Shown here: piece by piece, positions 1 to 64,000 of the stretch
Numbering within the stretch: the first letter of the stretch is position 1
Layout of the letters: each line of letters begins with the position of its first letter
From: Hyphomicrobium sp.
GTDB lineage: Bacteria > Pseudomonadota > Alphaproteobacteria > Rhizobiales > Hyphomicrobiaceae
NCBI GenBank assembly: GCA_017512425.1
Contig: JAFWGI010000015.1
Location: forward strand, 1 to 64,000
Direction of reading: 5' to 3'
Length of the DNA stretch: 64,000 bases
The notes under the pieces: generated by a model
The model's input: the letters and a program-made list of their open reading frames with translations, nothing else
What the model was told of the DNA's origin: nothing
Databases searched by the model: none
Translations under genes and position numbers: made by a program

Positions 1-64
1 AATCGGCGCTGTTGATTGAAGCTCTCCCGATCAGTCCAAACGGAATTTGATCGAGGAGGCCGCT

Positions 65-322
65 ATGGGTGGAGTTAGCGCGACAGCGCTGTCGGCATTT
101 CAAACAGGCGACATGCACGACCCGATGCTCTCAGTGCCGGCGTTTTGCAAGTTCATCGGCGTCGGGAAAAGCACCTATTACGTCGAAGCCGCCGCCGGCC
201 GAATGCCAAAGCCCCGGCAGATCACACGCGGTCGAGTTGGCATCCCACTCAGCGAGGCCAAGGCTTTTCGTGACGCCCTCCCGCACGTCGAGTTGAGACA
301 AGCACAATCACGGGCAGCCTAG
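65..322 (+). CDS. AlpA-like helix-turn-helix regulator of the mobile element
   Basis: An 85-residue protein with a short MerR/AlpA-type DNA-binding fold: the stretch VPAFCKFIGVGKSTYYVEAA (about residues 30-49) reads as helix-turn-helix, followed by a basic wing with the P-x-P-R motif of AlpA proteins. ATG at 65 is chosen over an in-frame TTG at 47 because a perfect AGGAGG lies at 54-59. AlpA proteins commonly activate excision or early genes in integrated elements. It is the first complete gene of the element, upstream of the replication module. The role is inferred from family and position; the target is unknown. Confidence 0.7.
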   Translation: MGGVSATALSAFQTGDMHDPMLSVPAFCKFIGVGKSTYYVEAAAGRMPKPRQITRGRVGIPLSEAKAFRDALPHVELRQAQSRAA

Positions 323-409
323 CGCCACCGATGGCAGCGCTGACCGGCCTCGCTTGTCCAAGGACAGCAACCAGCCGGTCCTAGGACAATTCAAACTTTG
401 CGGGGGCAA

Positions 410-844
410 ATGTCACTTCGATTAAGGACTTTCTGCGCGCAGTTCAAACGCAAGCTAATGGGCGCTTCACATAGCGTTTCACTAGTAAACTGCGGTGAAA
501 CGCCCGAATTCGAGTGGTCGGAAGAGGCGAAATCACGGACCGAAACTGAACTTCCCGCCGTATTTGCCGAAATCCTTCTGGGGGAGGGCAACCCCGGTTT
601 TACCCGCCGTCAACTCATCACGTTGCGCTGGGAGTTCGTTGAGGCCAACGAGCTGCGGCCCATTGAAGGCTGGGGACGTTGGGACCGAGCACTGAAGGCG
701 GCTGGCTTTGTCCGCAAGCGCTCAAGCCGGCCGGGGCGGCCCTGGTTGTATTACGCACCGACACCGGGCGCGGCAATCGTCCTCAAGCTGCCGAACAATC
801 GCTCGCATCAGGTTGCGCCGTCTGAACGGAGGGCGGCAGCTTGA
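410..844 (+). CDS. Hypothetical protein of the replication module
   Basis: About 144 residues, family not recognised. The C-terminal half (FTRRQLITLRWEFVEANELR and the segment WGRWDRALKAAGFVRKRSSR) resembles a winged-helix DNA-binding region ending in a basic RPGRPW stretch. The start is uncertain: ATG at 410 has a G-rich tract just upstream, and ATG at 458 is also possible. It overlaps the next gene by four bases, which suggests translational coupling within a leftmost operon leading to rep. A DNA-binding accessory role is only a guess. Confidence 0.55.
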   Translation: MSLRLRTFCAQFKRKLMGASHSVSLVNCGETPEFEWSEEAKSRTETELPAVFAEILLGEGNPGFTRRQLITLRWEFVEANELRPIEGWGRWDRALKAAGFVRKRSSRPGRPWLYYAPTPGAAIVLKLPNNRSHQVAPSERRAAA

Positions 845-1140
845 TCGTTCGCATCCTCATCGAGCGCGTCGGCAGCGGTCAGCGCGGAGAATTCTGGCAA
901 GCAACGCATGACGGCATCGTCATCGTCAAAAGCAGCCGGACACCTGAGCACGACGCCGCGCGGGAACTCAGGGCCATGGGAATTTCCGGCACGATGGAAA
1001 CCCGTCACGCAGGCAGCGCCATCGTCTCAATGCGGATGGACATCGCTGCGGCTGCGGATCGAACCGTCGTCGAAAGCGAGCGCTACGGTCCGAAGTTCGC
1101 GCGGTTCCAACCATTCACGCTGACCCAGCGCGCTGCGTAG
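841..1140 (+). CDS. Hypothetical protein upstream of rep
   Basis: A 99-residue protein of unknown function with an alternating beta-rich N-terminus (IVRILIERVG...GEFWQATHDG). TTG at 841 is chosen because GGAGGG lies at 829-834 at proper spacing and the TTG overlaps the upstream stop (TTGA). No membrane segment or known motif is visible. It closes a short operon before the 200-base leader of the replication gene, so a connection with replication control is possible but unsupported. Confidence 0.55.
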   Translation: MIVRILIERVGSGQRGEFWQATHDGIVIVKSSRTPEHDAARELRAMGISGTMETRHAGSAIVSMRMDIAAAADRTVVESERYGPKFARFQPFTLTQRAA

Positions 1141-1252
1141 TCGTTTGCTGAGTCAGCATGGCCGCAAGGGCGGGCGTTTGAGTGTTGGTAGCTACCAGAT
1201 AGCGGCGGCGCGTCTTTGCCGTCTACGGCCTGTTCCTGAGTCAGAAAAAGCA

Positions 1253-1284
1253 AAACCGCAAAGGGCGGCAACCCACTGCGGTTT
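1253..1284 (+). promoter_or_regulatory. Stem-loop in the rep leader
   Basis: AAACCGCA at 1253-1260 pairs perfectly with TGCGGTTT at 1277-1284 around a 16-base loop, about 55 bases upstream of the rep start. ColE2-type rep genes are often controlled post-transcriptionally through leader structure, so a copy-control or attenuation role is plausible. No T-run follows the stem, so it is not an intrinsic terminator. Confidence 0.3.
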
Positions 1285-1339
1285 CAAAAGTAGTGCTGCG
1301 TCGCAGTTTTTGTTCTCACCAAAAAACAGGACACGCGCG

Positions 1340-2380
1340 ATGACTTCGATACTCGATTTGCAGACGGCGGACAAGGTGCCGCCGCCAATTTGGGAAGTGT
1401 TCCCAGGCGACGTTCCGGACCATCCGTACTGCACCGACGATCTAGCCAGCGGCCTCCTAATTCGATCTCGAAAGACAGCGCTGGGCTTCGCACACATTCA
1501 ATTCAATGACCCAGCGCGCATCCGATTTCTACCGTTCGATATAGATAGCCCCGACGCATATGAGGCTTACGAGCGGGCTCAGCTTCCAGCACCGAACGTC
1601 TACATCGGCAACCCTGAAAATGGTCACGCGCATTTGGCCTGGGCTCTAGAGCAGCCTGTTCTAACCGGCGAAAACGCGCGACAGTCGCCAATTCGATACG
1701 CAGAAGCTGTCGAACGCGGGTTCGCTCGACGGCTGGGCGCCGATCCAGCGTACTCAGGGCTTATCGTCAAAAACCCACTTCACAAGCGCCACCGAACTCT
1801 CTGGCTCGCGCCTCGCCCTTATGCGTTGGCGGACTTGGCGGCGGAACTGACAACCGAAGACAAGCGATTTAGGCCGCGAGACGCCGCGGACATGGGCAGC
1901 ATTGGTCGGAATGTTCAGGTGTTCGATGAGACGCGGTCGATTGCTTACCGTGAAGTCCGTTCGTTCAAGAAAAACGGCGGCACGCTTGAGCAATTTCGAA
2001 ATCGCGTAGAGCGCATAGCGTTTGGCGTCAATCTGCAATTTGCTTCACCTCTGCCGCCCCGTGAAATTAAAGCATCAGCGCGCTCGATCTCGAAATGGAT
2101 TTGGTCAAAATTTTCGGACGCTCGATTTGTTGCGATCCAGTCTCAACGGGGTGAGAGATCAGGTGCAGCTCGAGCCGCACACGCCGAAATCGTGCAAGCG
2201 CAAATCTTGTCTTTCGTGCTGGCTTCGCGTGATGCCAGTGCGAACAGCTCAGGGCTATTATCTGATATGGTTCGTGGCGGTGCATCAACAACCTGCAAAC
2301 AGATTGCGTCGGCCCTCAAAACGCCACAGCGCACGATCGAACGCCACCTAGCCGCGCTTAAGGCTCGTGGTGCGCTATGA
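1340..2380 (+). CDS. rep: ColE2-type replication initiator / replicase (Rep)
   Basis: A 346-residue replication protein. Residues about 40-190 match the replicase family of ColE2-like plasmids: a DIDSPDAYEAYERAQLPAPN stretch followed by the signature GNPENGHAHLAWALEQPV, which forms part of the primase active site in the family. The middle (about 200-280) resembles a PriCT-1 domain, and the C-terminus (about 300-346, ASTTCKQIASALKTPQRTIE) is a helix-turn-helix. ATG at 1340 begins the conserved protein; an open frame extends 65 residues further upstream but looks non-coding. Its stop overlaps the start of the next gene by four bases. A plasmid-type initiator beside terminase genes indicates an element that can replicate autonomously after excision. 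Confidence 0.8.
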   Translation: MTSILDLQTADKVPPPIWEVFPGDVPDHPYCTDDLASGLLIRSRKTALGFAHIQFNDPARIRFLPFDIDSPDAYEAYERAQLPAPNVYIGNPENGHAHLAWALEQPVLTGENARQSPIRYAEAVERGFARRLGADPAYSGLIVKNPLHKRHRTLWLAPRPYALADLAAELTTEDKRFRPRDAADMGSIGRNVQVFDETRSIAYREVRSFKKNGGTLEQFRNRVERIAFGVNLQFASPLPPREIKASARSISKWIWSKFSDARFVAIQSQRGERSGAARAAHAEIVQAQILSFVLASRDASANSSGLLSDMVRGGASTTCKQIASALKTPQRTIERHLAALKARGAL

Positions 2381-2925
2381 TGCAAACCACCCTCCCCGGC
2401 TTCGAACCGATCGGCCCGCCACTGAAACGCTGTGCAGGCTGCGACCAGCCACAGACGCTCAATCAGTTTTACAACGACCGCTCGCGCCGTGACGGCCTCA
2501 CCAGAGAGTGCCGGACCTGCGATGCGAAACGTCATAGAAAGCGCTGGCGCGACAACCGCGAAAAGATGCGCGCACGGTCACGGCAGAGGTATCACAAAAA
2601 TCTCGCCGAAAATCGCGAACGCGGCGCCGAGCGGCGGCGATCGGATCGCGGCAAGGCGATCAACCGACTGGCCGTCAAGCGCTACGCCGAGCGCAACCAG
2701 CACAAGCGCGCCGCACATTTGGCAGTCCGTCGAGCGATAGCGGCCGGCATCCTGACGCGGCCAGAACGCTGCGAATTTTCGCATCTCGGCAATTGCTCGG
2801 GCCGCATCGAGTACCACCACGACGATTATTCCCGGCCGCTCGAAGTGCGCGCCCTCTGCGTTGACCTCCCAGAGCCGACTAGCCTTTTCGACATCGCAAC
2901 AGGAGCAACACAGCTATGGCCGTAG
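2377..2925 (+). CDS. HNH endonuclease-like zinc protein with a replaced C-terminus
   Basis: A 182-residue protein. The N-terminus has a zinc ribbon (CAGC at about 22-25 and CRTC at about 49-52), then a very basic helical region. Residues about 128-163 match phage HNH proteins, with the hallmark EYHHDDYSRPLEV. In the family this is followed by LC-x-x-CH-x-x-x-H, which supplies the last zinc and catalytic residues; here the sequence switches after ALC to an unrelated acidic tail and ends. The final H is therefore missing and nuclease activity is doubtful. The tail overlaps the tape measure start by ten bases and may be the 3' end of a former tail gene (see findings). Confidence 0.65.
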   Translation: MMQTTLPGFEPIGPPLKRCAGCDQPQTLNQFYNDRSRRDGLTRECRTCDAKRHRKRWRDNREKMRARSRQRYHKNLAENRERGAERRRSDRGKAINRLAVKRYAERNQHKRAAHLAVRRAIAAGILTRPERCEFSHLGNCSGRIEYHHDDYSRPLEVRALCVDLPEPTSLFDIATGATQLWP

Positions 2926-5453
2926 AAGTCGAACGCCTGCAAGTCACGCTGGAAGCGAACTTGACGAAATACAACGCTGGCATGGTGGCGGCGCGGACGC
3001 AGACCGATCGCCAACTCGCGGCGATGGAAAGCCGCTTTCAGCAGTTGTCCCGCAACCTGAAAATGTCGGCGTCATCCGCTGCGACAGGCGTGACGACGGC
3101 GCTGGGCGGCATCAGTGCTGCCGTCGGTGCAAGCGCAGTTATCGAATACGCCAATGCTTGGACGCGGCTCACGCGCTCGCTCGACGGTTCCGAGCAGGCT
3201 TTCGGGATCACTCTGAAAAGCGCGGGCGAACTCACCGCACTCGCAAACGATGCTCGCATTGACGTCGAGAGCTTTGCCAAGACGTACACCCGAGCGGCCG
3301 CGGCTGTGCGCGATTATGGGTACACGTCGAACGACGCCGCAAAGGTCACGAGCACGCTTGCCAAGGCGCTGAAGCTCGGCCAGGCGTCGGCATCAGAACA
3401 GGCGTCCACGATCACGCAGTTTTCGCAGGCTTTGCAGAAGGGCAAGCTCGACGGCGACGAGTTCCGAACCGTCATGGAAAACGCCGGGATCGTCCAAGAA
3501 ATCCTTGCGCAGAAGCTGGGCGTCACGAAAGGCAAGATCATTGAGATGGCGGCGGCCGGCAAGCTCGGCATCGGCACACTCGTCGGCGCGATGATCGAGG
3601 CCGAGAAGAAAATCGACAAGCTCTTTCGCGAAATGCCTCAAACGGTCGATGAAGCGTTTTCCGTCCTTCGCAATAACGTGATTCAGTACCTCGGTGAGGC
3701 CGATCAGGCTAACGGCGTCACGCGGACGCTCGCCAACGGCATTCAAGGCATCGCAAACAACCTCGATGCAGTTGCCATCGCAGCCGGCGCGATCTTGGCG
3801 TCAGCGACGCTGCGCATGGCTGCTTTCGCTGCTGCAACGATCGGCGCCGCCAATCCGCTGACGCTACTTGCTGCGGCGCTGGGCGCTCTAGGAGCCGCTT
3901 ACGGCGTTCTCGGCGAGAAGGTGAGCCTTTCAGAGGATGGGCTCGTCAGTCTGCGAGGCGCCGTCTCGGGCTTTCTCGATGTCATCGGCGGAGCTGAGGA
4001 AGTCGAGCGGTTCAACATCGCCCTGGACGCGATGTCAGAGCAGCAGCGCAAGGCGGCGATCGAAGCCAAACAGCACGCCGACGCCCAGCGCGACGCCAAT
4101 TCGGTGCTCGGCCGGATCGAGCAAACAGCCCGCGATGCGACCGCCGCGCTCTACGATCTCAGCAAGAGCGCCGACCGGGAAAGTGGTGGCGCTCTGTCGG
4201 GGTGGATCGAAGGCACCAAAGAGCTTGCCTCTTGGATCGCACGCTTGACTGGCCTGACGGACTTGGCTGCGGCGGGCCTCGATGTCATGGACCAAGCGGC
4301 CAAGCGCGCTCGCAACCAAGCGTTGACCGAGAAGGCAGGCAAAGTTCAGTTTGGCTACGGGGGAGCGCTTCGCGAACAATTGCAAGATGTGAACCTTCGT
4401 CCATTGCAGAACGTGGCGGCGAAGCCCGAGCGCTCGAAATTCCAGAGCGAAGTCGATCAGATCAAAAAGCGGACTGAGGCGTTGCAGGCCGAGATCGCAA
4501 CGATCGGCCAGAGCGAGTTCGCGCAGAACAAAGCGAAAGCCGCCGCCGAATTGCGGTTCGCCGCAGCGCAGACCGCCGCAAAGGAAGGCCGCAAGGTATC
4601 TGCTGAGGAATTGGCGGCGATCGAAATGCTGTCGGACGCCTATGCAGCAACCGCGGTAAAGGCCGCGTTCCTCTCGAAGCTGCAAGCCGCGAAGGACGGC
4701 GCAATTCAGGCGCGGCAAGAGCTGGACTTGCTCGGCCTCTACGGCCAGGAGCTAGACGCCGCTCGCGCCAAGCTCGAAATGTTGAACGAGGCAAAGCGGC
4801 TGGGCGTGACGCTGAAGCCAGAACGTCAGAAAGAGATCGAGGCAACGATCAACGCCAAAACCGCAGCCGAAAGCTACAAGCGCGCGATCGACGATCTGAA
4901 AGAGACAAGCTCGGACGCGCTCAAGGGGTTTGTCCAAGACTTGCGCGACGGCAAAAGCGCATCCGAAGCGTTGGCCGGAGCACTCGACAAGCTCGCGTCG
5001 AAGCTGATCGACGCCGGCATAGACAATCTGGTTGGCAGCCTAGTCGGCAACGCCACCAAACCCGGCACTGGCTTTGCATCCTTGTTCGGCTTCGCCGACG
5101 GCGGCATCGCGGCGAATGGACGGCCTGTGCCTCTCAAGCGCTTCGCGAACGGCGGCATCTCGAATACGGCTGCGATATTCGGGGAGGCTGGGCCTGAAGC
5201 GGCTATTCCCCTTAAAGGTGGAAAAGTCCCGGTCGATCTCAGAATGCCGAACATTCCGAATGCAGTCGCAGGTCCGTCTGGCGCGACGACGGTTCAAGTC
5301 ACCGTTGCCCCGGTCTTTCACGTCGAGAATGGTTCGCCCGAGGGTATGACACAGCTGAAAAACGAGATTGTGCCGCTGATCGACAAGGTAGCGAGGAACG
5401 CCGTGCACGATCTTTTTGACAGGTCGCCCCGGTTTTCTCGGAGCAAACTATGA
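2916..5453 (+). CDS. Phage tail tape measure protein
   Basis: An 845-residue protein that spans the tail lumen in long-tailed phages and sets tail length. The N-terminal ~240 residues match the tape-measure domain (ARTQTDRQLAAMESRFQQL, FRTVMENAGIVQEILAQKLG), followed by hydrophobic segments near residues 285-330 and long Ala/Lys/Glu helices (about 510-690). The C-terminus has the typical Gly-rich cassette FANGGISNTAAIFGEAGPEA followed by IPL. ATG at 2916 follows AGGAG. Length is normal for siphovirus-like tails. What is odd is the context: no major tail protein, chaperone or tip gene adjoins it; instead DUF1367-like and terminase genes follow. Confidence 0.88.
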   Translation: MAVEVERLQVTLEANLTKYNAGMVAARTQTDRQLAAMESRFQQLSRNLKMSASSAATGVTTALGGISAAVGASAVIEYANAWTRLTRSLDGSEQAFGITLKSAGELTALANDARIDVESFAKTYTRAAAAVRDYGYTSNDAAKVTSTLAKALKLGQASASEQASTITQFSQALQKGKLDGDEFRTVMENAGIVQEILAQKLGVTKGKIIEMAAAGKLGIGTLVGAMIEAEKKIDKLFREMPQTVDEAFSVLRNNVIQYLGEADQANGVTRTLANGIQGIANNLDAVAIAAGAILASATLRMAAFAAATIGAANPLTLLAAALGALGAAYGVLGEKVSLSEDGLVSLRGAVSGFLDVIGGAEEVERFNIALDAMSEQQRKAAIEAKQHADAQRDANSVLGRIEQTARDATAALYDLSKSADRESGGALSGWIEGTKELASWIARLTGLTDLAAAGLDVMDQAAKRARNQALTEKAGKVQFGYGGALREQLQDVNLRPLQNVAAKPERSKFQSEVDQIKKRTEALQAEIATIGQSEFAQNKAKAAAELRFAAAQTAAKEGRKVSAEELAAIEMLSDAYAATAVKAAFLSKLQAAKDGAIQARQELDLLGLYGQELDAARAKLEMLNEAKRLGVTLKPERQKEIEATINAKTAAESYKRAIDDLKETSSDALKGFVQDLRDGKSASEALAGALDKLASKLIDAGIDNLVGSLVGNATKPGTGFASLFGFADGGIAANGRPVPLKRFANGGISNTAAIFGEAGPEAAIPLKGGKVPVDLRMPNIPNAVAGPSGATTVQVTVAPVFHVENGSPEGMTQLKNEIVPLIDKVARNAVHDLFDRSPRFSRSKL

Positions 5454-5905
5454 GCACATCACAGACATCGGGCTGCCCTCAGTGCGGCAGCAAAACGAAA
5501 AGCCCACGCTCTCTCCCGCAGCACCGTAGGTTTTTCGCGCTTGTGAAAGTCGCGATGGACAATTGGCCGGAGCATCACTGGTTTCAGCCGGTTGACGAGC
5601 AGCATCTACGTCGATGGCTGACGTGTAAGGCCGGATACCACGCCGTCACAACGATCGACTTGGATGGCGACCATCAAGAGACGGGACGCGCCGCAGTCCG
5701 CATTGCCGAGAGCGCAATAAGGGCCAGTGGCGGTGTTGCCTTCGTCCGACCGCATGGAACCGCGCTCGCGATCTTCACGCCCCTTTCGATCAGCTTCGCC
5801 CGAATGAAGCATCAAGCGTTCTGCGATCTGTGTGACCGCGTTGCCAATGTCATCGCCCGAGAGATCGGCGCGTCAGCCGACGACCTAATAAGAGAGGCCG
5901 CCTAG
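5450..5905 (+). CDS. DUF1367-like phage protein
   Basis: A 151-residue protein opening with a CPQC zinc-ribbon remnant, then SLPQHRRFFALVKVAMDNWP, the family-typical start of DUF1367-like proteins, and later TPLSISFARMKHQAFCDLCD. Such proteins occur near replication and recombination genes in phages of Gram-negative bacteria; the biochemical function is unknown. It overlaps the tape measure stop by four bases (ATGA) and its own stop overlaps the GTG of the small terminase, so 2916-8032 reads as one coupled transcription unit. Confidence 0.65.
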   Translation: MSTSQTSGCPQCGSKTKSPRSLPQHRRFFALVKVAMDNWPEHHWFQPVDEQHLRRWLTCKAGYHAVTTIDLDGDHQETGRAAVRIAESAIRASGGVAFVRPHGTALAIFTPLSISFARMKHQAFCDLCDRVANVIAREIGASADDLIREAA

Positions 5906-6402
5906 TGTCGAAAAAGCCAAAGACGAAGAAACTCGCAAAAAAGCCAGCCGTACAGACGCCCGCAAAGACCGGACGGCCGTCATCCTACTCTGAGGCGATT
6001 GCCGAGCGGATTTGTACCGAACTGGCGCTGGGCCGTTCGCTTGTCACCATCTGCAATGCGGCCGACATGCCAGCACGGCAAACCGTGTTCCGATGGCTGG
6101 ATGCAGACCCGGCATTCCGCGACAGGTACGCGCGCGCGCGCGAGGTACAGGCTGACACCTTTGCCGACGAGATCGTCGATCTTGCCGATAAGGCCGAAGA
6201 TGCGAACCTTGCCCGCATTCAGATCGATGCCCGAAAATGGGCGGCATCAAAGCAGCGCCCCAGCAAATACAGCGAGCGCGTCGTCAACGAATTGACGGGC
6301 AAAGACGGTGCCCCGATCGCGGTCAGGCAAATTAAGCCGACGATGACTGCCCAGGAAGCAGCTGAGATATACGCGGAAACCCTACATGACTTTCCAGGCT
6401 AA
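5905..6402 (+). CDS. terS: Terminase small subunit
   Basis: A 165-residue protein. After a Lys/Pro-rich tail, residues about 25-75 (GRPSSYSEAIAERICTELAL, MPARQTVFRWLDADPAFRDR) are the helix-turn-helix of Sf6-type small terminases, followed by an oligomerising helix (ARAREVQADTFADEIVDLAD) and the segment RIQIDARKWAASKQRPSKYS typical of the family. It recognises packaging DNA and presents it to TerL. The GTG start overlaps the preceding stop and the gene overlaps terL by 17 bases, the usual coupling of a terminase pair. Confidence 0.88.
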   Translation: MSKKPKTKKLAKKPAVQTPAKTGRPSSYSEAIAERICTELALGRSLVTICNAADMPARQTVFRWLDADPAFRDRYARAREVQADTFADEIVDLADKAEDANLARIQIDARKWAASKQRPSKYSERVVNELTGKDGAPIAVRQIKPTMTAQEAAEIYAETLHDFPG

Positions 6403-8032
6403 AGATGGCTTTGCATGGCCACCGAACTACACGGCTGTTCTGATGTGGCGACAAGCGCAACTTGCGCAAATGCGAGCGGACCCAGCGCTGATTTACGGTT
6501 CGCGGGAATACTATCGCACCCGCCCCATTGAGTTCATCACACACTGGATCGACACTTTTGATCCGAGAAACGCTGGCGGCGAAATGCCGTCGCGCTTGCC
6601 CTTTGTCCTGTTCCCTCGCCAGCGGCATTTGGTGCTCTTTCTGCTGGCTTGTCTGAATGGCGAAGCAGCCGGTCTGATCGAGAAATGCCGCGATGTCGGC
6701 GCTACATGGGTCTGCTGCGCCTTCTCGGTCTGGCTGTGGCTGTTTTGGCCGGGTGCTGCCGTAGGTTGGGGAAGCCGAAAAGAGCAGCTTGTCGATAAGC
6801 TGGGCGATCCCGACAGCATCTTTGAAAAGATGCGGATGATTATAGGCGGTCTGCCGCCCGAGTTTCTGCCGGCTTCACTCTCGCCAAAAGACCACCTGAC
6901 CTACATGAAGTTCATCAATCCAGAGAACGGCGCCACTATCACGGGCGAGGCTGGCGACAACATCGGTCGCGGCGGACGAAAGCGCATCTATTTCAAAGAC
7001 GAAAGCGCTCACTATGAGCGGCCCGAAAAGATCGAGGCCGCACTAGCCGACAATACCCGCGTTCAGATCGACATTTCATCGGTCAATGGTCTGGGAAACG
7101 TGTTTCATCGTCGCCGTGAGAGCGGGATCGACTGGCAGCCCGGTCAGCCCGTCGCAAAAACTGTGGCCAACGTGTTTGTCATGGACTGGCGCGACCATCC
7201 CGCGAAGTCGCAGACTTGGTACGACGACCGTTATGCACGCGCCAAGGGCGAAGGGCTGCTTCACGTTTTCGCTCAAGAGGTGGACCGCAACTATGCTGCC
7301 GCAGTCGATGGCGTCATTATCCCGGCTGAATGGGTAAAGTCTGCTATCGACGCGCACATCAAGTTGCGCTTCGACGACGCTGGCGGATGGGTTGCCGCCC
7401 TAGACGTGGCTGACGAAGGCGGGGATTTGAACGCGCTCGCGAAGCGGAAAGGCGTCATCTTAAAAGCCGTTGACGAATGGGGCGAAAGCGATACCGGCAA
7501 GACGACAAGACGCGCTCTCGACGCTTGCAGCTCCCTCGGCACCGTACAGCTTCAATACGATTGCATCGGCGTTGGCGCGGGCGTGAAGGCTGAAAGCAAT
7601 CGCCTCACGTCGGAAGGCTTCATGCCGAAAGGCATTCGTCTCATCCCGTGGAATGCCGGGGCTGCGGTTGTGAAGCCCGATGAAAACGTGGTGAGGGGCG
7701 ACCGCAATACGCCGCTCAACAAAGACTTTTATGCGAACTTCAAAGCGCAAGCGTGGTGGGATTTGCGCAGGCGTTTTGAGCGCACGCATAGGGCCGTGGT
7801 CGAGGGAATCACTTACGATCCAAGCGACATGATCTCCCTGCCGTCCGACTTGCCGATGTTGCGGAAGATCGAGAAAGAGTTGAGCCAGCCGACCGCGGTG
7901 AAAGATAGCCGGATGCGACTGGTCGTCGATAAGAAGCCGCCCGGCACTAAGTCGCCGAACTTGGCCGACGCGATCGTGATGGCATACTTCCCGGTATCAG
8001 CCGGCATGCTCGACTATGAACTTTGGGTTTGA
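6386..8032 (+). CDS. terL: Terminase large subunit
   Basis: A 548-residue packaging motor that looks intact. The N-terminal ATPase has a variant Walker A (KCRDVGATW, residues 100-108, the form seen in many TerL families), Walker B plus catalytic Glu (IYFKDE, 201-206) and an SSVNG coupling motif (231-235). The C-terminal RNase H-like nuclease carries acidic residues in ALDVADEGGD (338-347) and a late NLADAIVMAYF motif. Portal and capsid genes normally follow terL; here three small genes and an integrase follow instead. So the element can encode DNA cutting and translocation but apparently not its own prohead. Confidence 0.9.
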   Translation: MTFQAKDGFAWPPNYTAVLMWRQAQLAQMRADPALIYGSREYYRTRPIEFITHWIDTFDPRNAGGEMPSRLPFVLFPRQRHLVLFLLACLNGEAAGLIEKCRDVGATWVCCAFSVWLWLFWPGAAVGWGSRKEQLVDKLGDPDSIFEKMRMIIGGLPPEFLPASLSPKDHLTYMKFINPENGATITGEAGDNIGRGGRKRIYFKDESAHYERPEKIEAALADNTRVQIDISSVNGLGNVFHRRRESGIDWQPGQPVAKTVANVFVMDWRDHPAKSQTWYDDRYARAKGEGLLHVFAQEVDRNYAAAVDGVIIPAEWVKSAIDAHIKLRFDDAGGWVAALDVADEGGDLNALAKRKGVILKAVDEWGESDTGKTTRRALDACSSLGTVQLQYDCIGVGAGVKAESNRLTSEGFMPKGIRLIPWNAGAAVVKPDENVVRGDRNTPLNKDFYANFKAQAWWDLRRRFERTHRAVVEGITYDPSDMISLPSDLPMLRKIEKELSQPTAVKDSRMRLVVDKKPPGTKSPNLADAIVMAYFPVSAGMLDYELWV

Positions 8033-8038
8033 CCGAAT

Positions 8039-8365
8039 ATGAACAGCGATAGCCACAATAACAGCGATGACATCTGCCGAGAATTGCAGCTCGCACGCAC
8101 CGCAGCTCAAAACTTTCTCGCGCAGATGCCACCGATGACGGTTTACGCCAATGAAGCTGGCATAGTCCAAGCCGAGTATAACGACATCCGATCGGGCTTC
8201 CTCGACATCATCGAGCTTTCGAGGATTGGGCTGGAAGAAACGACGAGACGACGCGATCGCATCCGTGCACGAGATGCCGTTGTCAATTCTCTGGAACAGC
8301 TTGTTGGTCAGGTCACATTGGCCAGCCTTCGCGTTGCACCAATGCCCAGCGCGGCGATCAACTGA
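8039..8365 (+). CDS. Hypothetical protein after terL
   Basis: A 108-residue, largely helical, charged protein with no recognised domain. The segment EETTRRRDRIRARDAVVNSL suggests a coiled coil. It starts six bases after the terL stop, without a clear Shine-Dalgarno, so it may be translated by coupling. Where a phage would carry a portal protein there is only this small gene. Confidence 0.5.
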   Translation: MNSDSHNNSDDICRELQLARTAAQNFLAQMPPMTVYANEAGIVQAEYNDIRSGFLDIIELSRIGLEETTRRRDRIRARDAVVNSLEQLVGQVTLASLRVAPMPSAAIN

Positions 8366-8372
8366 GTTGGCG

Positions 8373-8597
8373 CTACGCTCGGTCAGGGTCCATGCGCTCG
8401 CCAAGGCCAGAGCCCCGGCGCATTCGCAACGACTTCAAAACGCTGGCGTGCGCGGTTTCCAACGCTTCACGCTCGCCGTCGTCTTTTGCGTTCTCAATCT
8501 TGATGTCGCAGTCAAACAGCCAATGCTCCAGAACCTCAATCGGCGCGGCCGGTGATGGTTCATCGATCAGCCAGTTGGCTAGAGGCTTATCGGCCAT
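8373..8597 (-). CDS. Hypothetical acidic protein
   Basis: A 74-residue protein on the opposite strand to the terminase operon, facing it with only seven bases between stops. It is helical and charged (VLEHWLFDCDIKIENAKDDG). No family is recognised. It starts six bases after the gene at 8604-8816 and is probably cotranscribed with it. Confidence 0.5.
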   Translation of the reverse strand: MADKPLANWLIDEPSPAAPIEVLEHWLFDCDIKIENAKDDGEREALETAHASVLKSLRMRRGSGLGERMDPDRA

Positions 8598-8603
8598 TGC
8601 GTC

Positions 8604-8816
8604 TCACTGCGGTTTGGCTATGTGCTCGGGCAGCTTGGCGATGTTGATGGCGATCCGCCTCGCCTCGTCCCGTGTCATGCGCCCCATAACATTGCGGCGC
8701 AACTCGACTTCCTCAAAATATATGTAGGCCAGCGGGTAGCCTTTCGCATCGGCCACGCAAAAACTCTCGCTGTGCTCTATCACCTGCCATGGGACCGGAA
8801 ACCGACGCTCAGCCAT
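8604..8816 (-). CDS. Small conserved-looking hypothetical protein
   Basis: A 70-residue protein of a type seen often in Hyphomicrobiales: PWQVIEHSESFCVADAKGYP, a YFEEVE centre, and the ending TRDEARRIAINIAKLPEHI. The pattern suggests a compact beta-hairpin plus helix. Function unknown. It heads a two-gene minus-strand unit between the terminase operon and the integrase. Confidence 0.6.
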   Translation of the reverse strand: MAERRFPVPWQVIEHSESFCVADAKGYPLAYIYFEEVELRRNVMGRMTRDEARRIAINIAKLPEHIAKPQ

Positions 8817-8857
8817 TGCGATCTCCGCAATTCAAAATCAGCGCGCGAAAATAGCCG

Positions 8858-8886
8858 TTGACAGCGGAACAAAGCAAGTCCATATT
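8858..8886 (+). promoter_or_regulatory. Sigma-70-type promoter of the integrase gene
   Basis: A consensus -35 TTGACA at 8858-8863 and a -10-like CATATT at 8881-8886 are separated by exactly 17 bases, ending about 30 bases upstream of the integrase ATG at 8919. This fits a vegetative promoter. Confidence 0.5.
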
Positions 8887-8918
8887 GTTCTGATAATTAC
8901 CCTTATCGGAATAGTGAT

Positions 8919-9860
8919 ATGATCGGCACCGAACTGACTATCCTCCCCCCTGAGACTGTCGAACTGTCGGACACGACAATTGAGCGGGTGGGAGCGATCT
9001 ACACCAATGCCACGACCGACAACGATCTGGTCGCTGTTTGGATCAAGGCGCATGCCGGCGGCTCGGATCATACCGTGCGAGCCTACGAACGGATCGGCGC
9101 CCGGTTCATCGGCGCACTTCGCGATCGGCAAGTTTCAATTGCCGAGGCGAAGGTCGAGGATGTGCAAGCAGCACTCGAAAGTCTCGGCACCACCGTGACC
9201 GGCCGGCCAGCATCGGCAGCCACGCTCGGAACGTATATCGCCGCGGTAAAGTCACTGCTGGGCTTCGCGCATCGGGTCGGCTTTACCCGGTTCAACGCCG
9301 CCCCTCTGATTAAGATCAAGCGGGCGCCACGGAAGTTGGCCCAAAAGATCATCAGTGAGGCTGACGTTGAGTTGCTGCTACGCAATGCAAGATCGGCACG
9401 CGACCGGCTGATGATCGATGTTGCTTATTGTGGTGGGCTTCGTGTCTCCGAGTTGTGCAGCCTAACTTGGTCGCAGATCATCCCTAGAGATACGGGCGAA
9501 GTTCAGCTTGCTATCGTCGGTAAGGGCGACAAGGAACGCAACGTACTGTTGCCTACCGACATTGCTACTAGCCTGATGGCGTTGCGCGCGGACGCGGCAC
9601 GTACCGACCGACTTTTTCCGATTACAGAACGCCGGTTCAACTATATCGTAAAAGCCACAGCCCAGCGCGCTGGGATCAACCCTGAGGCCTCGGCTCACTG
9701 GCTTCGCCACGCGCACGCATCGCATTCACTTGATAACGGGGCACCTATTTCGCTCGTGTCGCAGACGCTTGGTCACGCCAGCATCAAGACGACGAGCGTA
9801 TACAGCCACGCCAAACCGACTGACAGTTCGAGCAAATACTTGCAACGCCAGCAGCGATAA
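8919..9860 (+). CDS. int: Tyrosine recombinase / integrase
   Basis: A 313-residue site-specific recombinase of the XerC/XerD size class. Residues about 35-130 form a SAM-like core-binding domain; 140-310 form the catalytic domain with R175 (GGLRVSE), K202 or K205 in the beta hairpin, H260-x-x-R263 (HWLRH), H286 (LGHAS) and nucleophile Y295 (SVYSH). All expected residues are present, so it is probably active. It likely integrates or excises the element, or resolves multimers. It is not beside a tRNA gene, and no attachment-site repeat could be identified by eye. Confidence 0.88.
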   Translation: MIGTELTILPPETVELSDTTIERVGAIYTNATTDNDLVAVWIKAHAGGSDHTVRAYERIGARFIGALRDRQVSIAEAKVEDVQAALESLGTTVTGRPASAATLGTYIAAVKSLLGFAHRVGFTRFNAAPLIKIKRAPRKLAQKIISEADVELLLRNARSARDRLMIDVAYCGGLRVSELCSLTWSQIIPRDTGEVQLAIVGKGDKERNVLLPTDIATSLMALRADAARTDRLFPITERRFNYIVKATAQRAGINPEASAHWLRHAHASHSLDNGAPISLVSQTLGHASIKTTSVYSHAKPTDSSSKYLQRQQR

Positions 9861-9920
9861 TGTTCGTGACTGGCCCGAAAGTAGCTAGTAATCATCTAAG
9901 GCGGTTTGTAGCCTGTTGCC

Positions 9921-10463
9921 ATGAGCATCGAGATTGACATTGCGGTCGCTAAAGTTGTCGCGGCTCTCGAACAGCAACGGTTGAACGATGCGGCGCGGGA
10001 AGCGTTGCCGTTCTCAAAAACGATGTTTTCGCCTGACGCCTCATCTGGCCTGAATAGCCATCTTCTGACGGTGGTATTCGCTCATAAGCTGCCGACCATC
10101 CTCGGTTCCATCCGTCAGGAAGATGCCCAATGGCTACGGGTAGCTGCGGGCCTTCACATCCTCGGCTTTGACAAGGCGTCTAGGCGCTACCTCTCGGAAA
10201 AAGTTCACACCCCGTTTCGACATGCCAACGATGTGACCGTGCGCATGACAGTTTTCGCAGCGAACCATCAGCGTCGGTTGCAACAGTTTCGAGAAACGGA
10301 TGTGAAGAAAGCTCGTGTCAGGGGGATTACTGAGAACAGCTGTGCCTCCTGCCGCGCCATCAATGGGCGGGTGTACGACCTTCGATCTTTGCCTATGCTG
10401 CCCTACGAGAAGTGCAGCTGCGACATGGGATGCCGCTGCACGGTCGCGGCCGTGCTGGACTAG
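9921..10463 (+). CDS. Cys-rich protein resembling the Mu F / minor head protein C-terminus
   Basis: A 180-residue protein. The last ~45 residues carry CASCRAINGRVYDL and then CSCDMGCRCTV, the zinc-type CxxC...CRCT pattern that closes many phage minor head (Mu gpF-like) proteins. The upstream 130 residues are helical (VVAALEQQRLNDAAREALPF) and are not recognised. It may be a shortened head-morphogenesis relative or a separate protein using the same zinc module. No clear Shine-Dalgarno precedes the ATG. The call is moderate because only the C-terminal motif is diagnostic. Confidence 0.5.
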   Translation: MSIEIDIAVAKVVAALEQQRLNDAAREALPFSKTMFSPDASSGLNSHLLTVVFAHKLPTILGSIRQEDAQWLRVAAGLHILGFDKASRRYLSEKVHTPFRHANDVTVRMTVFAANHQRRLQQFRETDVKKARVRGITENSCASCRAINGRVYDLRSLPMLPYEKCSCDMGCRCTVAAVLD

Positions 10464-10558
10464 CGTCCGTCCACAATTCAGGCGCATATCACCGCTCGCC
10501 TGTGTTGCTAACTGGCAGCACGCTGATAAGTTCTGCGAAACGATGTGAGGAATCACGA

Positions 10559-11455
10559 ATGCCGCAAAAATGGTCAGCCACCGCGATCGTCGCGCTTTTG
10601 TGCTTCACGGCTTTGGGTTGCAAGCCTAGCGAAGCAACGATCGATACTTCGACCGAAGCAAACTATCAGACCAGTCTTGCGGCGGTTAAAGCCGCGCTGC
10701 CTTCCGAGCAACATGAGAAATTCGGCAAGGCGCTTATGCAGATAGCGATTGGTGATGTCGTTGACCCGAATGGTAGCTTGCTGGCCAACATCAACGCTAT
10801 GACCCAAGCCACCAAAGACCCGATGTCGATGCTTGGCAAGCTCGCGCCACACATCAACGGCAAAACGGGCGCGCAAGTCATTGCCGCCGCAGAAACTCTG
10901 GCTGACGAGCGCCGTGCGAGGCAGCTTGCTGCGGTCGAAGCTGAAATTGCTGCATTGGAGACAAGTCAAGGAAACTCAGATTCTAATGTGCAGGCTCGCA
11001 CGATCCTCGATCAAATCAAGTTGGAGGGCTCGCGCTACTACTGGGCGGAAGGCAGCTATCGCAAAGAGCCAACAATCGAATTCAAGATTACAAACGGATC
11101 GACCAGCCCGATAGCGAAGATTTTTGTGCGTGGAATTGTTGAGACGCCGGGTCGGGCGGTTCCTTGGGTCAAGGAATCGTTCAACTACGATTTCAAAGGC
11201 GGCCTTGAGCCAAAAGAAAGTCAATTATTAAACTTGGCGCCGAATTCGTTCGGAGCGTGGGGCAACAAGGCACTTCAAGATAGAAACGATTTGGTTTTGA
11301 CGCTCACGCTTGTTGGGATAGAGGATGCGGCTGGCACTGAGATTACGGACACGACCCTAGGCGACGATGATAAAAGGCGGGAGCGGTTGCGCATCTTGAG
11401 ACAACAGCGCATGCAATTGACTACTCAGCCAACCAACGCGGACGGAACTCAGTAA
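10559..11455 (+). CDS. Lipoprotein, DUF6694-like
   Basis: A 298-residue protein with a lipoprotein signal (hydrophobic stretch then lipobox ALGC at about residues 18-21). The mature start with IDTSTEANYQTSLAAVKAAL resembles the DUF6694 lipoprotein family; a beta-rich C-terminal half follows. ATG at 10559 is preceded by TGAGGA; an upstream in-frame extension to 10412 overlaps the previous gene and is rejected. It is probably anchored in the inner or outer membrane. A lipoprotein in a phage-like element could be a lysogenic-conversion gene; that is inference only. Confidence 0.6.
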   Translation: MPQKWSATAIVALLCFTALGCKPSEATIDTSTEANYQTSLAAVKAALPSEQHEKFGKALMQIAIGDVVDPNGSLLANINAMTQATKDPMSMLGKLAPHINGKTGAQVIAAAETLADERRARQLAAVEAEIAALETSQGNSDSNVQARTILDQIKLEGSRYYWAEGSYRKEPTIEFKITNGSTSPIAKIFVRGIVETPGRAVPWVKESFNYDFKGGLEPKESQLLNLAPNSFGAWGNKALQDRNDLVLTLTLVGIEDAAGTEITDTTLGDDDKRRERLRILRQQRMQLTTQPTNADGTQ

Positions 11456-11484
11456 GCTAGGAAGGGAGTGGGCGGCATGCCAAG

Positions 11485-12546
11485 TCAACTGTCCAGCCGC
11501 TTGACAACCACTCCCAGCGCCGCGCCGTCATCGACGACGATACCTGACTTGCGGAACAGCTTTCCAAGCGCAGTGGCGATCTCCCCAATCGGCAACGGTT
11601 GAATGCCGGTCGCATCACACCAATTGAGATATGCGGCACGGAGATCGCTCGCCGACAGCCGCGCGTCACGATCCGGCCGCAACATTGCAATGCCAAACCG
11701 CTCGGCCTCGGCCATTGCATCGCGCCTCTCAAGTTGAGGCAATTGCAGGTTCAAAGGCGTTTGCGCCGTAGCCGCTGGCGCGTCGAGAGATCGCAAGTAC
11801 GGTCGTGCGGCACCCAGTTTGACGCCAAGTGCAATCAGCGCTGACGCTGGAAGGTTGATCGCCAACGATAGCGCCAACGCTTCGAACACGTCCAAAGCCC
11901 ACTCGGGCAATCCCGTGTTGTCGGCCAGCGGCGTGGCGCTCTGAGGTGGTGGCAGCGCCGCTAATGCCGCTTTGGCTTTCTCAATGCGCGATACGACCGC
12001 CGACGCCTGCTCTGCGTCATGGCTTGCGATTTCCGAACGCGCCATCTCGACTTCGCGTGATGCGCTATCGACTGCGGCTTGCAACAGCAGACGGCAATTA
12101 GCGCGGCACCCCTTGTCTGTCGATTTCACCCGAGCGGCTGTGTCGGCTTCAGACTTTGCAAGTTCAGCAGCAGTCAACCGGGCGCGGTCTGCTAACATAG
12201 GCTTTGCAGCCTCAGCCTTGGCCAGCTCGTCGGCTGCGAATTGCCGCCTGGCCGTCACAGCAGCCATTGGCGCTCGCATGGCCTCCCGCGCGGCCGTCAC
12301 ACGTTGAGCCGTCTGCAACATTGCAGCCGCTTCGCCTGCGAGCATTCCCAAACCGATTACGACAGCGATGGCGACGTGCTTCCCTGCGACCGCATGGCCT
12401 ATCGCAGCGGCGCCAACTGCCAGGATCACGACGAGCGCGACCAAGCCAGGCGCGCTCGCCGAAGCAATGCCGCCCGAGGCCTCGACAGCCATGTAGCCTG
12501 ACGCGGCAAGGGCCAACAGGCCGGACACGATGAATATCCAGCGCAT
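11485..12546 (-). CDS. Membrane protein with a winged-helix-like C-terminus
   Basis: A 353-residue protein. Residues about 1-80 contain three predicted transmembrane helices, a long Ala/Glu-rich coiled coil follows (about 85-210, holding CRANC), then another hydrophobic segment (ALDVFEALALSLAINLPASA). The last 60 residues (LSASDLRAAYLNWCDATGIQ, PIGEIATALGKLFRKSG) resemble the DNA-binding tail of P4/D5-type primases. Its ATG overlaps the preceding RHH stop by one base, so it is the third gene of the parA operon. It could tether the plasmid form or its partition complex to the membrane, but this is speculation. Confidence 0.6.
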   Translation of the reverse strand: MRWIFIVSGLLALAASGYMAVEASGGIASASAPGLVALVVILAVGAAAIGHAVAGKHVAIAVVIGLGMLAGEAAAMLQTAQRVTAAREAMRAPMAAVTARRQFAADELAKAEAAKPMLADRARLTAAELAKSEADTAARVKSTDKGCRANCRLLLQAAVDSASREVEMARSEIASHDAEQASAVVSRIEKAKAALAALPPPQSATPLADNTGLPEWALDVFEALALSLAINLPASALIALGVKLGAARPYLRSLDAPAATAQTPLNLQLPQLERRDAMAEAERFGIAMLRPDRDARLSASDLRAAYLNWCDATGIQPLPIGEIATALGKLFRKSGIVVDDGAALGVVVKRLDS

Positions 12547-12845
12547 TACTCGCCTCCCTTGAATTTCTTCGCCTTGGCAAGCAGCGCGAGCGCTTCCTCC
12601 ATGACATCCGCAATGCTCGCATCACAGTGCTTGGCAAGCTCTGAAGCGAGCCCTTTGTATGCCGGTGTGCAGCGGTAGTTGATCTGTGCCGTCCGAACTG
12701 CACCGCGCTTGCGCTGCTTGTCCGTCAGTGCCGAACGCTTCTCGGCTTTCATGCGCCGTTCGATGCGATCAGGCTTAGCTCCGAAGCCGGCCGCGAACAT
12801 ACTCGCGAAGCTCTCAACCTCTTGTTCATCGGCTCGATTGGTCAT
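12546..12845 (-). CDS. Ribbon-helix-helix-like partition partner of ParA
   Basis: A 99-residue basic protein. The C-terminal half (TAQINYRCTPAYKGLASELA, then CDASIADVMEEAL) reads as a ribbon-helix-helix fold: a beta strand followed by two helices. Its start overlaps the parA stop by four bases. Small RHH proteins directly downstream of ParA usually act as the centromere-binding ParB analogue in type Ib partition. The CTAGGCA repeats upstream of parA are the natural candidate binding site. Confidence 0.6.
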   Translation of the reverse strand: MTNRADEQEVESFASMFAAGFGAKPDRIERRMKAEKRSALTDKQRKRGAVRTAQINYRCTPAYKGLASELAKHCDASIADVMEEALALLAKAKKFKGGE

Positions 12846-13489
12846 GGTGAGCCTTCCTTCGCAGCCGCGGCGGCCACGGCGGCGCTTCTGACTTCATCCC
12901 AAAGCGCATCGATCTCAGCAGCGGATGCCTTGTCTCTCTCTGGTCCCGTCTTCCCACTTGTCATCGCGTTGATGTACGGAACGCGATGCGCTACGGCCGT
13001 CTTGGCGATGGGGATTTTGTAGGTCAGCAGCGTGTTGCGAGCGTTCTCGCCAAGCGACTTTGCATCCCGTGCGTTGACATCGTTGAGGACGCACAGAAAG
13101 GCGGCGCCTGATTGCTGACAGAGCCGAATGCAGTCCTGGCTGGCCATAAGGTCGAGCCCGCTGGCGCGCATCGGGATAACGACGAGATCGCAGACTTTTA
13201 TCGCGTCTTCTGTCACGACAAGCGAACCCGGTGGGCCGTCCAGAAAGACGAACTCATAAGGCGCGTTGAGTTGTAGCGCCTCGACGGCATCGCTCGCTCG
13301 ATCTTCACCTGTCAGCAGCGCTGGGTTGTCCGGTGATCCTCGCCGTCCATACCAATCGGAGTAGCTGCCCTGGCTATCGAGATCGACAACGCAGACAGAA
13401 CCGTCACGAGAGGCCCGCACCGCAAGCGCAGCCGTCAACGTCGATTTGCCGACGCCCCCTTTCGAGTTCAACACACCAATGACGACCAT
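12842..13489 (-). CDS. parA: ParA-family partition ATPase
   Basis: A 215-residue Walker-type ATPase lacking the N-terminal HTH, i.e. the short type Ib ParA. The deviant Walker A is KGGVGKST (residues 10-17), Walker A' VVDLDSQGS (34-42) and Walker B FVFLDGPPG (about 79-87). It would segregate the extrachromosomal form of the element using the RHH protein encoded just downstream. The gene is divergent from the RHH gene at 13692; the 200 bases between hold repeats and a perfect palindrome. A ParA beside a ColE2-type rep and terminase argues for a phage-plasmid lifestyle. Confidence 0.85.
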   Translation of the reverse strand: MVVIGVLNSKGGVGKSTLTAALAVRASRDGSVCVVDLDSQGSYSDWYGRRGSPDNPALLTGEDRASDAVEALQLNAPYEFVFLDGPPGSLVVTEDAIKVCDLVVIPMRASGLDLMASQDCIRLCQQSGAAFLCVLNDVNARDAKSLGENARNTLLTYKIPIAKTAVAHRVPYINAMTSGKTGPERDKASAAEIDALWDEVRSAAVAAAAAKEGSP

Positions 13490-13513
13490 ACCTATGCCTC
13501 CGCTAGCGTTTGT

Positions 13514-13610
13514 CTAGGCATTTTGCCTATGCCTAGGCATCAGCTTGACGCCTAGGCAATTTCGGGAAGCCAAACTCTTTCAGCAGCTTAGCCGAAAAAT
13601 AGTCTAGGCA
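13514..13610. repeat. CTAGGCA repeat cluster, candidate centromere (parS)
   Basis: Four copies of CTAGGCA occur at 13514-13520, 13533-13539, 13552-13558 and 13604-13610. The first three are spaced 19 bases start to start. The second sits in a perfect 12-base palindrome ATGCCTAGGCAT (13529-13540), and an extra TGCCTA adjoins it. The location immediately upstream of parA fits a centromere and autoregulation site bound by an RHH partition protein. Confidence 0.6.
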
Positions 13611-13626
13611 ATAACCCTATTGACAT

Positions 13627-13644
13627 TAGTAAGATATCTTACTA
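13627..13644. promoter_or_regulatory. Perfect 18-base palindromic operator
   Basis: TAGTAAGATATCTTACTA is a perfect inverted repeat that begins one base after a TTGACA -35-like hexamer (13620-13625). A protein bound here would block a promoter reading towards the RHH gene at 13692. The site is distinct from the CTAGGCA repeats, so two DNA-binding proteins may act in this intergenic region. Confidence 0.5.
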
Positions 13645-13691
13645 GCGTACAACAGTCAATGAAAGTTTAATAGGAACCAGGGATAGCTGCC

Positions 13692-13928
13692 ATGACCGAT
13701 CTAGACGACTTGGAGTTTGACGACATGGGGCCGAAGCCTGGATACAAGCAACCAAGCCGCGACGGGCAAAAGGCCGTTGCGTTTTGGCTGGACGAAGATG
13801 TGCGGACGGCCTTCAAAATTGCCGCTGCTGAGAACGGCACGACGATGCAGCAGGCCTTTGAGGCGTGGGTGCAGGAATACGCCGCCGCGCCATTGAAGCG
13901 TATGAAGCGCAAAGCGTCGAGCGACTGA
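13692..13928 (+). CDS. Small ribbon-helix-helix protein
   Basis: A 78-residue protein with an acidic N-terminus and an RHH-like core: AVAFWLDEDVRTAFKIAAAE then NGTTMQQAFEAWVQEYAAAP, ending in a basic KRMKRK tail. This is the pattern of ParG/CopG-like transcriptional repressors. It is divergent from parA, with the palindrome and CTAGGCA repeats between them, so it may autoregulate or take part in partition. It could also be an antitoxin-type RHH, but no toxin-like partner is recognisable. Confidence 0.6.
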   Translation: MTDLDDLEFDDMGPKPGYKQPSRDGQKAVAFWLDEDVRTAFKIAAAENGTTMQQAFEAWVQEYAAAPLKRMKRKASSD

Positions 13929-13950
13929 TAGCAACCAAGGTAGGTGGCCT

Positions 13951-14208
13951 ATGAAGACGACAAATCCGAACTTCCCGAACTTCGAGAACGCTTTTGCAGA
14001 GTGCGAAATCGCGGACTGGTGGGGCGACTTCACCGGCATTCAGGCGCGGCTAGAGGCTTATCGTTCACTCGGCGATGGCGGGTTGCGCTTTAGATGGGTG
14101 GCTGCTTCGTCGAAAGCTCGCCGATTGCCAAGTTGCTTCGCGACGATTTCCGAAGCGGTCGCCTATGCCCGCGACGTCGGTCATTGCAGAGCGGTGCTTG
14201 TCCCCTAG
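13951..14208 (+). CDS. Hypothetical protein of the mobile element
   Basis: An 85-residue protein with no recognised family. It starts 22 bases after the RHH gene, with AGGTAGG as ribosome binding site, and is likely in the same transcript. Features visible: a Trp-rich acidic N-terminal helix (CEIADWWGDFTGIQARLEAY) and a compact beta-like second half ending in CRAVLVP. Confidence 0.5.
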   Translation: MKTTNPNFPNFENAFAECEIADWWGDFTGIQARLEAYRSLGDGGLRFRWVAASSKARRLPSCFATISEAVAYARDVGHCRAVLVP

Positions 14209-14280
14209 GGTGGGCACAAACACGAAGTATTGCTGGCATAAACTTTTCAAAAATTGCGCATAATGTTGCAGGAGAACGAT

Positions 14281-14553
14281 GTGAATAGAATTGGAAAAAA
14301 AGGTGCCGAGCGGTTCGCAGTTGAGATCGAAGGCGCGACCAAAACTCATCTGATCTGTGATAGCAGCCTTAAGATTAAGCCCGCCGCAATGGTCGTTTGG
14401 CTTGGCGACGGCGGTCGCGTAATGGCGCACGGTCGGGCTCAATTCGCAACTCGGCGTACGAGGGAAATCAGCATTCGTTTGGACGGCGGCAAGCTCGTTT
14501 CGGCGCCGCGGGACTCGGTCATCTGCGCCGTGGGTGTCTATCGGGACATATAA
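14281..14553 (+). CDS. Hypothetical small beta-rich protein
   Basis: A 90-residue protein. The GTG start at 14281 is selected because AGGAG lies at 14270-14274; the longer in-frame TTG start lacks a binding site. The sequence alternates beta strands (THLICDSSLKIKPAAMVVWL, then GRVMAHGRAQFATRRTREIS), which may form a small barrel. No family is recognised. The gene overlaps the potential upstream extension of the next gene. Confidence 0.45.
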   Translation: MNRIGKKGAERFAVEIEGATKTHLICDSSLKIKPAAMVVWLGDGGRVMAHGRAQFATRRTREISIRLDGGKLVSAPRDSVICAVGVYRDI

Positions 14554-14608
14554 CGAACAGGATCACCAAAGCGTCAACCGTATCGAAAACCCAACGGAGC
14601 ATTCCGCC

Positions 14609-15064
14609 ATGCAAGAAACAATGGGGTCAGCCGACATTAAGAGCGAAGCCAAAGCAGCTTCGATTGATAGCGAATGGCCCGAATTTCGCGAATGGTATGC
14701 ATTGAGCATGGAAGAGGAGCGACTTTACAACGTCGAGCCGACGCCGACGAACCTCGACGAGCAGTTAGATAAAATCGATGCTGTGCGCGGTCCGCTCCAA
14801 GCGGCGATGGTCGCTAGGCAGCCGCGGGGCATCGTTCAAAGTGCAATTCTTAGTATGATCGCGCTGCGCTGGTCGGAGCGCGTGAAATCCGACCACGGCG
14901 TATATCGATCATTCGAATTGGGCTATCAGTCAGCGTTCAGCAACGGCCACGCCGCAGAGTTTGCGCTGACTGAAGGCGTTGTGCGCCTAGCGCTTCAACA
15001 CGATTTGCTGCCGGGGATCGTAGTCTATGACAAGACTGGCGCTGCAATCTCGTCGGCAGCCTGA
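14609..15064 (+). CDS. Hypothetical acidic protein at the right end of the element
   Basis: About 151 residues from the ATG at 14609 (GGAG about ten bases upstream); a GTG at 14534 would add 25 residues and overlap the preceding gene. The protein is helical, with VRGPLQAAMVARQPRGIVQS and FELGYQSAFSNGHAAEFALT. No family is recognised. It is the last gene before a gene-free stretch and the change to chromosomal signalling genes, so the right boundary of the element probably lies shortly after it. Confidence 0.5.
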   Translation: MQETMGSADIKSEAKAASIDSEWPEFREWYALSMEEERLYNVEPTPTNLDEQLDKIDAVRGPLQAAMVARQPRGIVQSAILSMIALRWSERVKSDHGVYRSFELGYQSAFSNGHAAEFALTEGVVRLALQHDLLPGIVVYDKTGAAISSAA

Positions 15065-15365
15065 ACGGTAACGTCGCGGTAAGGTCCAGGCGGCTCGGAT
15101 CGCCTGGACACGAAGCTTTCAATTAGGGTACGCCGCACGCCCAGCGCTAACGGCATGTGGTACAAAGTGTGGGATGGCCGTAGGAAGTGGCCAGAATTCT
15201 AAGTAAAGACAGATCGCTGCGCAGCAACTCGGCAGCCTCTCCCTCCGCCATTATCTCACGAATGTCGTTGTATGAGATCGCTGGCGCCATGCGAGCATGC
15301 TGCGCCCGACATGGCCGGATGTCACAAACGACTGCACCGAAAGTTCGGTCTTTGCTGGTGAAAGG
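15065..15365. other. Gene-free interval, probable right junction of the element
   Basis: No convincing coding region, tRNA or direct repeat was seen on either strand. Apart from the hairpin at 15084-15109 the stretch has no marked structure. Genes to the left are phage/plasmid-like and those to the right are ordinary chromosomal signalling genes, so the attachment site may be here. The other end is outside the window and cannot be compared. Confidence 0.4.
15084..15109 (+). terminator. Hairpin after the last element gene
   Basis: GTCCAGGCG (15084-15092) pairs perfectly with CGCCTGGAC (15101-15109) around an eight-base loop, 20 bases downstream of the stop at 15064. No clean U-tract follows, so it is a weak intrinsic terminator or an mRNA-end stabilising structure. 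Confidence 0.4.
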
Positions 15366-15746
15366 CTAGGCGACGGATTGCTGTTTGAGCAGTCCGCTGA
15401 CGGCCGAGATGACTTCCGGCCCGTGGTAAGGCTTGCCGACCGCTGGCTGTACCCAATTGGCTTTGCGCAAGGCCTGGACGCCATATCCGGTGGCGAAAAT
15501 AAATGGAATGTTGCGCTCGACCAAGTTCGTCGCGATGCTCGCTGATGTTTGATCACGACCTAAGTTGAAATCGAGAATTGCAGCGTCAATGCCACCATTT
15601 TTTATGATGTCGGCGGCTTGTGACTCATTGTACGCGGGGCCGGCGACTTCGCAGCCTTCGCCTTCCAAGATTTCGACGATCATCATTGCGATCAACGGTT
15701 CGTCTTCGACCACGAGAATGCGCCGTCCATGCAAAACTGATGTCAT
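15366..15746 (-). CDS. Single-domain response regulator
   Basis: A 126-residue protein made only of a receiver domain: acidic pair in VVEDEP, phosphoacceptor Asp in AILDFNLG, Thr in FATGY and Lys in GKPY. There is no output domain, so it probably passes phosphate on or sequesters it, as CheY/DivK-type proteins do. Its ATG overlaps the stop of the upstream kinase (ATGA) with GGAGG just before, so the two are translationally coupled. It is the last gene of a three-gene signalling operon. Confidence 0.88.
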   Translation of the reverse strand: MTSVLHGRRILVVEDEPLIAMMIVEILEGEGCEVAGPAYNESQAADIIKNGGIDAAILDFNLGRDQTSASIATNLVERNIPFIFATGYGVQALRKANWVQPAVGKPYHGPEVISAVSGLLKQQSVA

Positions 15747-17182
15747 GATATGACCTCCAATGGCAGGGTCAGGCTGCAATTGAATCCAGTTGGCGGATAA
15801 GCGCTGACGTAGGCTGCGCCCGATTGCGCGGCGAGAGATTTAAGAAGCCGCGACCCAAAGCCGGGGCGCTTTGGCTCCTCGACGACGGGACCGTCGACTT
15901 CGTTCCACGCAAACTGCAACTTCGATCCGTTATCGAGTGGTTCGATACGCCACTCGATAGAGATCCGTCCCGTATCGTTGGCAAGTGCGCCGTACTTCAC
16001 CGCGTTCGTGCACAGCTCGTGCAATGCAAGCGAAATGGAAATCGCATCCCGCGATGAAATAATCTTATCAACGCCTTGCAATTCTATGCGCGACACCAGA
16101 TCGCCATGCGGCGCAAACGTGCTTTTCAGCAGGTCGCGCAGATGCGCGCCGTCCCAGTGGTTTTTGGTTAGAAGGTCTTGGCACGCGGCGAGCGCATGGA
16201 TGCGTGACAGAAACAGTTCGCGTTCTTCAATGCCGCCGCCATTCAGGCTTTGCATCGCTATCGATTGAACCATCGCGAGCATGTTCTTGACGCGGTGGTT
16301 GAGTTCTTGGATGAGCAGTTCCTGACGTTCCTCGGCGCGTTTTCGATCGGTTATGTCGAGCGTGAGACCCGTCAAGAATTTGGTGTTGCCATCTAGACTG
16401 TCAGCTAGGCGGCCTTGTTCGCGCAGCCAGCGCAACTTGCCGTCGCGGCGCTTGATGCGGAACTCGGCCTCATATTCCTCGCCTTGCGCGACGGCGTCCT
16501 GCCACGCGGTTGTCAACGCCTGCCGGTCCTCGTGATGAACGTACGAGAGATAATTGCTGACTTCTTGCGTCGATTGCACGGGTTCAAGCCCAAGCAGTAC
16601 GTTCAAGCTGCCGTCGCGAAAGCTCTTGTCAGCCGCCAGATCGCGCTGCCAAGTACCCATCCTCCCGGCGAACAACGCCTGTCGCAAACGATCTTCGCTA
16701 TTCTGCAACTTGCGCGCCGCGTCCTCGAGCTCGCGTGTGCGTTCCAATACCCGTTCTTCCAGATTCGTCGCGAGCTGTTCGAGCTGCTTTGTTTTTCTGT
16801 ACAGATCAGCGAAGACGCGGATTTTAGCGCGTAGGATCTCGGCGACCACTGGCACAGACACGTAGTCGACTGCGCCGGACGAATACCCGCGGATGCGGTC
16901 AATGTCCGTCATCTGAATGGCGGATACGAAAATGATCGCGATTTTTTCGTATCGAGGGTGCTCGCGGATCATGTCGACGAGTTCGAAGCCATCGAGATCG
17001 GGCATGCAGACGTCAACGAGCAGCACCGCGACATCTGTCTTGAGCAAGGTCGCCAGCGCTTCGTTAGCAGAATTCGCCTTGATAAGGTTCTCGCCCAGTT
17101 GGCCGAGAATAACTTCGTAACTCAGAAGTTTCGCCGGCTGATCGTCAACAAGGAGAATATTGACTGGCTCTTTCGTGCTCAT
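15743..17182 (-). CDS. Receiver-PAS-HWE-type histidine kinase
   Basis: A 479-residue soluble kinase. Receiver at about 8-120 with D57 (LLVDVCMPD); the usual Lys of the receiver active site is replaced in DYVSVPVV. A coiled linker (130-165) follows, then a PAS/PAC fold (165-280) and an HWE/HisKA_2 kinase with phosphoacceptor H296 (ELNHRVKNML) and an ATPase domain starting at LHELCTNAVKYGAL. HWE kinases are abundant in alphaproteobacteria and often work with single receivers. It lies ten bases after the poly-HAMP kinase and overlaps the lone response regulator, suggesting a phosphorelay of the three. Confidence 0.88.
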   Translation of the reverse strand: MSTKEPVNILLVDDQPAKLLSYEVILGQLGENLIKANSANEALATLLKTDVAVLLVDVCMPDLDGFELVDMIREHPRYEKIAIIFVSAIQMTDIDRIRGYSSGAVDYVSVPVVAEILRAKIRVFADLYRKTKQLEQLATNLEERVLERTRELEDAARKLQNSEDRLRQALFAGRMGTWQRDLAADKSFRDGSLNVLLGLEPVQSTQEVSNYLSYVHHEDRQALTTAWQDAVAQGEEYEAEFRIKRRDGKLRWLREQGRLADSLDGNTKFLTGLTLDITDRKRAEERQELLIQELNHRVKNMLAMVQSIAMQSLNGGGIEERELFLSRIHALAACQDLLTKNHWDGAHLRDLLKSTFAPHGDLVSRIELQGVDKIISSRDAISISLALHELCTNAVKYGALANDTGRISIEWRIEPLDNGSKLQFAWNEVDGPVVEEPKRPGFGSRLLKSLAAQSGAAYVSAYPPTGFNCSLTLPLEVIS

Positions 17183-17192
17183 TGCTTGCTTC

Positions 17193-20100
17193 CTACCGGT
17201 GCAGCCACATGCGCAGCGCCGTTAGCAGTTGTTCGGTGTTGACGGGCTTGGCGAGATAGTCTGACGCCCCAGCCTCCAGACACTTCTCGCGATCCCCTTT
17301 CATAGCTTTCGCCGTCAGCGCTATGATCGGCAGCCGGAGCCAATTTCCCTGCGCGCGGATCGCCTGCATGGTCTCATAGCCGTCCATTTCCGGCATCATG
17401 ATGTCCATCAGAACAATCGCGATTTCCGACGTCGATTGCAGCCGGTTGATTGCCTCTTTTCCTGTCGATGCTGTGACGACTTTCATGCCGCGACGTTCGA
17501 GCACACTGCTCATAGCGAAAATATTCCGGGGATCATCGTCGACGATCAACAAGGTCTTCCCGATGAGATCGTCGTCAGACCGATGAAGATGCTCGATCAT
17601 GCGCTGCTTTTCTGGCGGCATTTCGGTAATCACGCGGTGCAGGAACAGCGACGTCTCATCGAGAAGGCGTTCGGGCGATTCAACGCCTTTGACAACAACG
17701 CTGCGCGCCAACGCGTGCAATTTGGCATCTTCCTCCGGCGACAATTCGCGCCCCGTAAACACGATCACCGGGATATCCGATAGGCTCGCATTTTTGCTCA
17801 GTTCAGCGAGCACGTCGAACCCCGACATGTCCGGCAATTTGAGATCGAGCACAATGCAATCGCAGGCATGGGTTTCGAGGTACGCGAGCGCCTCAGCCCC
17901 CGTTGTCACGGCGTCTACGTTGATGTCGCCGTGCGCTAGTAGTTCCCGCACGCTCAGTTGTTCTGCCGGATTATCCTCGATCAGCAGCAGCTGCTTCTTG
18001 CGCGGCGCAATAAAGGCCTTGATCTTTTCAAATGCCGTCTGCAGCCCGTCGCTCGTTGTTGGCTTTGGCAGGAATGCGAATGCGCCGGTCGAGAGACCGT
18101 GCTGGCGATCCTCGTCCAGCGTTATCATTTGAACGGGGATGTGTCGCGTCGCAACGTTCTGCTTCAATTGGCTCAAGATATTCCAGCCGAGCATGTCTGG
18201 CAGATAAACATCGAGCGTAATAGCACTCGGATTGTGCTCGTTTGCCAACAGCAACGCATCGACGCCGCGGTGCGCGATGAGAACTTTGAATTCGGCGCTG
18301 CGCGCGAGGTCAGCGAGAACGCTTGCATAGCGCTGGTCGTCCTCGACGATCAGCAGCACAAGATCGCCGGCCTGTACGATATCGCGGTCATCCTCGACGT
18401 CGTCGACGATGAGACCAGCGTTCTGAATCAGCAGTTGGGTCGCGCCTTGCGTTGGCCGCGCAGTTTTAGCAGCGAAAGCTGGCTGCGCCGCAAATGTCTT
18501 CGGCAAATAGAGCGTGAAGGTGCTGCCTGAGCCTGGAGCACTTCGCAGCTGAATGTCGCCGCCAAGCAAGGCGGCAAGCTCGCGGCTGATCGCCAGTCCC
18601 AAGCCGGTCCCGCCATACTTGCGGCTCGTGCCCGCATCCGCCTGCTGAAAGGCTTCGAAAACAATGCGCTGCTTTTCAGGCAAAATGCCGATGCCGGTGT
18701 CCGACACCTCGAATGCGACCACGCCATCCGCTTTGCTCAGTGTCGGGTGATCCGCATTCCAGCCGGACGGCGCTTCGGTCGCGGTCAAGCGCACGCCGCC
18801 GTGTTCGGTGAATTTAAAGGCGTTCGACAGAAGGTTTTTGAGAATTTGCTGCAGGCGCTTGGAGTCGGTTGTGATCTTCTTGCCGATTGACGCGTCGATT
18901 GAGAGGTCGAAGTCCAACCCGCGCCGGTCGGCTTCTAGCCGGAACGGCCGAGCGACGGTCTCGAGCAGTTTGGTGAGAACCAGATCCTCGGCATCGACGC
19001 TGACGGTACCGGACTCGATCTTCGACAGATCGAGGATGTCGCTAATCAGTGTCAAGAGATCGCTGCCCGCGCCGTGAATGGTGCGCGCGAATTCAACTTG
19101 CTTGTCGGTCAGATTACCATCGACGTTGTCGCCGAGCTGCTGGCCGAGAATGAGGATGCTGTTGAGCGGCGTACGCAGCTCATGCGACATGTTCGCGAGG
19201 AATTCAGATTTGTATTTCGACGTCAGCGCGAGTTCCGACGCCTTTTCTTCGAGTGCGCGGCGGGCGCGTTCGATTTCCTGGTTCTTTGCTTCGACTTCCA
19301 CGTTACGTTCGGCGAGCTGCTGCGCCTTCTGCTCGAGTTGCTCATTTGTCGTCTGCAATTCTGTCTGCTGGTCCTGCAATTCGCGCGCGAGCTGCTGGCT
19401 CTGTTTCAGCAAGCCTTCGGTCTGCATCGTCGCTTCGATACTGTTCAGAACGATGCCGATGCTTGCGGTGAGCTGTTCGAGGAAGTTCAAGTGCGCGCTG
19501 TCAAATTCGTGCAGCGACGCGACCGCAATGACCGCCTTCAATTCATCCTCGAAGTTGACCGGCAACACGACGATGCTGCGCGGCACGGCGTCGAGCAGCG
19601 CCGGCCCAATGCGGACGGCCGTCTGCGGCACTTCTGTAATCAAAATGCGGCGACGCTCAACCGCACATTGACCGATGAAGCCTTCGCCAAGCGCAATTGT
19701 CGCCGGATAGCCCTGATCCGAGATGTTGGCATAGGAGCCGAGCAGGGTCAGGCGCGGAGGTTCATCGGGCGACATTTGATAGATGACGCCTTGGTGGCCA
19801 CCAATGAGTGGCACGAGCTCCGACAACAATTTGCGGCCGACGGTTGCGAGGTCGCGCTGGCCTTGCAACAGGCCAGTGAGACGCGCGAGATTGGTTTTGA
19901 GCCAGTCTTGTTCGGTGTTGCGGTCGGTCGTTAGCCGCAAGTTGCCGATCATGGTGTTGATATAGTCTTTGAGTTCGGCGACTTCGCCGCGAGCGTCGAC
20001 CTGGATCGATCGCGTCAAATCGCCCTTGGTAACCGCGGTCGTCACTTCGGCGATGGCGCGCACCTGGTTTGTCAAATTGTCGGCGAGCAGGTTGACGTTG

Positions 20101-22925
20101 CCCGTCAGCGCTTTCCACGTACCCGCGGCGCCTGGCACGCTCGCTTGGCCTCCAAGACGGCCCTCGACGCCTACTTCGCGCGCAACGGTCGTCACCTGAT
20201 CGGCAAAGATTGCGAGTGTATCCGTCATGTCGTTGATGGTTTCGGCGAGTGCGGCAACCTCACCTTTTGATTTCACCGTCAACTTCTGTTTGAGATCACC
20301 CTCTGCAACCGCCGTCACGACCTTCACGATGCCGCGGACCTGTTCGGTCAGGTTGGCAGCCATGACGTTAACGGTGTCCGTCAAATCTTTCCATGTGCCA
20401 GCGACGCCCGGAACCTGCGCCTGACCGCCGAGCTTGCCTTCCGTGCCGACTTCGCGCGCAACACGCGTCACTTCGGACGCGAACGCGTTGAGCTGGTCGA
20501 CCATCGTGTTGATCGTGTTCTTGAGTTCGAGAATTTCACCTTTCACGTCGACGGTGATCTTGCGCGACAAGTCTCCGCGCGCAACGGCGGTCGTCACTTC
20601 GGCGATGTTGCGGACCTGGCCGGTCAAGTTGCCTGCCATCGAGTTGACCGAGTCCGTCAAGTCCTTCCATGTTCCGGCGACGACACCTGGCACAACCGCT
20701 TGTCCGCCAAGACGGCCCTCGGTGCCCACTTCGCGTGCGACGCGCGTCACTTCCGCTGCGAATGAGCGGAGCTGCTCTACCATCGTGTTGAGCGTTTCCT
20801 TCAGCAGAAGGATCTCGCCGCGCACGTCGACCGTGATCTTCTTCGACAAATCGCCGCCAGCGATAGCGGTTGCGACTTCGGCGATATTGCGCACCTGAGC
20901 GGTCAGGTTGCTTGCCATGAAATTGACGTTGTCGGTCAAATCTTTCCACGTGCCCGCGACGCCGGGCACTTGCGCTTGGCCGCCAAGCTTACCCTCGGTG
21001 CCGACTTCACGCGCAACGCGCGTGACTTCGCCGGCGAACCCATTCAGCTGATCGACCATCGTGTTGATGGTCGCTTTGAGTTCAAGAATTTCGCCTTTTA
21101 CGTCCACGGTGATTTTCTTCGACAAGTCGCCGCGCGCGACGGCCGTCGTGACATCAGCGATGTTGCGGACCTGCGTCGTCAGGTTCGCGGCTAGCAGGTT
21201 GACGTTATCGGTCAAATCCTTCCATGTCCCTGCAACGCCGGGCACGTTCGCCTGTCCTCCGAGGCGTCCTTCGGTACCGACTTCGCGTGCAACGCGCGTG
21301 ACCTCACCGGCGAAACGGTTCAGCTGATCGACCATCGTGTTGATGGTCTGCTTGAGTTCCAAAACTTCGCCGCGCACATCGACGTCGATCTTTTTGGATA
21401 AGTCGCCGTTTGCGATGGCCGTTGAAACTTCGGCGATGTTGCGGACCTGGGTCGTCAGGTTGCTCGCCATCGAGTTGACGCTGTCGGTCAGGTCTTTCCA
21501 GGTTCCTGCAACGCCGCGCACGTCGGCTTGACCGCCGAGAATACCTTCGGTGCCGACTTCGCGCGCGACGCGCGTCACTTCCGACGCAAAACCGTTCAAC
21601 TGATCGACCATCGTGTTGATGGTTTCTTTAAGCTGGAGGATTTCGCCGCTGACGGTAACGGTGATCTTTTTCGACAGGTCGCCGCCGGCAATTGCCGTGG
21701 CGACTTCGGCAATGTTGCGGACTTGGCCTGTCAGGTTGCTGGCCATCGAGTTGACGTTGTCGGTCAGGTCTTTCCACGTACCGGCAACGCCGGTCACCTG
21801 CGCTTGCCCGCCGAGCTTTCCTTCAGTGCCGACTTCACGGGCGACGCGTGTCACTTCGCCAGCGAAGGCGTTCAGCTGATCGACCATCGTGTTGATGGTA
21901 TTTTTGAGTTCTAGAATCTCGCCCTTCACGTCGACAGTGATCTTGCGCGACAAGTCTCCGCGCGCGACCGCGGTCGTCACCTCGGCGATATTGCGGACTT
22001 GCGTCGTCAGGTTGGCTGCGAGCAAATTGACGTTGTCGGTCAAATCCTTCCAGGTTCCGGCAACACCCGGCACGACGGCCTGGCCACCGAGCCGACCTTC
22101 GGTACCGACTTCGCGCGCGACGCGCGTTACTTCTGCGGCGAACGAACGCAATTGATCGACCATCGTGTTGATGGCCTCTTTGAGCTGAAGGATTTCGCCA
22201 CGCACGTCGACGGTGATCTTTTTCGATAAGTCGCCGTTGGCAACTGCAATCGTCACATCGGCGATATTACGCACCTGAGCCGTCAGATTGCTGGCCATCA
22301 AGTTGACGCTCTCGGTCAATTCTTTCCAAACGCCGGTGACTTCCGTCACCTTGGCCTGACCGCCAAGCTTGCCGTCGGTGCCGACTTCGCGCGCGACGCG
22401 CGTCACTTCCGACGTAAACACCGATAACTGCTTGATCATGCTGTTGACGATATTGGCCGAACGCAGGAATTCGCCTTCCAGCGGGCGGCCATCGACGTCG
22501 AGCCGCATGGTCTGCATGAGGTCGCCCTGCGCAACGGCGCGGATCGTTCGCGTCACCTCGGCGGTCGGCCACAACAAATCGTCGATCAAAGAATTGATAG
22601 ACAATTCCATGCCGTGCCAGGCACCGGCGGCCGAACCCATCTTAACGCGCTGCTTGGTCTTGCCTTCCTGTCCCACGACCTGCCCGACACGCTCGAGCTG
22701 TTGCGCCATCTGCTCGTTGGAGCCGACGATTTCGTTGAACAGATCTGCGACTTTACCCCAGAGGTCGGGCCAGTCACCGGGCAGCCGAACGGAAAAGTTT
22801 CCACCCCGCATGTGCTGCAGAGCCTGCAACAATTGTCGAACTTCTGCGTTAGTTGATAAGCTCGTGTTGGCTATGTCGGATGCGATCGCATCGCTCGTAG
22901 ATGCGGATGTCAAATTGTCATCCAT
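17193..22925 (-). CDS. Giant soluble poly-HAMP hybrid histidine kinase with three receivers
   Basis: A 1910-residue protein. ATG at 22925 follows GGAGGGGG; an upstream in-frame extension of 39 residues lacks support. Order: linker and degenerate HAMP (about 1-170), nine ~92-residue double-HAMP repeats (about 170-990), GAF (about 1020-1165), coiled coil, HisKA with H1248 (MSHELRTPL), HATPase (about 1360-1480), and three receivers (about 1520-1640, 1643-1765, 1790-1910). No transmembrane segment is visible, so it is cytoplasmic. The layout recalls fungal group III osmosensor kinases, which have fewer HAMP repeats. No DNA-binding output exists in the operon; output is probably through other regulators. 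Confidence 0.9.
19960..22410 (-). repeat. Nine tandem 276-base coding repeats (HAMP array)
   Basis: Within the hybrid kinase the motif [19 protein letters not shown] recurs nine times at a 92-codon period. Each unit holds a second half with [15 protein letters not shown]. At DNA level the complement of an NTMVDQL codon run recurs every 276 bases (for example near 21055, 21331, 21607, 21883 and 22159). The seventh unit has one extra codon (PGVVAGTW). Third-position differences are common while the protein is nearly constant, which indicates selection rather than very recent duplication. Confidence 0.85.
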
Positions 22926-23123
22926 ATTACCCCCTCCGCAATCTGCCCAACGAAGGAGACAGCGAACACGCGAAAAAACTAAAAAATGAAGTGAACGGTA
23001 TTCCGGCATGCGCCAAACGCGCCGAGCCGGTTTTGGTTTCAACGCGCCGCAAGTTTTTTGCTTATTGCCGTCCGTAGATCAAAACGTTGAGATCGGCGGG
23101 CATCTGTTACCCGGAGTTTATCC

Positions 23124-23546
23124 ATGAGAATTGTCATTCGATCGGTTTGCGCGGCGGGGCAGAGAGGGCAAATGGGGCTGCGCGGTCAATTGCCTTGGGA
23201 AGGATTTCCCGACCCGATTTTCGCGGAAGACGGCGCCCGATTTTTCGACCTGACACGCGGGCACGTGTTACTCGCGGGCCCGAAAACATTCGAGTCCATA
23301 CCCGACTATGCTTTGACCGATCGCACCGTCGTTTGCATTCGATCCGACTCTGCGCCAGCCGATGTGATCGCTCGTTTTTCGGACAGGATTATTTTTATTT
23401 GCGGCGGCAGTGCGGTCTGGGACGCTTACGCTCCTCTTATTGGACATTGGGATATTTCGCGACTTCCATACGATGGTGAGGCGGACCGCTGGTTTGACAG
23501 CGCATGGCTCACGTCGGGCAGCACTGCACGACTGCGGCAAGCATAG
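23124..23546 (+). CDS. Dihydrofolate reductase-like protein, short and divergent
   Basis: A 140-residue protein with the DHFR core: GLRGQLPWEGFPDP near residues 18-31 (the family's GxxGxLPW loop), HVLLAGPKTFESIP (47-60) in the place of the NADPH-binding VMGRKTxESI, and FICGGSAVWDAY (about 91-102) in the place of GGxxIY. It is shorter than the usual ~160-170 residues and the catalytic acidic residue after PW is displaced, so activity as FolA is uncertain. It is divergent from the hybrid kinase. A folate-dependent C1 role would suit a methylotroph, but that is inference. Confidence 0.65.
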   Translation: MRIVIRSVCAAGQRGQMGLRGQLPWEGFPDPIFAEDGARFFDLTRGHVLLAGPKTFESIPDYALTDRTVVCIRSDSAPADVIARFSDRIIFICGGSAVWDAYAPLIGHWDISRLPYDGEADRWFDSAWLTSGSTARLRQA

Positions 23547-23647
23547 CAGGAAGGCATCCGGAATCGATTGCGCAAGTGCAGTTGCAGCGCGACCGGAACT
23601 TCTCGGCGCTCGCGAGACTTTAGCTATACGTCTTATTGGAGTAGTCC

Positions 23648-24736
23648 ATGCGTATAGCTCAGGTGGCACCTCTCGCCGAAGCGGTTCCACCAAAACTCTA
23701 CGGCGGCACGGAGCGTGTCGTTTCGTGGCTGACGGAAGAGTTGGTTAGACGCGGTCACGACGTAACATTATTTGCGAGTGGCGACTCGCAGACGTCCGCA
23801 AAGCTCTTACCGCTCTGCCCGCAGGCGCTGCGTCTTTCGAATATCAATGACCATATTCCCATGCATTTGGTCGCGCTAAAACATGTGCGCCGGCTAGCAC
23901 ATCAGTTTGACGTGATCCACTTCCACCTTGATCTGCTGCAATATCCGTTGTTCGAAGAAATGGGCAACAAAACCGTGACGACCCTGCATGGGCGTCTCGA
24001 CATCAGCGACTATCATCCCGTATACAGTGCATTTCCAAATATGCCATTGGTGTCGATTTCGCTTCAACAACGCGGCCCCATGCCGGAAACAGTGAACTGG
24101 CTTGCGAACATCCCTCATGGCATGCCTATGCATAACATCACCTTTTCCAAAGGGCCGGGCGAATACTTGGCGTTCGTCGGGCGCATCTCGCCGGAAAAGC
24201 GCCCCGATCGTGCAATCCAAATCGCGACGCAAGCAGGAGTACCAATTAAATTGGCTGCGAAAATCGACCATGTCGATCGTGCCTACTACGAGAGTTGCAT
24301 CGCGCCACTGCTTGAGCATCCGCTTGTCGATTTCGTAGGCGAAATCTCCGAAGCCCAGAAATCAGCTTTCTATGGCGGCGCGCGGGCGTTGCTTTTTCCG
24401 ATCGATTGGCCAGAACCGTTTGGGTTGGTCATGATCGAAGCGATGGCGGCTGGCACCCCGATCGTCGCTTGGAACAATGGTTCCGTTCCAGAGGTCATTC
24501 GTCATGGGCGCTCAGGTCTCATCGTCGACAACATCGACGATGCAGTGGCGGCCGTGAACGCAATCGACAAGCTCGACCGCAAAATTGTGCGTGCTGAGTT
24601 TGAGCGCCGATATACCGTTAGCAGCATGGCTCAGTGTTACGAGAGGGCCTATGAGAAGTTGCTCGGCCGGCCCGCATATCCATCAAATGCCGAAGGGCGG
24701 CGTGAAGATGGGGCGGCCGCTGCCCTAGCGGTATAA
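23648..24736 (+). CDS. Glycosyltransferase family 4
   Basis: A 362-residue GT-B enzyme. The N-terminus has VPPKLYGGTERVVSWLTEEL, the usual GT4 acceptor-domain glycine loop; the C-terminal domain has FVGRISPEKRPDRAIQIATQ and the nucleotide-sugar motif EPFGLVMIEAMAAGTPIVAW with the E-x7-E retaining signature. It transfers a sugar from an activated donor; acceptor unknown. Two bases separate it from the amylo-alpha-1,6-glucosidase gene, a pairing common in proteobacteria that suggests storage or protective glucan metabolism. GGAG precedes the ATG. Confidence 0.88.
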   Translation: MRIAQVAPLAEAVPPKLYGGTERVVSWLTEELVRRGHDVTLFASGDSQTSAKLLPLCPQALRLSNINDHIPMHLVALKHVRRLAHQFDVIHFHLDLLQYPLFEEMGNKTVTTLHGRLDISDYHPVYSAFPNMPLVSISLQQRGPMPETVNWLANIPHGMPMHNITFSKGPGEYLAFVGRISPEKRPDRAIQIATQAGVPIKLAAKIDHVDRAYYESCIAPLLEHPLVDFVGEISEAQKSAFYGGARALLFPIDWPEPFGLVMIEAMAAGTPIVAWNNGSVPEVIRHGRSGLIVDNIDDAVAAVNAIDKLDRKIVRAEFERRYTVSSMAQCYERAYEKLLGRPAYPSNAEGRREDGAAAALAV

Positions 24737-24738
24737 AC

Positions 24739-26883
24739 ATGTCCACGGAAGACACGAGCTACGGCGTCGAGACGTCGACTTCGTTGACGGCGCGCCCGGT
24801 CAAAGTCCTCAAGCACGATGAAACATTCGCGGTGTTTGACGACTTCGGCGATTGCGGCCGGCGCGCGGTGTCTCCCGAAGGTATATATTTCAAAGACACC
24901 CGGTTTCTATCGAAGTGGGACTTGCGGTTTGCAGCCGGTCGCGCGCCTCTATTGTTGTCGTCGAGTCATGATGATGACGGTTCCGCACTTACCGTTACAC
25001 TTGCAAATCCCAGTCTGCCAGGCATTCCCAAAGACCTGATCGGAGTAACACGGACAAAATTCCTGCTATCCGGGTGCTGTCATGAGCGTTTAAGTCTGCG
25101 CAATTACGACGTACGCGAGCACCACTTCGAGATTGAACTCCATTTCGATGCGGACTTCAAAGATCTCTTTGAAGTGAGAGGTACGCAGCGCTCTGTCAGT
25201 GCGATGAAGCCGGAGCTAAAAGCTGAGATTGGGACACTCATGTTTCAGTATGTCGGCCTGGATGACATTGCGCGTTTGACGGAGATCACGTTCCTGCCCG
25301 CGCCAACTCGTATCACTTCGAAATGTGCGCACTTCTCCATCAACCTGCCACCAGGCGCGACAACATCCATTGCGACGCGCGTGCGATGCGCGGACAAGTA
25401 TTCCATGGCAGATGATACCACTATTCTGTCCGCCTACCGGGCCAAACGGCGTGAAGCCAAGCTCAAGTGCGCCGACATAGCCACCGTGGGTTCGTCAAAC
25501 GATGTGTTCAATCAGCATATCTGCCGCTGCACGAGCGATGTCACGATGCTACTGGCCCGCACGCGCCACGGGTATTATCCGCACGCCGGCATCCCGTGGT
25601 ATTCAACAGTGTTTGGCCGCGATGGTATACTGACAGCGCTGTTCGCGCTTTGGGTTGCTCCGGAAATTGCAAAAGGCGTTTTGCTTCATCTCGCGGATAC
25701 GCAGGCGACGGCCTACGACGCTAAATCAGATGCCGCGCCCGGAAAAATATTGCACGAGCAACGTCTGTGCGAAATGGCGAGCACAAGCGAAGTGCCGTTT
25801 CAGCAATATTATGGGACTGTGGATGCCACGCCCCTGTTTGTCGTGCTGGCGGGCGAGTATTGGCTGCGCACAGGCGACGGCGACACCATTCGGCAGATAT
25901 GGCCGAACATTACGGCAGCGTTGCAATGGTGCGCCGAGCTGGGAGACCAAGACGGCGACGGCTTCGTCGAATATTTTCGGCAAACACCAACAGGTCTTTC
26001 CAATCAAGGTTGGAAAGATAGCCATGACGCCATATTCCACGCAGACGGCCGAATGGCGGAAGGTCCGATCGCGCTGGTGGAAGTGCAAGGTTACGTTTAT
26101 CAGGCGTACCAGCATGGCGCTCAAATGGCCGAGCACATGAGCGATCCACATTTGGCGGAACGGTACGCGACGCTCGCCAATCGACTCAAAACCGACTTCC
26201 ACGCGGCATTCTGGTTGGATGAACTCGATACCTACGCGTTAGCTTTGGATAGGGACAAGCGCCCTTGCGGCGTTGTGGCTTCAAATGCAGGCCATTTGTT
26301 CATGGGCGATTTGGTGCCAGCTGACTTTGCTCGGCGCTGTGGGCGCGTTCTCATGGGCACTGGTATGTGGAGCGGCTGGGGTGTGCGCACGCTCTCAACG
26401 GCAAGCGCCCGTTACAATCCGATGTCGTATCACAATGGCTCAATTTGGCCGCACGACAACGCGGTCATTGCCCTGGGATTGGCCCGCTACGGGATGAAAT
26501 CCGAAGTTGCGCGGATTTTCGAGGGCCTGTACGCGGCGCAGAAATATCAAACCGATGGTCGGCTGCCCGAGTTGTTCTGCGGTTCCGCCAGGCGTCGGGG
26601 GCGAGGGCCGGTGTCGTACCCCGTTTCGTGCTCACCGCAGGCATGGGCGGCTGCAGCGCCTTTTGCTTTGATCAAGGCATGTCTTGGTATGGAAATCGAT
26701 GCCAGCGAAAAGGCGGTGCGATTGAAAGCGCCGGTTTTGCCGCCGATGCTCAATGACATCACCCTGAACGGCATCTCGGTCGGCGGCGGAAAGATAAGTC
26801 TTCGTGTTCTCCGCGCCCACGATAGCGTTGCCGTCGATGTCGTGAGCCGTACGGGGGATATCGAGATTGAAGTAGGTGCTTAA
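24739..26883 (+). CDS. Amylo-alpha-1,6-glucosidase (glycogen-debranching-like)
   Basis: A 714-residue enzyme. Residues about 20-250 match the N-terminal bis domain of bacterial GDE proteins (FDDFGDCG, EGIYFKDTRFLSKWDLRF); the rest is an (alpha/alpha)6 barrel with IPWYSTVFGRDGILTALFAL (about 291-310), the WKDSHDAI motif (about 430) and SYHNGSIWPHDNAVIALGLA (about 565-584), all typical of the family. Asp and Glu residues in these motifs are the likely acid/base. It would hydrolyse alpha-1,6 branches of glucans in the cytosol. Translationally linked to the GT4 gene upstream. Confidence 0.9.
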   Translation: MSTEDTSYGVETSTSLTARPVKVLKHDETFAVFDDFGDCGRRAVSPEGIYFKDTRFLSKWDLRFAAGRAPLLLSSSHDDDGSALTVTLANPSLPGIPKDLIGVTRTKFLLSGCCHERLSLRNYDVREHHFEIELHFDADFKDLFEVRGTQRSVSAMKPELKAEIGTLMFQYVGLDDIARLTEITFLPAPTRITSKCAHFSINLPPGATTSIATRVRCADKYSMADDTTILSAYRAKRREAKLKCADIATVGSSNDVFNQHICRCTSDVTMLLARTRHGYYPHAGIPWYSTVFGRDGILTALFALWVAPEIAKGVLLHLADTQATAYDAKSDAAPGKILHEQRLCEMASTSEVPFQQYYGTVDATPLFVVLAGEYWLRTGDGDTIRQIWPNITAALQWCAELGDQDGDGFVEYFRQTPTGLSNQGWKDSHDAIFHADGRMAEGPIALVEVQGYVYQAYQHGAQMAEHMSDPHLAERYATLANRLKTDFHAAFWLDELDTYALALDRDKRPCGVVASNAGHLFMGDLVPADFARRCGRVLMGTGMWSGWGVRTLSTASARYNPMSYHNGSIWPHDNAVIALGLARYGMKSEVARIFEGLYAAQKYQTDGRLPELFCGSARRRGRGPVSYPVSCSPQAWAAAAPFALIKACLGMEIDASEKAVRLKAPVLPPMLNDITLNGISVGGGKISLRVLRAHDSVAVDVVSRTGDIEIEVGA

Positions 26884-26928
26884 GACGGCTGTCTGCGCGT
26901 GCGCTCAAACGCCGAAAGCCGCGGAGAG

Positions 26929-27051
26929 CTAACGAACAAAGATCAGCGCTAATACGATCAAGAGCAGTGCCGCGTGCGCGACGAAGAGCGTACCGATTTT
27001 CAGAACCGCGCGGTACACGGCAATGCGCTCATCGAAATCTGGCCGGTTTTG
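26929..27051 (-). pseudogene. Possible remnant of a small one-helix membrane protein
   Basis: On the minus strand an open frame reads PDFDERIAVYRAVLKIGTLF and continues into a strongly hydrophobic helix ending in ALIFVR and a stop. The pattern is that of very small terminal-oxidase-associated or stress membrane proteins. There is no normal start codon; an upstream in-frame stop (27052-27054) precedes it, and a better start lies in another frame, so a frameshift is likely. The rest of 26884-27246 holds nothing recognisable. Confidence 0.22.
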
Positions 27052-27246
27052 CTAGGCGCAGCCCGCTTCAATGCCATGTCCTGTTCGCGAAGCATGGCGA
27101 TCGTTGACTCGGGATGGTCGTCGTCACGGTTTAGAGAATGAGCGCGACAAGTTCGTTTAAGTGCGCGTCACCTGATTCAGCACACTGTAAAACTAACACC
27201 GGCGATTGGTGTGCGTTCCGGACTGAACTTCTATGGGCCGACGTCG

Positions 27247-27456
27247 TCAGACCGACTTCGTTCGCGAACCGCTTGGCTTGCGCTTTGTGGCCGGATACAT
27301 CGCGCGTTGATCCTCGGCAGTCGATTGCTTTTGGCGCTGGTCAGGCGCGTCTGTCGGCATCTGCTGCGTCGAACCTTCGTCGTTGTGCATGGTTCCACGC
27401 GTTTCGCGCTCTACGTCGGGTAGGTCGCGCTGGATTTTTTTGGTTTGTTTGCTCAT
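27247..27456 (-). CDS. Small hydrophilic protein downstream of the SDR gene
   Basis: A 69-residue, very polar, probably disordered protein beginning MSKQTKKIQRDLPDVERETR. It starts 11 bases after the SDR stop with an AAGGTG binding site, hence probably cotranscribed. Short disordered proteins of this composition often accompany stress-response oxidoreductases in Hyphomicrobiales, but no named family is recognised. Confidence 0.5.
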   Translation of the reverse strand: MSKQTKKIQRDLPDVERETRGTMHNDEGSTQQMPTDAPDQRQKQSTAEDQRAMYPATKRKPSGSRTKSV

Positions 27457-27467
27457 CTAAGCACCTT

Positions 27468-28433
27468 TCAAGGTTGCCCTGCTCCGCCGGAAGCGCCGTA
27501 AATTTGGCCGGTGGCGTAGCTCGCGTCCGCCGCTGCCAATTGGACATAGATGGACGCGAGCTCGGCCGGTTGACCCGGGCGGCCCATAGGTGTCGTGCTT
27601 CCGAATTGCTTCAGCTTGCTTTGCGTCGCACCGCCAGACACCTGCAGTGGGGTCCAAATCGGACCTGGGGCGACGCCGTTGACGCGAATGCCTCGTGACG
27701 CGAGCTGCTTTGCAAGCGACTTCACATAATTCGTCGTCGCAGCTTTGGTCTGAGCATAGTCGTACAGGTCTGGCGAAGGGTCATATGCCTGCTCCGACGA
27801 TGTGGCGATGATCGCGGCGCCGGGCGCGAGGTGGGGCAAGGCCGCTTTAATGATCCAGAACGGCGCATAAATATTGGTTTTCATCGTCGCGTCGAAATCT
27901 TCGCTCGGTATGTCGAGTATTGACGCCCGCGTTTGCTGACGCGCCGCATTGCATACGAGGATATCGAGGCCGCCAAGATCGCTTACTGCCTTCGCAACAA
28001 GCTCTTTGCAGAACGCCTCATCGCGAAGATCGCCGGGGATGAGAATAGCTTTGCGCCCAGCGTTACTTATGTGACCGGCTACGTCCTGTGCGTCAGCTTC
28101 TTCATTTGGGTAATAGTTGATTGCAACATCAGCACCTTCTCGCGCGAAAGCGATTGCTGCTGCCGCGCCCATGCCGGAATCTCCGCCAGTAAGAAGGGCT
28201 TTGCGTCCACGAAGCCGATTTGAACCGCGGTAGCTCGTCTCGCCGTGATCCGGCGGCGGCTTCATTTGCCGTGCTAGGCCAGGCCATTCCTGTTCTTGCG
28301 GCTTAAATGGCGGTTTGGGGTATTTGTGAGCCGGATCGACAACGACAGATGCAAGCTCACCCGCCACCGTTTTATCGACGAGTTTGATGTGTTTGGGTCT
28401 GCATGGCTTTTCCTTGGGCTGTTGAGCAAACAA
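27468..28433 (-). CDS. SDR-family oxidoreductase (general-stress type)
   Basis: A 321-residue short-chain dehydrogenase with the ~65-residue N-terminal extension found in the YhdF/YghA group (PKPPFKPQEQEWPGLARQMK, PPPDHGETSYRGSNRL). The Rossmann motif is TGGDSGMG, NNAG is replaced by CNAA, and catalytic Ser (ATSSEQ) and YAQTK (Y and K four apart) are present, with a PG motif afterwards. It would reduce or oxidise an alcohol/carbonyl with NAD(P); substrate unknown. The start is a TTG at 28433 without a strong binding site; no better in-frame start exists before the conserved region. Confidence 0.8.
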   Translation of the reverse strand: MFAQQPKEKPCRPKHIKLVDKTVAGELASVVVDPAHKYPKPPFKPQEQEWPGLARQMKPPPDHGETSYRGSNRLRGRKALLTGGDSGMGAAAAIAFAREGADVAINYYPNEEADAQDVAGHISNAGRKAILIPGDLRDEAFCKELVAKAVSDLGGLDILVCNAARQQTRASILDIPSEDFDATMKTNIYAPFWIIKAALPHLAPGAAIIATSSEQAYDPSPDLYDYAQTKAATTNYVKSLAKQLASRGIRVNGVAPGPIWTPLQVSGGATQSKLKQFGSTTPMGRPGQPAELASIYVQLAAADASYATGQIYGASGGAGQP

Positions 28434-29046
28434 CCCGGAAAAACACGTATCGTTCCGTAAATGCAGCGCGTGAGCTTAGGCGAGCTTGCGCTCCTAAGCC
28501 GAAAGATTGGCTCTCGAGTAACGCGGGACGATCCGTGGTTGCGACGCCGTCTTTTTGCCGTGTCGAGAGTTCCAGAAATCTTCAACGAGCAGTGCCGCAA
28601 GACGCGCTGCTCAATACGGCCGCCGCTCCGCAGACCGCTCGCCGGGCCTGGTTCTTCCATCCATCCACATTGACATCCATCCACGTCGACAGGCCATGCA
28701 CCGGATCGGACCGGTATTTCGCCGCGAGCGCTGGTCGAATTTTAACAATCCCAGACGTGCCGCCAACAACAGACTTGCCATCCATGCGATCAATATATAT
28801 ACCGGTCGGTACACTACGAAAATTACGTGTTCGGTGCGGGTCATTCGACTGGTGTTTCGTGAAGCAAACGTGAGCGCTGGTGCCGCGAGTGGGTTTTGCC
28901 CACCGCTGACGGACCCGGACTTTTTCAACGTGTAGCGGGGTGGGTCGGGCAGTTCAGACGCAAATAAACAATGGCGCAGCTTAGGCGACATCTCTGTTTA
29001 CGGCCGGATGGTGTGCCGGGACTGACGCCAAGAATGAGGAAACGCA
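28434..29046. other. Long gene-free region upstream of dmoA
   Basis: This 613-base interval separates the divergent SDR and dmoA genes. Open frames in it lack family features and binding sites and are rejected. It contains the best copy of the island's inverted repeat (28800-28811), 235 bases before dmoA, and a short direct repeat of CATCCATCCAC (near 28660 and 28676). The dmoA ribosome binding site GAGG lies just before 29047. No promoter hexamers stand out. Confidence 0.5.
28800..28811. promoter_or_regulatory. TetR-type operator copy 1 (dmoA)
   Basis: TACCG-GT-CGGTA, a perfect inverted repeat in the context TATACCGGTCGGTACA (28798-28813). It is the best match to the shared repeat found before five transcription units of the organosulfur island, 235 bases upstream of dmoA. 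Confidence 0.65.
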
Positions 29047-30477
29047 ATGAAGAAACGCATCATTTTAAATGCCTTCGATATGACGTGTGTCAGTCATCAG
29101 TCGGCCGGCACATGGCGCCATCCGTCGAGCCAGGCATCGAAATATAACGATATCGACTACTGGACCAATCTCGCGCGCGAGCTTGAGCGCGGCTGCTTCG
29201 ACACGATGTTTATCGCCGACGTCGTTGGCGTGTACGACGTCTATCGCGGTACTGCTGAGATGGCGCTCAAAGATGCTGCGCAAGTCCCGGTCAACGATCC
29301 GTTCGGCGCGATCTCCGCGATGGCTGCCGTCACCAGCAACGTCGGCTTCGGCGTGACGGCTGCCGTTACCTTCGAACATCCTTATCTTCTGGCGCGCCGC
29401 CTTTCGACGCTGGACCATCTGACGAAGGGACGAGTCGCCTGGAACGTTGTGTCGTCATACCTCAACAGTGCCGCCGTCAACGTCGGCATGGACCAGCAAA
29501 TGGCCCATGACGAGCGTTACGACATGGCCGACGAATACATGGACGTCGTCTACAAGCTGATGGAAGGTTCGTGGGAAGACGGCGCCGTTCATCGCAACAA
29601 AGAATCCGGCGTATTTACCGACGGAAGCAAAGTTCACCCGATCCGTCACAACGGTAAATACTACAAGGTTCCTGGCTTCCACCTTTGCGAGCCGTCGCCG
29701 CAACGTACGCCGGTTATCTTCCAGGCCGGTGCGTCGGGCCGTGGCCGTCAGTTCGCTGCACGACACGCAGAAGGCATGTTTGTTCTCGCGACCAGCGTTG
29801 AGCAGTGCAAGCCGATGACGGAAGACATTCGCAACCTCGCCGAAAAGGCCGGTCGCTCGCGCGATTCGATCAAGATTTTCGCGCTGCTGACGGTCATCAC
29901 CGGGCCGACCGATGAAGCCGCTCAAGCGAAATACGATGAGTACCTGTCCTATGCTAGCCCGGAAGGCATGCTGGCGCTTTACGGCGGTTGGACGGGCCTC
30001 GACTTCTCGAAGCTTGATCCGGACGCGCCGCTCGAAGCCGTTGAGAACGACAGTCTTCGTACGACGCTCGAATCGCTCACCAAGGGTCACGATGGCCCGG
30101 CATGGACGGTGCGCGATGTCATCAAGAATCGCTGCATCGGCGGTCTCGGCCCCGTATTGGTTGGTGGACCGAAGAAGGTCGCCGACGAACTGGAACGTTG
30201 GGTCGATGTCGGAGGCCTCGACGGCTTCAACCTCGCCTACGCTGTCACGCCTGGGACAACGACCGACTTCATCGATTTCGTTGTTCCTGAACTGCGCAAG
30301 CGCGGTCGCGCGCAATCATCTTATGCGCCTGGAACATTCCGTCAGAAGTTGATCGGAACGCCGGACGGCAAAGTTGAGAGCACGCATCCCGCTGCTCAGT
30401 ACCGTGGCGCATATGTCGGCAAGGAAAGCTGCGCGACGAACACACTCCCGTCGCCGTTCGCACAGCCATCCAAGTAG
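29047..30477 (+). CDS. dmoA: Dimethylsulfide monooxygenase, FMNH2-dependent subunit
   Basis: A 476-residue flavin-dependent monooxygenase of the bacterial luciferase superfamily, NtaA/SnaA/DszA group. From memory of the Hyphomicrobium sulfonivorans enzyme, the N-terminus (NAFDMTCVSHQSAGTWRHPS), the block FIADVVGVYDVYRG and the segment NPFGAISAM-like VNDPFGAISAMAAVT match closely. The reaction is dimethylsulfide + O2 + FMNH2 to methanethiol + formaldehyde. FMNH2 must come from a separate reductase; candidates are encoded at 33180 and 36282. ATG follows GAGG. It heads the island and is followed by a strong terminator. Assignment as DmoA is confident; activity is inferred. Confidence 0.93.
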   Translation: MKKRIILNAFDMTCVSHQSAGTWRHPSSQASKYNDIDYWTNLARELERGCFDTMFIADVVGVYDVYRGTAEMALKDAAQVPVNDPFGAISAMAAVTSNVGFGVTAAVTFEHPYLLARRLSTLDHLTKGRVAWNVVSSYLNSAAVNVGMDQQMAHDERYDMADEYMDVVYKLMEGSWEDGAVHRNKESGVFTDGSKVHPIRHNGKYYKVPGFHLCEPSPQRTPVIFQAGASGRGRQFAARHAEGMFVLATSVEQCKPMTEDIRNLAEKAGRSRDSIKIFALLTVITGPTDEAAQAKYDEYLSYASPEGMLALYGGWTGLDFSKLDPDAPLEAVENDSLRTTLESLTKGHDGPAWTVRDVIKNRCIGGLGPVLVGGPKKVADELERWVDVGGLDGFNLAYAVTPGTTTDFIDFVVPELRKRGRAQSSYAPGTFRQKLIGTPDGKVESTHPAAQYRGAYVGKESCATNTLPSPFAQPSK

Positions 30478-30546
30478 GCAAGATCGCGAGGCGCACACAT
30501 CTGCATTAAGGCGTGCGCGCTCGCGAACTTTTTATCACGACCGCGT

Positions 30547-30576
30547 CCACTACCACTACCACTACCACTGCCACTA
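30547..30576. repeat. CCACTA hexanucleotide tandem repeat
   Basis: Five consecutive hexamers (four CCACTA and one CCACTG) lie between dmoA and its terminator. The tract is non-coding and could vary in length by slippage. Confidence 0.7.
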
Positions 30577-30628
30577 CCTCGATCTCGTTCTTCACGCTCG
30601 CCTTCTCTCTGACTTGAACCAAACTTGT

Positions 30629-30663
30629 CTCCGACCAGCCTTCGGTTGGTCGGAGCTTTTTTT
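30629..30663 (+). terminator. Intrinsic terminator after dmoA
   Basis: CTCCGACCAGCC (30629-30640) pairs with GGTTGGTCGGAG (30644-30655), with one G-T wobble and a three-base loop, followed by C and seven T. It makes dmoA probably monocistronic and separates it from sodB. Confidence 0.85.
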
Positions 30664-30797
30664 AGGCAGCGTCCGAATAGCTCGAGATTTGAGCTCGCTC
30701 ATGAACGCCGCCAGGTCGATTTGTTTGGCTCTCAGAATCTGGCGCCACGGCCCACGATCGCGGATTTGGCCACATAACGCATTCCTAGGAGACACCA

Positions 30798-31385
30798 ATG
30801 GCTTTCTCGCTGCCGGACCTGCCGTATTCATACGATGCGCTGGCGCCGTACATGTCGGCCGAGACGCTGCAGGTTCACCACGACAAGCATCATCAGACCT
30901 ACGTCGACAATCTCAATAAGCTCGTGGCTGGCACGCGTTATGAACAGCTGCCGCTCGACGAAATTTGCAAGGCTGCGTACACCGACAAGAATCCCGCTTT
31001 GATCAACAACGCCGGCCAGCATTGGAACCACAGCAATTTCTGGACGTGGATGACGCCCGGCGGCGGCGGCAGAAAATTGCCGGCCGAATTAGAGCGTCTG
31101 GTGGTCGCATTTGGTGGATTTGACCGCCTGCGCACCGATTTCATTGCTGCCGGCTTAAGTCAGTTTGGGTCCGGCTGGGCCTGGTTGTCGCTGCGCGGTG
31201 GCAAGCTTGAAGTCTCTCGAACGTCGAACGGCGAAAATCCGCTCATGCTTGGGTCCAAGCCGCTTCTCGGCGTCGATGTGTGGGAGCACAGCTACTACAT
31301 CGACTATCGAAATGCCCGCCACAAGTATCTGGAGGCTTGGTTCGATAACCTTGTGAAGTGGGATGAGGTCGCCGCGAAGCTCTGA
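30798..31385 (+). CDS. sodB: Superoxide dismutase, Fe/Mn family
   Basis: A 195-residue cytosolic enzyme with all metal ligands: H27 (VHHDKHH), H78 (QHWNHSNFW), D160 and H164 (DVWEHSYY). Gln at the QHWNH position favours an iron-type or cambialistic enzyme. It converts superoxide to O2 and peroxide. Its place between dmoA and the porin suggests it protects against superoxide leaked from reduced flavin and the flavin monooxygenases. No copy of the island's repeat lies directly before it, so its regulation may differ. Confidence 0.92.
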   Translation: MAFSLPDLPYSYDALAPYMSAETLQVHHDKHHQTYVDNLNKLVAGTRYEQLPLDEICKAAYTDKNPALINNAGQHWNHSNFWTWMTPGGGGRKLPAELERLVVAFGGFDRLRTDFIAAGLSQFGSGWAWLSLRGGKLEVSRTSNGENPLMLGSKPLLGVDVWEHSYYIDYRNARHKYLEAWFDNLVKWDEVAAKL

Positions 31386-31492
31386 AGGCGGACGGCGGAC
31401 TGAGCGATAATAGCCTTTTATTTCAAAACGTTGCGTGTCGAAGTCACAGTTGTCATGAAATTTGGGGATCGGCGCCGTCAGTAGTTTGCGCG

Positions 31493-31504
31493 TACCAGTC
31501 GGTA
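31493..31504. promoter_or_regulatory. TetR-type operator copy 2 (porin)
   Basis: TACCA-GT-CGGTA, one mismatch in the left arm, followed by CA as in the other copies, 43 bases upstream of the porin start. A second looser copy (TACCG...CGATA, 31515-31530) adjoins it. Confidence 0.55.
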
Positions 31505-31546
31505 CAGTATGGTGTACCGATGAGTCGATACGAACGAGGGGACCAC

Positions 31547-32854
31547 ATGAGAAATATAACAAAACGTGTGTATAGCGTAGCGGCTGCGGCCGCATCCTTG
31601 ATTTGTGCGTTTGCATTGTCGCCCGTACAAGCTGCCGATCTCGGCGGGAACTGTTGCGCGGATCTCGAAGAGCGGATCGCAGAGCTTGAATCGATGGCCG
31701 TCAGAAAAGGCAATCGCAAAGTATCGCTTACGATTTCCGGTTGGGTTAGCGAGCAGATCGTTCACTGGGATGATGGCGTCGAGTCGAACACGTACATCAC
31801 CGGTCTGGGCTCGGCGTTTGCGAGTAACGTCAATTTCACCGGTAAGGCGCAGATCTCGCAAGATCTCAGTGCCGGATACGTGCTGCACATCGAAGCGATC
31901 ACTAGTGACGTCTACACGACGAATGCCGATACGTCGCGGGGTGGCGCAGCGATAACTGGCGGCCCTCCGAATTCTCTGCAGGTGCTTTATTCGTATTGGT
32001 ACCTCAAGAGCGAACAGTTGGGCCGGTTTGCTCTAGGTCAGATTTCTCCGGCTGACGACAGCGCCGTTCAAATGCTCGATAGCTCGGGGTCGCTCGTTGC
32101 CGCGTACTGGGTGGCCTACGACGTATTTGGCTTCAACGTTCGCGGAAATTTCGCGGCCGGCGATTCGGTCATCTGGGGTAACGCGTCGTCGTGCCGTGGG
32201 TTCGGCGGCGGACCTGGAGACTGTAACGGTTTGCCGGTCAATATCGTCCGCTACGACACGCCGGTCTTCGGCGGGTTCTCGGGTCGCGTGTCTTGGGGTG
32301 AAGACGACAACTGGGCTGTCGCAGCTCAGTACGTGAACAACAACTTCGGCGACATGACTGTCAAAGGTCTTTTGACCTATTCGGAGACGACGGATGCTCG
32401 CCAAGGCGCGCCAGCCGGCGGTGCTCTCGAATACATGATGGCGAGCGTCTACTTGCAGCATAACCCGACCGGCTTGTTTGCGCACGCTGCGTGGGGGCAG
32501 ATCGATCAATCCGTCAACCCGCTCAATAATCCTGAATCGGACACGTACTACATCAAGGCCGGCGCCCGCTTGAAGGCGGTGCCGCTTGGGGCGACAATTC
32601 CCTACGGCGAGTTTCTGCGTGCAACGGACAGTGCGTTTGTCGTGAATGACTCAGGGACGGCGGAACGTAGTGACGACGTTGGTCGCGTGGTTGCCGGCTC
32701 GGAAGCAACGTTCTGGGGCTTCGGCGTCGTACAAGAAATCGATGCTGCGGCGATGTCGGTCTGGCTGCGGTATCGCGAGCATGAACTCGACCTGCCGGGC
32801 GTCGACACCGAGAATATGTCGACGATCGCGTTCGGTGGCTTCATCAACTTCTAA
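31547..32854 (+). CDS. Outer membrane porin, Porin_2 family
   Basis: A 435-residue protein with a signal peptide (cleavage near PVQA-AD), then the short coiled coil DLEERIAELESMAVRKGNRK that starts many Hyphomicrobiales porins, and a beta-barrel beginning VSLTISGWVSEQIVHWDDGV and ending in an aromatic residue (GGFINF). ATG at 31547 with GAGGGG upstream is chosen over an in-frame ATG at 31520 because it begins the signal peptide. It would let small polar solutes such as dimethylsulfone or sulfonates cross the outer membrane; specificity is inferred from location only. Confidence 0.85.
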   Translation: MRNITKRVYSVAAAAASLICAFALSPVQAADLGGNCCADLEERIAELESMAVRKGNRKVSLTISGWVSEQIVHWDDGVESNTYITGLGSAFASNVNFTGKAQISQDLSAGYVLHIEAITSDVYTTNADTSRGGAAITGGPPNSLQVLYSYWYLKSEQLGRFALGQISPADDSAVQMLDSSGSLVAAYWVAYDVFGFNVRGNFAAGDSVIWGNASSCRGFGGGPGDCNGLPVNIVRYDTPVFGGFSGRVSWGEDDNWAVAAQYVNNNFGDMTVKGLLTYSETTDARQGAPAGGALEYMMASVYLQHNPTGLFAHAAWGQIDQSVNPLNNPESDTYYIKAGARLKAVPLGATIPYGEFLRATDSAFVVNDSGTAERSDDVGRVVAGSEATFWGFGVVQEIDAAAMSVWLRYREHELDLPGVDTENMSTIAFGGFINF

Positions 32855-32880
32855 CTGCCGCCTTCAATTTACCGCTCCCG

Positions 32881-32920
32881 AGCGCCCGAAGCTGCAAGGC
32901 TTCGGGCGCTTTCTTTTTTT
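32881..32920 (+). terminator. Intrinsic terminator after the porin gene
   Basis: A perfect 12-base stem (AGCGCCCGAAGC at 32881-32892 with GCTTCGGGCGCT at 32899-32910) and a TTCTTTTTTT tract. Confidence 0.9.
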
Positions 32921-33111
32921 CGGATACGTAGATTTACGGCTGCGGACGCTGCGGCACTGCAAAGTTTCTATTCCGAGCATATGAGATCGTTGTAAGATGG
33001 GTGGGCGCAAACCACGCGCGTCGCCTTGCGAATTTATTTAACAATTTTTTGAACTCTGCCCCCAAGGCGTTTCGATTCCGCTTGCGCCCCCGCACTTTTT
33101 TGGTCACTGTA

Positions 33112-33123
33112 TACCGGTCGATA
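33112..33123. promoter_or_regulatory. TetR-type operator copy 3 (FMN reductase operon)
   Basis: TACCG-GT-CGATA within TATACCGGTCGATACA, 57 bases before the FMN reductase start. It differs from copy 1 at one position. Confidence 0.6.
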
Positions 33124-33179
33124 CAAGATGCGAATAAAAGATGTCTTGGCGGCATTGTTAAGCCCTGGGGAGGGTACGA

Positions 33180-33737
33180 ATGATCTCTGTCGTTAAGATC
33201 AATGGCAGTCCCACGCGACCGTCAAAGACTGAAATTCTGATCAATGCAATTGGCGCTTCGCTCGCCGCGAAGGTTGACGTCAACGAGCAGGCGATCACGC
33301 TTGCGGACGTCGGCCACTCGGTGATGTGCGGGCTGACAAGGCCAGAGGTGTCGGCCAAGGGTGAGCAGCTCCTGCAGCTCGCTGAGCGCGCGGATGTGTT
33401 GATCGTTGGCACGCCTGTCTACCGGGCGAGTTATACCGGTCTGCTGAAGCATTTCTTCGACCTTGTTGATCGCGACGCAATGCGCGGACGAAGGGTGATC
33501 TTGTGCGCCACAGGCGGCTCGCCCCTGCACGGACTAATGCTTGAGCATCAGCTTCGCCCTTTGATGGGTTTCTTTGCGATGCAGACGGTGCAAACCGGCA
33601 TCTACGGGCTATCGGACGACTTCCAAGACGGTCGTGTCGTCGGCTCGTCGTTGCTGGCGCGCATTGATCAAGCAGCCAGCGAAGTTGTTGATCTGCTCCC
33701 GGCAAGCCGTGCTCGTATTGCTGAAGTGGTCAGTTAG
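33180..33737 (+). CDS. msuE: NAD(P)H-dependent FMN reductase, SsuE/MsuE type
   Basis: A 185-residue flavodoxin-fold reductase: phosphate-binding start KINGSPTRPSKTEIL (6-20), and the family block GTPVYRASYTGLLKHFFDLV (about 77-96), then ATGGSPLHGLMLEHQLRP. Such enzymes reduce FMN for two-component sulfonate or sulfone monooxygenases, in the cytosol. It is encoded 114 bases upstream of sfnG, so it is the most likely partner of SfnG. GGGAGGG lies just before the ATG. It is SsuE-like; the MsuE name rests on the SfnG neighbourhood. Confidence 0.82.
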   Translation: MISVVKINGSPTRPSKTEILINAIGASLAAKVDVNEQAITLADVGHSVMCGLTRPEVSAKGEQLLQLAERADVLIVGTPVYRASYTGLLKHFFDLVDRDAMRGRRVILCATGGSPLHGLMLEHQLRPLMGFFAMQTVQTGIYGLSDDFQDGRVVGSSLLARIDQAASEVVDLLPASRARIAEVVS

Positions 33738-33851
33738 GTGTCTGTTGTGTTGCGAATGAACGCGCGGCTGTGAAGCTCGAGATGTTACTCGGCTTCCAAC
33801 AGCCTGTTCGCAGTCATCTATGCAGTTTTCTGCCAGCCTTATGGATGTGCG

Positions 33852-34967
33852 ATGGGCAAGAAAATCAATAAGAGCATAAAATTCGCGCATTGGGTCCCCA
33901 ATGTCAGCGGTGGCCTTGTCGTCAGCAAGGTGCAGCAGAAGACGGATTGGAGTCTTCAATACAATATCAAATTGGCTCGGATCGCCGAAGAAGTCGGCTT
34001 CGAGTACGCCCTCACGCAAATACGCTTCATGGGCAGCTATGGGGCCGAATATCAGCACGACTCGTTGATGTTCTCAGCGGCCTTGCTGGCCAATACCGAA
34101 CGCATGAATATCATCACCGCTGTCCTGCCGGGCATGTTCCATCCGGCGGTGTTGGCGAAGCATGGCGCGACGGCGGACCAGATATTCAATGGCCGGTGGG
34201 CGATTAACGTCGTCAGCGGCTGGTATCGCAAAGAGTACGACGCGCTCGGCGTGCAGTGGCTTGAGCATGACGAGCGATATGTCAGGTCGCGGGAATTTAT
34301 AGATATCCTTCGAGGGTCGTGGACTGAAGACAACTTCAGCTACAATGGCAAGTATTGGCAGATCAATGGCTACACATTGAAGCCGAAGCCCTTGATCCTG
34401 CCGGGCCGGCCTATGCCTGAAATTTTCCAGGGCGGAAACTCTGTCGCCGCGCAGCGTTTAGCAGCCGAGGCATCGGATTATCTCTGTCTCAACGGAGATT
34501 CCGTCAAAGGGCTAAAAGAGCAGATTGATGCGGTGACAAAGTTGGCGTCAGCACGCGGCCGCAAAGTAAAATTTGCTGCGAACGCGTTCGTGATCGCGCG
34601 CGAGACGGAGCTCGAAGCGCAGCAAGAACTAGAGCACATCATTGCGGCCGCTGATCATGAAGCTGTTGATGGCTTCAAAGAGGCCGTGAAGGAAGCCGGA
34701 CAGGCGAGCAAAGAAGGCAAGGGTATGTGGGCCAACTCCACGCAACGCGATCTGGTCCAGTACAACGATGGGTTCAAGACCAATCTCATTGGAACGCCCG
34801 AACAGATCGCTGAGCGCATTCACAATCTTCGTAAGATTGGCGTAGATATTCTCCTGTGTGGGTTCCTCCATTTTCATGAAGAAACGCGCTTTTTTGGAGA
34901 GCGCGTCATTCCGCTGGTGCGGGAGTTGGAATTGGCTGACCCGGTAAAGGAGCTCCATGTAGCATAG
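33852..34967 (+). CDS. sfnG: Dimethylsulfone monooxygenase, FMNH2-dependent
   Basis: A 371-residue luciferase-like monooxygenase. The N-terminus IKFAHWVPNVSGGLVVSKVQ, the segment YALTQIRFMGSYGAEYQHDS and FNGRWAINVVSGWYRKEYDA match SfnG. The reaction is dimethylsulfone + FMNH2 + O2 to methanesulfinate + formaldehyde. With DmoA this gives two C-S-cleaving flavin monooxygenases in one island. The ATG at 33852 has only a weak binding site. It lies between the FMN reductase and riboflavin genes on the same strand, so the block 33180-37840 is probably one operon. Confidence 0.92.
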   Translation: MGKKINKSIKFAHWVPNVSGGLVVSKVQQKTDWSLQYNIKLARIAEEVGFEYALTQIRFMGSYGAEYQHDSLMFSAALLANTERMNIITAVLPGMFHPAVLAKHGATADQIFNGRWAINVVSGWYRKEYDALGVQWLEHDERYVRSREFIDILRGSWTEDNFSYNGKYWQINGYTLKPKPLILPGRPMPEIFQGGNSVAAQRLAAEASDYLCLNGDSVKGLKEQIDAVTKLASARGRKVKFAANAFVIARETELEAQQELEHIIAAADHEAVDGFKEAVKEAGQASKEGKGMWANSTQRDLVQYNDGFKTNLIGTPEQIAERIHNLRKIGVDILLCGFLHFHEETRFFGERVIPLVRELELADPVKELHVA

Positions 34968-35063
34968 GGCATATCACCCGGAGCTGTTGGCCGCTCAAAA
35001 GAGCTTTAAGTTCGGCCCGCGTGGCGCCTGGTGTGATTGCCCGTTGCGAGGAGGAGAGGAACG

Positions 35064-36209
35064 ATGAACCTCATGCTACACCGCGAAGGCGTTGAAGAAA
35101 TTAGCTCGGCAGAGGAGATCGTCGAAGAGGCGAAAGCCGGGCGTTGCTTCGTACTCGTCGACGATGAAAATCGCGAGAATGAAGGTGACATCGTAATCCC
35201 TGCGCAATTTGCGACGGCCGAGGTCGTGAATTTCATGGCGCGTCAAGCGCGCGGTCTGATTTGTTTGGCGTTGACGCCGCAACGTGTCGCGCATCTCAAG
35301 CTCAGCGCCGTAACGCAGTCGGTTTCAACGGGGTTTCAGACGGCTTTCGCGCTTTCGATCGAGGCGCGGACCGGCGTTACGACAGGGATTTCCGCCGCCG
35401 ACCGCGCCAGAACGATCGCCGTCGCGATCAATCCTGAAAGCCGAGTTCAAGATCTTGTCACGCCTGGCCACATCTTTCCGTTGATCGCACGCGAGGGTGG
35501 CACTTTGGTCAGGGCGGGGCACACAGAAGCCGCAGTCGATGTAGCGCGTATCGCCGGCCTCAATCCGTCGGGCGTAATTTGCGAAGTCATCAATGATGAC
35601 GGCACAATGGCGCGTCTGCCGGACTTGAAAAAGTTCGCACGTCTTCATGGCCTGAAGTTGGGCACGATCGCCGACTTGATCGCGTATCGGTTGCGCAACG
35701 AGCGTCTCATCGAACAAGTGGCCGAGACCGGCATACACCACCCGAATTTCGGCGAGTGGCAAATGGTCGTCTACCGAGACAACGTCGAGTTCGCCGAACA
35801 TGTCGTGCTTATTAAAGGCGATCTTTCTCGCGGCGAAAATGCACGCGGATCGTTCGACGGCGCACCGGTTCAGCCAACGCTCGTCTGTGTCGACAGGTTT
35901 GATTTCGTGCGCGACGTCGTTCTGGCACGTGATGGCGAAGGCCTGCACAGCGCAATGCACAAAATCATGCGCCGAGGCCGCGGCGCAATCGTGATGATGA
36001 ATGATTCAAGGCGGACTGCGCTCTCGGACCGCGTGAACAATCTAAGCCCGCATCGCCGTCCAGATCCGGAGATGCGCGAGTACGGGATCGGCGCGCAAAT
36101 TCTCGTCGATATCGGTGTGCGAGAAATGATCATGCTCTCCAATCGTAACAAGACACTCGTTGGTGTCGAAGGGCATGGCCTGATCGTGGTTGGCCGCGAA
36201 CCAGTTTGA
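35064..36209 (+). CDS. ribB: 3,4-dihydroxy-2-butanone-4-phosphate synthase with degenerate GTP cyclohydrolase II domain (RibBX)
   Basis: A 381-residue protein. The N-terminal RibB domain (about 8-205) has the acidic loop [13 protein letters not shown] and [10 protein letters not shown], so it should make the four-carbon precursor of riboflavin from ribulose-5-phosphate. The C-terminal ~170 residues resemble RibA in fold, but the zinc motif (C-x-T-G-D... RCDC) is absent: the matching region reads [20 protein letters not shown]. This RibBX form is common in alphaproteobacteria. The missing activity is encoded at 39849. ATG at 35064 follows AGGAGGAGAGGA. No FMN riboswitch is evident upstream. 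Confidence 0.88.
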
Positions 36210-36281
36210 TCGCTGCACAAACTCCCACTGAGGGGAGGAAGTAGATGACTACAACCACCTTCCTTGTGAGAGAAGATTCTT

Positions 36282-36800
36282 ATGTTTTTGAGAAAGAAAC
36301 AGCCAGAGGCGCGCGTAACAACCTCGCCGGTCGACGCAGATGAATTTCGCGCGGTCATGCGGCAGCTCGCGGGCTGCGTGACGGTGATCACAACGGAATT
36401 GAATGGCGAGCTCTATGGTTTTACGGCAACGGCCGTTTGCAGCGTTTGTGCGACGCCGCCGACGATCCTCATTGCCGTGAACAAGTCGGCACGCACGCAT
36501 CCCCATATCGACAAAAAAGGTGCCTTTGCGGTGAACATTCTGGCCGATGGACAGAAGCACATTGCAGAACATTTCGCGACAAAGGGCGACAATCAATTCC
36601 AGTCCGTTCCGCACTTTGTGAACGCGCGCGGCGTTCCGATCATCGAAGGTGCGGCGGCGCAGCTGCATTGTGAGGTGCAGGATCGCATCGCGATTGGAAC
36701 ACACACGTTATTTGTAGCGCACATCGTCGGCACGGGCGTGCAGGACAGCACGCCGTTGATCTATCACGATGCCAAGTATGGCCTTGTTACGCATATCTGA
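36282..36800 (+). CDS. Flavin reductase, HpaC/Fre-like; candidate DMS monooxygenase reductase
   Basis: A 172-residue flavin reductase domain protein: FRAVMRQLAGCVTVITTELN, YGFTATAVCSVCATPPTILI and NKSARTHPHI are the family blocks (flavin phosphate binding and isoalloxazine contact). It would use NAD(P)H to make free FMNH2. The predicted mass near 19 kDa fits what I recall for the small DmoB reductase of DMS monooxygenase, so it is a good candidate for DmoB, but that is inference. It lies between ribB and ribF and overlaps ribF by one base. Confidence 0.82.
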   Translation: MFLRKKQPEARVTTSPVDADEFRAVMRQLAGCVTVITTELNGELYGFTATAVCSVCATPPTILIAVNKSARTHPHIDKKGAFAVNILADGQKHIAEHFATKGDNQFQSVPHFVNARGVPIIEGAAAQLHCEVQDRIAIGTHTLFVAHIVGTGVQDSTPLIYHDAKYGLVTHI

Positions 36801-37840
36801 TGGATCGTTCGACAATGACGAAATACACGTCGAATGACATCGTGATACGGGCCGGCGACCACTTGGAATCGCTGCCGGACAATGTCCGTAGCGCGCACGT
36901 CGTCGTTGGCAATTTTGACGGCGTCCATATTGGGCACCGCGCTCTCCTGCAGCGCGCGTCGGAGCTGTCTGCGCGCGACGGCTCTCCGGTGGTGGCACTG
37001 ACGTTTGAGAAGTCGGCGGATTGCGTCGCCGGCACCGCTGAGCCAAAGCTGAATTACCGCCTGACCGACCGGCAGGAGAAGGTGCGATTACTTTTGGAGT
37101 GCGGTGTCGATGCCGTTGTAACGCAGATCCTCGACGCGCGCAGCGCGACCGTCGCTCCTGCGTCGTTCGTCGAAACGACGCTTGCGCGTGATTTTGCTGC
37201 AAGGTCGCTGATTGTTGGGCAAAATTTCCGTTTGGGGACCGACGGGCGCCCAACGTCCAATGACTTCGTGGAAACCGGGCCTAAGGTGGGGATTTCTGTA
37301 CACGTGGTGCCCCCACCTGTGGCAAGGCGCGGAAATGAGTACGTCACGTCGTCGGCTGTTCACGCGTTGATTGAAGCCGGAGACATAACGACAGCGAATG
37401 CATTTCTGGGCCGACGCTGGGCTTTAGACGGCATCGTGGTGCACGGCGATAAACGTGGGCGAGAGCTTGGCTTTCCGACCGCGAACCTGGCGCTTAACAT
37501 CGATGTCGGCCTGAAATTCGGGGTCTATGCTGTCCGGCTTCTTCTCAATCGGCGCATACTTGAAGGCGTCGCATGCTATGGCAAACGACCGCAATTTGAC
37601 GACGGTGCGCCGCGTCTTGAGGTGCATCTTCTCGATTTTTGCGACGACATCTATGGCCAGCAGGTTTGCATTGAGTTTGTCGCGTTCCAACGCACAGAAA
37701 TGATGTTCTGCAGCGTGAATGCGCTCGTCCAGCAAATGACCGCGGACTGCGATGATTCGCGACGCCTGCTGCGCTGCGAAGACACCTCGGCAATTGTGAG
37801 CACGCTTGATCGGCGGCGTGCGTCGCCGATGCTGCATTAG
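36800..37840 (+). CDS. ribF: Bifunctional riboflavin kinase / FAD synthetase
   Basis: A 346-residue protein. The N-terminal FAD synthetase has the nucleotidyltransferase motif GNFDGVHIGH (37-46); the C-terminal flavokinase has GRELGFPTANLAL (about 217-229) and GVYAVRLLLN. It converts riboflavin to FMN, and possibly FMN to FAD. It overlaps the reductase gene by one base, so it is cotranscribed with sfnG and ribB. Such a copy in a catabolic operon is probably additional to a housekeeping ribF elsewhere. The C-terminal 40 residues (Cys- and Arg-rich) look unlike the family and may be loosely constrained. Confidence 0.88.
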   Translation: MDRSTMTKYTSNDIVIRAGDHLESLPDNVRSAHVVVGNFDGVHIGHRALLQRASELSARDGSPVVALTFEKSADCVAGTAEPKLNYRLTDRQEKVRLLLECGVDAVVTQILDARSATVAPASFVETTLARDFAARSLIVGQNFRLGTDGRPTSNDFVETGPKVGISVHVVPPPVARRGNEYVTSSAVHALIEAGDITTANAFLGRRWALDGIVVHGDKRGRELGFPTANLALNIDVGLKFGVYAVRLLLNRRILEGVACYGKRPQFDDGAPRLEVHLLDFCDDIYGQQVCIEFVAFQRTEMMFCSVNALVQQMTADCDDSRRLLRCEDTSAIVSTLDRRRASPMLH

Positions 37841-37890
37841 GCGGCCAGTATGTTGCGATCAAACGTACGATTACGTCTTGCCTGGACATA

Positions 37891-37902
37891 TACCGATCGA
37901 TA
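37891..37902. promoter_or_regulatory. TetR-type operator copy 4 (sulfite dehydrogenase)
   Basis: TACCG-AT-CGATA within TATACCGATCGATACA, only 18 bases before the soxC ATG. Its position overlaps the expected leader, suited to repression by roadblock or promoter occlusion. Confidence 0.55.
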
Positions 37903-37919
37903 CATACACAAAAGGTGCA

Positions 37920-39290
37920 ATGACAATCCACACGGAGTGCGACGTGTCAAAAGGCGAAAGCAAAGATATCCAATCGCAGGACACCGAAGCCGAGCCTTGC
38001 CCATGCAAAGAAGGCATGACGCCGGACGCGATCGACCCAGTGCGGCGGAAGTTTTTATTTTCAGCAGTCGCCGCTACGACTGTTGGCGCCATGGCGCCGT
38101 CCGTCAGCGTCGCCGCCAATAAAAAAGCTGTAACGCCGGGTGCTGTTGAATACGACGTCGCAGACGATCCGACAAAAGTCATGGGGCGCGCGCTCCACGA
38201 AGATAGCGGTTACGGCACCCGGTCGCAGTTTGAGACTGAAATTCGCACGAAGGCTGATAATCCGAGTGACATAACGTCGTGGACATTCACGCCTCTGGCC
38301 GCGACACTCGGAAATCTGACGCCATCAGGCCTGCACTTCGAGCGGCACCACGGAGGCATTCCAACGATCGATCCGTCGCGCCATGAACTTATTGTTCATG
38401 GCCTCGTCGACACCGCCAAGAAGTTCACGTTGTCGGAGCTGAAGAGCCTCCCGTCAATCACCCGCAAGTATTTCATCGAGTGCTCTGGAAACACCTTGGG
38501 CGAGTGGGCCAAACCCACGGGCAAAAGCGTGCAGATTACGCATGGATTGCTGAGTACGTCGGAATGGACGGGCGTTCCGTTTGCGACACTCGCGCGTCAT
38601 GTCGGTTTGAAAGAGAATGCAGCCTGGGTTCTGGCGGAAGGTGCGGATGCTGCCGTCATGACGCGCAGCATTCCGATCGACAAGCTCATGTCGGACGCAC
38701 TTATTGCGTATGGCCAGAACGGTGAAGCGCTCCGGCCGGAGCAGGGGTATCCGCTTCGTCTCGTTCTGCCGGGCTATGAAGGCAATACGCAAATTAAATG
38801 GTTGCGGCGCCTGCAAGTCAGCGATCGCCCATTTATGACGAAAGAAGAAACGTCGAAGTACTCCGATCTGATGAAGGATGGCCGCTCGAAGCTTTTCACG
38901 CTGTCCATGGACGCCAAGTCCGTCATCACGTTTCCGTCCGGCGACATGCTTTTGCCGAAGCCCGGATATTACGAGATCCGAGGCTTTGCTTGGACAGGCC
39001 GCGGCCGCATTCACACCGTCGATATTTCACTGAATGGCGGAAAGGCATGGGTGCCCGCACACATCGACAGTGTGCCAGAGCCGATGAGCTCTGTTCGATT
39101 TAGTTTTCCCTGGGTTTGGGATGGGAAGCCGGCGATCCTGCAAAGCCGCTGCAGCGACGACACGGGCTACGTTCAGCCAAGCCGCGCAGAGCTGTTGCCA
39201 TTGCGCGGTCTGAACTCCGTCTATCACTACAACGCGATCCAAAGTTGGGCCGTTGCGTCAGACGGAAAGGTAACCAATGTTCACGTCTAG
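37920..39290 (+). CDS. soxC: Molybdopterin sulfite/sulfane dehydrogenase, SoxC family
   Basis: A 456-residue Tat-exported molybdoenzyme. Twin arginine R42-R43 with KFLF (residues 41-47) starts the signal region, after an unusually long Cys-containing leader. The molybdenum ligand is C188 (FIECSGN); HGLLSTSEWTGVPFATLARH, GADAAVMTRSIPIDK and PEQGYPLRLVLPGYEGNTQIK are typical SoxC blocks, and YEIRGFAWTGRGRIHTVDIS starts the dimerisation domain. It would oxidise sulfite (or sulfane sulfur if SoxYZ is present) in the periplasm. ATG at 37920 with AAAGGTG is chosen; an upstream open extension overlaps ribF. It overlaps the cytochrome gene, its electron acceptor. Confidence 0.88.
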   Translation: MTIHTECDVSKGESKDIQSQDTEAEPCPCKEGMTPDAIDPVRRKFLFSAVAATTVGAMAPSVSVAANKKAVTPGAVEYDVADDPTKVMGRALHEDSGYGTRSQFETEIRTKADNPSDITSWTFTPLAATLGNLTPSGLHFERHHGGIPTIDPSRHELIVHGLVDTAKKFTLSELKSLPSITRKYFIECSGNTLGEWAKPTGKSVQITHGLLSTSEWTGVPFATLARHVGLKENAAWVLAEGADAAVMTRSIPIDKLMSDALIAYGQNGEALRPEQGYPLRLVLPGYEGNTQIKWLRRLQVSDRPFMTKEETSKYSDLMKDGRSKLFTLSMDAKSVITFPSGDMLLPKPGYYEIRGFAWTGRGRIHTVDISLNGGKAWVPAHIDSVPEPMSSVRFSFPWVWDGKPAILQSRCSDDTGYVQPSRAELLPLRGLNSVYHYNAIQSWAVASDGKVTNVHV

Positions 39291-39852
39291 AATTATTGGT
39301 GCTGCCCTTGCGATCTCGTTGGCATCAGCGCTGGCTTTTGCGCAGTCTCGCGAGATTAGCGTCGGAACGCCTGTCAGTCCGCAGGAGCTTGCGAAGTATT
39401 TCGCTGTTCAGCCTGGCGGTGCAGGATTGCCTTCCGGTCGCGGGACGAGGGACAAAGGGCGCGAACTTTACGTGGAGCGGTGCGCACATTGCCATGGTGA
39501 GAAGCTCGAAGGAATTCATGAAGCCGCAGGGCCTGCGCTCATCGGTGGCCGAGGCACGTTGACGAGCGACAAACCGCTTCAAACGGTTGAGAGCTATTGG
39601 CCCTACGCGTCGACGCTTTACGACTACATTTGGCGCGCCATGCCGTTTGACAATCCGGGTTCGCTGACCACGGACGAAGTGTATTCGCTGGTGTCGTACA
39701 TTTTGAATGAAGGCAACGTCATAAAAAGCGAAGAGCTGGACGCAGAGTCACTGTCAAAAGTCGTCATGCCAAACGTGGACAATTTTTATCAATCGCTTGG
39801 CCCCGATCTTCGCATCTACCGAAGCAGCGACGTGAAAGGTGGCGGGAAGTGA
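39277..39852 (+). CDS. soxD: Periplasmic cytochrome c, SoxD-like electron acceptor
   Basis: A 191-residue protein with signal peptide (cleavage near LAFA-QS) and one c-type haem site CAHCH (C69, C72, H73). The later block ESYWPYASTLYDYIWRAMPF followed by DNPGSLTTDEVYSLVSYIL is characteristic of SoxD and carries the probable axial Met. Only one haem is present, whereas classical SoxD has two, so it may equally be called SorB-like. It would accept electrons from the SoxC-like subunit. Its start overlaps soxC by 14 bases. Confidence 0.85.
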   Translation: MFTSRIIGAALAISLASALAFAQSREISVGTPVSPQELAKYFAVQPGGAGLPSGRGTRDKGRELYVERCAHCHGEKLEGIHEAAGPALIGGRGTLTSDKPLQTVESYWPYASTLYDYIWRAMPFDNPGSLTTDEVYSLVSYILNEGNVIKSEELDAESLSKVVMPNVDNFYQSLGPDLRIYRSSDVKGGGK

Positions 39853-40541
39853 CATCGGTGACGATTGCGAGGAAGCGTGCAAGATCCGGAGCGGCTGTGT
39901 TTGACAAGGGCTCGCCACCACCCCGTTCATTGGCGCTGCCGGCGGGCTGGTCCAATCGCACGGCACTTCCAATCGACGTGCAGGGCCGGGAAGTCATCCT
40001 CGAGTCTTACGGTTATCAGGGTTCCAACGAGCAGGAGCAGATTTTAGTTTTGATCCATCGGCCCGCTAACGTGCCGGATGCAGTCGTGCCATTGGTGCGC
40101 ATCCATTCCGGTTGCGTGACTGGAGACGTGTTCCGCTCATTACGCTGCGATTGCCATCAACAATTGCAGCTCGCGTTGCGCGTCATCTGCAAGGCAACAT
40201 ATGGCGTCATGCTGTACTTTCCGTACCATGAAGGCCGCGGCATAGGCCTGTTCAAGAAGATGCAGGCCTATGCCCGGCAAGACTGCGGGTCCGATACCGT
40301 GGATGCGAATATTGAAGTCGGTGCGGCGGTCGATGCTCGTGATTATACGCTGGCTGCCAAGATACTGACCGATCTCGGTTCACCGGTCGTACGATTGCTG
40401 ACAAACAATCCTGAGAAAGCGCGCGCGCTTTCTCTCAATGGCGTGCGGGTTGTCGATTGTGTGCCAGTGCGGATTGAGCCCAACAAGCACAGCGCGCGCT
40501 ATCTCATGACAAAGCGCAAACGCATGTCGCACGACATCTAG
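39849..40541 (+). CDS. ribA: GTP cyclohydrolase II
   Basis: A 230-residue enzyme for the first committed riboflavin step (GTP to diaminohydroxypyrimidine phosphate). Zinc ligands are C89 (SGCVTGD), C100 and C102 (RCDC); the substrate loop YHEGRGIGLFKKMQAYARQD is intact, as is LLTNNPEKARAL. The GTG start overlaps the soxD stop, so it is the third gene of the sox operon. It supplies exactly the activity that the C-terminal domain of RibBX (35064) has lost, linking two transcription units of the island by one pathway. Confidence 0.9.
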   Translation: MTSVTIARKRARSGAAVFDKGSPPPRSLALPAGWSNRTALPIDVQGREVILESYGYQGSNEQEQILVLIHRPANVPDAVVPLVRIHSGCVTGDVFRSLRCDCHQQLQLALRVICKATYGVMLYFPYHEGRGIGLFKKMQAYARQDCGSDTVDANIEVGAAVDARDYTLAAKILTDLGSPVVRLLTNNPEKARALSLNGVRVVDCVPVRIEPNKHSARYLMTKRKRMSHDI

Positions 40542-40571
40542 AATACATTCCTGGCGATTGCGCATCGCCCG

Positions 40572-40593
40572 TCGCACGAGTCATCTCGTGCGA
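40572..40593. terminator. Hairpin between convergent ribA and tetR
   Basis: TCGCACGAG (40572-40580) pairs perfectly with CTCGTGCGA (40585-40593) around TCAT, flanked by A/T-poor sequence with a short A run on one side. It probably serves both convergent units. Confidence 0.55.
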
Positions 40594-40608
40594 AATGGAT
40601 CGTCTGTT

Positions 40609-41319
40609 TCAGCGGTCTCTTTTTTCGACGATCGACAAAGTCATGTCGGCAAAAATATCGGCGATATCTTTGTATGACTGACGGCCGCTCGGTTTCAGCC
40701 AGAGAAAGCTGTAAAAGTACATTCCCAAAATGCCTTTGATGCCGACGCTCGGGAGTGCGCGGAAGTATCCTTTCTTCTCACCCTCGCGGAGCGTTGCGGT
40801 CCAGATGTCCTGATAGGACTGATGCAGCTTCGAAACAATCTGGTGGCGCTGACCGGTCAGGCAATCGGCTTCTCGGAAACACACCGTCATTTCGAACAGA
40901 TTTGCGAAAATGATCTGCATGAGCTGTCTGCTCAGGAGATAGATACGCTTTCTCGGATCGGGTTCTGATTCCAAGGCTTCACGGCCCGTAACCACAAGGT
41001 TCTCGATGTAGCGAACCACGATCCCAAACAGCAAATCTTCTTTGCTGCTGATGTGGTAGTACAGCGCGCCGCGTCCGAGCCCCACCGCCTCGCCAATTTC
41101 TGCGACGCCGACCGCGCGATATCCGCGCGTTGCGAAAAGCTCGGCGGAAATCTTTTGAATGCGCTCGTACTGCTGGTGTCCGGCAATGGTCACCTTGCTA
41201 TTCGCCGCCGCCGAATCTGCGGCTGATGCGTATGGACTAGTCGGTACAATTGGGCTAAGCTGCGCTGCTGACCGCGCTGCTTCTGTATCGGTCAGTTTTT
41301 TTGATCGCGTGCGTGACAA
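40609..41319 (-). CDS. TetR-family transcriptional regulator, candidate island regulator
   Basis: A 236-residue regulator. After a long ~50-residue low-complexity leader, the HTH is IQKISAELFATRGYRAVGVA then IGEAVGLGRGALYYHISSKE (about 55-95), the standard TetR block; the rest is a helical ligand-binding domain. The TTG start at 41319 is supported by GGGAGG seven bases upstream. It is convergent with ribA and divergent from an MFS gene. Palindromes of TetR type in front of five island units make it the best candidate repressor. The inducer might be dimethylsulfone, DMS or a breakdown product; unknown. Confidence 0.85.
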   Translation of the reverse strand: MSRTRSKKLTDTEAARSAAQLSPIVPTSPYASAADSAAANSKVTIAGHQQYERIQKISAELFATRGYRAVGVAEIGEAVGLGRGALYYHISSKEDLLFGIVVRYIENLVVTGREALESEPDPRKRIYLLSRQLMQIIFANLFEMTVCFREADCLTGQRHQIVSKLHQSYQDIWTATLREGEKKGYFRALPSVGIKGILGMYFYSFLWLKPSGRQSYKDIADIFADMTLSIVEKRDR

Positions 41320-41827
41320 GAAAAAACCTCCCGGACTTGAAGCGCATGCCCATCACGATCGAAGAAGCGGCTCAAAAATAACAAACGAAGTGCACGCTAC
41401 AAATGATGATTTCTGCGCGCCACGCGGTGCAGCCACAACCCGTAAATGGCCAAAGCACACCTGTCACCACTGTGCAAACGGTACAAGATCCGTGGGCCGT
41501 AGCGACTTATCTTGCTTATGGCGCCTCTGTGACAGGGATAGCAAGGATAATTTGTACCGCTGGAAGTACGTCGTTAGACGCGTACGGCCGCCGGAGCGGT
41601 ACACAATCGGCCCCGGCGGAATTTTCCTCGTTCCGCCAAGCCGCAACGCGCTTGCGGGGCGTTTTTGCTGACGGAAACGCGAGTGGCGTGACGATCGCGC
41701 AGCGCCGCCGACGCGCGCGGCGGCTCGCCGGTCGGCGATGTCCGCACGCACCGGTATCAGTCCGTTTTCATAGTAGCGACAGGGGCGTGCATATCGCGCC
41801 GCGGATGTCTGTCCGGGGGGCAGCGTA
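41320..41827. promoter_or_regulatory. Divergent tetR/MFS control region with half-sites
   Basis: Open frames here lack binding sites and family features. Three half-sites of the island repeat are seen: CGGTACA at 41479-41485, TGTACCG at 41553-41559 and CGGTACA at 41597-41603. The last two form an inverted pair with a wide 37-base gap. A further half-site lies inside the tetR leader (41242-41248). These could allow autoregulation and control of the MFS gene, with lower affinity than the complete sites. Confidence 0.4.
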
Positions 41828-43063
41828 ATGCAGACAACGTCAGACGTGGAGCGCGGTAGCCGGACTGCATCTCAATGGGGCACGCTGGCCGTGATGTGCC
41901 TTGCCATCGTTCTTTCCATGACGACGTGGTTTTCCGCGACTGCGATTATCGGCGAACTCAAGCAGGAGTGGGGACTCAGCGGTTCTGCCGCGACCTGGTT
42001 GACCAATGCCGTGCAAGTTGGATTTGTGATCGGAGCGCTGACCGCCAGCTTTTTCAATTTGCCCGACATTGTTTCGGCGCGCGTACTCATGGCGACGTCG
42101 GCATCGCTTGCGGCGGCCGCCAATCTTTCGTTGCTGCTTGGACCTTCCGCCGAAGGCGCGATCGCGCTTCGATTTGTAACCGGCATTGCGCTCGCCGGAG
42201 TTTATCCGCCGGCGTTGAAGTTGATTTCGACGTGGTTCGTAAAGGGCCGAGGTCTGGCATTTGGACTTGTCATCGGCGCGCTCACGTTAGGTTCGGCATT
42301 CCCGCATCTCCTGCGCGCGATCACGTCGGATTTAAACTGGAAGATGGTCGTCGGCGCGACGTCCGCAATGACCGTATTCGGCGCGATCCTGATGGCGCGT
42401 TATGCACTCGAAGGGCCGTATCCGTATGCGCGAGCGTCGTTCGATCCGCGTCAGATTGGGCGCGTCCTTTTCAATAAACCTGTGATGCTGGCGAATGTTG
42501 GCTACTTCGGGCACATGTGGGAACTTTATGCGATGTGGGGCTGGTTTCTGGCCTTTTCCAATGCAGCGCTCGGCCATCATGGCCTCGACGGCAGCCATGC
42601 CTCATTGATCACTTTTATCGTTGTTGCCTCCGGTGTCGTCGGGTGCGTTCTAGGTGGCGTGATGGCGGATCGGATCGGCCGCACGGCGACCACGGCAATC
42701 ATGATGATTATCTCAGGTACGTGCGCCATTTTGATCGGTTTTGCATTCGACGCCCCGCTGTGGGTGTTCATGCTCGTCGCTATCGTCTGGGGCATCACCG
42801 TCATCGGCGACTCGGCTCAGTTTTCAGCGGTTGTAACCGAAGTCGGTGAGCCGTCGTTTGTCGGCACCGCGCTCGCATTGCAGCTCGGCCTAGGCTTTGC
42901 GTTGACGGTCGTCGCGATACAAGCGGTCCCCATCGTCGCCGAACACGTTGGCTGGCAGTGGACGTTTATCATTTTGGCGCCGGGTCCGTTCATAGGCACG
43001 ATCGCAATGCTGATGTTGCGGCGCCTGCCGGACTCTTTGAAGATCGCGCAGGGCAGGCGTTGA
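41828..43063 (+). CDS. MFS transporter
   Basis: A 411-residue protein with about 12 transmembrane helices of the major facilitator superfamily. The loop between helices 2 and 3 and the matching one in the second half (GVMADRIGRTATTAIMM) carry the D-R-x-G-R-like MFS motif. Substrate not recognisable: the protein resembles the CynX/NarK-like group of anion carriers. Divergence from tetR suggests uptake or efflux of an organosulfur compound or product (for example sulfite, methanesulfonate or sulfate). No strong binding site precedes the ATG. Confidence 0.82.
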   Translation: MQTTSDVERGSRTASQWGTLAVMCLAIVLSMTTWFSATAIIGELKQEWGLSGSAATWLTNAVQVGFVIGALTASFFNLPDIVSARVLMATSASLAAAANLSLLLGPSAEGAIALRFVTGIALAGVYPPALKLISTWFVKGRGLAFGLVIGALTLGSAFPHLLRAITSDLNWKMVVGATSAMTVFGAILMARYALEGPYPYARASFDPRQIGRVLFNKPVMLANVGYFGHMWELYAMWGWFLAFSNAALGHHGLDGSHASLITFIVVASGVVGCVLGGVMADRIGRTATTAIMMIISGTCAILIGFAFDAPLWVFMLVAIVWGITVIGDSAQFSAVVTEVGEPSFVGTALALQLGLGFALTVVAIQAVPIVAEHVGWQWTFIILAPGPFIGTIAMLMLRRLPDSLKIAQGRR

Positions 43064-43505
43064 GCCGTCCCATCTGAGCTTGCGCGGATCCAAACCCGCG
43101 CGCCGAAAACGATTGTCGCGTGCGTGCGCCTGCGAGCTGGGCGTACGGCGTACCATGCCGTTTGTCGCGAAATTGGCGACCCTGTTTGCAATGGCGCAGC
43201 CAAGCAATTGATGCAGCGCGGCAAGGCTTTGCAGCCTTTTGAAGGCCAAACGGCTTGCGCATCGCGCGACATTATAGCATAGTCCGACCGATCGGTACAG
43301 AATGGCGACGGCGGTACGTTCAATGCAAACGTGCCGTTCAAAGCATACCGGTCGCGATCGGTCGTGCGGCGCCCGCAGTGAAGCAGCGCCATTGCCAAGG
43401 GAAAGTCGCCTCTCGTGGAAAGGGGGGCGTCGTCGTCTCTCGGCGCTTACCTGAAAAATTAAAGTTCCGAAAAAATAACAACAGCGGGACCCAAAGGGGA
43501 AACAA
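43064..43505. other. Intergenic region before the 10-TM gene
   Basis: No gene is seen in these 442 bases. It holds the island repeat copy 5 (43286-43297), a looser neighbour beginning TACCGGT at 43346, and a GGGG-rich ribosome binding region just before 43506. The A/T-rich last 60 bases are typical of an untranslated leader. Confidence 0.45.
43286..43297. promoter_or_regulatory. TetR-type operator copy 5 (10-TM protein)
   Basis: GACCG-AT-CGGTA followed by CA; one mismatch in the left arm. It lies 209 bases before the start of the 10-TM protein, a distance similar to copy 1 and dmoA. Confidence 0.5.
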
Positions 43506-44606
43506 ATGACTTCAAGAACAGATGCAAAAAGCCTATCCGGCCAGACTGCGCCGGGGGTGGAGGTTGCGCCGTTCCGCCCGGCCGAAGCTGCGCAAGGTTT
43601 CGCGTGGATCTACGGCCTATCGATCATCTCATGCTACCTGGTGAACCTGTGGGTCACGGCGAATCCGATTGGGCCGTGGCGCGGCGAGGATATCGCAAAG
43701 TCATTCTGGCTGGATAACGTCAGCTGGCAGATTTTCTCCGCGTGGTGGGTTTGCTTCTTCGCTGTCTGCAGCTTTTGGCCATTCAATTCGATTTCCGACA
43801 AGATCGTCAGAGGTGTTGCTGTCGTCGGCGTCTCTTGGATTCTCGGCTGGTGGAGCGCAAAGCTCATCTTCCTAATCGGGCCCGGCGCTGACGGCATTTT
43901 TCCGCTCGTGGGCACGACTTGGTTTCTTTTGGCGTTCTGCTGCTTTGCGGGCGGAAATTTCCTTGTCGCGAAGCTCCCACCAGAGCGACAGTTTTTAGTT
44001 CATTTGCTGCTGTTTACCGGCCTGACATACGTCATCACGCATTCAGCCATCAAATGGGTTCCAGCATGGTGGTTTCCATTCCTGCTCGTCGGCCTCGCAA
44101 CGAGTACGTTGCCATACCTGACGCGCGGACTGGCGCAGCCCGGACGCGCGGTCGTGATGATCTCTATCCTGTTCGCTTGCGTTGCATTGTGCGTTCAGAT
44201 TTCATCCGCAGCTGGTTTTTGGGATGTCACGGCGTCGCCGATTTCGGCGTTCTGGACGATGGGTCATCCAACGCCGGATAACTTCTGGCTGCTGTGCTTC
44301 ATGACAGCCACGTCCATCAACTATGCTCTGCCAATTATCACGCACAATTGGCCATTTACAAAAATCGCAATGCCATGGGGCGGCTTGCTGGCGATCGTAT
44401 TTTATCTCGTGCTCGACGTTGTCGTAGCCAGTCTGCTGGTGAAGCTTGTTGGGCCGGTATTCTCCAGCATGGAAGAGCTGCTCACGTATGCATACATGGG
44501 TGTGAACTGGTCGCTTACCATCCCTCTCGTGTTTGGTATCGGCCTGCAACATCCGTATCTTTGGACGGGTCAGAAGACGCCCGGCGATTGGGATGACGTA
44601 GCTTGA
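43506..44606 (+). CDS. Unrecognised 10-TM membrane protein of the organosulfur island
   Basis: A 366-residue integral inner-membrane protein with about ten hydrophobic segments (starting near residues 34, 70, 100, 128, 160, 185, 212, 255, 290 and 330) and many Trp residues (for example WWSAKLIF and WVPAWWFPFL). The N-terminal ~28 residues are cytoplasmic-looking and polar. I do not recognise the family; it lacks MFS, ABC or TRAP motifs. It has its own operator copy and a leader with a good AAAGGGG site, and is followed by a hairpin, so it is a single-gene unit. A transporter or membrane sensor/enzyme for a sulfur compound is possible. Confidence 0.7.
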   Translation: MTSRTDAKSLSGQTAPGVEVAPFRPAEAAQGFAWIYGLSIISCYLVNLWVTANPIGPWRGEDIAKSFWLDNVSWQIFSAWWVCFFAVCSFWPFNSISDKIVRGVAVVGVSWILGWWSAKLIFLIGPGADGIFPLVGTTWFLLAFCCFAGGNFLVAKLPPERQFLVHLLLFTGLTYVITHSAIKWVPAWWFPFLLVGLATSTLPYLTRGLAQPGRAVVMISILFACVALCVQISSAAGFWDVTASPISAFWTMGHPTPDNFWLLCFMTATSINYALPIITHNWPFTKIAMPWGGLLAIVFYLVLDVVVASLLVKLVGPVFSSMEELLTYAYMGVNWSLTIPLVFGIGLQHPYLWTGQKTPGDWDDVA

Positions 44607-44634
44607 GGCGACCTCCGCTCAAGTAACGTTGCAG

Positions 44635-44664
44635 AGCGCCCGGCGTTCACCACCGCCGGGCGCT
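44635..44664 (+). terminator. Hairpin terminator after the 10-TM gene
   Basis: A perfect 11-base GC-rich stem, AGCGCCCGGCG (44635-44645) with CGCCGGGCGCT (44654-44664). The T-run afterwards is weak. Confidence 0.65.
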
Positions 44665-44799
44665 AACTCAATTCTTCCCGGGTTTTGAATTGACCCGACT
44701 GCGTAAATTGGTCTTGAGGCGCGCGCCTTCTGAAAAAAAGTGGAAGCCTGCCAACTGTTGCCGGCAGGCTTTGAAAAAGTCAGATCGCCAAGCGCGAGG

Positions 44800-45111
44800 T
44801 TATGAGTTGTCACCGGGCACTTTTGACGCGAGCACGTCGACTTTCTCAATTACGGGCGGAGCAGAAAGCAAGTCATCAGCTTTCGCCATCAAAGCGGCTG
44901 CGATCGGTCCCTCAAGATGTGCTTTTCGTCCAGATTCCGAGGGAAATGCGTCGAAAATGCCAAAGCTGCTAGATGAGAAACGTAAGGCAAACCAGGCCGG
45001 CATTCCTTTCTCGGCCTTGGTCAATGGCAGCGCACTTTCCAAGAAGTGCTGCAGTTCTTCTTCCTTGCCGGCCTTGGCTTCGAGACGGACGTATAAACCA
45101 AGCTTTACCAT
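44800..45111 (-). CDS. Antibiotic biosynthesis monooxygenase (ABM) domain protein
   Basis: A 103-residue ferredoxin-like fold protein: VKLGLYVRLEAKAGKEEELQ, SALPLTKAEKGMPAWFALRF, FGIFDAFPSESGRKAHLEG. It belongs to the YgiN/ABM group of small monooxygenases or quinol-handling proteins; substrate unknown. ATG at 45111 (GAGGAT just upstream) is chosen over a longer start 20 residues earlier that lacks homology. Divergent from the GlxA-type regulator, which may control it. Confidence 0.8.
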   Translation of the reverse strand: MVKLGLYVRLEAKAGKEEELQHFLESALPLTKAEKGMPAWFALRFSSSSFGIFDAFPSESGRKAHLEGPIAAALMAKADDLLSAPPVIEKVDVLASKVPGDNS

Positions 45112-45228
45112 CGAATATCCTCGTGTGTTGCAGTCAACACGCCGACGATATCGAACGGGTAATTCCATCATATTGGCAGCATCGACAAAATTGGTATCAA
45201 TCTGGCCATTAGCATCGCAATTCTAACG

Positions 45229-46173
45229 TTGCCTGGTGTCTCTGACACCGGCTTGGCGGCGTTACAAGATTCATTTTCGTTAGCTGAAGAGCTGTCTGCT
45301 TCATTTGAATGCGGCGCGCTCGGCTTCGACGTCGTGCGCGTGCACGTCGGTGATTACGTTCAAACCGCACATGGCCTCAGCGTGCCGTCTATCGATGCTG
45401 AAACAATCGCAACGCCGAACGTCGTTGTCGTTGCGGCGATTGGCGCGAAGACGCCGGACGCGTTGGCAAATGCGCTGCTGCACGACTCCGTCAGAACGGC
45501 AGGATCGTTGTTGAGGAAATGGCACGGCGAGGGTGCAATCATCGCGGCTGCCTGCACTGGAACGTTTGTCGTCGCCGAGGCCGGGTTGCTCGACGGACTA
45601 ACATCGACGACAAGCTGGTGGCTCGGTCCGTACTTCCGCAGCCGATATCCGCGCGTCAAACTCGCTGACGAGGTCATGGTCTATAACGCCGGTACGATTG
45701 TGACCGCTGGCGCTGTGCTCGCGCATTTCGATTTGGCGCTTTGGCTTATTCGGCAATCCAGTCCGATCGTCGCTGCCCAGACGGCCCGGTACCTCGTTAC
45801 CGAGGCGCGCGTATCTCAAGCCGGCTACGTCATCCCAGATCACTTGAGGCATAATGATCCTTTCGTGCAACGGTTCGAGCACTGGTCACGACAGAACCTG
45901 GCCGGTGGGTTTTCATTGAGGTCCGCTGCTAAAACGGTCGGCACAAGCCCGCGAACGCTTTCGCGAAAAGTACAGCGCGTCATCGGAAAATCGCCGTTGG
46001 CTTATTTCCAAGACGTCCGTGTCGAGCGCGCCGTCCACTTGTTGCAGACGACGAACGAAAGCGTCGATGAGGTTGCAGCGATGGTCGGCTATTCCAATAG
46101 GGTCACGCTATGCGCACTTTTGCGTCGGCGGCTCGGTCGCAGTGTGAGTGAAATCCGCAGCTTCACGCGGTAA
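45229..46173 (+). CDS. GlxA-type regulator (DJ-1/PfpI plus AraC HTH) with unclear start
   Basis: A 314-residue regulator from a TTG at 45229. Residues about 1-185 form a DJ-1/PfpI-like domain (CTGTFVVAEAGLLDGL, TSWWLGPYFRSRYPRV); residues about 210-314 form an AraC-type double HTH (SLRSAAKTVGTSPRTLSRKV, SVDEVAAMVGYSNRVTLCAL). In-frame sequence before the TTG encodes AISIAILTLPG, the expected first beta strand, so translation probably begins further upstream, between 45163 and 45228, although no ATG, GTG or TTG is there. A non-canonical start (ATT or CTG) or a sequence error are alternatives. It is divergent from the ABM gene. Confidence 0.78.
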   Translation: MPGVSDTGLAALQDSFSLAEELSASFECGALGFDVVRVHVGDYVQTAHGLSVPSIDAETIATPNVVVVAAIGAKTPDALANALLHDSVRTAGSLLRKWHGEGAIIAAACTGTFVVAEAGLLDGLTSTTSWWLGPYFRSRYPRVKLADEVMVYNAGTIVTAGAVLAHFDLALWLIRQSSPIVAAQTARYLVTEARVSQAGYVIPDHLRHNDPFVQRFEHWSRQNLAGGFSLRSAAKTVGTSPRTLSRKVQRVIGKSPLAYFQDVRVERAVHLLQTTNESVDEVAAMVGYSNRVTLCALLRRRLGRSVSEIRSFTR

Positions 46174-46503
46174 TTGCCACGCGCCCGGCATCGCGGGGGT
46201 TAGAGCCTAGGCGATCGCCGGCGTCGCGTGCTTCTGTCCGCCCGCGGACTTGATGTACGGCGCTGCAGCATGCGGGCGCCGCACAAGAACTCTGATCGCC
46301 GTCGGCGGCGGACTTCCAAATTGTGAAATCGTGTCAGAATTTGCCACGATTTGTCAGCAGCAGCGCAAGCTTCGGTCAAGAGCTTGGTAGGATATTCGAA
46401 ACTAAGATGAACGCGTGAAATGCCTGCCGGACCGGCGAACTTCAACCTCCACGTCCAAACGGTAAAAAGACAATTGTGAGCATAAGGCACGGAGCATTGT
46501 CGG
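46174..46503. other. Gene-free interval with an inverted repeat
   Basis: No convincing gene on either strand. The inverted repeat AAATCGTG (46326-46333) and CACGATTT (46345-46352), with an 11-base spacer, could be an operator upstream of the PilZ gene. Nothing else stands out. Confidence 0.35.
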
Positions 46504-47379
46504 ATGTCGACCAGTCAAGCCGCGCTTGAGACGCTGGCGCAAGGTCAAGGTGGCGTGGAAGCTGAAGCAGAAGCACGTTTGTTAAAAGCCTGGTCGCACG
46601 AATTTCTGCACGTCGCCATGATGTCTGCATTCGTCTCGCTCGGCTGCAATGCCATGAAGCGCGAGCAGCGTGGGCGCCTTTTCTCTGAGATCGCCGGCAA
46701 CATTCCAGACGATCCCGCAGTTCACCGCGCACTCCGCAACGGGCTGCTCTCTCTGCCGACGCGCTACGCAGCCGCTCAATACATTGTGCAAGACGCCTAC
46801 AGCCAGGTCGCAAACGCGTCGGAGCTGTTCGAGGACGTTGAATCGAAGTGCGCAGCGGGCCGCTTCCTGACAACGACGTCGCTTGATGAACTCGCAGCCG
46901 CCTGGCAGCGGGCCGCGCAGGAACTCAATCTTGCGCTGACCCTCATGGATAAAAGTGGGCTGCTACAGCACGGCGATACTGTCACGACGCACAACAATCA
47001 GGGGCCGGAGCGCGTCGGCCAATTGCTTGCGCTTGCGATTTCAGGTGAGACGCTGTCCTCGGGCGGCATGCAGGTCAGCGACAAGGGCGAAATGCCAAAC
47101 TGGGCCGAGCGCCGGCGCTGGGAACGGCAAGAGTCGAATATGTCGTGCATCGTGACGGCGCACCGCGATCGCCGTGCCGCGATTATCCGCAACGTGTCGC
47201 TCGGCGGCGCGCTTGTCGATAATATGCCGCCGCTTGCGCGTATGACTGCAGTGACGATCGAGATGGCGAACGGCCGGGTTCTTACGGCTAAGGTCATGTG
47301 GTCGCGCGATAACTCGATCGGCGTAAAATTCGACCAGCAGCTGCAGTATAACGATCCGCTGATCGCCAGCACGAGCTGA
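46504..47379 (+). CDS. PilZ-domain c-di-GMP receptor with a helical N-terminal domain
   Basis: A 291-residue protein. The C-terminal ~85 residues are a PilZ domain: R-x-x-x-R in RRWERQ (about 203-208, ERRRWERQE) and the N-x-S-x-x-G motif in NVSLGGALVDN, both needed for c-di-GMP binding. The N-terminal ~170 residues are helical and not recognised. There is no signal peptide or membrane segment. It probably couples c-di-GMP level to an unknown partner such as a motility or adhesion component. It appears to be a single-gene unit. Confidence 0.82.
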   Translation: MSTSQAALETLAQGQGGVEAEAEARLLKAWSHEFLHVAMMSAFVSLGCNAMKREQRGRLFSEIAGNIPDDPAVHRALRNGLLSLPTRYAAAQYIVQDAYSQVANASELFEDVESKCAAGRFLTTTSLDELAAAWQRAAQELNLALTLMDKSGLLQHGDTVTTHNNQGPERVGQLLALAISGETLSSGGMQVSDKGEMPNWAERRRWERQESNMSCIVTAHRDRRAAIIRNVSLGGALVDNMPPLARMTAVTIEMANGRVLTAKVMWSRDNSIGVKFDQQLQYNDPLIASTS

Positions 47380-47496
47380 CACACGGCCGACGCCCCAAGC
47401 CAGGCACTGGTTTTGACCGCAAGGACCGGAGTGCGCGCCGCCGCGTCGCCGTGATAAGCAACAGACCTAGTCCAAGCGACGAAAGCTCTTGCTGTC

Positions 47497-48645
47497 ATGC
47501 GACCGATGAAACTCGTGAAATCCGCAAAACTTGTGCCGCGCTGCCGGTTGCCAGCACGGCGCAAAGCGGCGTCATCTGATACGAACCGAGACCGCGACGA
47601 CGCGCGTTGGCAAGCCGTCGTTGCGCGCGACCCGTCGTCAGACGGCGCCTTCGTCTATGCCGTTTCGACGACCGGCATCTATTGCCGGCCCGCATGTCCG
47701 TCGCGACGCGCGGATCGGCGAAACGTATCTTTCTTTGACACGGCGTCTGACGCGCAGCAGGCTGGCTATCGGGCGTGCAAACGCTGCCGGCCGCATGAAG
47801 CGGGGAGCACGGCTGAGGTAACCGAAAAAATTGCGAATGCGTGCCGTATGATCGAAGCGTCGGAGCCTGCCCCGCCACTCGACGTATTGGCACGCGCCGC
47901 GGGCCTCAGCCGCTTTCATTTTCATCGCCTCTTCAAAGAGGTCACTGGTATCACGCCGAAGGCCTACGCGCTGGCGCACCGGGCCGATAAGCTCAAAGGA
48001 CAATTGAACCGCACGGCAACGATCACCGATGCGATCTATGATGCGGGCTATGCGTCGAGCGGACGTTTCTACGCGGACAGCACCGCACGGCTTGGCATGA
48101 CACCGAAATCATACAAGGCGGGTGGCGCCGGCGCGGCGTTGAACGTCGCGGTCGCCGACTGTTCGCTCGGATCGGTGCTGGTTGCTGCATCGAGCAAGGG
48201 CGTTGCTGCCATTCTGTTGGGCGACGATCCAGACGCATTGCTTTGCGACGTGCAGGATCGCTTTCCGAATGCGGCGATGACCGGCGGCAACGCGGAGTTC
48301 GATAAGCTCGTGCAGCAGGTCATTGCAGTCATTGAGCGGCCCGGCGCCGCGCACCGGTTACCGCTCGACGTTCGCGGAACGGTATTCCAGCAGCAGGTGT
48401 GGGCGGCGTTGAAAGCCATCAAACCGGGCACGACCGCAAGCTACCAGGACATCGCCCGCGCTATCGGCAAGCCCGCTGCGGTGCGCGCGGTTGCAGGCGC
48501 TTGCGCGGCAAATCCTGTCGCCGTCGTCATTCCCTGTCACCGGGTTGTCCGAACCGACGGGAATCTTAGCGGCTATCGCTGGGGCATTGATCGAAAGCGA
48601 ACACTTCTCGCCAGAGAAGCGAACAATTCCCGGCACAAACGCTGA
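47497..48645 (+). CDS. ada: Ada: methylphosphotriester / O6-methylguanine-DNA methyltransferase and activator
   Basis: A 382-residue complete Ada. N-terminal zinc domain with C63, C67, C94 and C97 (GIYCRPACPSR, CKRCRPH; one Cys is the methyl acceptor for phosphotriesters), an AraC HTH at about 125-205 (LDVLARAAGLSRFHFHRLFK), and the C-terminal methyltransferase with acceptor C347 (IPCHRVV). It repairs alkylated DNA and activates the adaptive response. The ~40-residue basic N-terminal extension precedes the zinc domain; the start may lie later, as no good binding site precedes 47497. Confidence 0.93.
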   Translation: MRPMKLVKSAKLVPRCRLPARRKAASSDTNRDRDDARWQAVVARDPSSDGAFVYAVSTTGIYCRPACPSRRADRRNVSFFDTASDAQQAGYRACKRCRPHEAGSTAEVTEKIANACRMIEASEPAPPLDVLARAAGLSRFHFHRLFKEVTGITPKAYALAHRADKLKGQLNRTATITDAIYDAGYASSGRFYADSTARLGMTPKSYKAGGAGAALNVAVADCSLGSVLVAASSKGVAAILLGDDPDALLCDVQDRFPNAAMTGGNAEFDKLVQQVIAVIERPGAAHRLPLDVRGTVFQQQVWAALKAIKPGTTASYQDIARAIGKPAAVRAVAGACAANPVAVVIPCHRVVRTDGNLSGYRWGIDRKRTLLAREANNSRHKR

Positions 48646-48653
48646 AGCTTGCA

Positions 48654-48668
48654 CCCCCCCCCCCGGGG
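48654..48668. repeat. C11-G4 homopolymer tract
   Basis: Eleven C followed directly by four G lie 9 bases after the ada stop and about 80 bases before the cytochrome b561 gene. Such tracts are prone to slippage and to sequencing or assembly error. Confidence 0.8.
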
Positions 48669-48749
48669 TTGACCGCCGTCGAACGCACCCTACATCACGT
48701 GGCGGGCAGGGCACCGCCAACGGTGTCACTATAATGGACGCCGCGCTAC

Positions 48750-49304
48750 ATGATTGTGAAAGACACGCCTGCCGGATACGGGATCGTCTCGCGGCTGTTT
48801 CACTGGCTCATGGCGATCGCGATCTTCGGCCTGTTTGGCCTCGGATGGTGGATGGTCGGCCTCGATTACTACAGTCCGTATTATGTCAGCGCGCCGGATT
48901 TTCACCGCGCGGCCGGCATCATTTTGTTTATCGCTCTTCTTGCTCGCATCGTCTGGCGCGTCATGAACACCAAGCCGGATGACGCAGATCTGACCCCGCT
49001 CGAACGCAAAGCTTCCTGGGTTGTCCATTGGGGTTTCTACCCGCTACTCATCGCGCTCTCGATCAGCGGTTATCTGATCGCGACGCCGGACGGACGACCG
49101 ATCGACGTTTTCGGATGGTTCAGCGTGCCGTCGATCATTCAGCAGAAGGGCTTGGAAGATACCGCCGGTTTGGTGCATTGGGTGCTCGCGTACACGGTGA
49201 TGGTGCTCGCCGCTGTTCATACGCTCGGCGCATTGAAGCATCATATTGTCGACAAGCACACGACGCTGAAGCGCATGTGGTCCGGCCCACCGGCGCAGAA
49301 GTAA
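48750..49304 (+). CDS. Cytochrome b561
   Basis: A 184-residue four-helix membrane protein of the bacterial cytochrome b561 (CybB) family. Haem-ligand histidines lie in SRLFHWLM, DFHRAAGI, LVHWVLAY and VHTLGALKHH. It would transfer electrons from the quinone pool, or to periplasmic partners. It is 48 bases upstream of yceI; b561 and YceI are frequent neighbours in proteobacteria, which suggests cotranscription. Confidence 0.88.
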   Translation: MIVKDTPAGYGIVSRLFHWLMAIAIFGLFGLGWWMVGLDYYSPYYVSAPDFHRAAGIILFIALLARIVWRVMNTKPDDADLTPLERKASWVVHWGFYPLLIALSISGYLIATPDGRPIDVFGWFSVPSIIQQKGLEDTAGLVHWVLAYTVMVLAAVHTLGALKHHIVDKHTTLKRMWSGPPAQK

Positions 49305-49352
49305 AACTCAAAAAGTTCTCACAGGCTTTCAACCGAAGAAGGACATACGTTC

Positions 49353-49934
49353 ATGACGTTCCGACTAGCTTCCCTTGCCGTCGTTGCTGCAACTTTGGCG
49401 TTGGCTGCGCCAGCGTCGGCCGCCGACTACGACATCGACATCAAGGGTGCACACGCCTCGATCAACTTCCGCATCAAACATTTGGGCTTCAGCTGGCTGG
49501 CCGGACGTTTTGATAAATTCAACGGCACCTTCAGCTACGACGACAAGGCTCCGGAAAAGTCTTCGGTGAAGGTTGAGATCGACACGGCAAGCGTCAATTC
49601 GAATCATGCCGAGCGCGACAAGCACTTGCGCGCCGCAGACTTCCTCGACGTTGCGCAGTTCCCAACGGCGACGTTCGTCAGCACCTCGGTCAAACCGTCA
49701 GGCGATGGCAAAGCGACGATCACCGGCGACCTGACGTTGCGCGGCGTGACCAAGCAAGTCGTCATCGACGCCGTCGTGATCGGCGGCGGCAGCGATCCAT
49801 GGGGAGGCACACGCCAAGGCTTCGAAGGCACGACGAAGTTTGCGCTCGCCGATTTTGGCATCCCCAAAGACTTAGGTCCGGCTTCGAAGGAAGTTGAGCT
49901 GACGTTGCACGTCGAAGGCGTTCAAAAGAAATAG
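49353..49934 (+). CDS. YceI family periplasmic lipid-binding protein
   Basis: A 193-residue lipocalin-like protein with a signal peptide (cleavage near ASA-AD) and family blocks [40 protein letters not shown] and FGIPKDLG. YceI proteins bind isoprenoid or amphiphilic molecules in the periplasm. The gene follows cytochrome b561 and ends at a clear terminator. Confidence 0.92.
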
Positions 49935-49960
49935 GCTGAACGACCGTGCGGCTTTTCGAG

Positions 49961-49987
49961 GGGCTCAGGAGCGATCCTGGGCCCTTT
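49961..49987 (+). terminator. Intrinsic terminator after yceI
   Basis: A ten-base stem (GGGCTCAGGA with TCCTGGGCCC, one G-T pair) closed by a GCGA tetraloop and followed by TTTGTC. Confidence 0.7.
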
Positions 49988-50029
49988 GTCGTGATTGTCG
50001 GCCGGAGCGTAATCCTCTAGCTTCGGCTT

Positions 50030-51001
50030 ATGGTTGTTCTAATTGATCAAGCGCTGTCGTCGGCACCCGTTGCGCGGCCCCGGCACCCGGAAAAGGCTGG
50101 CAGGCCCGATACGCCAAGGCTTCCCAAGCCGGCCTGGTTGCGCGTCCGTGCGCCGGGCTCGGTTGCATTTGCCGAGACCATGCAGATCGTCGCGGAACAA
50201 CGCCTGCACACGGTTTGCCAGGAAGCCGGTTGTCCGAACATTGGCGAATGCTGGGAGAAGCGCCACGCGACCATGATGATCATGGGCGCGATCTGCACGC
50301 GGGCCTGCGCCTTCTGCAACGTTGCGACTGGTCTGCCGAAGGCGCTCGATGCGGCTGAGCCAAAGCGTGTTGCCGACGCTGTTGCCCAACTCGGCCTCGA
50401 TCACGTCGTCATCACGTCGGTCGATCGTGACGATCTCGCCGACGGCGGCGCGGATCACTTCGCGCAAACCATCACGGCAATTCGGCAGGCACAGCCGACG
50501 GCGACGATCGAAGTTCTGACGCCGGATTTCCTGCGCAAGGACGGCGCGCTTGAAACGGTGATCGCTGCGCAGCCGGATGTCTTCAATCACAACCTTGAAA
50601 CCGTGCCGGGTTTATATCCCCGCATCAGACCCGGCGCGCGTTACTTCCATTCGCTGCGGCTGTTGCAGCGTGCGAAGGAACTCGACCCGCAGATCTTCAC
50701 CAAGTCAGGGATCATGGTCGGGCTTGGCGAAACGCGCGACGAAATTCTGCAAGAACTCGACGACATGCGTTCGGCTAACGTCGACTTCCTGACCATCGGC
50801 CAGTACATGCAGCCAACGCTCAAGCATGCCGAAATTAAGCGCTACGTCGATCCGGCCGAGTTCGAGGACCTCAAAACGATCGGCAAGGCCAAGGGCTTTT
50901 TGCTCGTCGCAGCGTCGCCGCTCACGCGTTCGTCGTACCACGCGGGAGATGATTTCGCGCGGTTGCGCGCGGCACGCCGTGCGGCAACTCAGGCCCGCTG
51001 A
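50030..51001 (+). CDS. lipA: Lipoyl synthase
   Basis: A 323-residue radical-SAM enzyme that inserts sulfur into octanoyl-protein. Auxiliary cluster cysteines C63, C68 and C74 ([14 protein letters not shown]), the SAM cluster C89-x-x-x-C93-x-x-C96 (CTRACAFC), and the C-terminal RSSYHAG serine ligand are all present. Length is normal. It makes lipoate for 2-oxo acid dehydrogenases and glycine cleavage. The next gene starts 34 bases later and may be cotranscribed. Confidence 0.95.
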
Positions 51002-51035
51002 CGGGCCAAAAACGTCCAACGCATCAGGACCAGCT

Positions 51036-51821
51036 ATGGCGAAGTTTTCGGCCAACTTGACCATGCTCTTTACCGAGCTTCCTTTCCTCGACAGGTTCAG
51101 CGCTGCAAGGCGCGCCGGCTTTCGTGGCGTCGAGTACGTTTCGCCATATGAATTTTATCCAGGCGACATTTCCGATCGCCTGAAGGCCAACCGTTTGCAG
51201 CAGGTTCTGTTCAATCTGCCGGTCGGCAACTGGGATGCAGGCGAGCGCGGCATCGCGATTTTCTCTGACCGCCGGGATGAATTTCGTGACGGCGTCGCAA
51301 CGGCCGCGCGCTACGCAAAAGCGCTCAACTGTCCGCAGGTCAATTGTCTCGCCGGTATTGCGCTAACCGGCAGCGACCCAGACGAGTTGCGTGCGACGCT
51401 CGTTGAAAATCTGCGCTTCGCGAGCGCAGAGCTTGGCCGCGAAGGCATTCGCCTGCTGATAGAGCCGATCAACACACGCGATACGCCGGGCTTCTTCCTG
51501 AACACCAGTGCACAGGCATTGGCGTTAATTGCCGACGTCGCCTCGCCAAATTTGTTTGTGCAATACGACGTCTATCATATGCACATTATGGAAGGCGGCG
51601 CGCGCGAGACGCTGTCGCGAAATCTCGACCTGATCAAGCACATCCAAATCGCCGATCATCCGGGCCGCCACGAGCCGGGATCGGGAGAAATCGCTTACGC
51701 GGGCATTCTCAAACATATCGACGGGATCGGGTACGACGGCTGGATCGGTGCCGAATACAAACCTGCGGGCACGACCAGCGACGGGCTTGGCTGGATGCAA
51801 ATGTTCGGCGCCACCGGGTGA
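51036..51821 (+). CDS. hyi: Hydroxypyruvate isomerase
   Basis: A 261-residue TIM-barrel sugar isomerase. The segment MAKFSANLTMLFTELPFLDR is typical of Hyi; metal ligands are expected in LIEPINTRDTPGFF, QYDVYHMHIMEG and QIADHPGRHEPGSGEI. It interconverts hydroxypyruvate and tartronate semialdehyde; hydroxypyruvate is also the intermediate of the serine cycle used by methylotrophs, though Hyi is not itself a core enzyme of that cycle. ATG at 51036 is preferred; an open frame continuing back into lipA is an artefact. Confidence 0.9.
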   Translation: MAKFSANLTMLFTELPFLDRFSAARRAGFRGVEYVSPYEFYPGDISDRLKANRLQQVLFNLPVGNWDAGERGIAIFSDRRDEFRDGVATAARYAKALNCPQVNCLAGIALTGSDPDELRATLVENLRFASAELGREGIRLLIEPINTRDTPGFFLNTSAQALALIADVASPNLFVQYDVYHMHIMEGGARETLSRNLDLIKHIQIADHPGRHEPGSGEIAYAGILKHIDGIGYDGWIGAEYKPAGTTSDGLGWMQMFGATG

Positions 51822-51902
51822 GTTGCACGACCGCCTAAGGGTTGAATAAATCGAACAAAAGATAGCCTAGGTTGCGCCACACGACTCAGTCAGGTTGTGT
51901 GA

Positions 51903-52634
51903 ATGACGACCCGACCGCCGACGTCCTTCAAACTTGGGCGCGCCAGCATCACTGCTGGCGCGTTTTTTTGCGTGGTGACGGTGTTCGCGACGGCGGTCCA
52001 AGCCGACCGGCATGATGCAATCCGCATCGTCGAAAGCTTTGCAGGGCAGGCCAGTGTCGTCGATGGCGATACGATCGACATCGGCGGCCAACGCATCCGC
52101 CTTGAAGGCATCGATGCACCCGAAGTTGCGCAGGTGTGTCAGCGGGCCGATGGTCGCGACTGGCCCTGCGGCCGGGTCGCTCTGAAAGCCCTCAAGGTTT
52201 TGATCGGCAACAACGAGGTCGTCTGCGACAGCGATGGCAAAGACAAATACGGCCGCGTCCTCGCGATCTGCTTCGCTGATGGACGTGACCTCAACGCCAG
52301 CATGGTTACCGCAGGATTAGCGTGGGCGTTCGTTCGCTATTCGCAAACATATGCGGGCGAAGAAGCTAAAGCGCGTCAGGCGCTCGTTGGTGTTTGGGAG
52401 GGTATTGCGCAGGCGCCTTGGGACTTCCGTCAGAGCGGCTGGAAGGCAGCCGAAACGACCGCCCCCAAGGGATGCGCAATCAAAGGCAATGTTTCTTCCA
52501 AGGGGCACATTTATCATATGCCTTGGAGCCCGTGGTATGACCGCGTGACCATCGAAGCGCGGCGCGGAGAACACTGGTTCTGCTCCGAAAACGAAGCGAA
52601 AGCAGCAGGATGGCGTCCGGCCATCGCGTTTTAG
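51903..52634 (+). CDS. Secreted thermonuclease (SNase-like) family protein
   Basis: A 243-residue exported protein with an N-terminal hydrophobic signal (about 15-35). The nuclease fold at about 45-165 has VVDGDTIDIGGQRIRLEGID followed by APE, and DKYGRVLAICF, matching the Asp, Arg and Glu active-site positions of staphylococcal nuclease. The C-terminal ~65 residues (CAIKGNVSSKGHIYHMPWSP, HWFCSENEAKAAGWRP) form the small cysteine domain seen on ExoI-like nucleases. It degrades nucleic acid in the periplasm or outside the cell, or has a structural role. Confidence 0.88.
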   Translation: MTTRPPTSFKLGRASITAGAFFCVVTVFATAVQADRHDAIRIVESFAGQASVVDGDTIDIGGQRIRLEGIDAPEVAQVCQRADGRDWPCGRVALKALKVLIGNNEVVCDSDGKDKYGRVLAICFADGRDLNASMVTAGLAWAFVRYSQTYAGEEAKARQALVGVWEGIAQAPWDFRQSGWKAAETTAPKGCAIKGNVSSKGHIYHMPWSPWYDRVTIEARRGEHWFCSENEAKAAGWRPAIAF

Positions 52635-52766
52635 ACGCGCTATAATAGTGAACATTGACCACTTTCGCGGATTCGGGATATTTTCTCGACCGAAATTGCG
52701 CCAGATCGGCGGTATGCGTTCACCGTTCGATGGGCGCGGCCAAGTTCAGAAAACCCCGGAGACGCC

Positions 52767-53582
52767 ATGCGCCGTCCTCTCGATTTCAGCCTCATCACGG
52801 CTCTCGCTTTGATGGCATCGAGCGCGTTTGCGCTTCCGGCATCGGCGAGCGACGCTTGGACCGAAATTCGCGGCAGCGTCTACGGCGACAAACCGATTGA
52901 AGATGGCCGCGGCATCATCACATTGACCGCGCCGAACCGCCCGGACGACATGCGCGTCGTGCCGATCGGTATTGCAGCGCGCGTCAATGACGGCCGCTCG
53001 ATCAAAGCCGTCAGCTACATCATCGACGAGAATCCGACGCCGGTCGTCGCCGTGTTCCATTTGGGCCCCGGCCGCGATCAGGTTGCGCTCAACGTCAACT
53101 TTCGCGTCGATCGTCAGTCGGACGTCCGAGCCGTGGTCGAGACCGATGACGGCAAACTTTATATGGTTTCGCAGCTGATCAAATTCGCCGGCGGACAATC
53201 GTCATGTTCCGCGCCGCCGACCGGAGATCCGGCCGAGATCGCTGCCAATATGGGCAAGATGAATGTCACCGAGGTCAAGTCGCCGGGTGCTGTCTCATCG
53301 GCGCTGCTGCATGCCAAAGTCGAGCTCAATCATCCCAACCACACCGGCCTGGTGATGGATCAGATCACGCTTCTCTATACGCCGATGAAGATGATCAGTG
53401 AGGTCAGCGTGCGTCAGGGTGGCGAGGTGCTCTTCACCGCCGAAGGGTCGATTGGCCTGTCGCAAAACCCGGTCATCGATTTCGATTTCAAGCGCGGCGG
53501 TTCGGACCACATCGATGTCACGATGAAGGATACCGACGGCGGCACATGGACGAAATCTTTCCCCGTCGGACCGCAGAGCTGA
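52767..53582 (+). CDS. Quinoprotein dehydrogenase-associated SoxYZ-like carrier
   Basis: A 271-residue exported protein (signal peptide, cleavage near ASA-SD). Residues about 30-150 are SoxY-like, ending in FAGGQSSCSAPP, where C147 corresponds to the swinging-arm cysteine; residues about 165-271 are SoxZ-like. Fused SoxYZ-like carriers are found in methylotrophs beside PQQ dehydrogenases; their cargo is unknown. No such dehydrogenase is in the window. It is about 13 kb from the soxCD genes, so a direct functional link is possible but unproven. Confidence 0.85.
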   Translation: MRRPLDFSLITALALMASSAFALPASASDAWTEIRGSVYGDKPIEDGRGIITLTAPNRPDDMRVVPIGIAARVNDGRSIKAVSYIIDENPTPVVAVFHLGPGRDQVALNVNFRVDRQSDVRAVVETDDGKLYMVSQLIKFAGGQSSCSAPPTGDPAEIAANMGKMNVTEVKSPGAVSSALLHAKVELNHPNHTGLVMDQITLLYTPMKMISEVSVRQGGEVLFTAEGSIGLSQNPVIDFDFKRGGSDHIDVTMKDTDGGTWTKSFPVGPQS

Positions 53583-53604
53583 ACGGGCGACCCGATTTGC
53601 CGAT

Positions 53605-53641
53605 AAAAAAAGCGCGCTTGCCCCGGCAAACGCGCTTTTTT
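53605..53641. terminator. Bidirectional terminator
   Basis: AGCGCGCTTGCC (53611-53622) pairs with GGCAAACGCGCT (53625-53636) with one mismatch, flanked by an A run on the left and a T run on the right. It serves both convergent genes. Confidence 0.85.
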
Positions 53642-53664
53642 CTTATCTGTGAGTACGCACGACC

Positions 53665-55515
53665 TCAGTTATATCCACGCCATCTGCGATTGCGCGGCGG
53701 CTCGTCATACCTGTCGTCGCGACCGTCATAGCCACGGCGATCATCGTAGTCGGGCCGCGGCGGCGCCTGACTGATGTCGCGGTTCAGCAGCGGCGTGATG
53801 CGACGCGCTGCAACGCGGCGGTTGGCGCGCTCCGGACCATCAGTCGGGATCTTCAAATACTGTTCGCCGTAGCCCTGTGTCGTCAGGTTTTCGAACGGTA
53901 CATCGAACTCTTCCGTCAGTACCACCGATACCGCTTCCGCACGGCGATCAGAGAGCGTGAGGTTGTCGACCTCAGAACCGACCGCGTCGGTATAGCCTTC
54001 GATCAAAAAGACTTCGTTCGGGTTGCGGTTGATGACGCGCCGCATGGCACGCGCGATGCGCTCCAGCTTGCGGTACTGACTTGGATCGATGTCCCACGAT
54101 CCCGTCTCGAACGTGATGTCGTCGAGATCGACGCGGCGCATGCGCTCGCGCAGATACGGCGTTGCGCGTACCTGATCGAGCGTGTAGCTGCGATCGATGT
54201 CGTCGACCGGCGGCGCGTTCAGCGCTTCATAAACGTCGTCCTCGCTGGCCCGCTCGTAGTCGACGATGTACTTGTCACGCGGGACGCGAACGCGCGGCGG
54301 CGGCACATCAACGACCGAATTCAGAATGGCAGCACCGGCAATGATACCGGCACCAACGCCGACACCGATCGCAAGGTTGCGCCCAAACTTATCTTTACCG
54401 CGGCGGCGATTGTCGATGATGACGGTTTCGCGGCCATCGCGATCGCGGCGATAACGGCGCAGCAGTTGGCCGCTGCGGTCGGTTTCGGTGATCACCTGTG
54501 AGTTGTCACGGCGTTGAACGACCGTCTTGTCACGACCGCGCGCATCGCGCGTCACGACGGCATTCGGTGACAGCCTGCGCAACTGCGCGGCCTCATCCTT
54601 CTGAATGACCATCCGGTCGCCTTGCTTGACGATCTGGCGCTTGTCTTCTTCGACGATGACGAGGCGCTTGCCGCCGTCTTCGCGGCGTTCGACACGCCCG
54701 TGCTTTGCATCATTGAGGTCTTTGACTTCCGGCTTCGGCGGCAACGTAGAAATCGGCCGAGGCTTGCGCCGATCCCGAAATTCGGCGTTGAACGGCGCAT
54801 TGCCACCGCGCTGCGCGTTGTCGTCGGGGCGTTCGCGCGATCCGGCATTACGCTTCAGCGCATCGACCGGGACGGTCGATGGTGGATTTTTCTTGATTGC
54901 GGGGTTCGGCGGCGGCTCGGCGGTCTTTACCGGGGGCAAATCGTCAGCCGGTGGCTTGCCGGTCGTTTCTCTAGAATCACGTTTGTTAAAGTCACGTTTG
55001 AATTCCGGCTGCGTATCCGGCCTGACGACCGGTTTAGCAACCGGTTTGTCGTCTGGCTTGATCGCAGGATTGACGACTGATTTCGGCGGCGGATTGTTTT
55101 CCGTTGGCGCGTCGCCCTTTTCTGCGGCGCTCGGCGCGTTGATCATCTTCGGCTGACGCGGCTTGCCGCTATCCGGCTTATTGAATGTTTTCGTCGGACC
55201 GTCGGCGTTGTAACCGTTTCCGCGCGCGTCGCTGCCGCGGTCGCGCCGTCCTTCGTTACGCTGATCGCCGCGCTGGTTGTTCTCTCCGCGATCCTGACGA
55301 TTGCCGTCACGGCGCCGGCCTTCGCCTTTTTTGTTACCGTCGGCGTTTTGGTTTTCAGCGTCTGGATTTTGTCCATCGCCGCCGTCAGCCTTCTGTGCAA
55401 GGCGGATCATATCGCGTGGTTCGGCGCGCACGCTTTGAGACGCAGCGCACAAGGCCGTGACTGAAAACGCCGTTACAGCGATCATGGACGTCGTGCGGAA
55501 GAGTTTTGAAGTCAT
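53665..55515 (-). CDS. OmpA-domain protein with a long charged region
   Basis: A 616-residue exported protein. ATG at 55515 has GAGGA upstream and starts the signal peptide; a 34-residue upstream extension is rejected. After the signal comes ~370 residues of Asn/Asp/Arg/Pro-rich, probably disordered sequence, a YMFQ-less KTVVQRRDNSQVITETDRSG region, one hydrophobic segment (LAIGVGVGAGIIAGAAILNS), then the OmpA C-terminal peptidoglycan-binding domain (FLIEGYTDAVGSEVDNLTLS, DRRAEAVSVVL). It probably links envelope layers. The disordered section is similar to that of many alphaproteobacterial OmpA-family proteins. Confidence 0.88.
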   Translation of the reverse strand: MTSKLFRTTSMIAVTAFSVTALCAASQSVRAEPRDMIRLAQKADGGDGQNPDAENQNADGNKKGEGRRRDGNRQDRGENNQRGDQRNEGRRDRGSDARGNGYNADGPTKTFNKPDSGKPRQPKMINAPSAAEKGDAPTENNPPPKSVVNPAIKPDDKPVAKPVVRPDTQPEFKRDFNKRDSRETTGKPPADDLPPVKTAEPPPNPAIKKNPPSTVPVDALKRNAGSRERPDDNAQRGGNAPFNAEFRDRRKPRPISTLPPKPEVKDLNDAKHGRVERREDGGKRLVIVEEDKRQIVKQGDRMVIQKDEAAQLRRLSPNAVVTRDARGRDKTVVQRRDNSQVITETDRSGQLLRRYRRDRDGRETVIIDNRRRGKDKFGRNLAIGVGVGAGIIAGAAILNSVVDVPPPRVRVPRDKYIVDYERASEDDVYEALNAPPVDDIDRSYTLDQVRATPYLRERMRRVDLDDITFETGSWDIDPSQYRKLERIARAMRRVINRNPNEVFLIEGYTDAVGSEVDNLTLSDRRAEAVSVVLTEEFDVPFENLTTQGYGEQYLKIPTDGPERANRRVAARRITPLLNRDISQAPPRPDYDDRRGYDGRDDRYDEPPRNRRWRGYN

Positions 55516-56019
55516 ATGTGTCCTCGATGTCGGTCGGCGGATGCGGGCCAGTTCGGTGCGCGGCGCTGCCGGGCGCGTAACTGCCCATGATTTCATGGAA
55601 TCCGCTCTTACCGGCAATACTGCGGCCGGAGGCTGTCCATTTGTTCAGATTGGGGCAAATCTGAGTTTATTTTGGCCATATGATCCATCCGGAATCGCGA
55701 TCGTCGGCGGCCAGGAAACCAGCAGTGCGGTTGTCGACATACCGGAAGCACGCCAGGCCGATAGCCGAGGTCCGCAGGGCTAACCTGGCGCGGTACGCGG
55801 CCGCCCCAGTGACTGGGCAATGTTCAGCACCGGCCGGCGCTGGGTAATTTTCCTTAGCGACACGCGTTTTTCGTGTGGATTTTGCCACTGCTGCACCCCT
55901 CGCGGTGCATGGCCGCGAAATTTGTATCGACGGCCCCAGCCGAATCACTGCTCGCTACCTGCATTCTTTTGCCGTCTTTTTTGTCAGGGCGTAGCGGCTA
56001 TCCGACTTGGGGGATACTC
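55516..56019. other. Divergent intergenic region between two outer-membrane protein genes
   Basis: About 500 bases with no convincing gene. Open frames on both strands lack binding sites and known features. A small inverted repeat around the GCCCCAGTGACTGGGC stretch (near 55803) is visible. Both promoters probably lie here. Confidence 0.4.
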
Positions 56020-56793
56020 ATGCGTATTTTGACGAAATCAATCGCGCTTCTTCTGGCAGTGTTCGGCGGCGCTTCGGCGGCGTTGGCTGACGGCGGAAGC
56101 CTCAAGGATGGCCCGGCACCGGTTGCTGCGGCACGGACTTGTGATAGCGGACCGTTCGCCGGCTTCTACATCGGCGGTGCTGCTGGATATGCCAGCCACG
56201 ACACGACAAATACCGACGTTCTTGGCGGCACGGGTAGCGTGAGCTACGACGACGCCGGAATCGCTGCCAGCTTGTACTCCGGCTACAACGTACAGTGCGG
56301 CCGGTTGGTTGTTGGATATGAGTCCGATTGGAACTGGATGGACTCGGACAACAGCTACACGGAATCTGACATTGGTTGCGGCGGTCCCTGCTACACGGTC
56401 AAGAGCGATCTCAAGTGGTTCAGCACGGCGCGCCTGCGCGTCGGCCTCGTCCACAGCGGCAACATTCTGTTCTATGCGACAGGCGGTATCGCATACGCAG
56501 ACGTCGATACCACTCTGAACTTCCCACCACTCGAATTTAGAGCCTCGGACAGCGATTGGAAGTTTGGTTGGACGGCAGGTGCCGGTGTGGAATTCATTCG
56601 TCACGGTCAATGGTCGATGCGCGCTGAAGCTCTGTACATGGATTTGGGCGACAAGACCTATGGCTACTCCGATGCCGACTGCATTAAGTGTACCGCCCGT
56701 CAGAAATGGAATGACGATCTTTGGATCGCTCGTATCGGCCTGACGTATCGCCTCGGCGCACGTGAGGAAGTCGCTGCCGCGCCGCTCAAGTAA
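56020..56793 (+). CDS. Outer-membrane beta-barrel protein, Omp25/RopB-like
   Basis: A 257-residue protein with a signal peptide (cleavage near ALA-DG), then an eight-stranded barrel pattern typical of the OmpA-like beta-barrel group: FAGFYIGGAAGYASHDT, YNVQCGRLVVGYESDWNW, ARLRVGLVHSGNILFYATGG, and ending IARIGLTYRLG. It has cysteine pairs (CGGPC, CIKC), unusual for the family. ATG at 56020 is chosen because GGGGGA precedes it; longer frames are rejected. It ends at a strong terminator. Confidence 0.85.
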   Translation: MRILTKSIALLLAVFGGASAALADGGSLKDGPAPVAAARTCDSGPFAGFYIGGAAGYASHDTTNTDVLGGTGSVSYDDAGIAASLYSGYNVQCGRLVVGYESDWNWMDSDNSYTESDIGCGGPCYTVKSDLKWFSTARLRVGLVHSGNILFYATGGIAYADVDTTLNFPPLEFRASDSDWKFGWTAGAGVEFIRHGQWSMRAEALYMDLGDKTYGYSDADCIKCTARQKWNDDLWIARIGLTYRLGAREEVAAAPLK

Positions 56794-56822
56794 AAGACGG
56801 CACGTCGCTAGAGATAGATTTG

Positions 56823-56856
56823 AAAAGGGAGCCCAACGGCTCCCTTTTTGTTTTTT
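56823..56856 (+). terminator. Intrinsic terminator after the OMP gene
   Basis: AAAAGGGAGCC (56823-56833) pairs with GGCTCCCTTTT (56838-56848) around CAAC, followed by TG and TTTTTT. Confidence 0.9.
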
Positions 56857-57031
56857 GGGGGCCTGCGACCGGTGTTAATCAAATCCGCCGGAAAAATTCC
56901 GGGACGTAATGGTCAGCGCGATAAGGTTACGCCTTTACCACCGTATCAATGTGAGCCTGACATATACGTTTTGGTGACGTACGCATGGGGAGGTAATACC
57001 ACCTCAGTTTTTTTTCCAGGAGTCGCGTCCT

Positions 57032-57187
57032 ATGAAGATTTTCACCTGCTACGTCCCGAAGAAACTCGTCAGTTCGCCGGCCGTGAAGAAGCTTGCGAAG
57101 TGCGTCGAGATCAAGGTCATCAAGTCGAAGGACTCCTACAAGCCGAAGTACGATTACTCCAAGCCTACGGACGTCGGCGCCGCTTAA
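57032..57187 (+). CDS. 51-residue Lys-rich small protein
   Basis: A short gene of ATG plus 50 codons, beginning MKIFTCYVPKKLVSSPAVKK and ending in KPTDVGAA. AGGAG lies at 57018-57022, and a strong terminator follows at 57219, so it has its own complete transcription unit. It has two Cys, about 20 percent Lys and strongly biased codons (AAG, GTC, TCG, GCC) like a highly expressed gene. It has no signal or membrane segment. Family not recognised; the charge suggests nucleic-acid or ribosome association. Confidence 0.65.
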   Translation: MKIFTCYVPKKLVSSPAVKKLAKCVEIKVIKSKDSYKPKYDYSKPTDVGAA

Positions 57188-57218
57188 GCGTCGGACCTCA
57201 CAGTTCTTCCGAAATTGC

Positions 57219-57254
57219 GGATCCGGTCCAGTAAAGCTGGCCGGATCCTTTTTC
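57219..57254 (+). terminator. Intrinsic terminator after the 51-residue gene
   Basis: GGATCCGG-T-CCAG (57219 on) pairs with CTGGCCGGATCC with a single bulged T, followed by TTTTT. Confidence 0.85.
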
Positions 57255-57340
57255 GTTAATGACGCCCGCGGCCGGTGTTGGTCCGCAATTTGCTACTTGC
57301 CAGCCGACGATTACCAAACGGGGCCGTGCGTGATGTCCGC

Positions 57341-59146
57341 ATGTCTCAAATCGAGGCGCCGCAGATGAAAGCTCCAGAAGTATCCAAGGGCGATACGCTG
57401 CTCGAAGCAGCGATGAAGGAATGCCGGCCGGTCTTCCGGTCCGTGGCGGTCTTCAGCATCGTCATCAATGCGCTGATGCTTGCGACGCCGATCTACATGA
57501 TCCAGGTGATGGATCGCGTCCTAAGATCGGGCAAAGTTGAGACGCTGATTTTGCTGACGCTGATCGCATCCGGCGCCCTGCTCGTGATGTGCATTCTTGA
57601 CACGCTGCGCTCGTCGATCGCCGTCAAGACGGCCAGTTGGATCAATGAGAAGCTCGGGCCGGCTTACCTCGAAGCGTGCTGCAAGGCGCAGATTGCCGGC
57701 GATGCGGCCGGGACGGAACGGCTGCGCGATCTGCAATACATTCGCAGTTTCGTATCGACACAGAGTATGGGCGCGTTGTTCGACGCGCCTTGGGTTCCGA
57801 TTTTCGTCGTCTTCATCTGGCTGTTGCATCCCTATCTCGGGATGATTGCGCTGGCATCCGCGCTTGTGCTGCTTGTCATCAGCTTCGTCACAGAAATGGT
57901 CACGCTGGAGCCGAACGAAACCGCCGAGCAGTCGCAGATTGAAATCATGCGGCTGGCCGATGCGACCGTTCGCAACGCCGAAGCCGTTGCGGCGATGGGT
58001 ATGATGCCGGCAATGGCGGATCGGTGGCGCGCGCTCAACGCCCGCGAGACAGGCGCGATCCACGCGGCGAGTTCGATGTCCGGGCGCCTTGTGACGTTGT
58101 CGAAATTTCTGCGCGCTTTCGTCCAGATCGCAATACTCGGCATGGGTGCCTGGCTCGTCGTCGAGAACCAGATCACGCCGGGCGCCATGATCGCCGCGGC
58201 CATTATGCTCGGTCGCGCGTTAGCGCCTGTCGAAATGGCGATCACGATGTGGTCAAGCTACATCGCCGCGCGCTTCGCATATCAGCGCTTGAACGAACAC
58301 ATCGCGAAGTATGTGCCGGACGGCGCGCGGACGCGACTACCTACGCCGAGCGGTCACGTCGACGTTCGCAAAGTCTCGTTTGCCATACCCGACACGCTCC
58401 AACCTATTTTGACCGACGTGACGTTCGAAATCATTCCCGGAGAAGTTTTGGCGATCGTCGGACCGTCGGGCGCCGGCAAGAGCACACTGTGCAGGCTTCT
58501 CGTCGGCCTGAATAAGCCAGCGAGCGGACGCATCGTTCTCGACGGTTCGGACTTGCACAACTGGGACCGCAACCAGCTCGGCCGTTCGGTCGGCTACCTG
58601 CCGCAGGACGTCGAGTTGTTTCCGGGGACCGTGCAGGAGAACATCGCGCGCATGGGTCCGTCGAGCGACGCTGAAGTCGTTGCCGCGGCGAAACTGGCGC
58701 GCGTGCATGATCTCGTACAGCACTTGCCTCAGGGGTATGAAACAGTCGTCGGCTTCGGCGGTGTTCGTCTGTCCGGCGGACAGAGGCAGCGCGTCGGACT
58801 GGCGCGCGCCGTCTTCGGTCAAGCGCGCGTCATCGTTCTCGACGAACCGAATGCCAATCTCGATCATGTCGGTGAGGCGGCGCTCGCTCAGGCGCTGCGC
58901 GATTTGAAGTCGCAAGGCATCGCAGTTGTTGTCGTCGGTCATCGCCCGTCCACGTTGGCGCAGGCGGACAAGCTGCTCGTTTTGCAAAATGGCCGCGTCG
59001 TGCATTTCGGAAGCCGGGAAGACGTCATGAAAGCGTGGACCGAAACCGCAGCCGGCGAAGGCGGTAGCGAGACCGTACCGATGTGGCGGCCATTGGCGGA
59101 CAAGCCGCAGAAATTGATCGAACACAACGCAGCGGGTGACGCATGA
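57341..59146 (+). CDS. Type I secretion ABC transporter (permease-ATPase), PrtD-like
   Basis: A 601-residue protein. The transmembrane domain (about 35-320) precedes the ATPase with Walker A GPSGAGKST (about 375-383), Q-loop LPQDVELF, signature LSGGQRQR, Walker B VIVLDEP and H-loop VVVVGHRP. There is no C39 peptidase domain, so its substrate would carry a C-terminal secretion signal. The start is uncertain between ATG at 57341 and 57365. Its stop overlaps the membrane fusion protein start (ATGA). An outer-membrane TolC partner and the secreted substrate are not in the window. Confidence 0.9.
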   Translation: MSQIEAPQMKAPEVSKGDTLLEAAMKECRPVFRSVAVFSIVINALMLATPIYMIQVMDRVLRSGKVETLILLTLIASGALLVMCILDTLRSSIAVKTASWINEKLGPAYLEACCKAQIAGDAAGTERLRDLQYIRSFVSTQSMGALFDAPWVPIFVVFIWLLHPYLGMIALASALVLLVISFVTEMVTLEPNETAEQSQIEIMRLADATVRNAEAVAAMGMMPAMADRWRALNARETGAIHAASSMSGRLVTLSKFLRAFVQIAILGMGAWLVVENQITPGAMIAAAIMLGRALAPVEMAITMWSSYIAARFAYQRLNEHIAKYVPDGARTRLPTPSGHVDVRKVSFAIPDTLQPILTDVTFEIIPGEVLAIVGPSGAGKSTLCRLLVGLNKPASGRIVLDGSDLHNWDRNQLGRSVGYLPQDVELFPGTVQENIARMGPSSDAEVVAAAKLARVHDLVQHLPQGYETVVGFGGVRLSGGQRQRVGLARAVFGQARVIVLDEPNANLDHVGEAALAQALRDLKSQGIAVVVVGHRPSTLAQADKLLVLQNGRVVHFGSREDVMKAWTETAAGEGGSETVPMWRPLADKPQKLIEHNAAGDA

Positions 59147-60510
59147 GCAGGGAATTGGCCGCCCGTTCCGAGGGCTATGTCGCGCACTACAGCGACCGCG
59201 GCGTTGTTGACGTTTCAATGCCGAAATCGCTCAAAGCGAGTGTGCGGTCGCCCGTGTTCTCAGGCTACCTGATGATATTGGTCTTTGTCGTTGGTTTTGG
59301 TCTCTGGGCTGGCCTCGCGCCGCTTGCCGGCGGCGCGATCGCGTCCGGTGTCATCAGCCCCAACAGCAGTCGCCGCGTCGTCCAGCATTTGGAAGGCGGC
59401 ATCATTCGCGATTTGAAGGTACGTGACGGTACGGAAGTCAAAGCCGGTGATCCGCTCGTGATCCTGGAACCGATCCAACCGCAGTCGGCGCATGATCAGC
59501 TGTTGACGGACGTCCGCGCTCTTGAAGCGCGCCGCGTGCGGTTGGAAGCCGAACGGACCGGCGCAAAGACGCTCGAGCTTCCGGCATCTTTGGCTGACAA
59601 TGGCGTGCCATCGCAAGCATTCGAGTCCCAGAGGGAAATTTTTGAGGCGCGCTCGAAAGCCCGGGCTGCACAGGTCAATGTCCAAAAGCAGCGTATCGCG
59701 CAGCTTCGCGCCGAGATCGAAGGTCAGGAAACACAAGTCCGCAACGTCGCTCAGCAAATTGCGCTCATGAACGAAGAGGTTGCCGGCAAAGAGCAGCTTC
59801 TGGCGCAGGGGTTGATCCCAAAGCCGGAAGCGTTGCGCACGCGGCGCGCGCAGAGCGAATTGGCGGCACGGCAGTCGGAGTTCGAAACGGCCATTGCCAA
59901 GGCGCGCCAGCAGATCGCCGAAACGGAACTCGTGATTGCGAGCGGGGACGCGACGCGGCTCGACGAAGTGGCCGGCGAACTCGACAAGGTCGTAACCGAG
60001 ATCGCCGATAAAACGAACCGCTTGCGTGCAAGCGAAGACGTGCTCAATCGCACGATCATCACCGCGCCGGTCGATGGCACGGTGATCAATATGCGGTTCA
60101 AGACCGTCGGCGGCGTTCTACAACGTGGCGAGTCAGTCCTGGAAATCGTTCCGAAAGACGACACGCTGATCGTTGAGGCGCGCGTCCAGCCGAATGACAT
60201 CCGCCTGATCCATCCCGGTCAGCTGGCGCAAGTTCACTTGTCAGCCTATTCGATGCGGATCTTGCCGCGGATAAAGGGCGTGGTGAAATTTACGTCCGCC
60301 GATCGCGTAACCGACGTGCAGGGCAATCAGTCGTACTTCATCGCAAAGGTTGAGATCGACCGTGCCGACCTTGCCAAGCACGCGCCCGGCGTCGAGCTTC
60401 TGCCTGGCATGGGCGCGGAAGTCATCTTTGTCAGCGAGGAACGGACGCTTTTGCAATTCCTGCTCAGCCCGCTGACAGATATCATGCGGCGCGGCATGAA
60501 CGAAACGTAG
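59143..60510 (+). CDS. HlyD-family membrane fusion protein of type I secretion
   Basis: A 455-residue periplasmic adaptor. One transmembrane anchor at about 40-64, a lipoyl half-motif VVQHLEGGIIRDLKVRDGTE at about 79-98, a long coiled-coil hairpin (about 130-300), the second lipoyl half with APVDGTVINMRFKTVGGVL, and a beta-barrel (PNDIRLIHPGQLAQVHLSAY). It bridges the ABC transporter to an outer-membrane channel. Translationally coupled to the ABC gene. Confidence 0.92.
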   Translation: MSRELAARSEGYVAHYSDRGVVDVSMPKSLKASVRSPVFSGYLMILVFVVGFGLWAGLAPLAGGAIASGVISPNSSRRVVQHLEGGIIRDLKVRDGTEVKAGDPLVILEPIQPQSAHDQLLTDVRALEARRVRLEAERTGAKTLELPASLADNGVPSQAFESQREIFEARSKARAAQVNVQKQRIAQLRAEIEGQETQVRNVAQQIALMNEEVAGKEQLLAQGLIPKPEALRTRRAQSELAARQSEFETAIAKARQQIAETELVIASGDATRLDEVAGELDKVVTEIADKTNRLRASEDVLNRTIITAPVDGTVINMRFKTVGGVLQRGESVLEIVPKDDTLIVEARVQPNDIRLIHPGQLAQVHLSAYSMRILPRIKGVVKFTSADRVTDVQGNQSYFIAKVEIDRADLAKHAPGVELLPGMGAEVIFVSEERTLLQFLLSPLTDIMRRGMNET

Positions 60511-60581
60511 CGGCCGACGTGCCGCTTCGAAATCGCCCGGGCGGCACGGCTTGCTCGAACCGATCAGCGCAGCGCCGGCGG

Positions 60582-61256
60582 CTAGGGGGCACGCAGCGTC
60601 ACGATCACGCTGCCGACTTTGCGTCCTGATTCGACGCGCGCGTGAGCCTGCGAAATCCTGTCGAAGACAAAGCGGCTGTCGATGACGGGTTTGTAAGCCC
60701 CGGTCTCGCAAAGTCTCTTAAGCTCGACGATATCCTCGGCCCGCTCCGGCGCAGGACCGCCGGCAACCTTCAATCCGCTCGTCATGGATTGAAACGGCGC
60801 CTTGAGCAGGTGGCCAAGCCCGCCGCCCGCCAGCAACAACCGGCCATTCTTGTTAAGTGCGTTTCGGCTGCGCTCGAAGGACACGTTGCCGACCGTGTCG
60901 AAGATGATGTCCCAACGCGCGCCCCTTGTCGCAAAGTCCGCCGCCTTATAGTCGATGACCGCATCGGCGCCGAGCGCGCGGACGGTACCTGCATTGGCTG
61001 ATGAGCAAACGCCGGTGACATGCGCTCCGAAATGCCGGGCCAACTGCACCGCCGCCGACCCGACCGCGCCGGACGCACCGTTGATGAGAACGCGTTCACC
61101 CGTCTGCACCTTGCCGACGTCGCGCAGAAAATGTAGCGCCGTTGTGCCGCCAAACGAGATTGCGGCGGCCTCCTCGAACGTGACAACGGCCGGTATCAAG
61201 GCCAGTACTCCGTGCTCGGAAATCGCCTGGATTGGGAAGAAGACGCGCCCTCGATC
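60582..61256 (-). pseudogene. 5'-truncated zinc-type (MDR) dehydrogenase/quinone reductase
   Basis: About 225 residues matching the second two-thirds of NADPH:quinone reductase-like MDR proteins: FEEAAAISFGGTTALHFLRD, the nucleotide-binding NGASGAVGSAAVQLARHFGA, then DYKAADF and the end VESGRKVGSVIVTL. The first ~100 residues (GroES-like substrate domain) are missing. In-frame similarity (ISEHGVLALIPA) continues upstream of the first start (TTG at 61199) as far as an in-frame stop at 61257-61259, so this is a decayed gene and not a short functional one. The coding region is otherwise open. Confidence 0.75.
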
Positions 61257-61353
61257 TCACGGCGCGAAAGCATGGGTATGAGACCGATTTGTGCACTGTC
61301 AATTTCAGCTTTTTCCCAAATTGCGGCGAGCATCATTCCGACGAAGCTATTCA

Positions 61354-62187
61354 TCAGCCATTTCGCGCAGCGGCCCGCTTGGCAGCCTTGCTGGCGTCAA
61401 CAAGAAACGTGGCGAACATGGCCGTCATCATGTCGAGGTTGGCCTTGGACGCCTTTTCGGGGGCGCCAGAATCGAACGGAGGAGACGGATCGTACTCTGC
61501 CAGGAGCTGAACTCCTTCGGCGTACTGGCGATCACGTAGCTTGCCGACGATCGTCAAGCCGAAGTCGATGCCAGCTGTGACGCCGCCACCCGTGATACGA
61601 TTGCGATCTTCAACGACGCGAGCCTCGACCGGCTCCGCACCGAATTCGCGCAGGATGTCCCGCGTGGCCCAATGCGAGGTCGCCTTGAAGCCTTTGAGCA
61701 GTCCTGCCGTGCCCAGGACCAGCGATCCTGTGCAGACGCTGGTCACAAATTTTGCCCGCGAGCCGCGATCTTTGAGGAAAGCAATGATGGCTTCATCCTG
61801 CATCGCCGCAAGCGTACCGGTTGAGCCGCCCGGTACACAGATGATGTCTAGATCAGCCGGACACTCATCGAACGTCACCGTTGGCGTGAACACGAGCTTT
61901 TGGTCGCTGACAATGGGCTCTCTCGATTTCGCCACGATATGCACCGTGGCACCCATCAGACTTGCGAGCATGTAATGCGGACCGACCATGTCAAGCGCCG
62001 TGAATTCGGGATAGATCAGGAACGCGATCTGCTCCTTTCCGTACCAGGATGCCGGCATCTCATGCATACCGTCATGGGCGCTCGGCGCTGCCCTTGACGC
62101 TTCCCCTGCACTGGCCTTGGAGGGGAGCACTGCTCCCCCCACGCTTCCAGCCAGAATTTTGAGAACGTCTCTTTTTGAGATTGTCAT
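61354..62187 (-). CDS. DJ-1/PfpI family protein with a Tat-like signal
   Basis: A 277-residue exported-looking protein. ATG at 62187 has GAGGA upstream. The N-terminus SKRDVLKILAGSVGGAVLPS is a Tat-type signal variant with K-R instead of R-R. The PfpI core starts IAFLIYPEFTALDMVGPHYM, and the nucleophile Cys lies in SVCTGSLVLGTAGLLKG, with GGGVTAGIDFGL later, as in isonitrile hydratase-like proteins. It starts nine bases after the TonB receptor stop and is probably cotranscribed. Substrate unknown. Confidence 0.82.
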   Translation of the reverse strand: MTISKRDVLKILAGSVGGAVLPSKASAGEASRAAPSAHDGMHEMPASWYGKEQIAFLIYPEFTALDMVGPHYMLASLMGATVHIVAKSREPIVSDQKLVFTPTVTFDECPADLDIICVPGGSTGTLAAMQDEAIIAFLKDRGSRAKFVTSVCTGSLVLGTAGLLKGFKATSHWATRDILREFGAEPVEARVVEDRNRITGGGVTAGIDFGLTIVGKLRDRQYAEGVQLLAEYDPSPPFDSGAPEKASKANLDMMTAMFATFLVDASKAAKRAAARNG

Positions 62188-62195
62188 CGATGTCC

Positions 62196-64000
62196 TCAAT
62201 ATTTGTAGACCAGCGTGCCGTAAAATTGCCGGTCGGCTCCTGGAGCCACCTGGCCTTCAAACCACGGATAAGGTTCGAAGTAGAATTCGTTCGTCAGATT
62301 TTTGACGTTGAACGTCGCCGCGAACTGCTCGTTTTCGTAACCGATCTTCGCGTCGACGGTGAAGTAGGGGGCAGTTTTCCATATGTTGGCGCCGTCAACG
62401 TATGCACCAGACGAGGCGTAGATGCCCGCCCCGATGCTCCATCCCCGCAGCATCGGATCGTCGAAGGCATAATCAACCCATAACCGTCCGGAATGCTCGG
62501 GGACCGCAGCCAAACGGTTACCCGCCGGAATTGCGCCGAGGTCTGTGGCATAGGTGGCTTCGACGTAACCGTAGCTCGCGAGAACCTTTAAACTTTCTGT
62601 CGGCTGCCACAGGATATCCGCCTCGACGCCGCGTGCCTGCTGACTGGCAAACACGGTGCTTGTTGGCGTGAAGGAAGCGGGCACATTGGCTTTATCAATG
62701 TCAAAAATCGCTACCGTTCCACTGAAATTGCTCGCGAGATTGAATTTCAGGCCGACTTCTCTTTGCTCCGACTCCTCCGGCTCCAAGATGCCGCTCGGCG
62801 GGGCGAGAAATCCTGCCCATCGCATGCCCTGGCTGTAACTCGCATACACCGACAAGCCATCCACGATATCAAAGACGGCGCCCACTCGCGGCAGAACCTT
62901 CGTCTTGTCAGTCGTTGTCACTACGGCTGGACCGCCAACGAAGGTGGGCAGGAGATCGACGTAATCGACCTCTATGCTGGCAACGCGCAGGCCGGCCATC
63001 AGGTGCACCCGATCGTACAGCGAGGTCTGGATCTGGCCGTACGCGCCCTTGGTCACGTAAAGATTGTCGATGTCTCCGAAAGGCATAAAATTCGCGGTGG
63101 TCAACGGCGACGGATCAACATAGGGAAGCGGGAAGCTCGGATTGTTGCCGAGATCGACGACATAGCCGAATGGGCTGTAGAGGTCGCTGTAGTGATGACC
63201 GCTGTCCGTTACGCGGCTGTAGTCAGCGCCCAACAGCAAGATGTTGCGGGCCGGACCCGCACCGAAGCGGGCCTGCAGGTTTGGGTTAATCGAAAACTCT
63301 TCCTGATCTTGTTTGATCTCGCTGCCGATGATCATCCACTGGCTCGTCCCGGGTATATCTGGTGCCCCGGTGAAGCTTGACTGCGAATTCTGATCGAATG
63401 CAGTGCGGCTCCAACGTCCCTTAACATTGAAGGACCATACGGAATCGAACTTGTGGTCCGCAGTCACCGTGACGCTTTCGATCTCCGAATAGCTTTTAGG
63501 GATGTTTGCATTGCCGATGTAGAGATGGGGATCGATGCGAAAATCGCCCGTCACCGTGCCGACAGCCGGTAGGCCCTGATAGGCTTGTTGTTCGTATCGC
63601 GACTTACGGCCTTGGATGGTGACCGTCGTGTCGGTCTTGTTCGTGAACGTCAGAGTTGGATTGATCGAATACCGTTCCTGCTCCAATACGTCGATGAAAC
63701 TATCAGCCGCTGTATATTCGCCTGTCACGCGAAACAGCACCGTGCCGTCAGCCGCGATCGGCTGGTTGATGTCAAAATAAGGCTGCGCAAAGCTGTGGCT
63801 GCCAAATGTAAAGCCGATTTCCCCGAATTGTTGGTTGGTTGGAAGTTTAGAAATCACGTTTACCGCGCCGCCGACCGGAGCGCCTTGCCCGCCGCCGTAA
63901 AGAATCGCGCTCGGCCCTTTCAAAACCTCGATACGCTCGACGTTTGCGAATGCGTTCCTGTCGCCGGAGTTATAGGTGACGTTCAGTCCGTCGAGCCACT
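62196..64000 (-). CDS. TonB-dependent siderophore receptor, cut by the window edge
   Basis: At least 600 residues of an outer-membrane TonB-dependent receptor, with its N-terminus (signal peptide, TonB box) beyond position 64000. The plug domain end is VERIEVLKGPSAILYGGGQG followed by the usual AVGGxVN-like APVGGAVNVISK; the barrel follows, and the C-terminus ends with the terminal aromatic pattern GTLVYKY. The siderophore-type block LGLKFNL-like EVGLKFNLASNFSGTVAIFD supports a ferric-siderophore receptor. An in-frame TTG inside the plug is not the start. It is followed by the PfpI gene. Confidence 0.9.
   Translation of the reverse strand, partial: WLDGLNVTYNSGDRNAFANVERIEVLKGPSAILYGGGQGAPVGGAVNVISKLPTNQQFGEIGFTFGSHSFAQPYFDINQPIAADGTVLFRVTGEYTAADSFIDVLEQERYSINPTLTFTNKTDTTVTIQGRKSRYEQQAYQGLPAVGTVTGDFRIDPHLYIGNANIPKSYSEIESVTVTADHKFDSVWSFNVKGRWSRTAFDQNSQSSFTGAPDIPGTSQWMIIGSEIKQDQEEFSINPNLQARFGAGPARNILLLGADYSRVTDSGHHYSDLYSPFGYVVDLGNNPSFPLPYVDPSPLTTANFMPFGDIDNLYVTKGAYGQIQTSLYDRVHLMAGLRVASIEVDYVDLLPTFVGGPAVVTTTDKTKVLPRVGAVFDIVDGLSVYASYSQGMRWAGFLAPPSGILEPEESEQREVGLKFNLASNFSGTVAIFDIDKANVPASFTPTSTVFASQQARGVEADILWQPTESLKVLASYGYVEATYATDLGAIPAGNRLAAVPEHSGRLWVDYAFDDPMLRGWSIGAGIYASSGAYVDGANIWKTAPYFTVDAKIGYENEQFAATFNVKNLTNEFYFEPYPWFEGQVAPGADRQFYGTLVYKY

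Follow-up and report, generated by a model that had tools for sequence, protein, structure and literature searches.

A tape measure gene in a putative tRNA-Ser phage satellite of Hyphomicrobium, and its exchangeable counterparts in related elements

Introduction

What kind of mobile element would carry terminase genes and a tape measure protein (TMP) gene with no visible head genes around them? This question is raised by a locus of Hyphomicrobium sp., which a preliminary description regarded as a phage-plasmid hybrid, offering as alternatives a satellite that packages itself into helper capsids and modifies tail length, or a phage-plasmid reduced by deletion. The window analysed here, that is, the whole stretch of 64,000 nucleotides (G000:C6:1-64000), comes from a draft assembly, and its position 1 coincides with the end of a 616 kb contig (an assembly break); therefore, the absence of genes to its left cannot be judged from the window alone. 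In this work, we describe the gene content and ends of the element, its relatives, and the origin of its TMP. With moderate confidence, which applies jointly to this assignment and to the life cycle proposed below, we consider that the window holds an integrated phage satellite of about 17 kb with a PICI/P4-like build, located in a tRNA-Ser gene and lacking here its left ~1.5 kb.

Results

Gene content of the window element

Genes are on the forward strand unless otherwise stated, and those shared with the relatives described below are referred to as the shell. The leftmost gene (65-322) encodes a putative AlpA-like regulator or excisionase; this call was made from PHROG only (phrog_66, 5.6e-6), and a 94% identical copy occupies the same position in L017, a second element of the same genome; Pfam gave no match. 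It is followed by a conserved shell protein (398-844) with an 'RFDRSLRGAGF..GRPW(L)Y'-like motif and homologs in L017, L145-L147 and L150, by a small conserved shell protein (841-1140; 90% in L017, 55% in L151), and by the replication protein Rep (1145-2380), a PF03090 Replicase with a PriCT_1-like region (E 5e-34). An HNH/EndoVII-like endonuclease gene (2377-2925; phrog_2340, 8e-30), whose homolog in L333 lies directly upstream of the TMP gene, precedes the intact 845-residue TMP (2916-5453; TMP_3 PF20155, 9e-43; phrog_17300, 6e-87). The next gene (5450-5905), formerly considered DUF1367-like, is better described as encoding a NinB/Orf-like recombination mediator (phrog_319, 4e-12, versus 1e-4 for DUF1367). 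The terminase genes follow, namely an Sf6-type TerS (5905-6402; Sf6_terminase PF20901, 6e-38) and a full-length TerL (6386-8032), the latter identified by PHROG, by 60-72% identity to phage TerLs, with which it aligns as conserved over its whole length, and by matching Sf6 gp2 structures. Further right, 112 bp (8463-8574) match L017 2639-2528 in inverted orientation, with 95.5% identity.

A tyrosine recombinase gene (8919-9860; Phage_integrase PF00589, 4e-29; 61% homolog in L333) is the second one of the element, as the tRNA-adjacent integrase falls outside the window. The sole trace of a head gene in the element is a weak MuF/head-morphogenesis C-terminal domain (9921-10463; Phage_Mu_F, 0.022; phrog_595, 2.5e-5), followed by a DUF6694 cargo protein (10412-11455, start probably at ~10556; PF20404, 4e-12) with a homolog beside the TMP gene in L145. 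Three reverse-strand genes encode a membrane/coiled-coil/HTH shell protein (11485-12546) with homologs in the same place in L145, L330 and L332, a small partner of ParA (12546-12845; 48-50% in L330 and L332), and a ParA-type ATPase (12842-13489; AAA_31, 2e-12; 68-70% in L330 and L332). The repeats previously noticed by the ParA and RHH genes were confirmed as palindromic TAGGCA/TGCCTA repeats at 13488-13620, upstream of parA and between the divergent parA and RHH genes, and they are likely a partition site (parS) or operator. The RHH gene itself (13692-13928; profile match) is a shell marker that recurs in relatives, and three small conserved right-end genes (13951-14208, 14254-14553 and 14534-15064) are 49-71% identical in L017, the last one being present in L151 as well.

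Profile matches, together with PHROG, identity and structures for TerL, indicate that Rep, the TMP, TerS, TerL, the tyrosine recombinase, ParA and the RHH protein are real and intact, as the preliminary description had it. Its statement on missing head, tube and baseplate genes also holds: among the proteins subjected to Pfam and PHROG scans, none was identified as a portal, a capsid, a protease, a tail tube or a baseplate protein, and the element has no recognisable tail-assembly chaperone. An RNA family scan of window positions 1-16000 gave no match, and ten larger proteins scanned in the 17-61 kb region are chromosomal-looking, with no phage structural match.

Left and right ends of the element

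The left end was approached through the contig ends of the draft assembly. Contig C3, which carries L017 with the same left and right genes, starts with the same sequence as C6, the contig of the window, the two ends (C6_L and C3_L) being identical over exactly the first 141 bp. Likewise, the terminal 141 bp, and no more, are the same in C9_L and C12_L; further inward, both contigs carry a P4-type integrase gene truncated by the contig end, and then a tRNA-Ser gene (GGA or TGA). This is the very pattern expected when two element copies share an identical stretch within the integrase gene and the assembly collapses their middle. The preliminary description had indicated the region left of position 1 as the place to look for head genes; according to the contig sequences, it most likely consists of the tRNA-Ser gene and the P4-type integrase found on C9 or C12, with no head or tail module. 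A head module at this place was considered and rejected, given that, among the contig ends, only those matching the expected break have integrase and tRNA-Ser. From these ends we infer the join of C9 or C12 to the window, each of the two elements then presumably running from tRNA-Ser through the integrase and a short unassembled stretch to the AlpA-like gene and onward; synteny failed to place the window element at tRNA-Ser GGA or TGA (C9 versus C12). The size of ~17 kb results from ~1.1 kb on C9 or C12, the unassembled stretch and 15.25 kb in the window.

At the right end, a copy of the tRNA-Ser 3' end (CTCTCCCTCCGCCA, forward strand) constitutes attR at 15237-15250, and the homology between L017 and the window ends at this copy (window 15250, L017 9661). 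In complete relatives, att sites of the same kind were seen directly as 14-15 bp direct repeats, at 5072-5085 and 17147-17160 in L145 (element of 12.1 kb), at 3914-3928 and 18924-18938 in L330 (reverse-complement coordinates; 15.0 kb), and at 81-94 and 18458-18471 in L333 (18.4 kb). The right flank of the window element is adjoined by a gene for a hybrid histidine kinase of 1949 residues with nine HAMP units (17193-23042), and a homologous gene pair is present in other genomes of the genus.

The likely left tRNA-Ser and integrase, attR, the putative AlpA-like gene, Rep and the terminase together describe a tRNA-Ser island corresponding to a phage satellite and not to a phage-plasmid. The latter assignment is unsupported, since the element is integrated and a tRNA 3'-end repeat marks its right boundary; a phage-plasmid would be an extrachromosomal replicon with a complete virion set, and this element lies within a 616 kb contig and has no head genes.

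Related elements in Hyphomicrobiaceae

To find relatives, the bacterial family was searched with TMP and RHH, and the neighbourhoods of the matches were then read. The arrangement, which the preliminary description had proposed to search for elsewhere, is not private to this locus: besides L017 in the same genome, at least 11 more elements were found in Hyphomicrobiaceae, including Hyphomicrobium zavarzinii. Their shared shell comprises, on the left, a P4-type integrase at tRNA-Ser, small HTH/AlpA-like genes (L332 has a match to PF05930, an AlpA-type regulator) and a variable replication gene; in the middle, a variable structural cassette, often followed by a second tyrosine recombinase; and on the right, the membrane/coiled-coil/HTH gene, sometimes ParA and its small partner, the RHH gene and small right-end genes. 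The satellite alternative is thus well supported, by the likely tRNA-Ser and integrase at the left and by the recurrence of the shell.

According to the profiles, the cassette consists of TMP, TerS and TerL in the window; a PF20155 TMP in L145 and in L147; a TAC_11 chaperone, a tail-completion protein and a PF20155 TMP in L146 (H. zavarzinii); a TMP fused to Rep in L150 (G082:C21); TerS, TMP and a TAC_7 chaperone in L330 and L332; a tail-completion protein and a PF10145 TMP in L333; and a prohead protease in L151, L334 and L335, with no structural gene recognised in L017 and L331. Hence a TMP, of three unrelated types and in some cases with chaperone, tail-completion or TerS genes, is present in 8 of the 13 readable elements and a prohead protease in 3 of the 13, the two never in the same element; these counts are approximate, because one end is missing from L331, L332, L335 and L150, and because the majority of the genes, other than those encoding profiled proteins, were read by eye. 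In L150, the second satellite of the genome that harbors L145, Rep and TMP form one reading frame of 1003 residues (8562-11573), a fusion that probably arose by deletion. L331 (G011:C9), read by eye, combines the same right-end shell with large non-structural genes, including one for a putative 1208-residue ATPase, which are perhaps defence cargo.

Origin, selection and length of the tape measure proteins

The same TMP type occurs in normal head-to-tail gene order in complete phages (L166, L168 and L171) and in a prophage of G067 (L148 = L172), and complete phages (L168/L034) as well as prophage L148 encode homologs of both the TMP and TerL. Among viral contigs, a single-protein TMP query gave no match and an alignment query did; IMGVR_UViG_3300036987_000087 encodes a TerL 71% identical and a TMP 55% identical, over the N-terminal profile region, to those of the window. 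In an IQ-TREE phylogeny of TMP N-terminal regions, the window TMP groups with that of phage L166, its nearest phage TMP (support 100/99), the L147 TMP with those of phages L168/L169 (94/97), and the L145 TMP with that of phage L173 (88/93). A single ancestral capture was rejected, as the satellite label needs four changes on the tree, at least two of them forced by the starred branches, and one clade appeared in 0% of bootstrap trees. The satellite TMPs are thus interspersed among those of phages, which implies that they were captured repeatedly. Moreover, the satellite TMPs are whole, with conserved ends, and the L145/L150 pair displays a dN/dS of 0.29 overall and of ~0.03 over the last 255 residues, indicating purifying selection. 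Selection and repeated uptake together indicate that these genes are not decaying relics.

These data bear on the possibility that the locus is a prophage or phage-plasmid decayed by deletion, whose structural genes are relics. The non-canonical order of the phage genes, the weak MuF fragment at 9921-10463 and the Rep-TMP fusion in L150 are in its favor; nevertheless, all named window genes are intact, the shell is kept around interchangeable structural genes in many genomes and even around no recognised structural gene in L017, and the closest phage TMP differs from one satellite TMP to another. In particular, because relatives hold unrelated TMPs in the same shell, some with chaperone or tail-completion genes, reduction by deletion is quite improbable.

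An alternative compatible with a satellite building chimeric tails is that its TMP alters tail length, for instance to suit a small capsid. In the PLE satellites of Vibrio cholerae, PLE11 tails are ~10 nm shorter than those of ICP1, consistent with a TMP 95 residues shorter (PMC12987554). Here, satellite TMPs measure 702-845 residues, within the 690-922 residues read for full-length TMPs of this type in phages, and the overlap, with no systematic shortening, leaves tail shortening unsupported. The element may still modify tail length, as suggested earlier, but we regard this as unlikely.

Two further kinds of TMP-carrying elements were observed. In Hyphomicrobiales, L276, L277, L278, L279 and L280 (G120, G114, G014, G318 and G205, respectively) display portal and/or capsid/protease genes, then TerL directly before TMP, beyond which neither tail-tip nor lysis genes are recognisable. 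Their portal and/or capsid genes led us to reject these TerL-TMP neighbours as the same kind of element; we consider them candidates for satellites that form capsids and, in addition, have a TMP. Additionally, L281 (G105:C9, reverse complement) contains an element of ~11.5 kb (3699-15215) between tRNA-Phe and an integrase. This element has an AAA/RepA-like gene, TerS, a 611-residue TMP and HNH, and seems to represent an independent satellite with a TMP, in a different bacterial family.

Discussion

The acquisition of different tail-ruler genes by related elements on repeated occasions suggests hybrid tails made with parts of a helper virus. In the life cycle that we propose, the element would excise upon helper infection or induction and replicate by its own Rep, its Sf6-type TerS and TerL would package its DNA into helper procapsids, and its TMP would be built into tails otherwise formed by helper proteins. 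Such chimeric tails are proposed by analogy to the PLE of V. cholerae. If a captured TMP, alone or together with a chaperone, must match the helper tail, its frequent exchange would be explained. As for a resident helper prophage, no helper-type portal was found in the genome or the genus, except for a distant match (26%) in G010.

A satellite could also use its TMP as a decoy or dominant-negative protein that spoils helper tail assembly, as defence or interference, the protein being absent from satellite virions. Systems that block tail assembly (Tai) are known in PICIs and P4-like satellites (PMC11364771), and the window TMP is accompanied by no chaperone, tube or baseplate genes. Against this, the TMPs are whole, their ends are conserved and purifying selection is strong at the C-terminus, and their pairing with chaperone and tail-completion genes in other elements fits building over spoiling; furthermore, in PLE particles the PLE TMP and baseplate hub replace those of the helper, and deletion of tmp lowers transfer by 96-99.9% (PMC12987554), that is, PLE TMPs are built in and required for transfer. 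The decoy function accordingly has a low probability, and we retain chimeric tails as the preferred explanation.

More tentatively, at somewhat less than even chance, Hyphomicrobiaceae may harbor a satellite lineage whose exchangeable virion-takeover cassette, consisting either of a TMP from any of three unrelated classes, optionally accompanied by chaperone, tail-completion and terminase genes, or of a prohead protease, sets which helper is parasitised; chimeric-tail piracy would then be general and repeatedly evolved outside Vibrio. If this is true, such piracy would be joined here to a satellite-owned packaging motor. What makes the lineage relevant is that a single satellite family has acquired tail rulers and their partners several times and independently, with sister elements that have a capsid protease instead. 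The lineage makes it directly testable which virion part a satellite replaces and whether this choice picks the helper, including in the type strain Hyphomicrobium zavarzinii ATCC 27496.

Regarding known systems, PICIs are defined by features that include the lack of helper virion structural proteins, cf-PICIs have their own capsid, portal, protease and connectors, and P4-like satellites have the psu, sid, delta and alpha genes. The window element has the PICI traits of an integrase at one end with att in a tRNA 3' end (through the inferred join in the window, and directly in L145, L330 and L333), its own replication initiator (PF03090) and a TerS in the packaging region (PF20901), and departs from PICIs by its 845-residue TMP. 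It shares with cf-PICIs the possession of its own terminase and differs from them in lacking, by Pfam and PHROG scans, the capsid, portal, protease and connector set; none of the four P4 genes was detected among the scanned window proteins. Compared to Gram-negative PICIs (PMC6092414), with which it shares the end integrase at a tRNA att site, the replication gene, TerS, a size of ~12-18 kb and, putatively, the AlpA-like gene, it adds the TMP, TerL, the ParA/RHH module and the second tyrosine recombinase. Putative E. coli satellites (PMC10448857) also have a tRNA-proximal integrase at att and a TMP without most tail genes, but they encode capsid and decoration proteins and have no terminase or alpA, unlike the window element.

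Satellite tail manipulation was demonstrated in 2026 for one family, the first known according to its authors, who also noted that other satellites, some cf-PICIs among them, have putative tmp genes (PMC12987554). PLE was the only tested precedent for a satellite TMP, and no papers on satellites in Hyphomicrobium were found, in a literature search that was thin on subscription journals and preprints; other precedents may exist. The likeness to PLE lies in an integrated satellite with its own TMP and most virion genes missing (PLE tails being chimeric in TMP, TAC and BhuB; PMC12987554); the window has the TMP, and a chaperone is present only in relatives L146, L330 and L332. It differs from PLE in its P4-type tyrosine integrase in tRNA-Ser, its putative AlpA-like gene and its own TerS and TerL, and its lineage in having Hyphomicrobiaceae hosts and TMPs of non-ICP1 tailed-phage types, their class swapped between sisters. 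Since it has a structural gene that PICIs lack, and neither the cf-PICI capsid set nor the P4 genes, we do not file the element in a named family: with its tail gene it would work as PLE does, and its build is that of a Gram-negative PICI.

Follow-up and report, generated by a model that had tools for sequence, protein, structure and literature searches.

A Trp-rich protein with ten predicted membrane helices, encoded in a 64,000-nucleotide stretch of Hyphomicrobium sp. DNA (hereafter the window), represents an uncharacterised family whose role is testable. Its clearest partner is the dimethyl-sulfide (DMS) monooxygenase DmoA rather than the dimethyl sulfone monooxygenase SfnG, and the operator sites make a strong case, at the level of sequence, that its gene is a member of the same regulon (Table 1). 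The protein is probably a gate for small uncharged molecules.

Table 1. Coordinates of the regulon features in the window.
Feature	Coordinates	Strand	Basis
Operator upstream of dmoA	28798..28813	+	exact core match
DmoA, dimethyl-sulfide monooxygenase	29047..30477	+	921 bits to PDB 6ak1
Operator upstream of porin-like gene	31491..31506	+	1 mismatch
Outer-membrane protein, presumably porin-like	31520..32854	+	directly after the gene's homologue in L002, L003, L015
Operator upstream of FMN reductase and sfnG	33110..33125	+	exact core match
SfnG, dimethyl sulfone monooxygenase	33852..34967	+	TIGR04021, 566.7 bits (cut-off 382.95)
SoxC-type sulfite dehydrogenase, ORF 5' end probably over-long	37806..39290	+	TIGR04555, 526 bits (cut-off 420)
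Operator upstream of soxC-cytochrome c	37889..37904	+	exact core match
TetR-family regulator, proposed ligand-responsive repressor of the regulon	40609..41319	-	Pfam TetR_N, TetR_C_24
Operator-like site, tetR 5' end	41233..41248	+	identical 16 letters in L004, L006, L011, L064, L066
Operator upstream of membrane protein gene, CCGACCGATCGGTACA	43284..43299	+	exact core match
Leader, operator end to ATG, 206 nt	43300..43505	+	no Rfam match
Trp-rich ten-helix membrane protein gene	43506..44606	+	366 aa, stop included
Terminator-like hairpin without T run	44635..44664	+	centroid 11-bp stem

The gene, its operator and its neighbours

The reading frame starts with ATG, with AAGGGGA as a good ribosome-binding site 6-12 nt upstream, and by comparison with its 17 homologues (identity 47-80%) it is a real coding sequence. 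It is one of a kind, with no second copy in its own genome. The exact operator core ACCGRTCGRTACA occurs four times in the 3.45-Mb genome (28801, 33113, 37892 and 43287), all in one 15-kb cluster; about 0.4 matches are expected genome-wide from the base composition of the window. With at most one mismatch, 14 matches were found genome-wide, against 5 for a reversed control pattern. When the window was scanned with a weight matrix trained on the four other cluster sites (28798, 31491, 33110 and 37889), the site at 43284 was among the best non-training sites, and a site at 1528, in the phage-like part, scored equally.

The operator is present upstream of the gene in nine of the twelve loci scanned from the sulfur clade, the branch of the family described below (window, L002-L006, L011, L064 and L066). 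L008 has a divergent site only, L013 and L065 have none directly upstream, and the scan left out L007 and L017. No operator was found upstream of the gene in L009, L010 and L012. In the Paracoccaceae MAG G658, the gene lies on the L005 contig with an operator 49 nt upstream of its start, and another contig (L085) carries a cluster of dmoA, flavin reductase, ribBA and soxC that has an operator of this kind; this sharing of an operator between separate contigs suggests regulation in trans without neighbourhood. The initial annotation had given the gene its own operator copy and regarded it as a separate member of the regulon, and the exact core together with its retention in relatives bears out both statements.

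Two further elements proposed around the gene were upheld in part. The leader is indeed long; a 150-nt stretch of it is only marginally more stable than its shuffled versions (z -1.9; 6 of 200 equally good), and a riboswitch was discarded as no Rfam family matched. The proposed hairpin terminator is a strong G+C hairpin, contained in an 81-nt stretch of -37.2 kcal/mol (z -5.4), and a consensus terminator scan omits it because no run of T follows.

The TetR-family protein would bind the ACCGRTCGRTACA operators, and a homologue of it was found near the gene in eight other sulfur-clade loci. DmoA of the window is 83% identical to the Hyphomicrobium sulfonivorans protein. Besides the TetR protein, the other neighbours include two FMN/flavin reductases, riboflavin genes, a cytochrome c and an MFS protein, and most of the window neighbours recur around the homologues. 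The regulon has its own riboflavin/FMN supply (35037-36209, 36282-36800, 36800-37840 and 39849-40541), comprising a ribB fusion with a GTP cyclohydrolase II domain of weak score, ribA as a gene of its own, a ribF-type enzyme and flavin reductases, which is fitting for the heavy FMN demand of DmoA and SfnG. The protein that we take to be porin-like is conserved in the regulon and has no Pfam match, either in the window (E<=0.01) or in L002 (11337-12608; E<=1).

A small protein gene at 44800-45171 (-) also has no Pfam match, and its product presumably resembles antibiotic-biosynthesis monooxygenases; L002 and L003 have a homologue after dmoA, L004 has one near the membrane protein gene, and L006, L064 and L066 have one just downstream of it. 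Elsewhere in the window, a gene at 17193-23042 (-) encodes a hybrid sensor kinase of 1949 residues, in which many near-identical repeats in tandem, which we take to be HAMP-like, precede receiver domains. Phage-like genes, presumably terminase, tape-measure and integrase-like, occupy positions 1-15000 at the contig end.

Distribution and genomic contexts of the family

A total of 17 distinct homologues were obtained after merging records of equal coordinates (window, L002-L013, L017, L064 from G1155, L065 from G191, and L066 from G152), drawn from 12 named loci in GTDB genomes, one plasmid, and further genomes of the order and family. Two of them are broken, L007 by a stop (10751-10753, Paracoccus MAG) and L013 by a frameshift (near 2316, Methyloligella draft), possibly through sequencing errors. 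The gene was found in 8 of 103 genomes of the family sample, in 2 of 125 from the Paracoccus group, in 1 of 117 from the Paraburkholderia group, where two relics also occur, and in 1 of 200 from the Lichenicoccus family; a phylum-wide profile search recovered it in 1 of 398 genomes, the window's own. Viral contigs gave 20 pattern matches and no relatives. In a phylogenetic tree, midpoint-rooted for drawing only, the 13 proteins of the sulfur clade separate from the other four with support 100/100, and eleven positions, mostly in TM4 and adjoining it, distinguish the two groups (10 versus 4 rows). The gene order in H. sulfonivorans S1 and strain D-2 is operator, gene, porin-like gene, FMN reductase, sfnG, and the interval from the gene to the porin-like gene contains no strong operator site; in Methyloligella and its relative G191 the order is soxC, cytochrome c, gene.

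Among the 297 genomes of the order sample, the same four carry the gene and DmoA (at least 79% identity), and all four also carry SfnG, which exceeds its cut-off in 20. In the 32 further genomes listed at E<=1e-150, DmoA-like proteins reach 55% identity at most. Hypergeometric p values, uncorrected for kinship (three of the four genomes belong to one family), are 3e-9 with DmoA and 1.5e-5 with SfnG. DmoA of at least 76% identity was found in 13 of 16 gene-bearing genomes tested, which are all 13 of the sulfur clade; relatives in the Paraburkholderia and Lichenicoccus genomes reach 49-50% only, and Acidocella has none at E<=1e-100. SfnG exceeds the cut-off in nine of the twelve sulfur-clade genomes tested (G1155 not among them). 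The co-occurrence with dmoA anticipated by the initial annotation is confirmed throughout the sulfur clade, and that with sfnG holds in most genomes; G658, G660 and G661 have no SfnG above the cut-off, which lowers the case for a strict SfnG partner. A second type of DmoA-like locus (77.7%) was observed on a plasmid of Paracoccus sp. MA (L082, 13986-16567), adjoining an ssuD-like alkanesulfonate monooxygenase gene; a search confined to this plasmid found no homologue of the membrane protein.

Three of the 17 homologues, from P. rhynchosiae (L010), P. phenoliruptrix pSYM (L017) and Lichenicoccus (L012), lie in Dke1/glyoxalase/D-lactate clusters without sulfur genes. The remaining one is on an Acidocella contig that shows only part of a 3-oxoacid CoA-transferase. 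The neighbours in the three loci are Dke1, a SnoaL-like/NTF2 protein, three SDRs, a VOC protein, an AraC-type regulator and D-lactate dehydrogenase, and the two loci from Paraburkholderia also have GloB. Dke1 scores 196 bits to the acetylacetone-cleaving enzyme of PDB 3bal, and GloB and Dld exceed their NCBIfam cut-offs; the VOC protein stays below that of lactoylglutathione lyase (131 bits, cut-off 165), and the Pfam match of the NTF2 protein is also below cut-off. According to the part of PMC7226712 available to us, Dke1 converts acetylacetone to acetate and methylglyoxal, and glyoxalase converts methylglyoxal to lactate; acetylacetone would be the substrate of these clusters. In two further Paraburkholderia genomes, a 21-residue, 86%-identical relic of the gene (L068, 4963-5025; L069, 4950-5012) adjoins the SDR that neighbours the gene in intact clusters. 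The Dke1 clusters on plasmids of Caballeronia SBC1 and Tistrella have no homologue within the 24-kb stretches examined, so the membrane protein is not indispensable in this second context.

Since three of the 17 homologues are found in acetylacetone-cleavage clusters, a specificity of the protein for sulfur is unlikely. The initial annotation had suggested a transporter for a sulfur compound or a new membrane enzyme; it is supported as to the regulon, the lack of a known family and the organosulfur link through dmoA, and its sulfur-only scope is not.

The two contexts also bear on a protective or sensory function, in which the protein would export or seal against toxic aldehydes, or sense the compound, and be dispensable for uptake. 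Formaldehyde is a product of DmoA/SfnG family enzymes. Reactive aldehydes would arise in both contexts, formaldehyde in one and methylglyoxal in the other (the latter from the available part of PMC7226712). However, no sensor domain was found in the protein with Pfam and NCBIfam, and regulators are already present, TetR in the regulon and the AraC type in the other clusters; we consider such a function improbable.

Sequence, topology and fold of the protein

The description of the protein as Trp-rich with ten membrane helices stands. Trp accounts for 23 of its 366 residues, and 12 Trp are invariant among 14 different aligned rows, as are Y36, S42, N47, D70, N71, Q75, R102, K119, R161, R207, S233, N281, Y330, N334, S336 and Y351. 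An AlphaFold model of the window protein, based on 11 rows only, has ten main membrane helices (mean pLDDT 71.5, pTM 0.72), and a second model with the Paraburkholderia homologue first has similar helices at lower confidence (pLDDT 63.4). The modelled topology places both termini inside, and K+R counts agree with it: 4-11 on the modelled cytoplasmic side against 0-3 on the periplasmic side, the cytoplasmic count being higher in 14 of 14 rows. The periplasmic side and the helices carry invariant aromatics and few charges. An internal duplication of TM1-4 and TM7-10, prompted by two 'WPF' loops, was rejected, as 4 of 40 column-shuffled controls scored at least as high as the half-versus-half profile comparison (15.8).

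No His, Cys or Glu and a single Asp are invariant in the 14 aligned rows, so the family has no conserved metal site or bis-His haem site. This result weighs against the reading as a membrane enzyme or an enzyme's membrane partner, for example a quinone- or cytochrome-linked oxidoreductase acting with SoxC and cytochrome c or with the SDRs, which we judge unlikely. The gene does directly adjoin cytochrome c in Methyloligella and G191 and lies near an SDR in Paraburkholderia, the same SDR beside which the relics are kept; searches of Pfam and NCBIfam, on the other side, gave no enzyme family match. A metal or haem enzyme in general is made less probable by the absence of invariant ligands. The invariant His/carboxylate ligands expected of a membrane metallo-monooxygenase (AlkB- or pMMO-like) are missing apart from the one Asp, and so is the invariant His pair of a b-haem membrane anchor (MsrQ-like), the best-conserved His being H179 in 71% of rows.

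Searches of Pfam, NCBIfam, PHROGs and PDB, by sequence and by profile, returned no match to the window protein and show it to be novel at the sequence level, in line with the earlier remark that it has no family motif. The 15 aligned members gave nothing below E 0.3 in Pfam, where only YlaH and DUF7860 appeared, by chance. The protein matched no MFS profile in Pfam or NCBIfam, whereas its neighbour at 41828 scores 94.8 bits to MFS_1. With the moderate-confidence model, Foldseek gave several weak MFS rows, among them the best match, 6s4m at E 0.14, and TehA ranked 45 at E 2.3. VIA-align against 998 chains gave a single Z of at least 5, for a designed helical barrel (Z 6.0, 6.4 A over 204 residues); MFS rows had Z 4.3 or less, and TehA was absent from the best 50 of the 998 chains. 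Known transporter folds thus appear as weak rows only, and given the quality of the models the fold searches may be taken neither to assign a fold nor to demonstrate a new one. Of the checks suggested earlier, the profile search supports the absence of a known family and the structure comparison yielded nothing significant. No known transporter family was assigned and the co-occurrence with organosulfur genes is present, both in keeping with the initial annotation. No paper on this membrane protein came up within the literature searches performed.

The same searches bear on a possible anion exporter, in which the ten-helix protein would be a channel passing cytoplasmic sulfite (or methanesulfinate) to periplasmic SoxC, with an organic acid as its cargo in the sister clade. 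Its mode of action would resemble that of the TehA/SLAC1/Ssu1 anion channels, with no family membership implied. Those channels have ten helices. A possible sulfite role would be common to them and the window protein, although no sequence match links them: none of the 15 aligned members matched their (TDT) Pfam profiles at E<=10. The export reading would account for the proximity of soxC to the gene in 12 of the 13 sulfur-clade loci (on a second contig in the thirteenth, a MAG), for cytochrome c and the gene order in Methyloligella and G191, and for the invariant K119 in TM3. However, the aligned members lack any Pfam match below E 0.3, the acetylacetone-type clusters produce no sulfite, and the MFS gene of the regulon, which is beside soxC in L007, is an equally good candidate. 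We regard an anion exporter as rather unlikely, and a sulfite-only exporter is further lowered, as the non-sulfur clade argues against it.

Proposed role and comparison with known systems

Passage of substrate is the simplest role for a charge-poor, aromatic-rich bundle without catalytic ligands that is co-regulated with the pathway and leads a porin operon in two genomes. A hint of transport comes from the order operator, gene, porin-like gene, FMN reductase, sfnG in H. sulfonivorans S1 and strain D-2, and a hint of the substrate from the three homologues beside the Dke1 pathway for another small neutral dimethyl compound. In both contexts, cytoplasmic oxygenases attack a small, neutral substrate that bears methyl groups, the substrate of the second being the presumed one. 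We see about an even chance that the protein lets small neutral methyl compounds through the inner membrane, as a channel or carrier. The substrates would be DMS, DMSO or dimethyl sulfone here; for the sister clade we propose a diketone or a diketone precursor. Transport itself and its direction are part of the proposal, and uncoupled facilitated diffusion would be the favoured mode.

According to this proposal, the TetR-family repressor would leave the ACCGRTCGRTACA operators when the compound is present, and the membrane protein gene would then be expressed along with dmoA, sfnG, soxC, the porin gene and the genes for flavin supply. The compound would cross the outer membrane via the porin and the inner membrane via the ten-helix protein, which would let it reach the cytoplasmic flavin monooxygenases. 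DmoA and SfnG would then release formaldehyde and one-carbon sulfur compounds, and sulfite would be oxidised by SoxC.

Several points count against a carrier. DMS, a volatile and lipid-soluble compound, may cross the inner membrane without a carrier. No transporter family matched, no convincing fold match came from the moderate-confidence models, and the membrane protein has no homologue on the Paracoccus sp. MA plasmid, where a DmoA-like gene is present. The Caballeronia SBC1 and Tistrella Dke1 clusters that lack it, the two broken homologues and the use of p values uncorrected for kinship weigh on the same side. To our knowledge, uptake of DMS, DMSO and dimethyl sulfone by bacteria is usually passed over as diffusion. 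The available parts of PMC13352529, PMC9259527, PMC6548844, PMC7226712 and PMC4433239 mention no carrier for these compounds.

Comparison with known systems sets the protein apart. DmoA/DmoB of H. sulfonivorans (PDB 6ak1) belongs to the same regulon, and in the S1 genome the homologue L002 and the DmoA gene are some 7 kb apart; DmoA itself is a flavin enzyme and soluble, and the available parts of PMC13352529, PMC9259527 and PMC6548844 mention no membrane protein for DmoA/DmoB. SfnG is shared with the sfn/msu genes of Pseudomonas, and dimethyl sulfone is a likely substrate; as far as the available sources go, regulation there is by sigma54/SfnR, in contrast to the TetR-type operator and dedicated membrane protein of the window regulon. 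For the Dke1 pathway of acetylacetone degradation (PDB 3bal), in whose cluster with glyoxalase and D-lactate dehydrogenase the sister clade sits, the available part of PMC7226712 mentions no membrane component, and the word 'transporter' occurs 0 times in that paper. The MsmEFGH methanesulfonate importer likewise serves import of a C1 sulfur compound in methylotrophs (available part of PMC4433239); it is an ABC system with a binding protein for an anion, whereas the window protein is a single ten-helix chain without ABC parts.

A more far-reaching proposition, with the balance somewhat against it, is that the protein is the founding member of a new transport-protein family. This family would give neutral methyl-sulfur compounds (dimethyl sulfone, DMSO and DMS) their first dedicated route across the inner membrane, acetylacetone-type diketones being served by the sister clade, and would select by an aromatic pore rather than by charge. 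A rare family that tracks DmoA closely and recurs beside a chemically parallel pathway is a concrete candidate for knock-out. If it is a carrier, small neutral molecules would gain a new transporter family, and DMS degraders of the DmoA type a marker.
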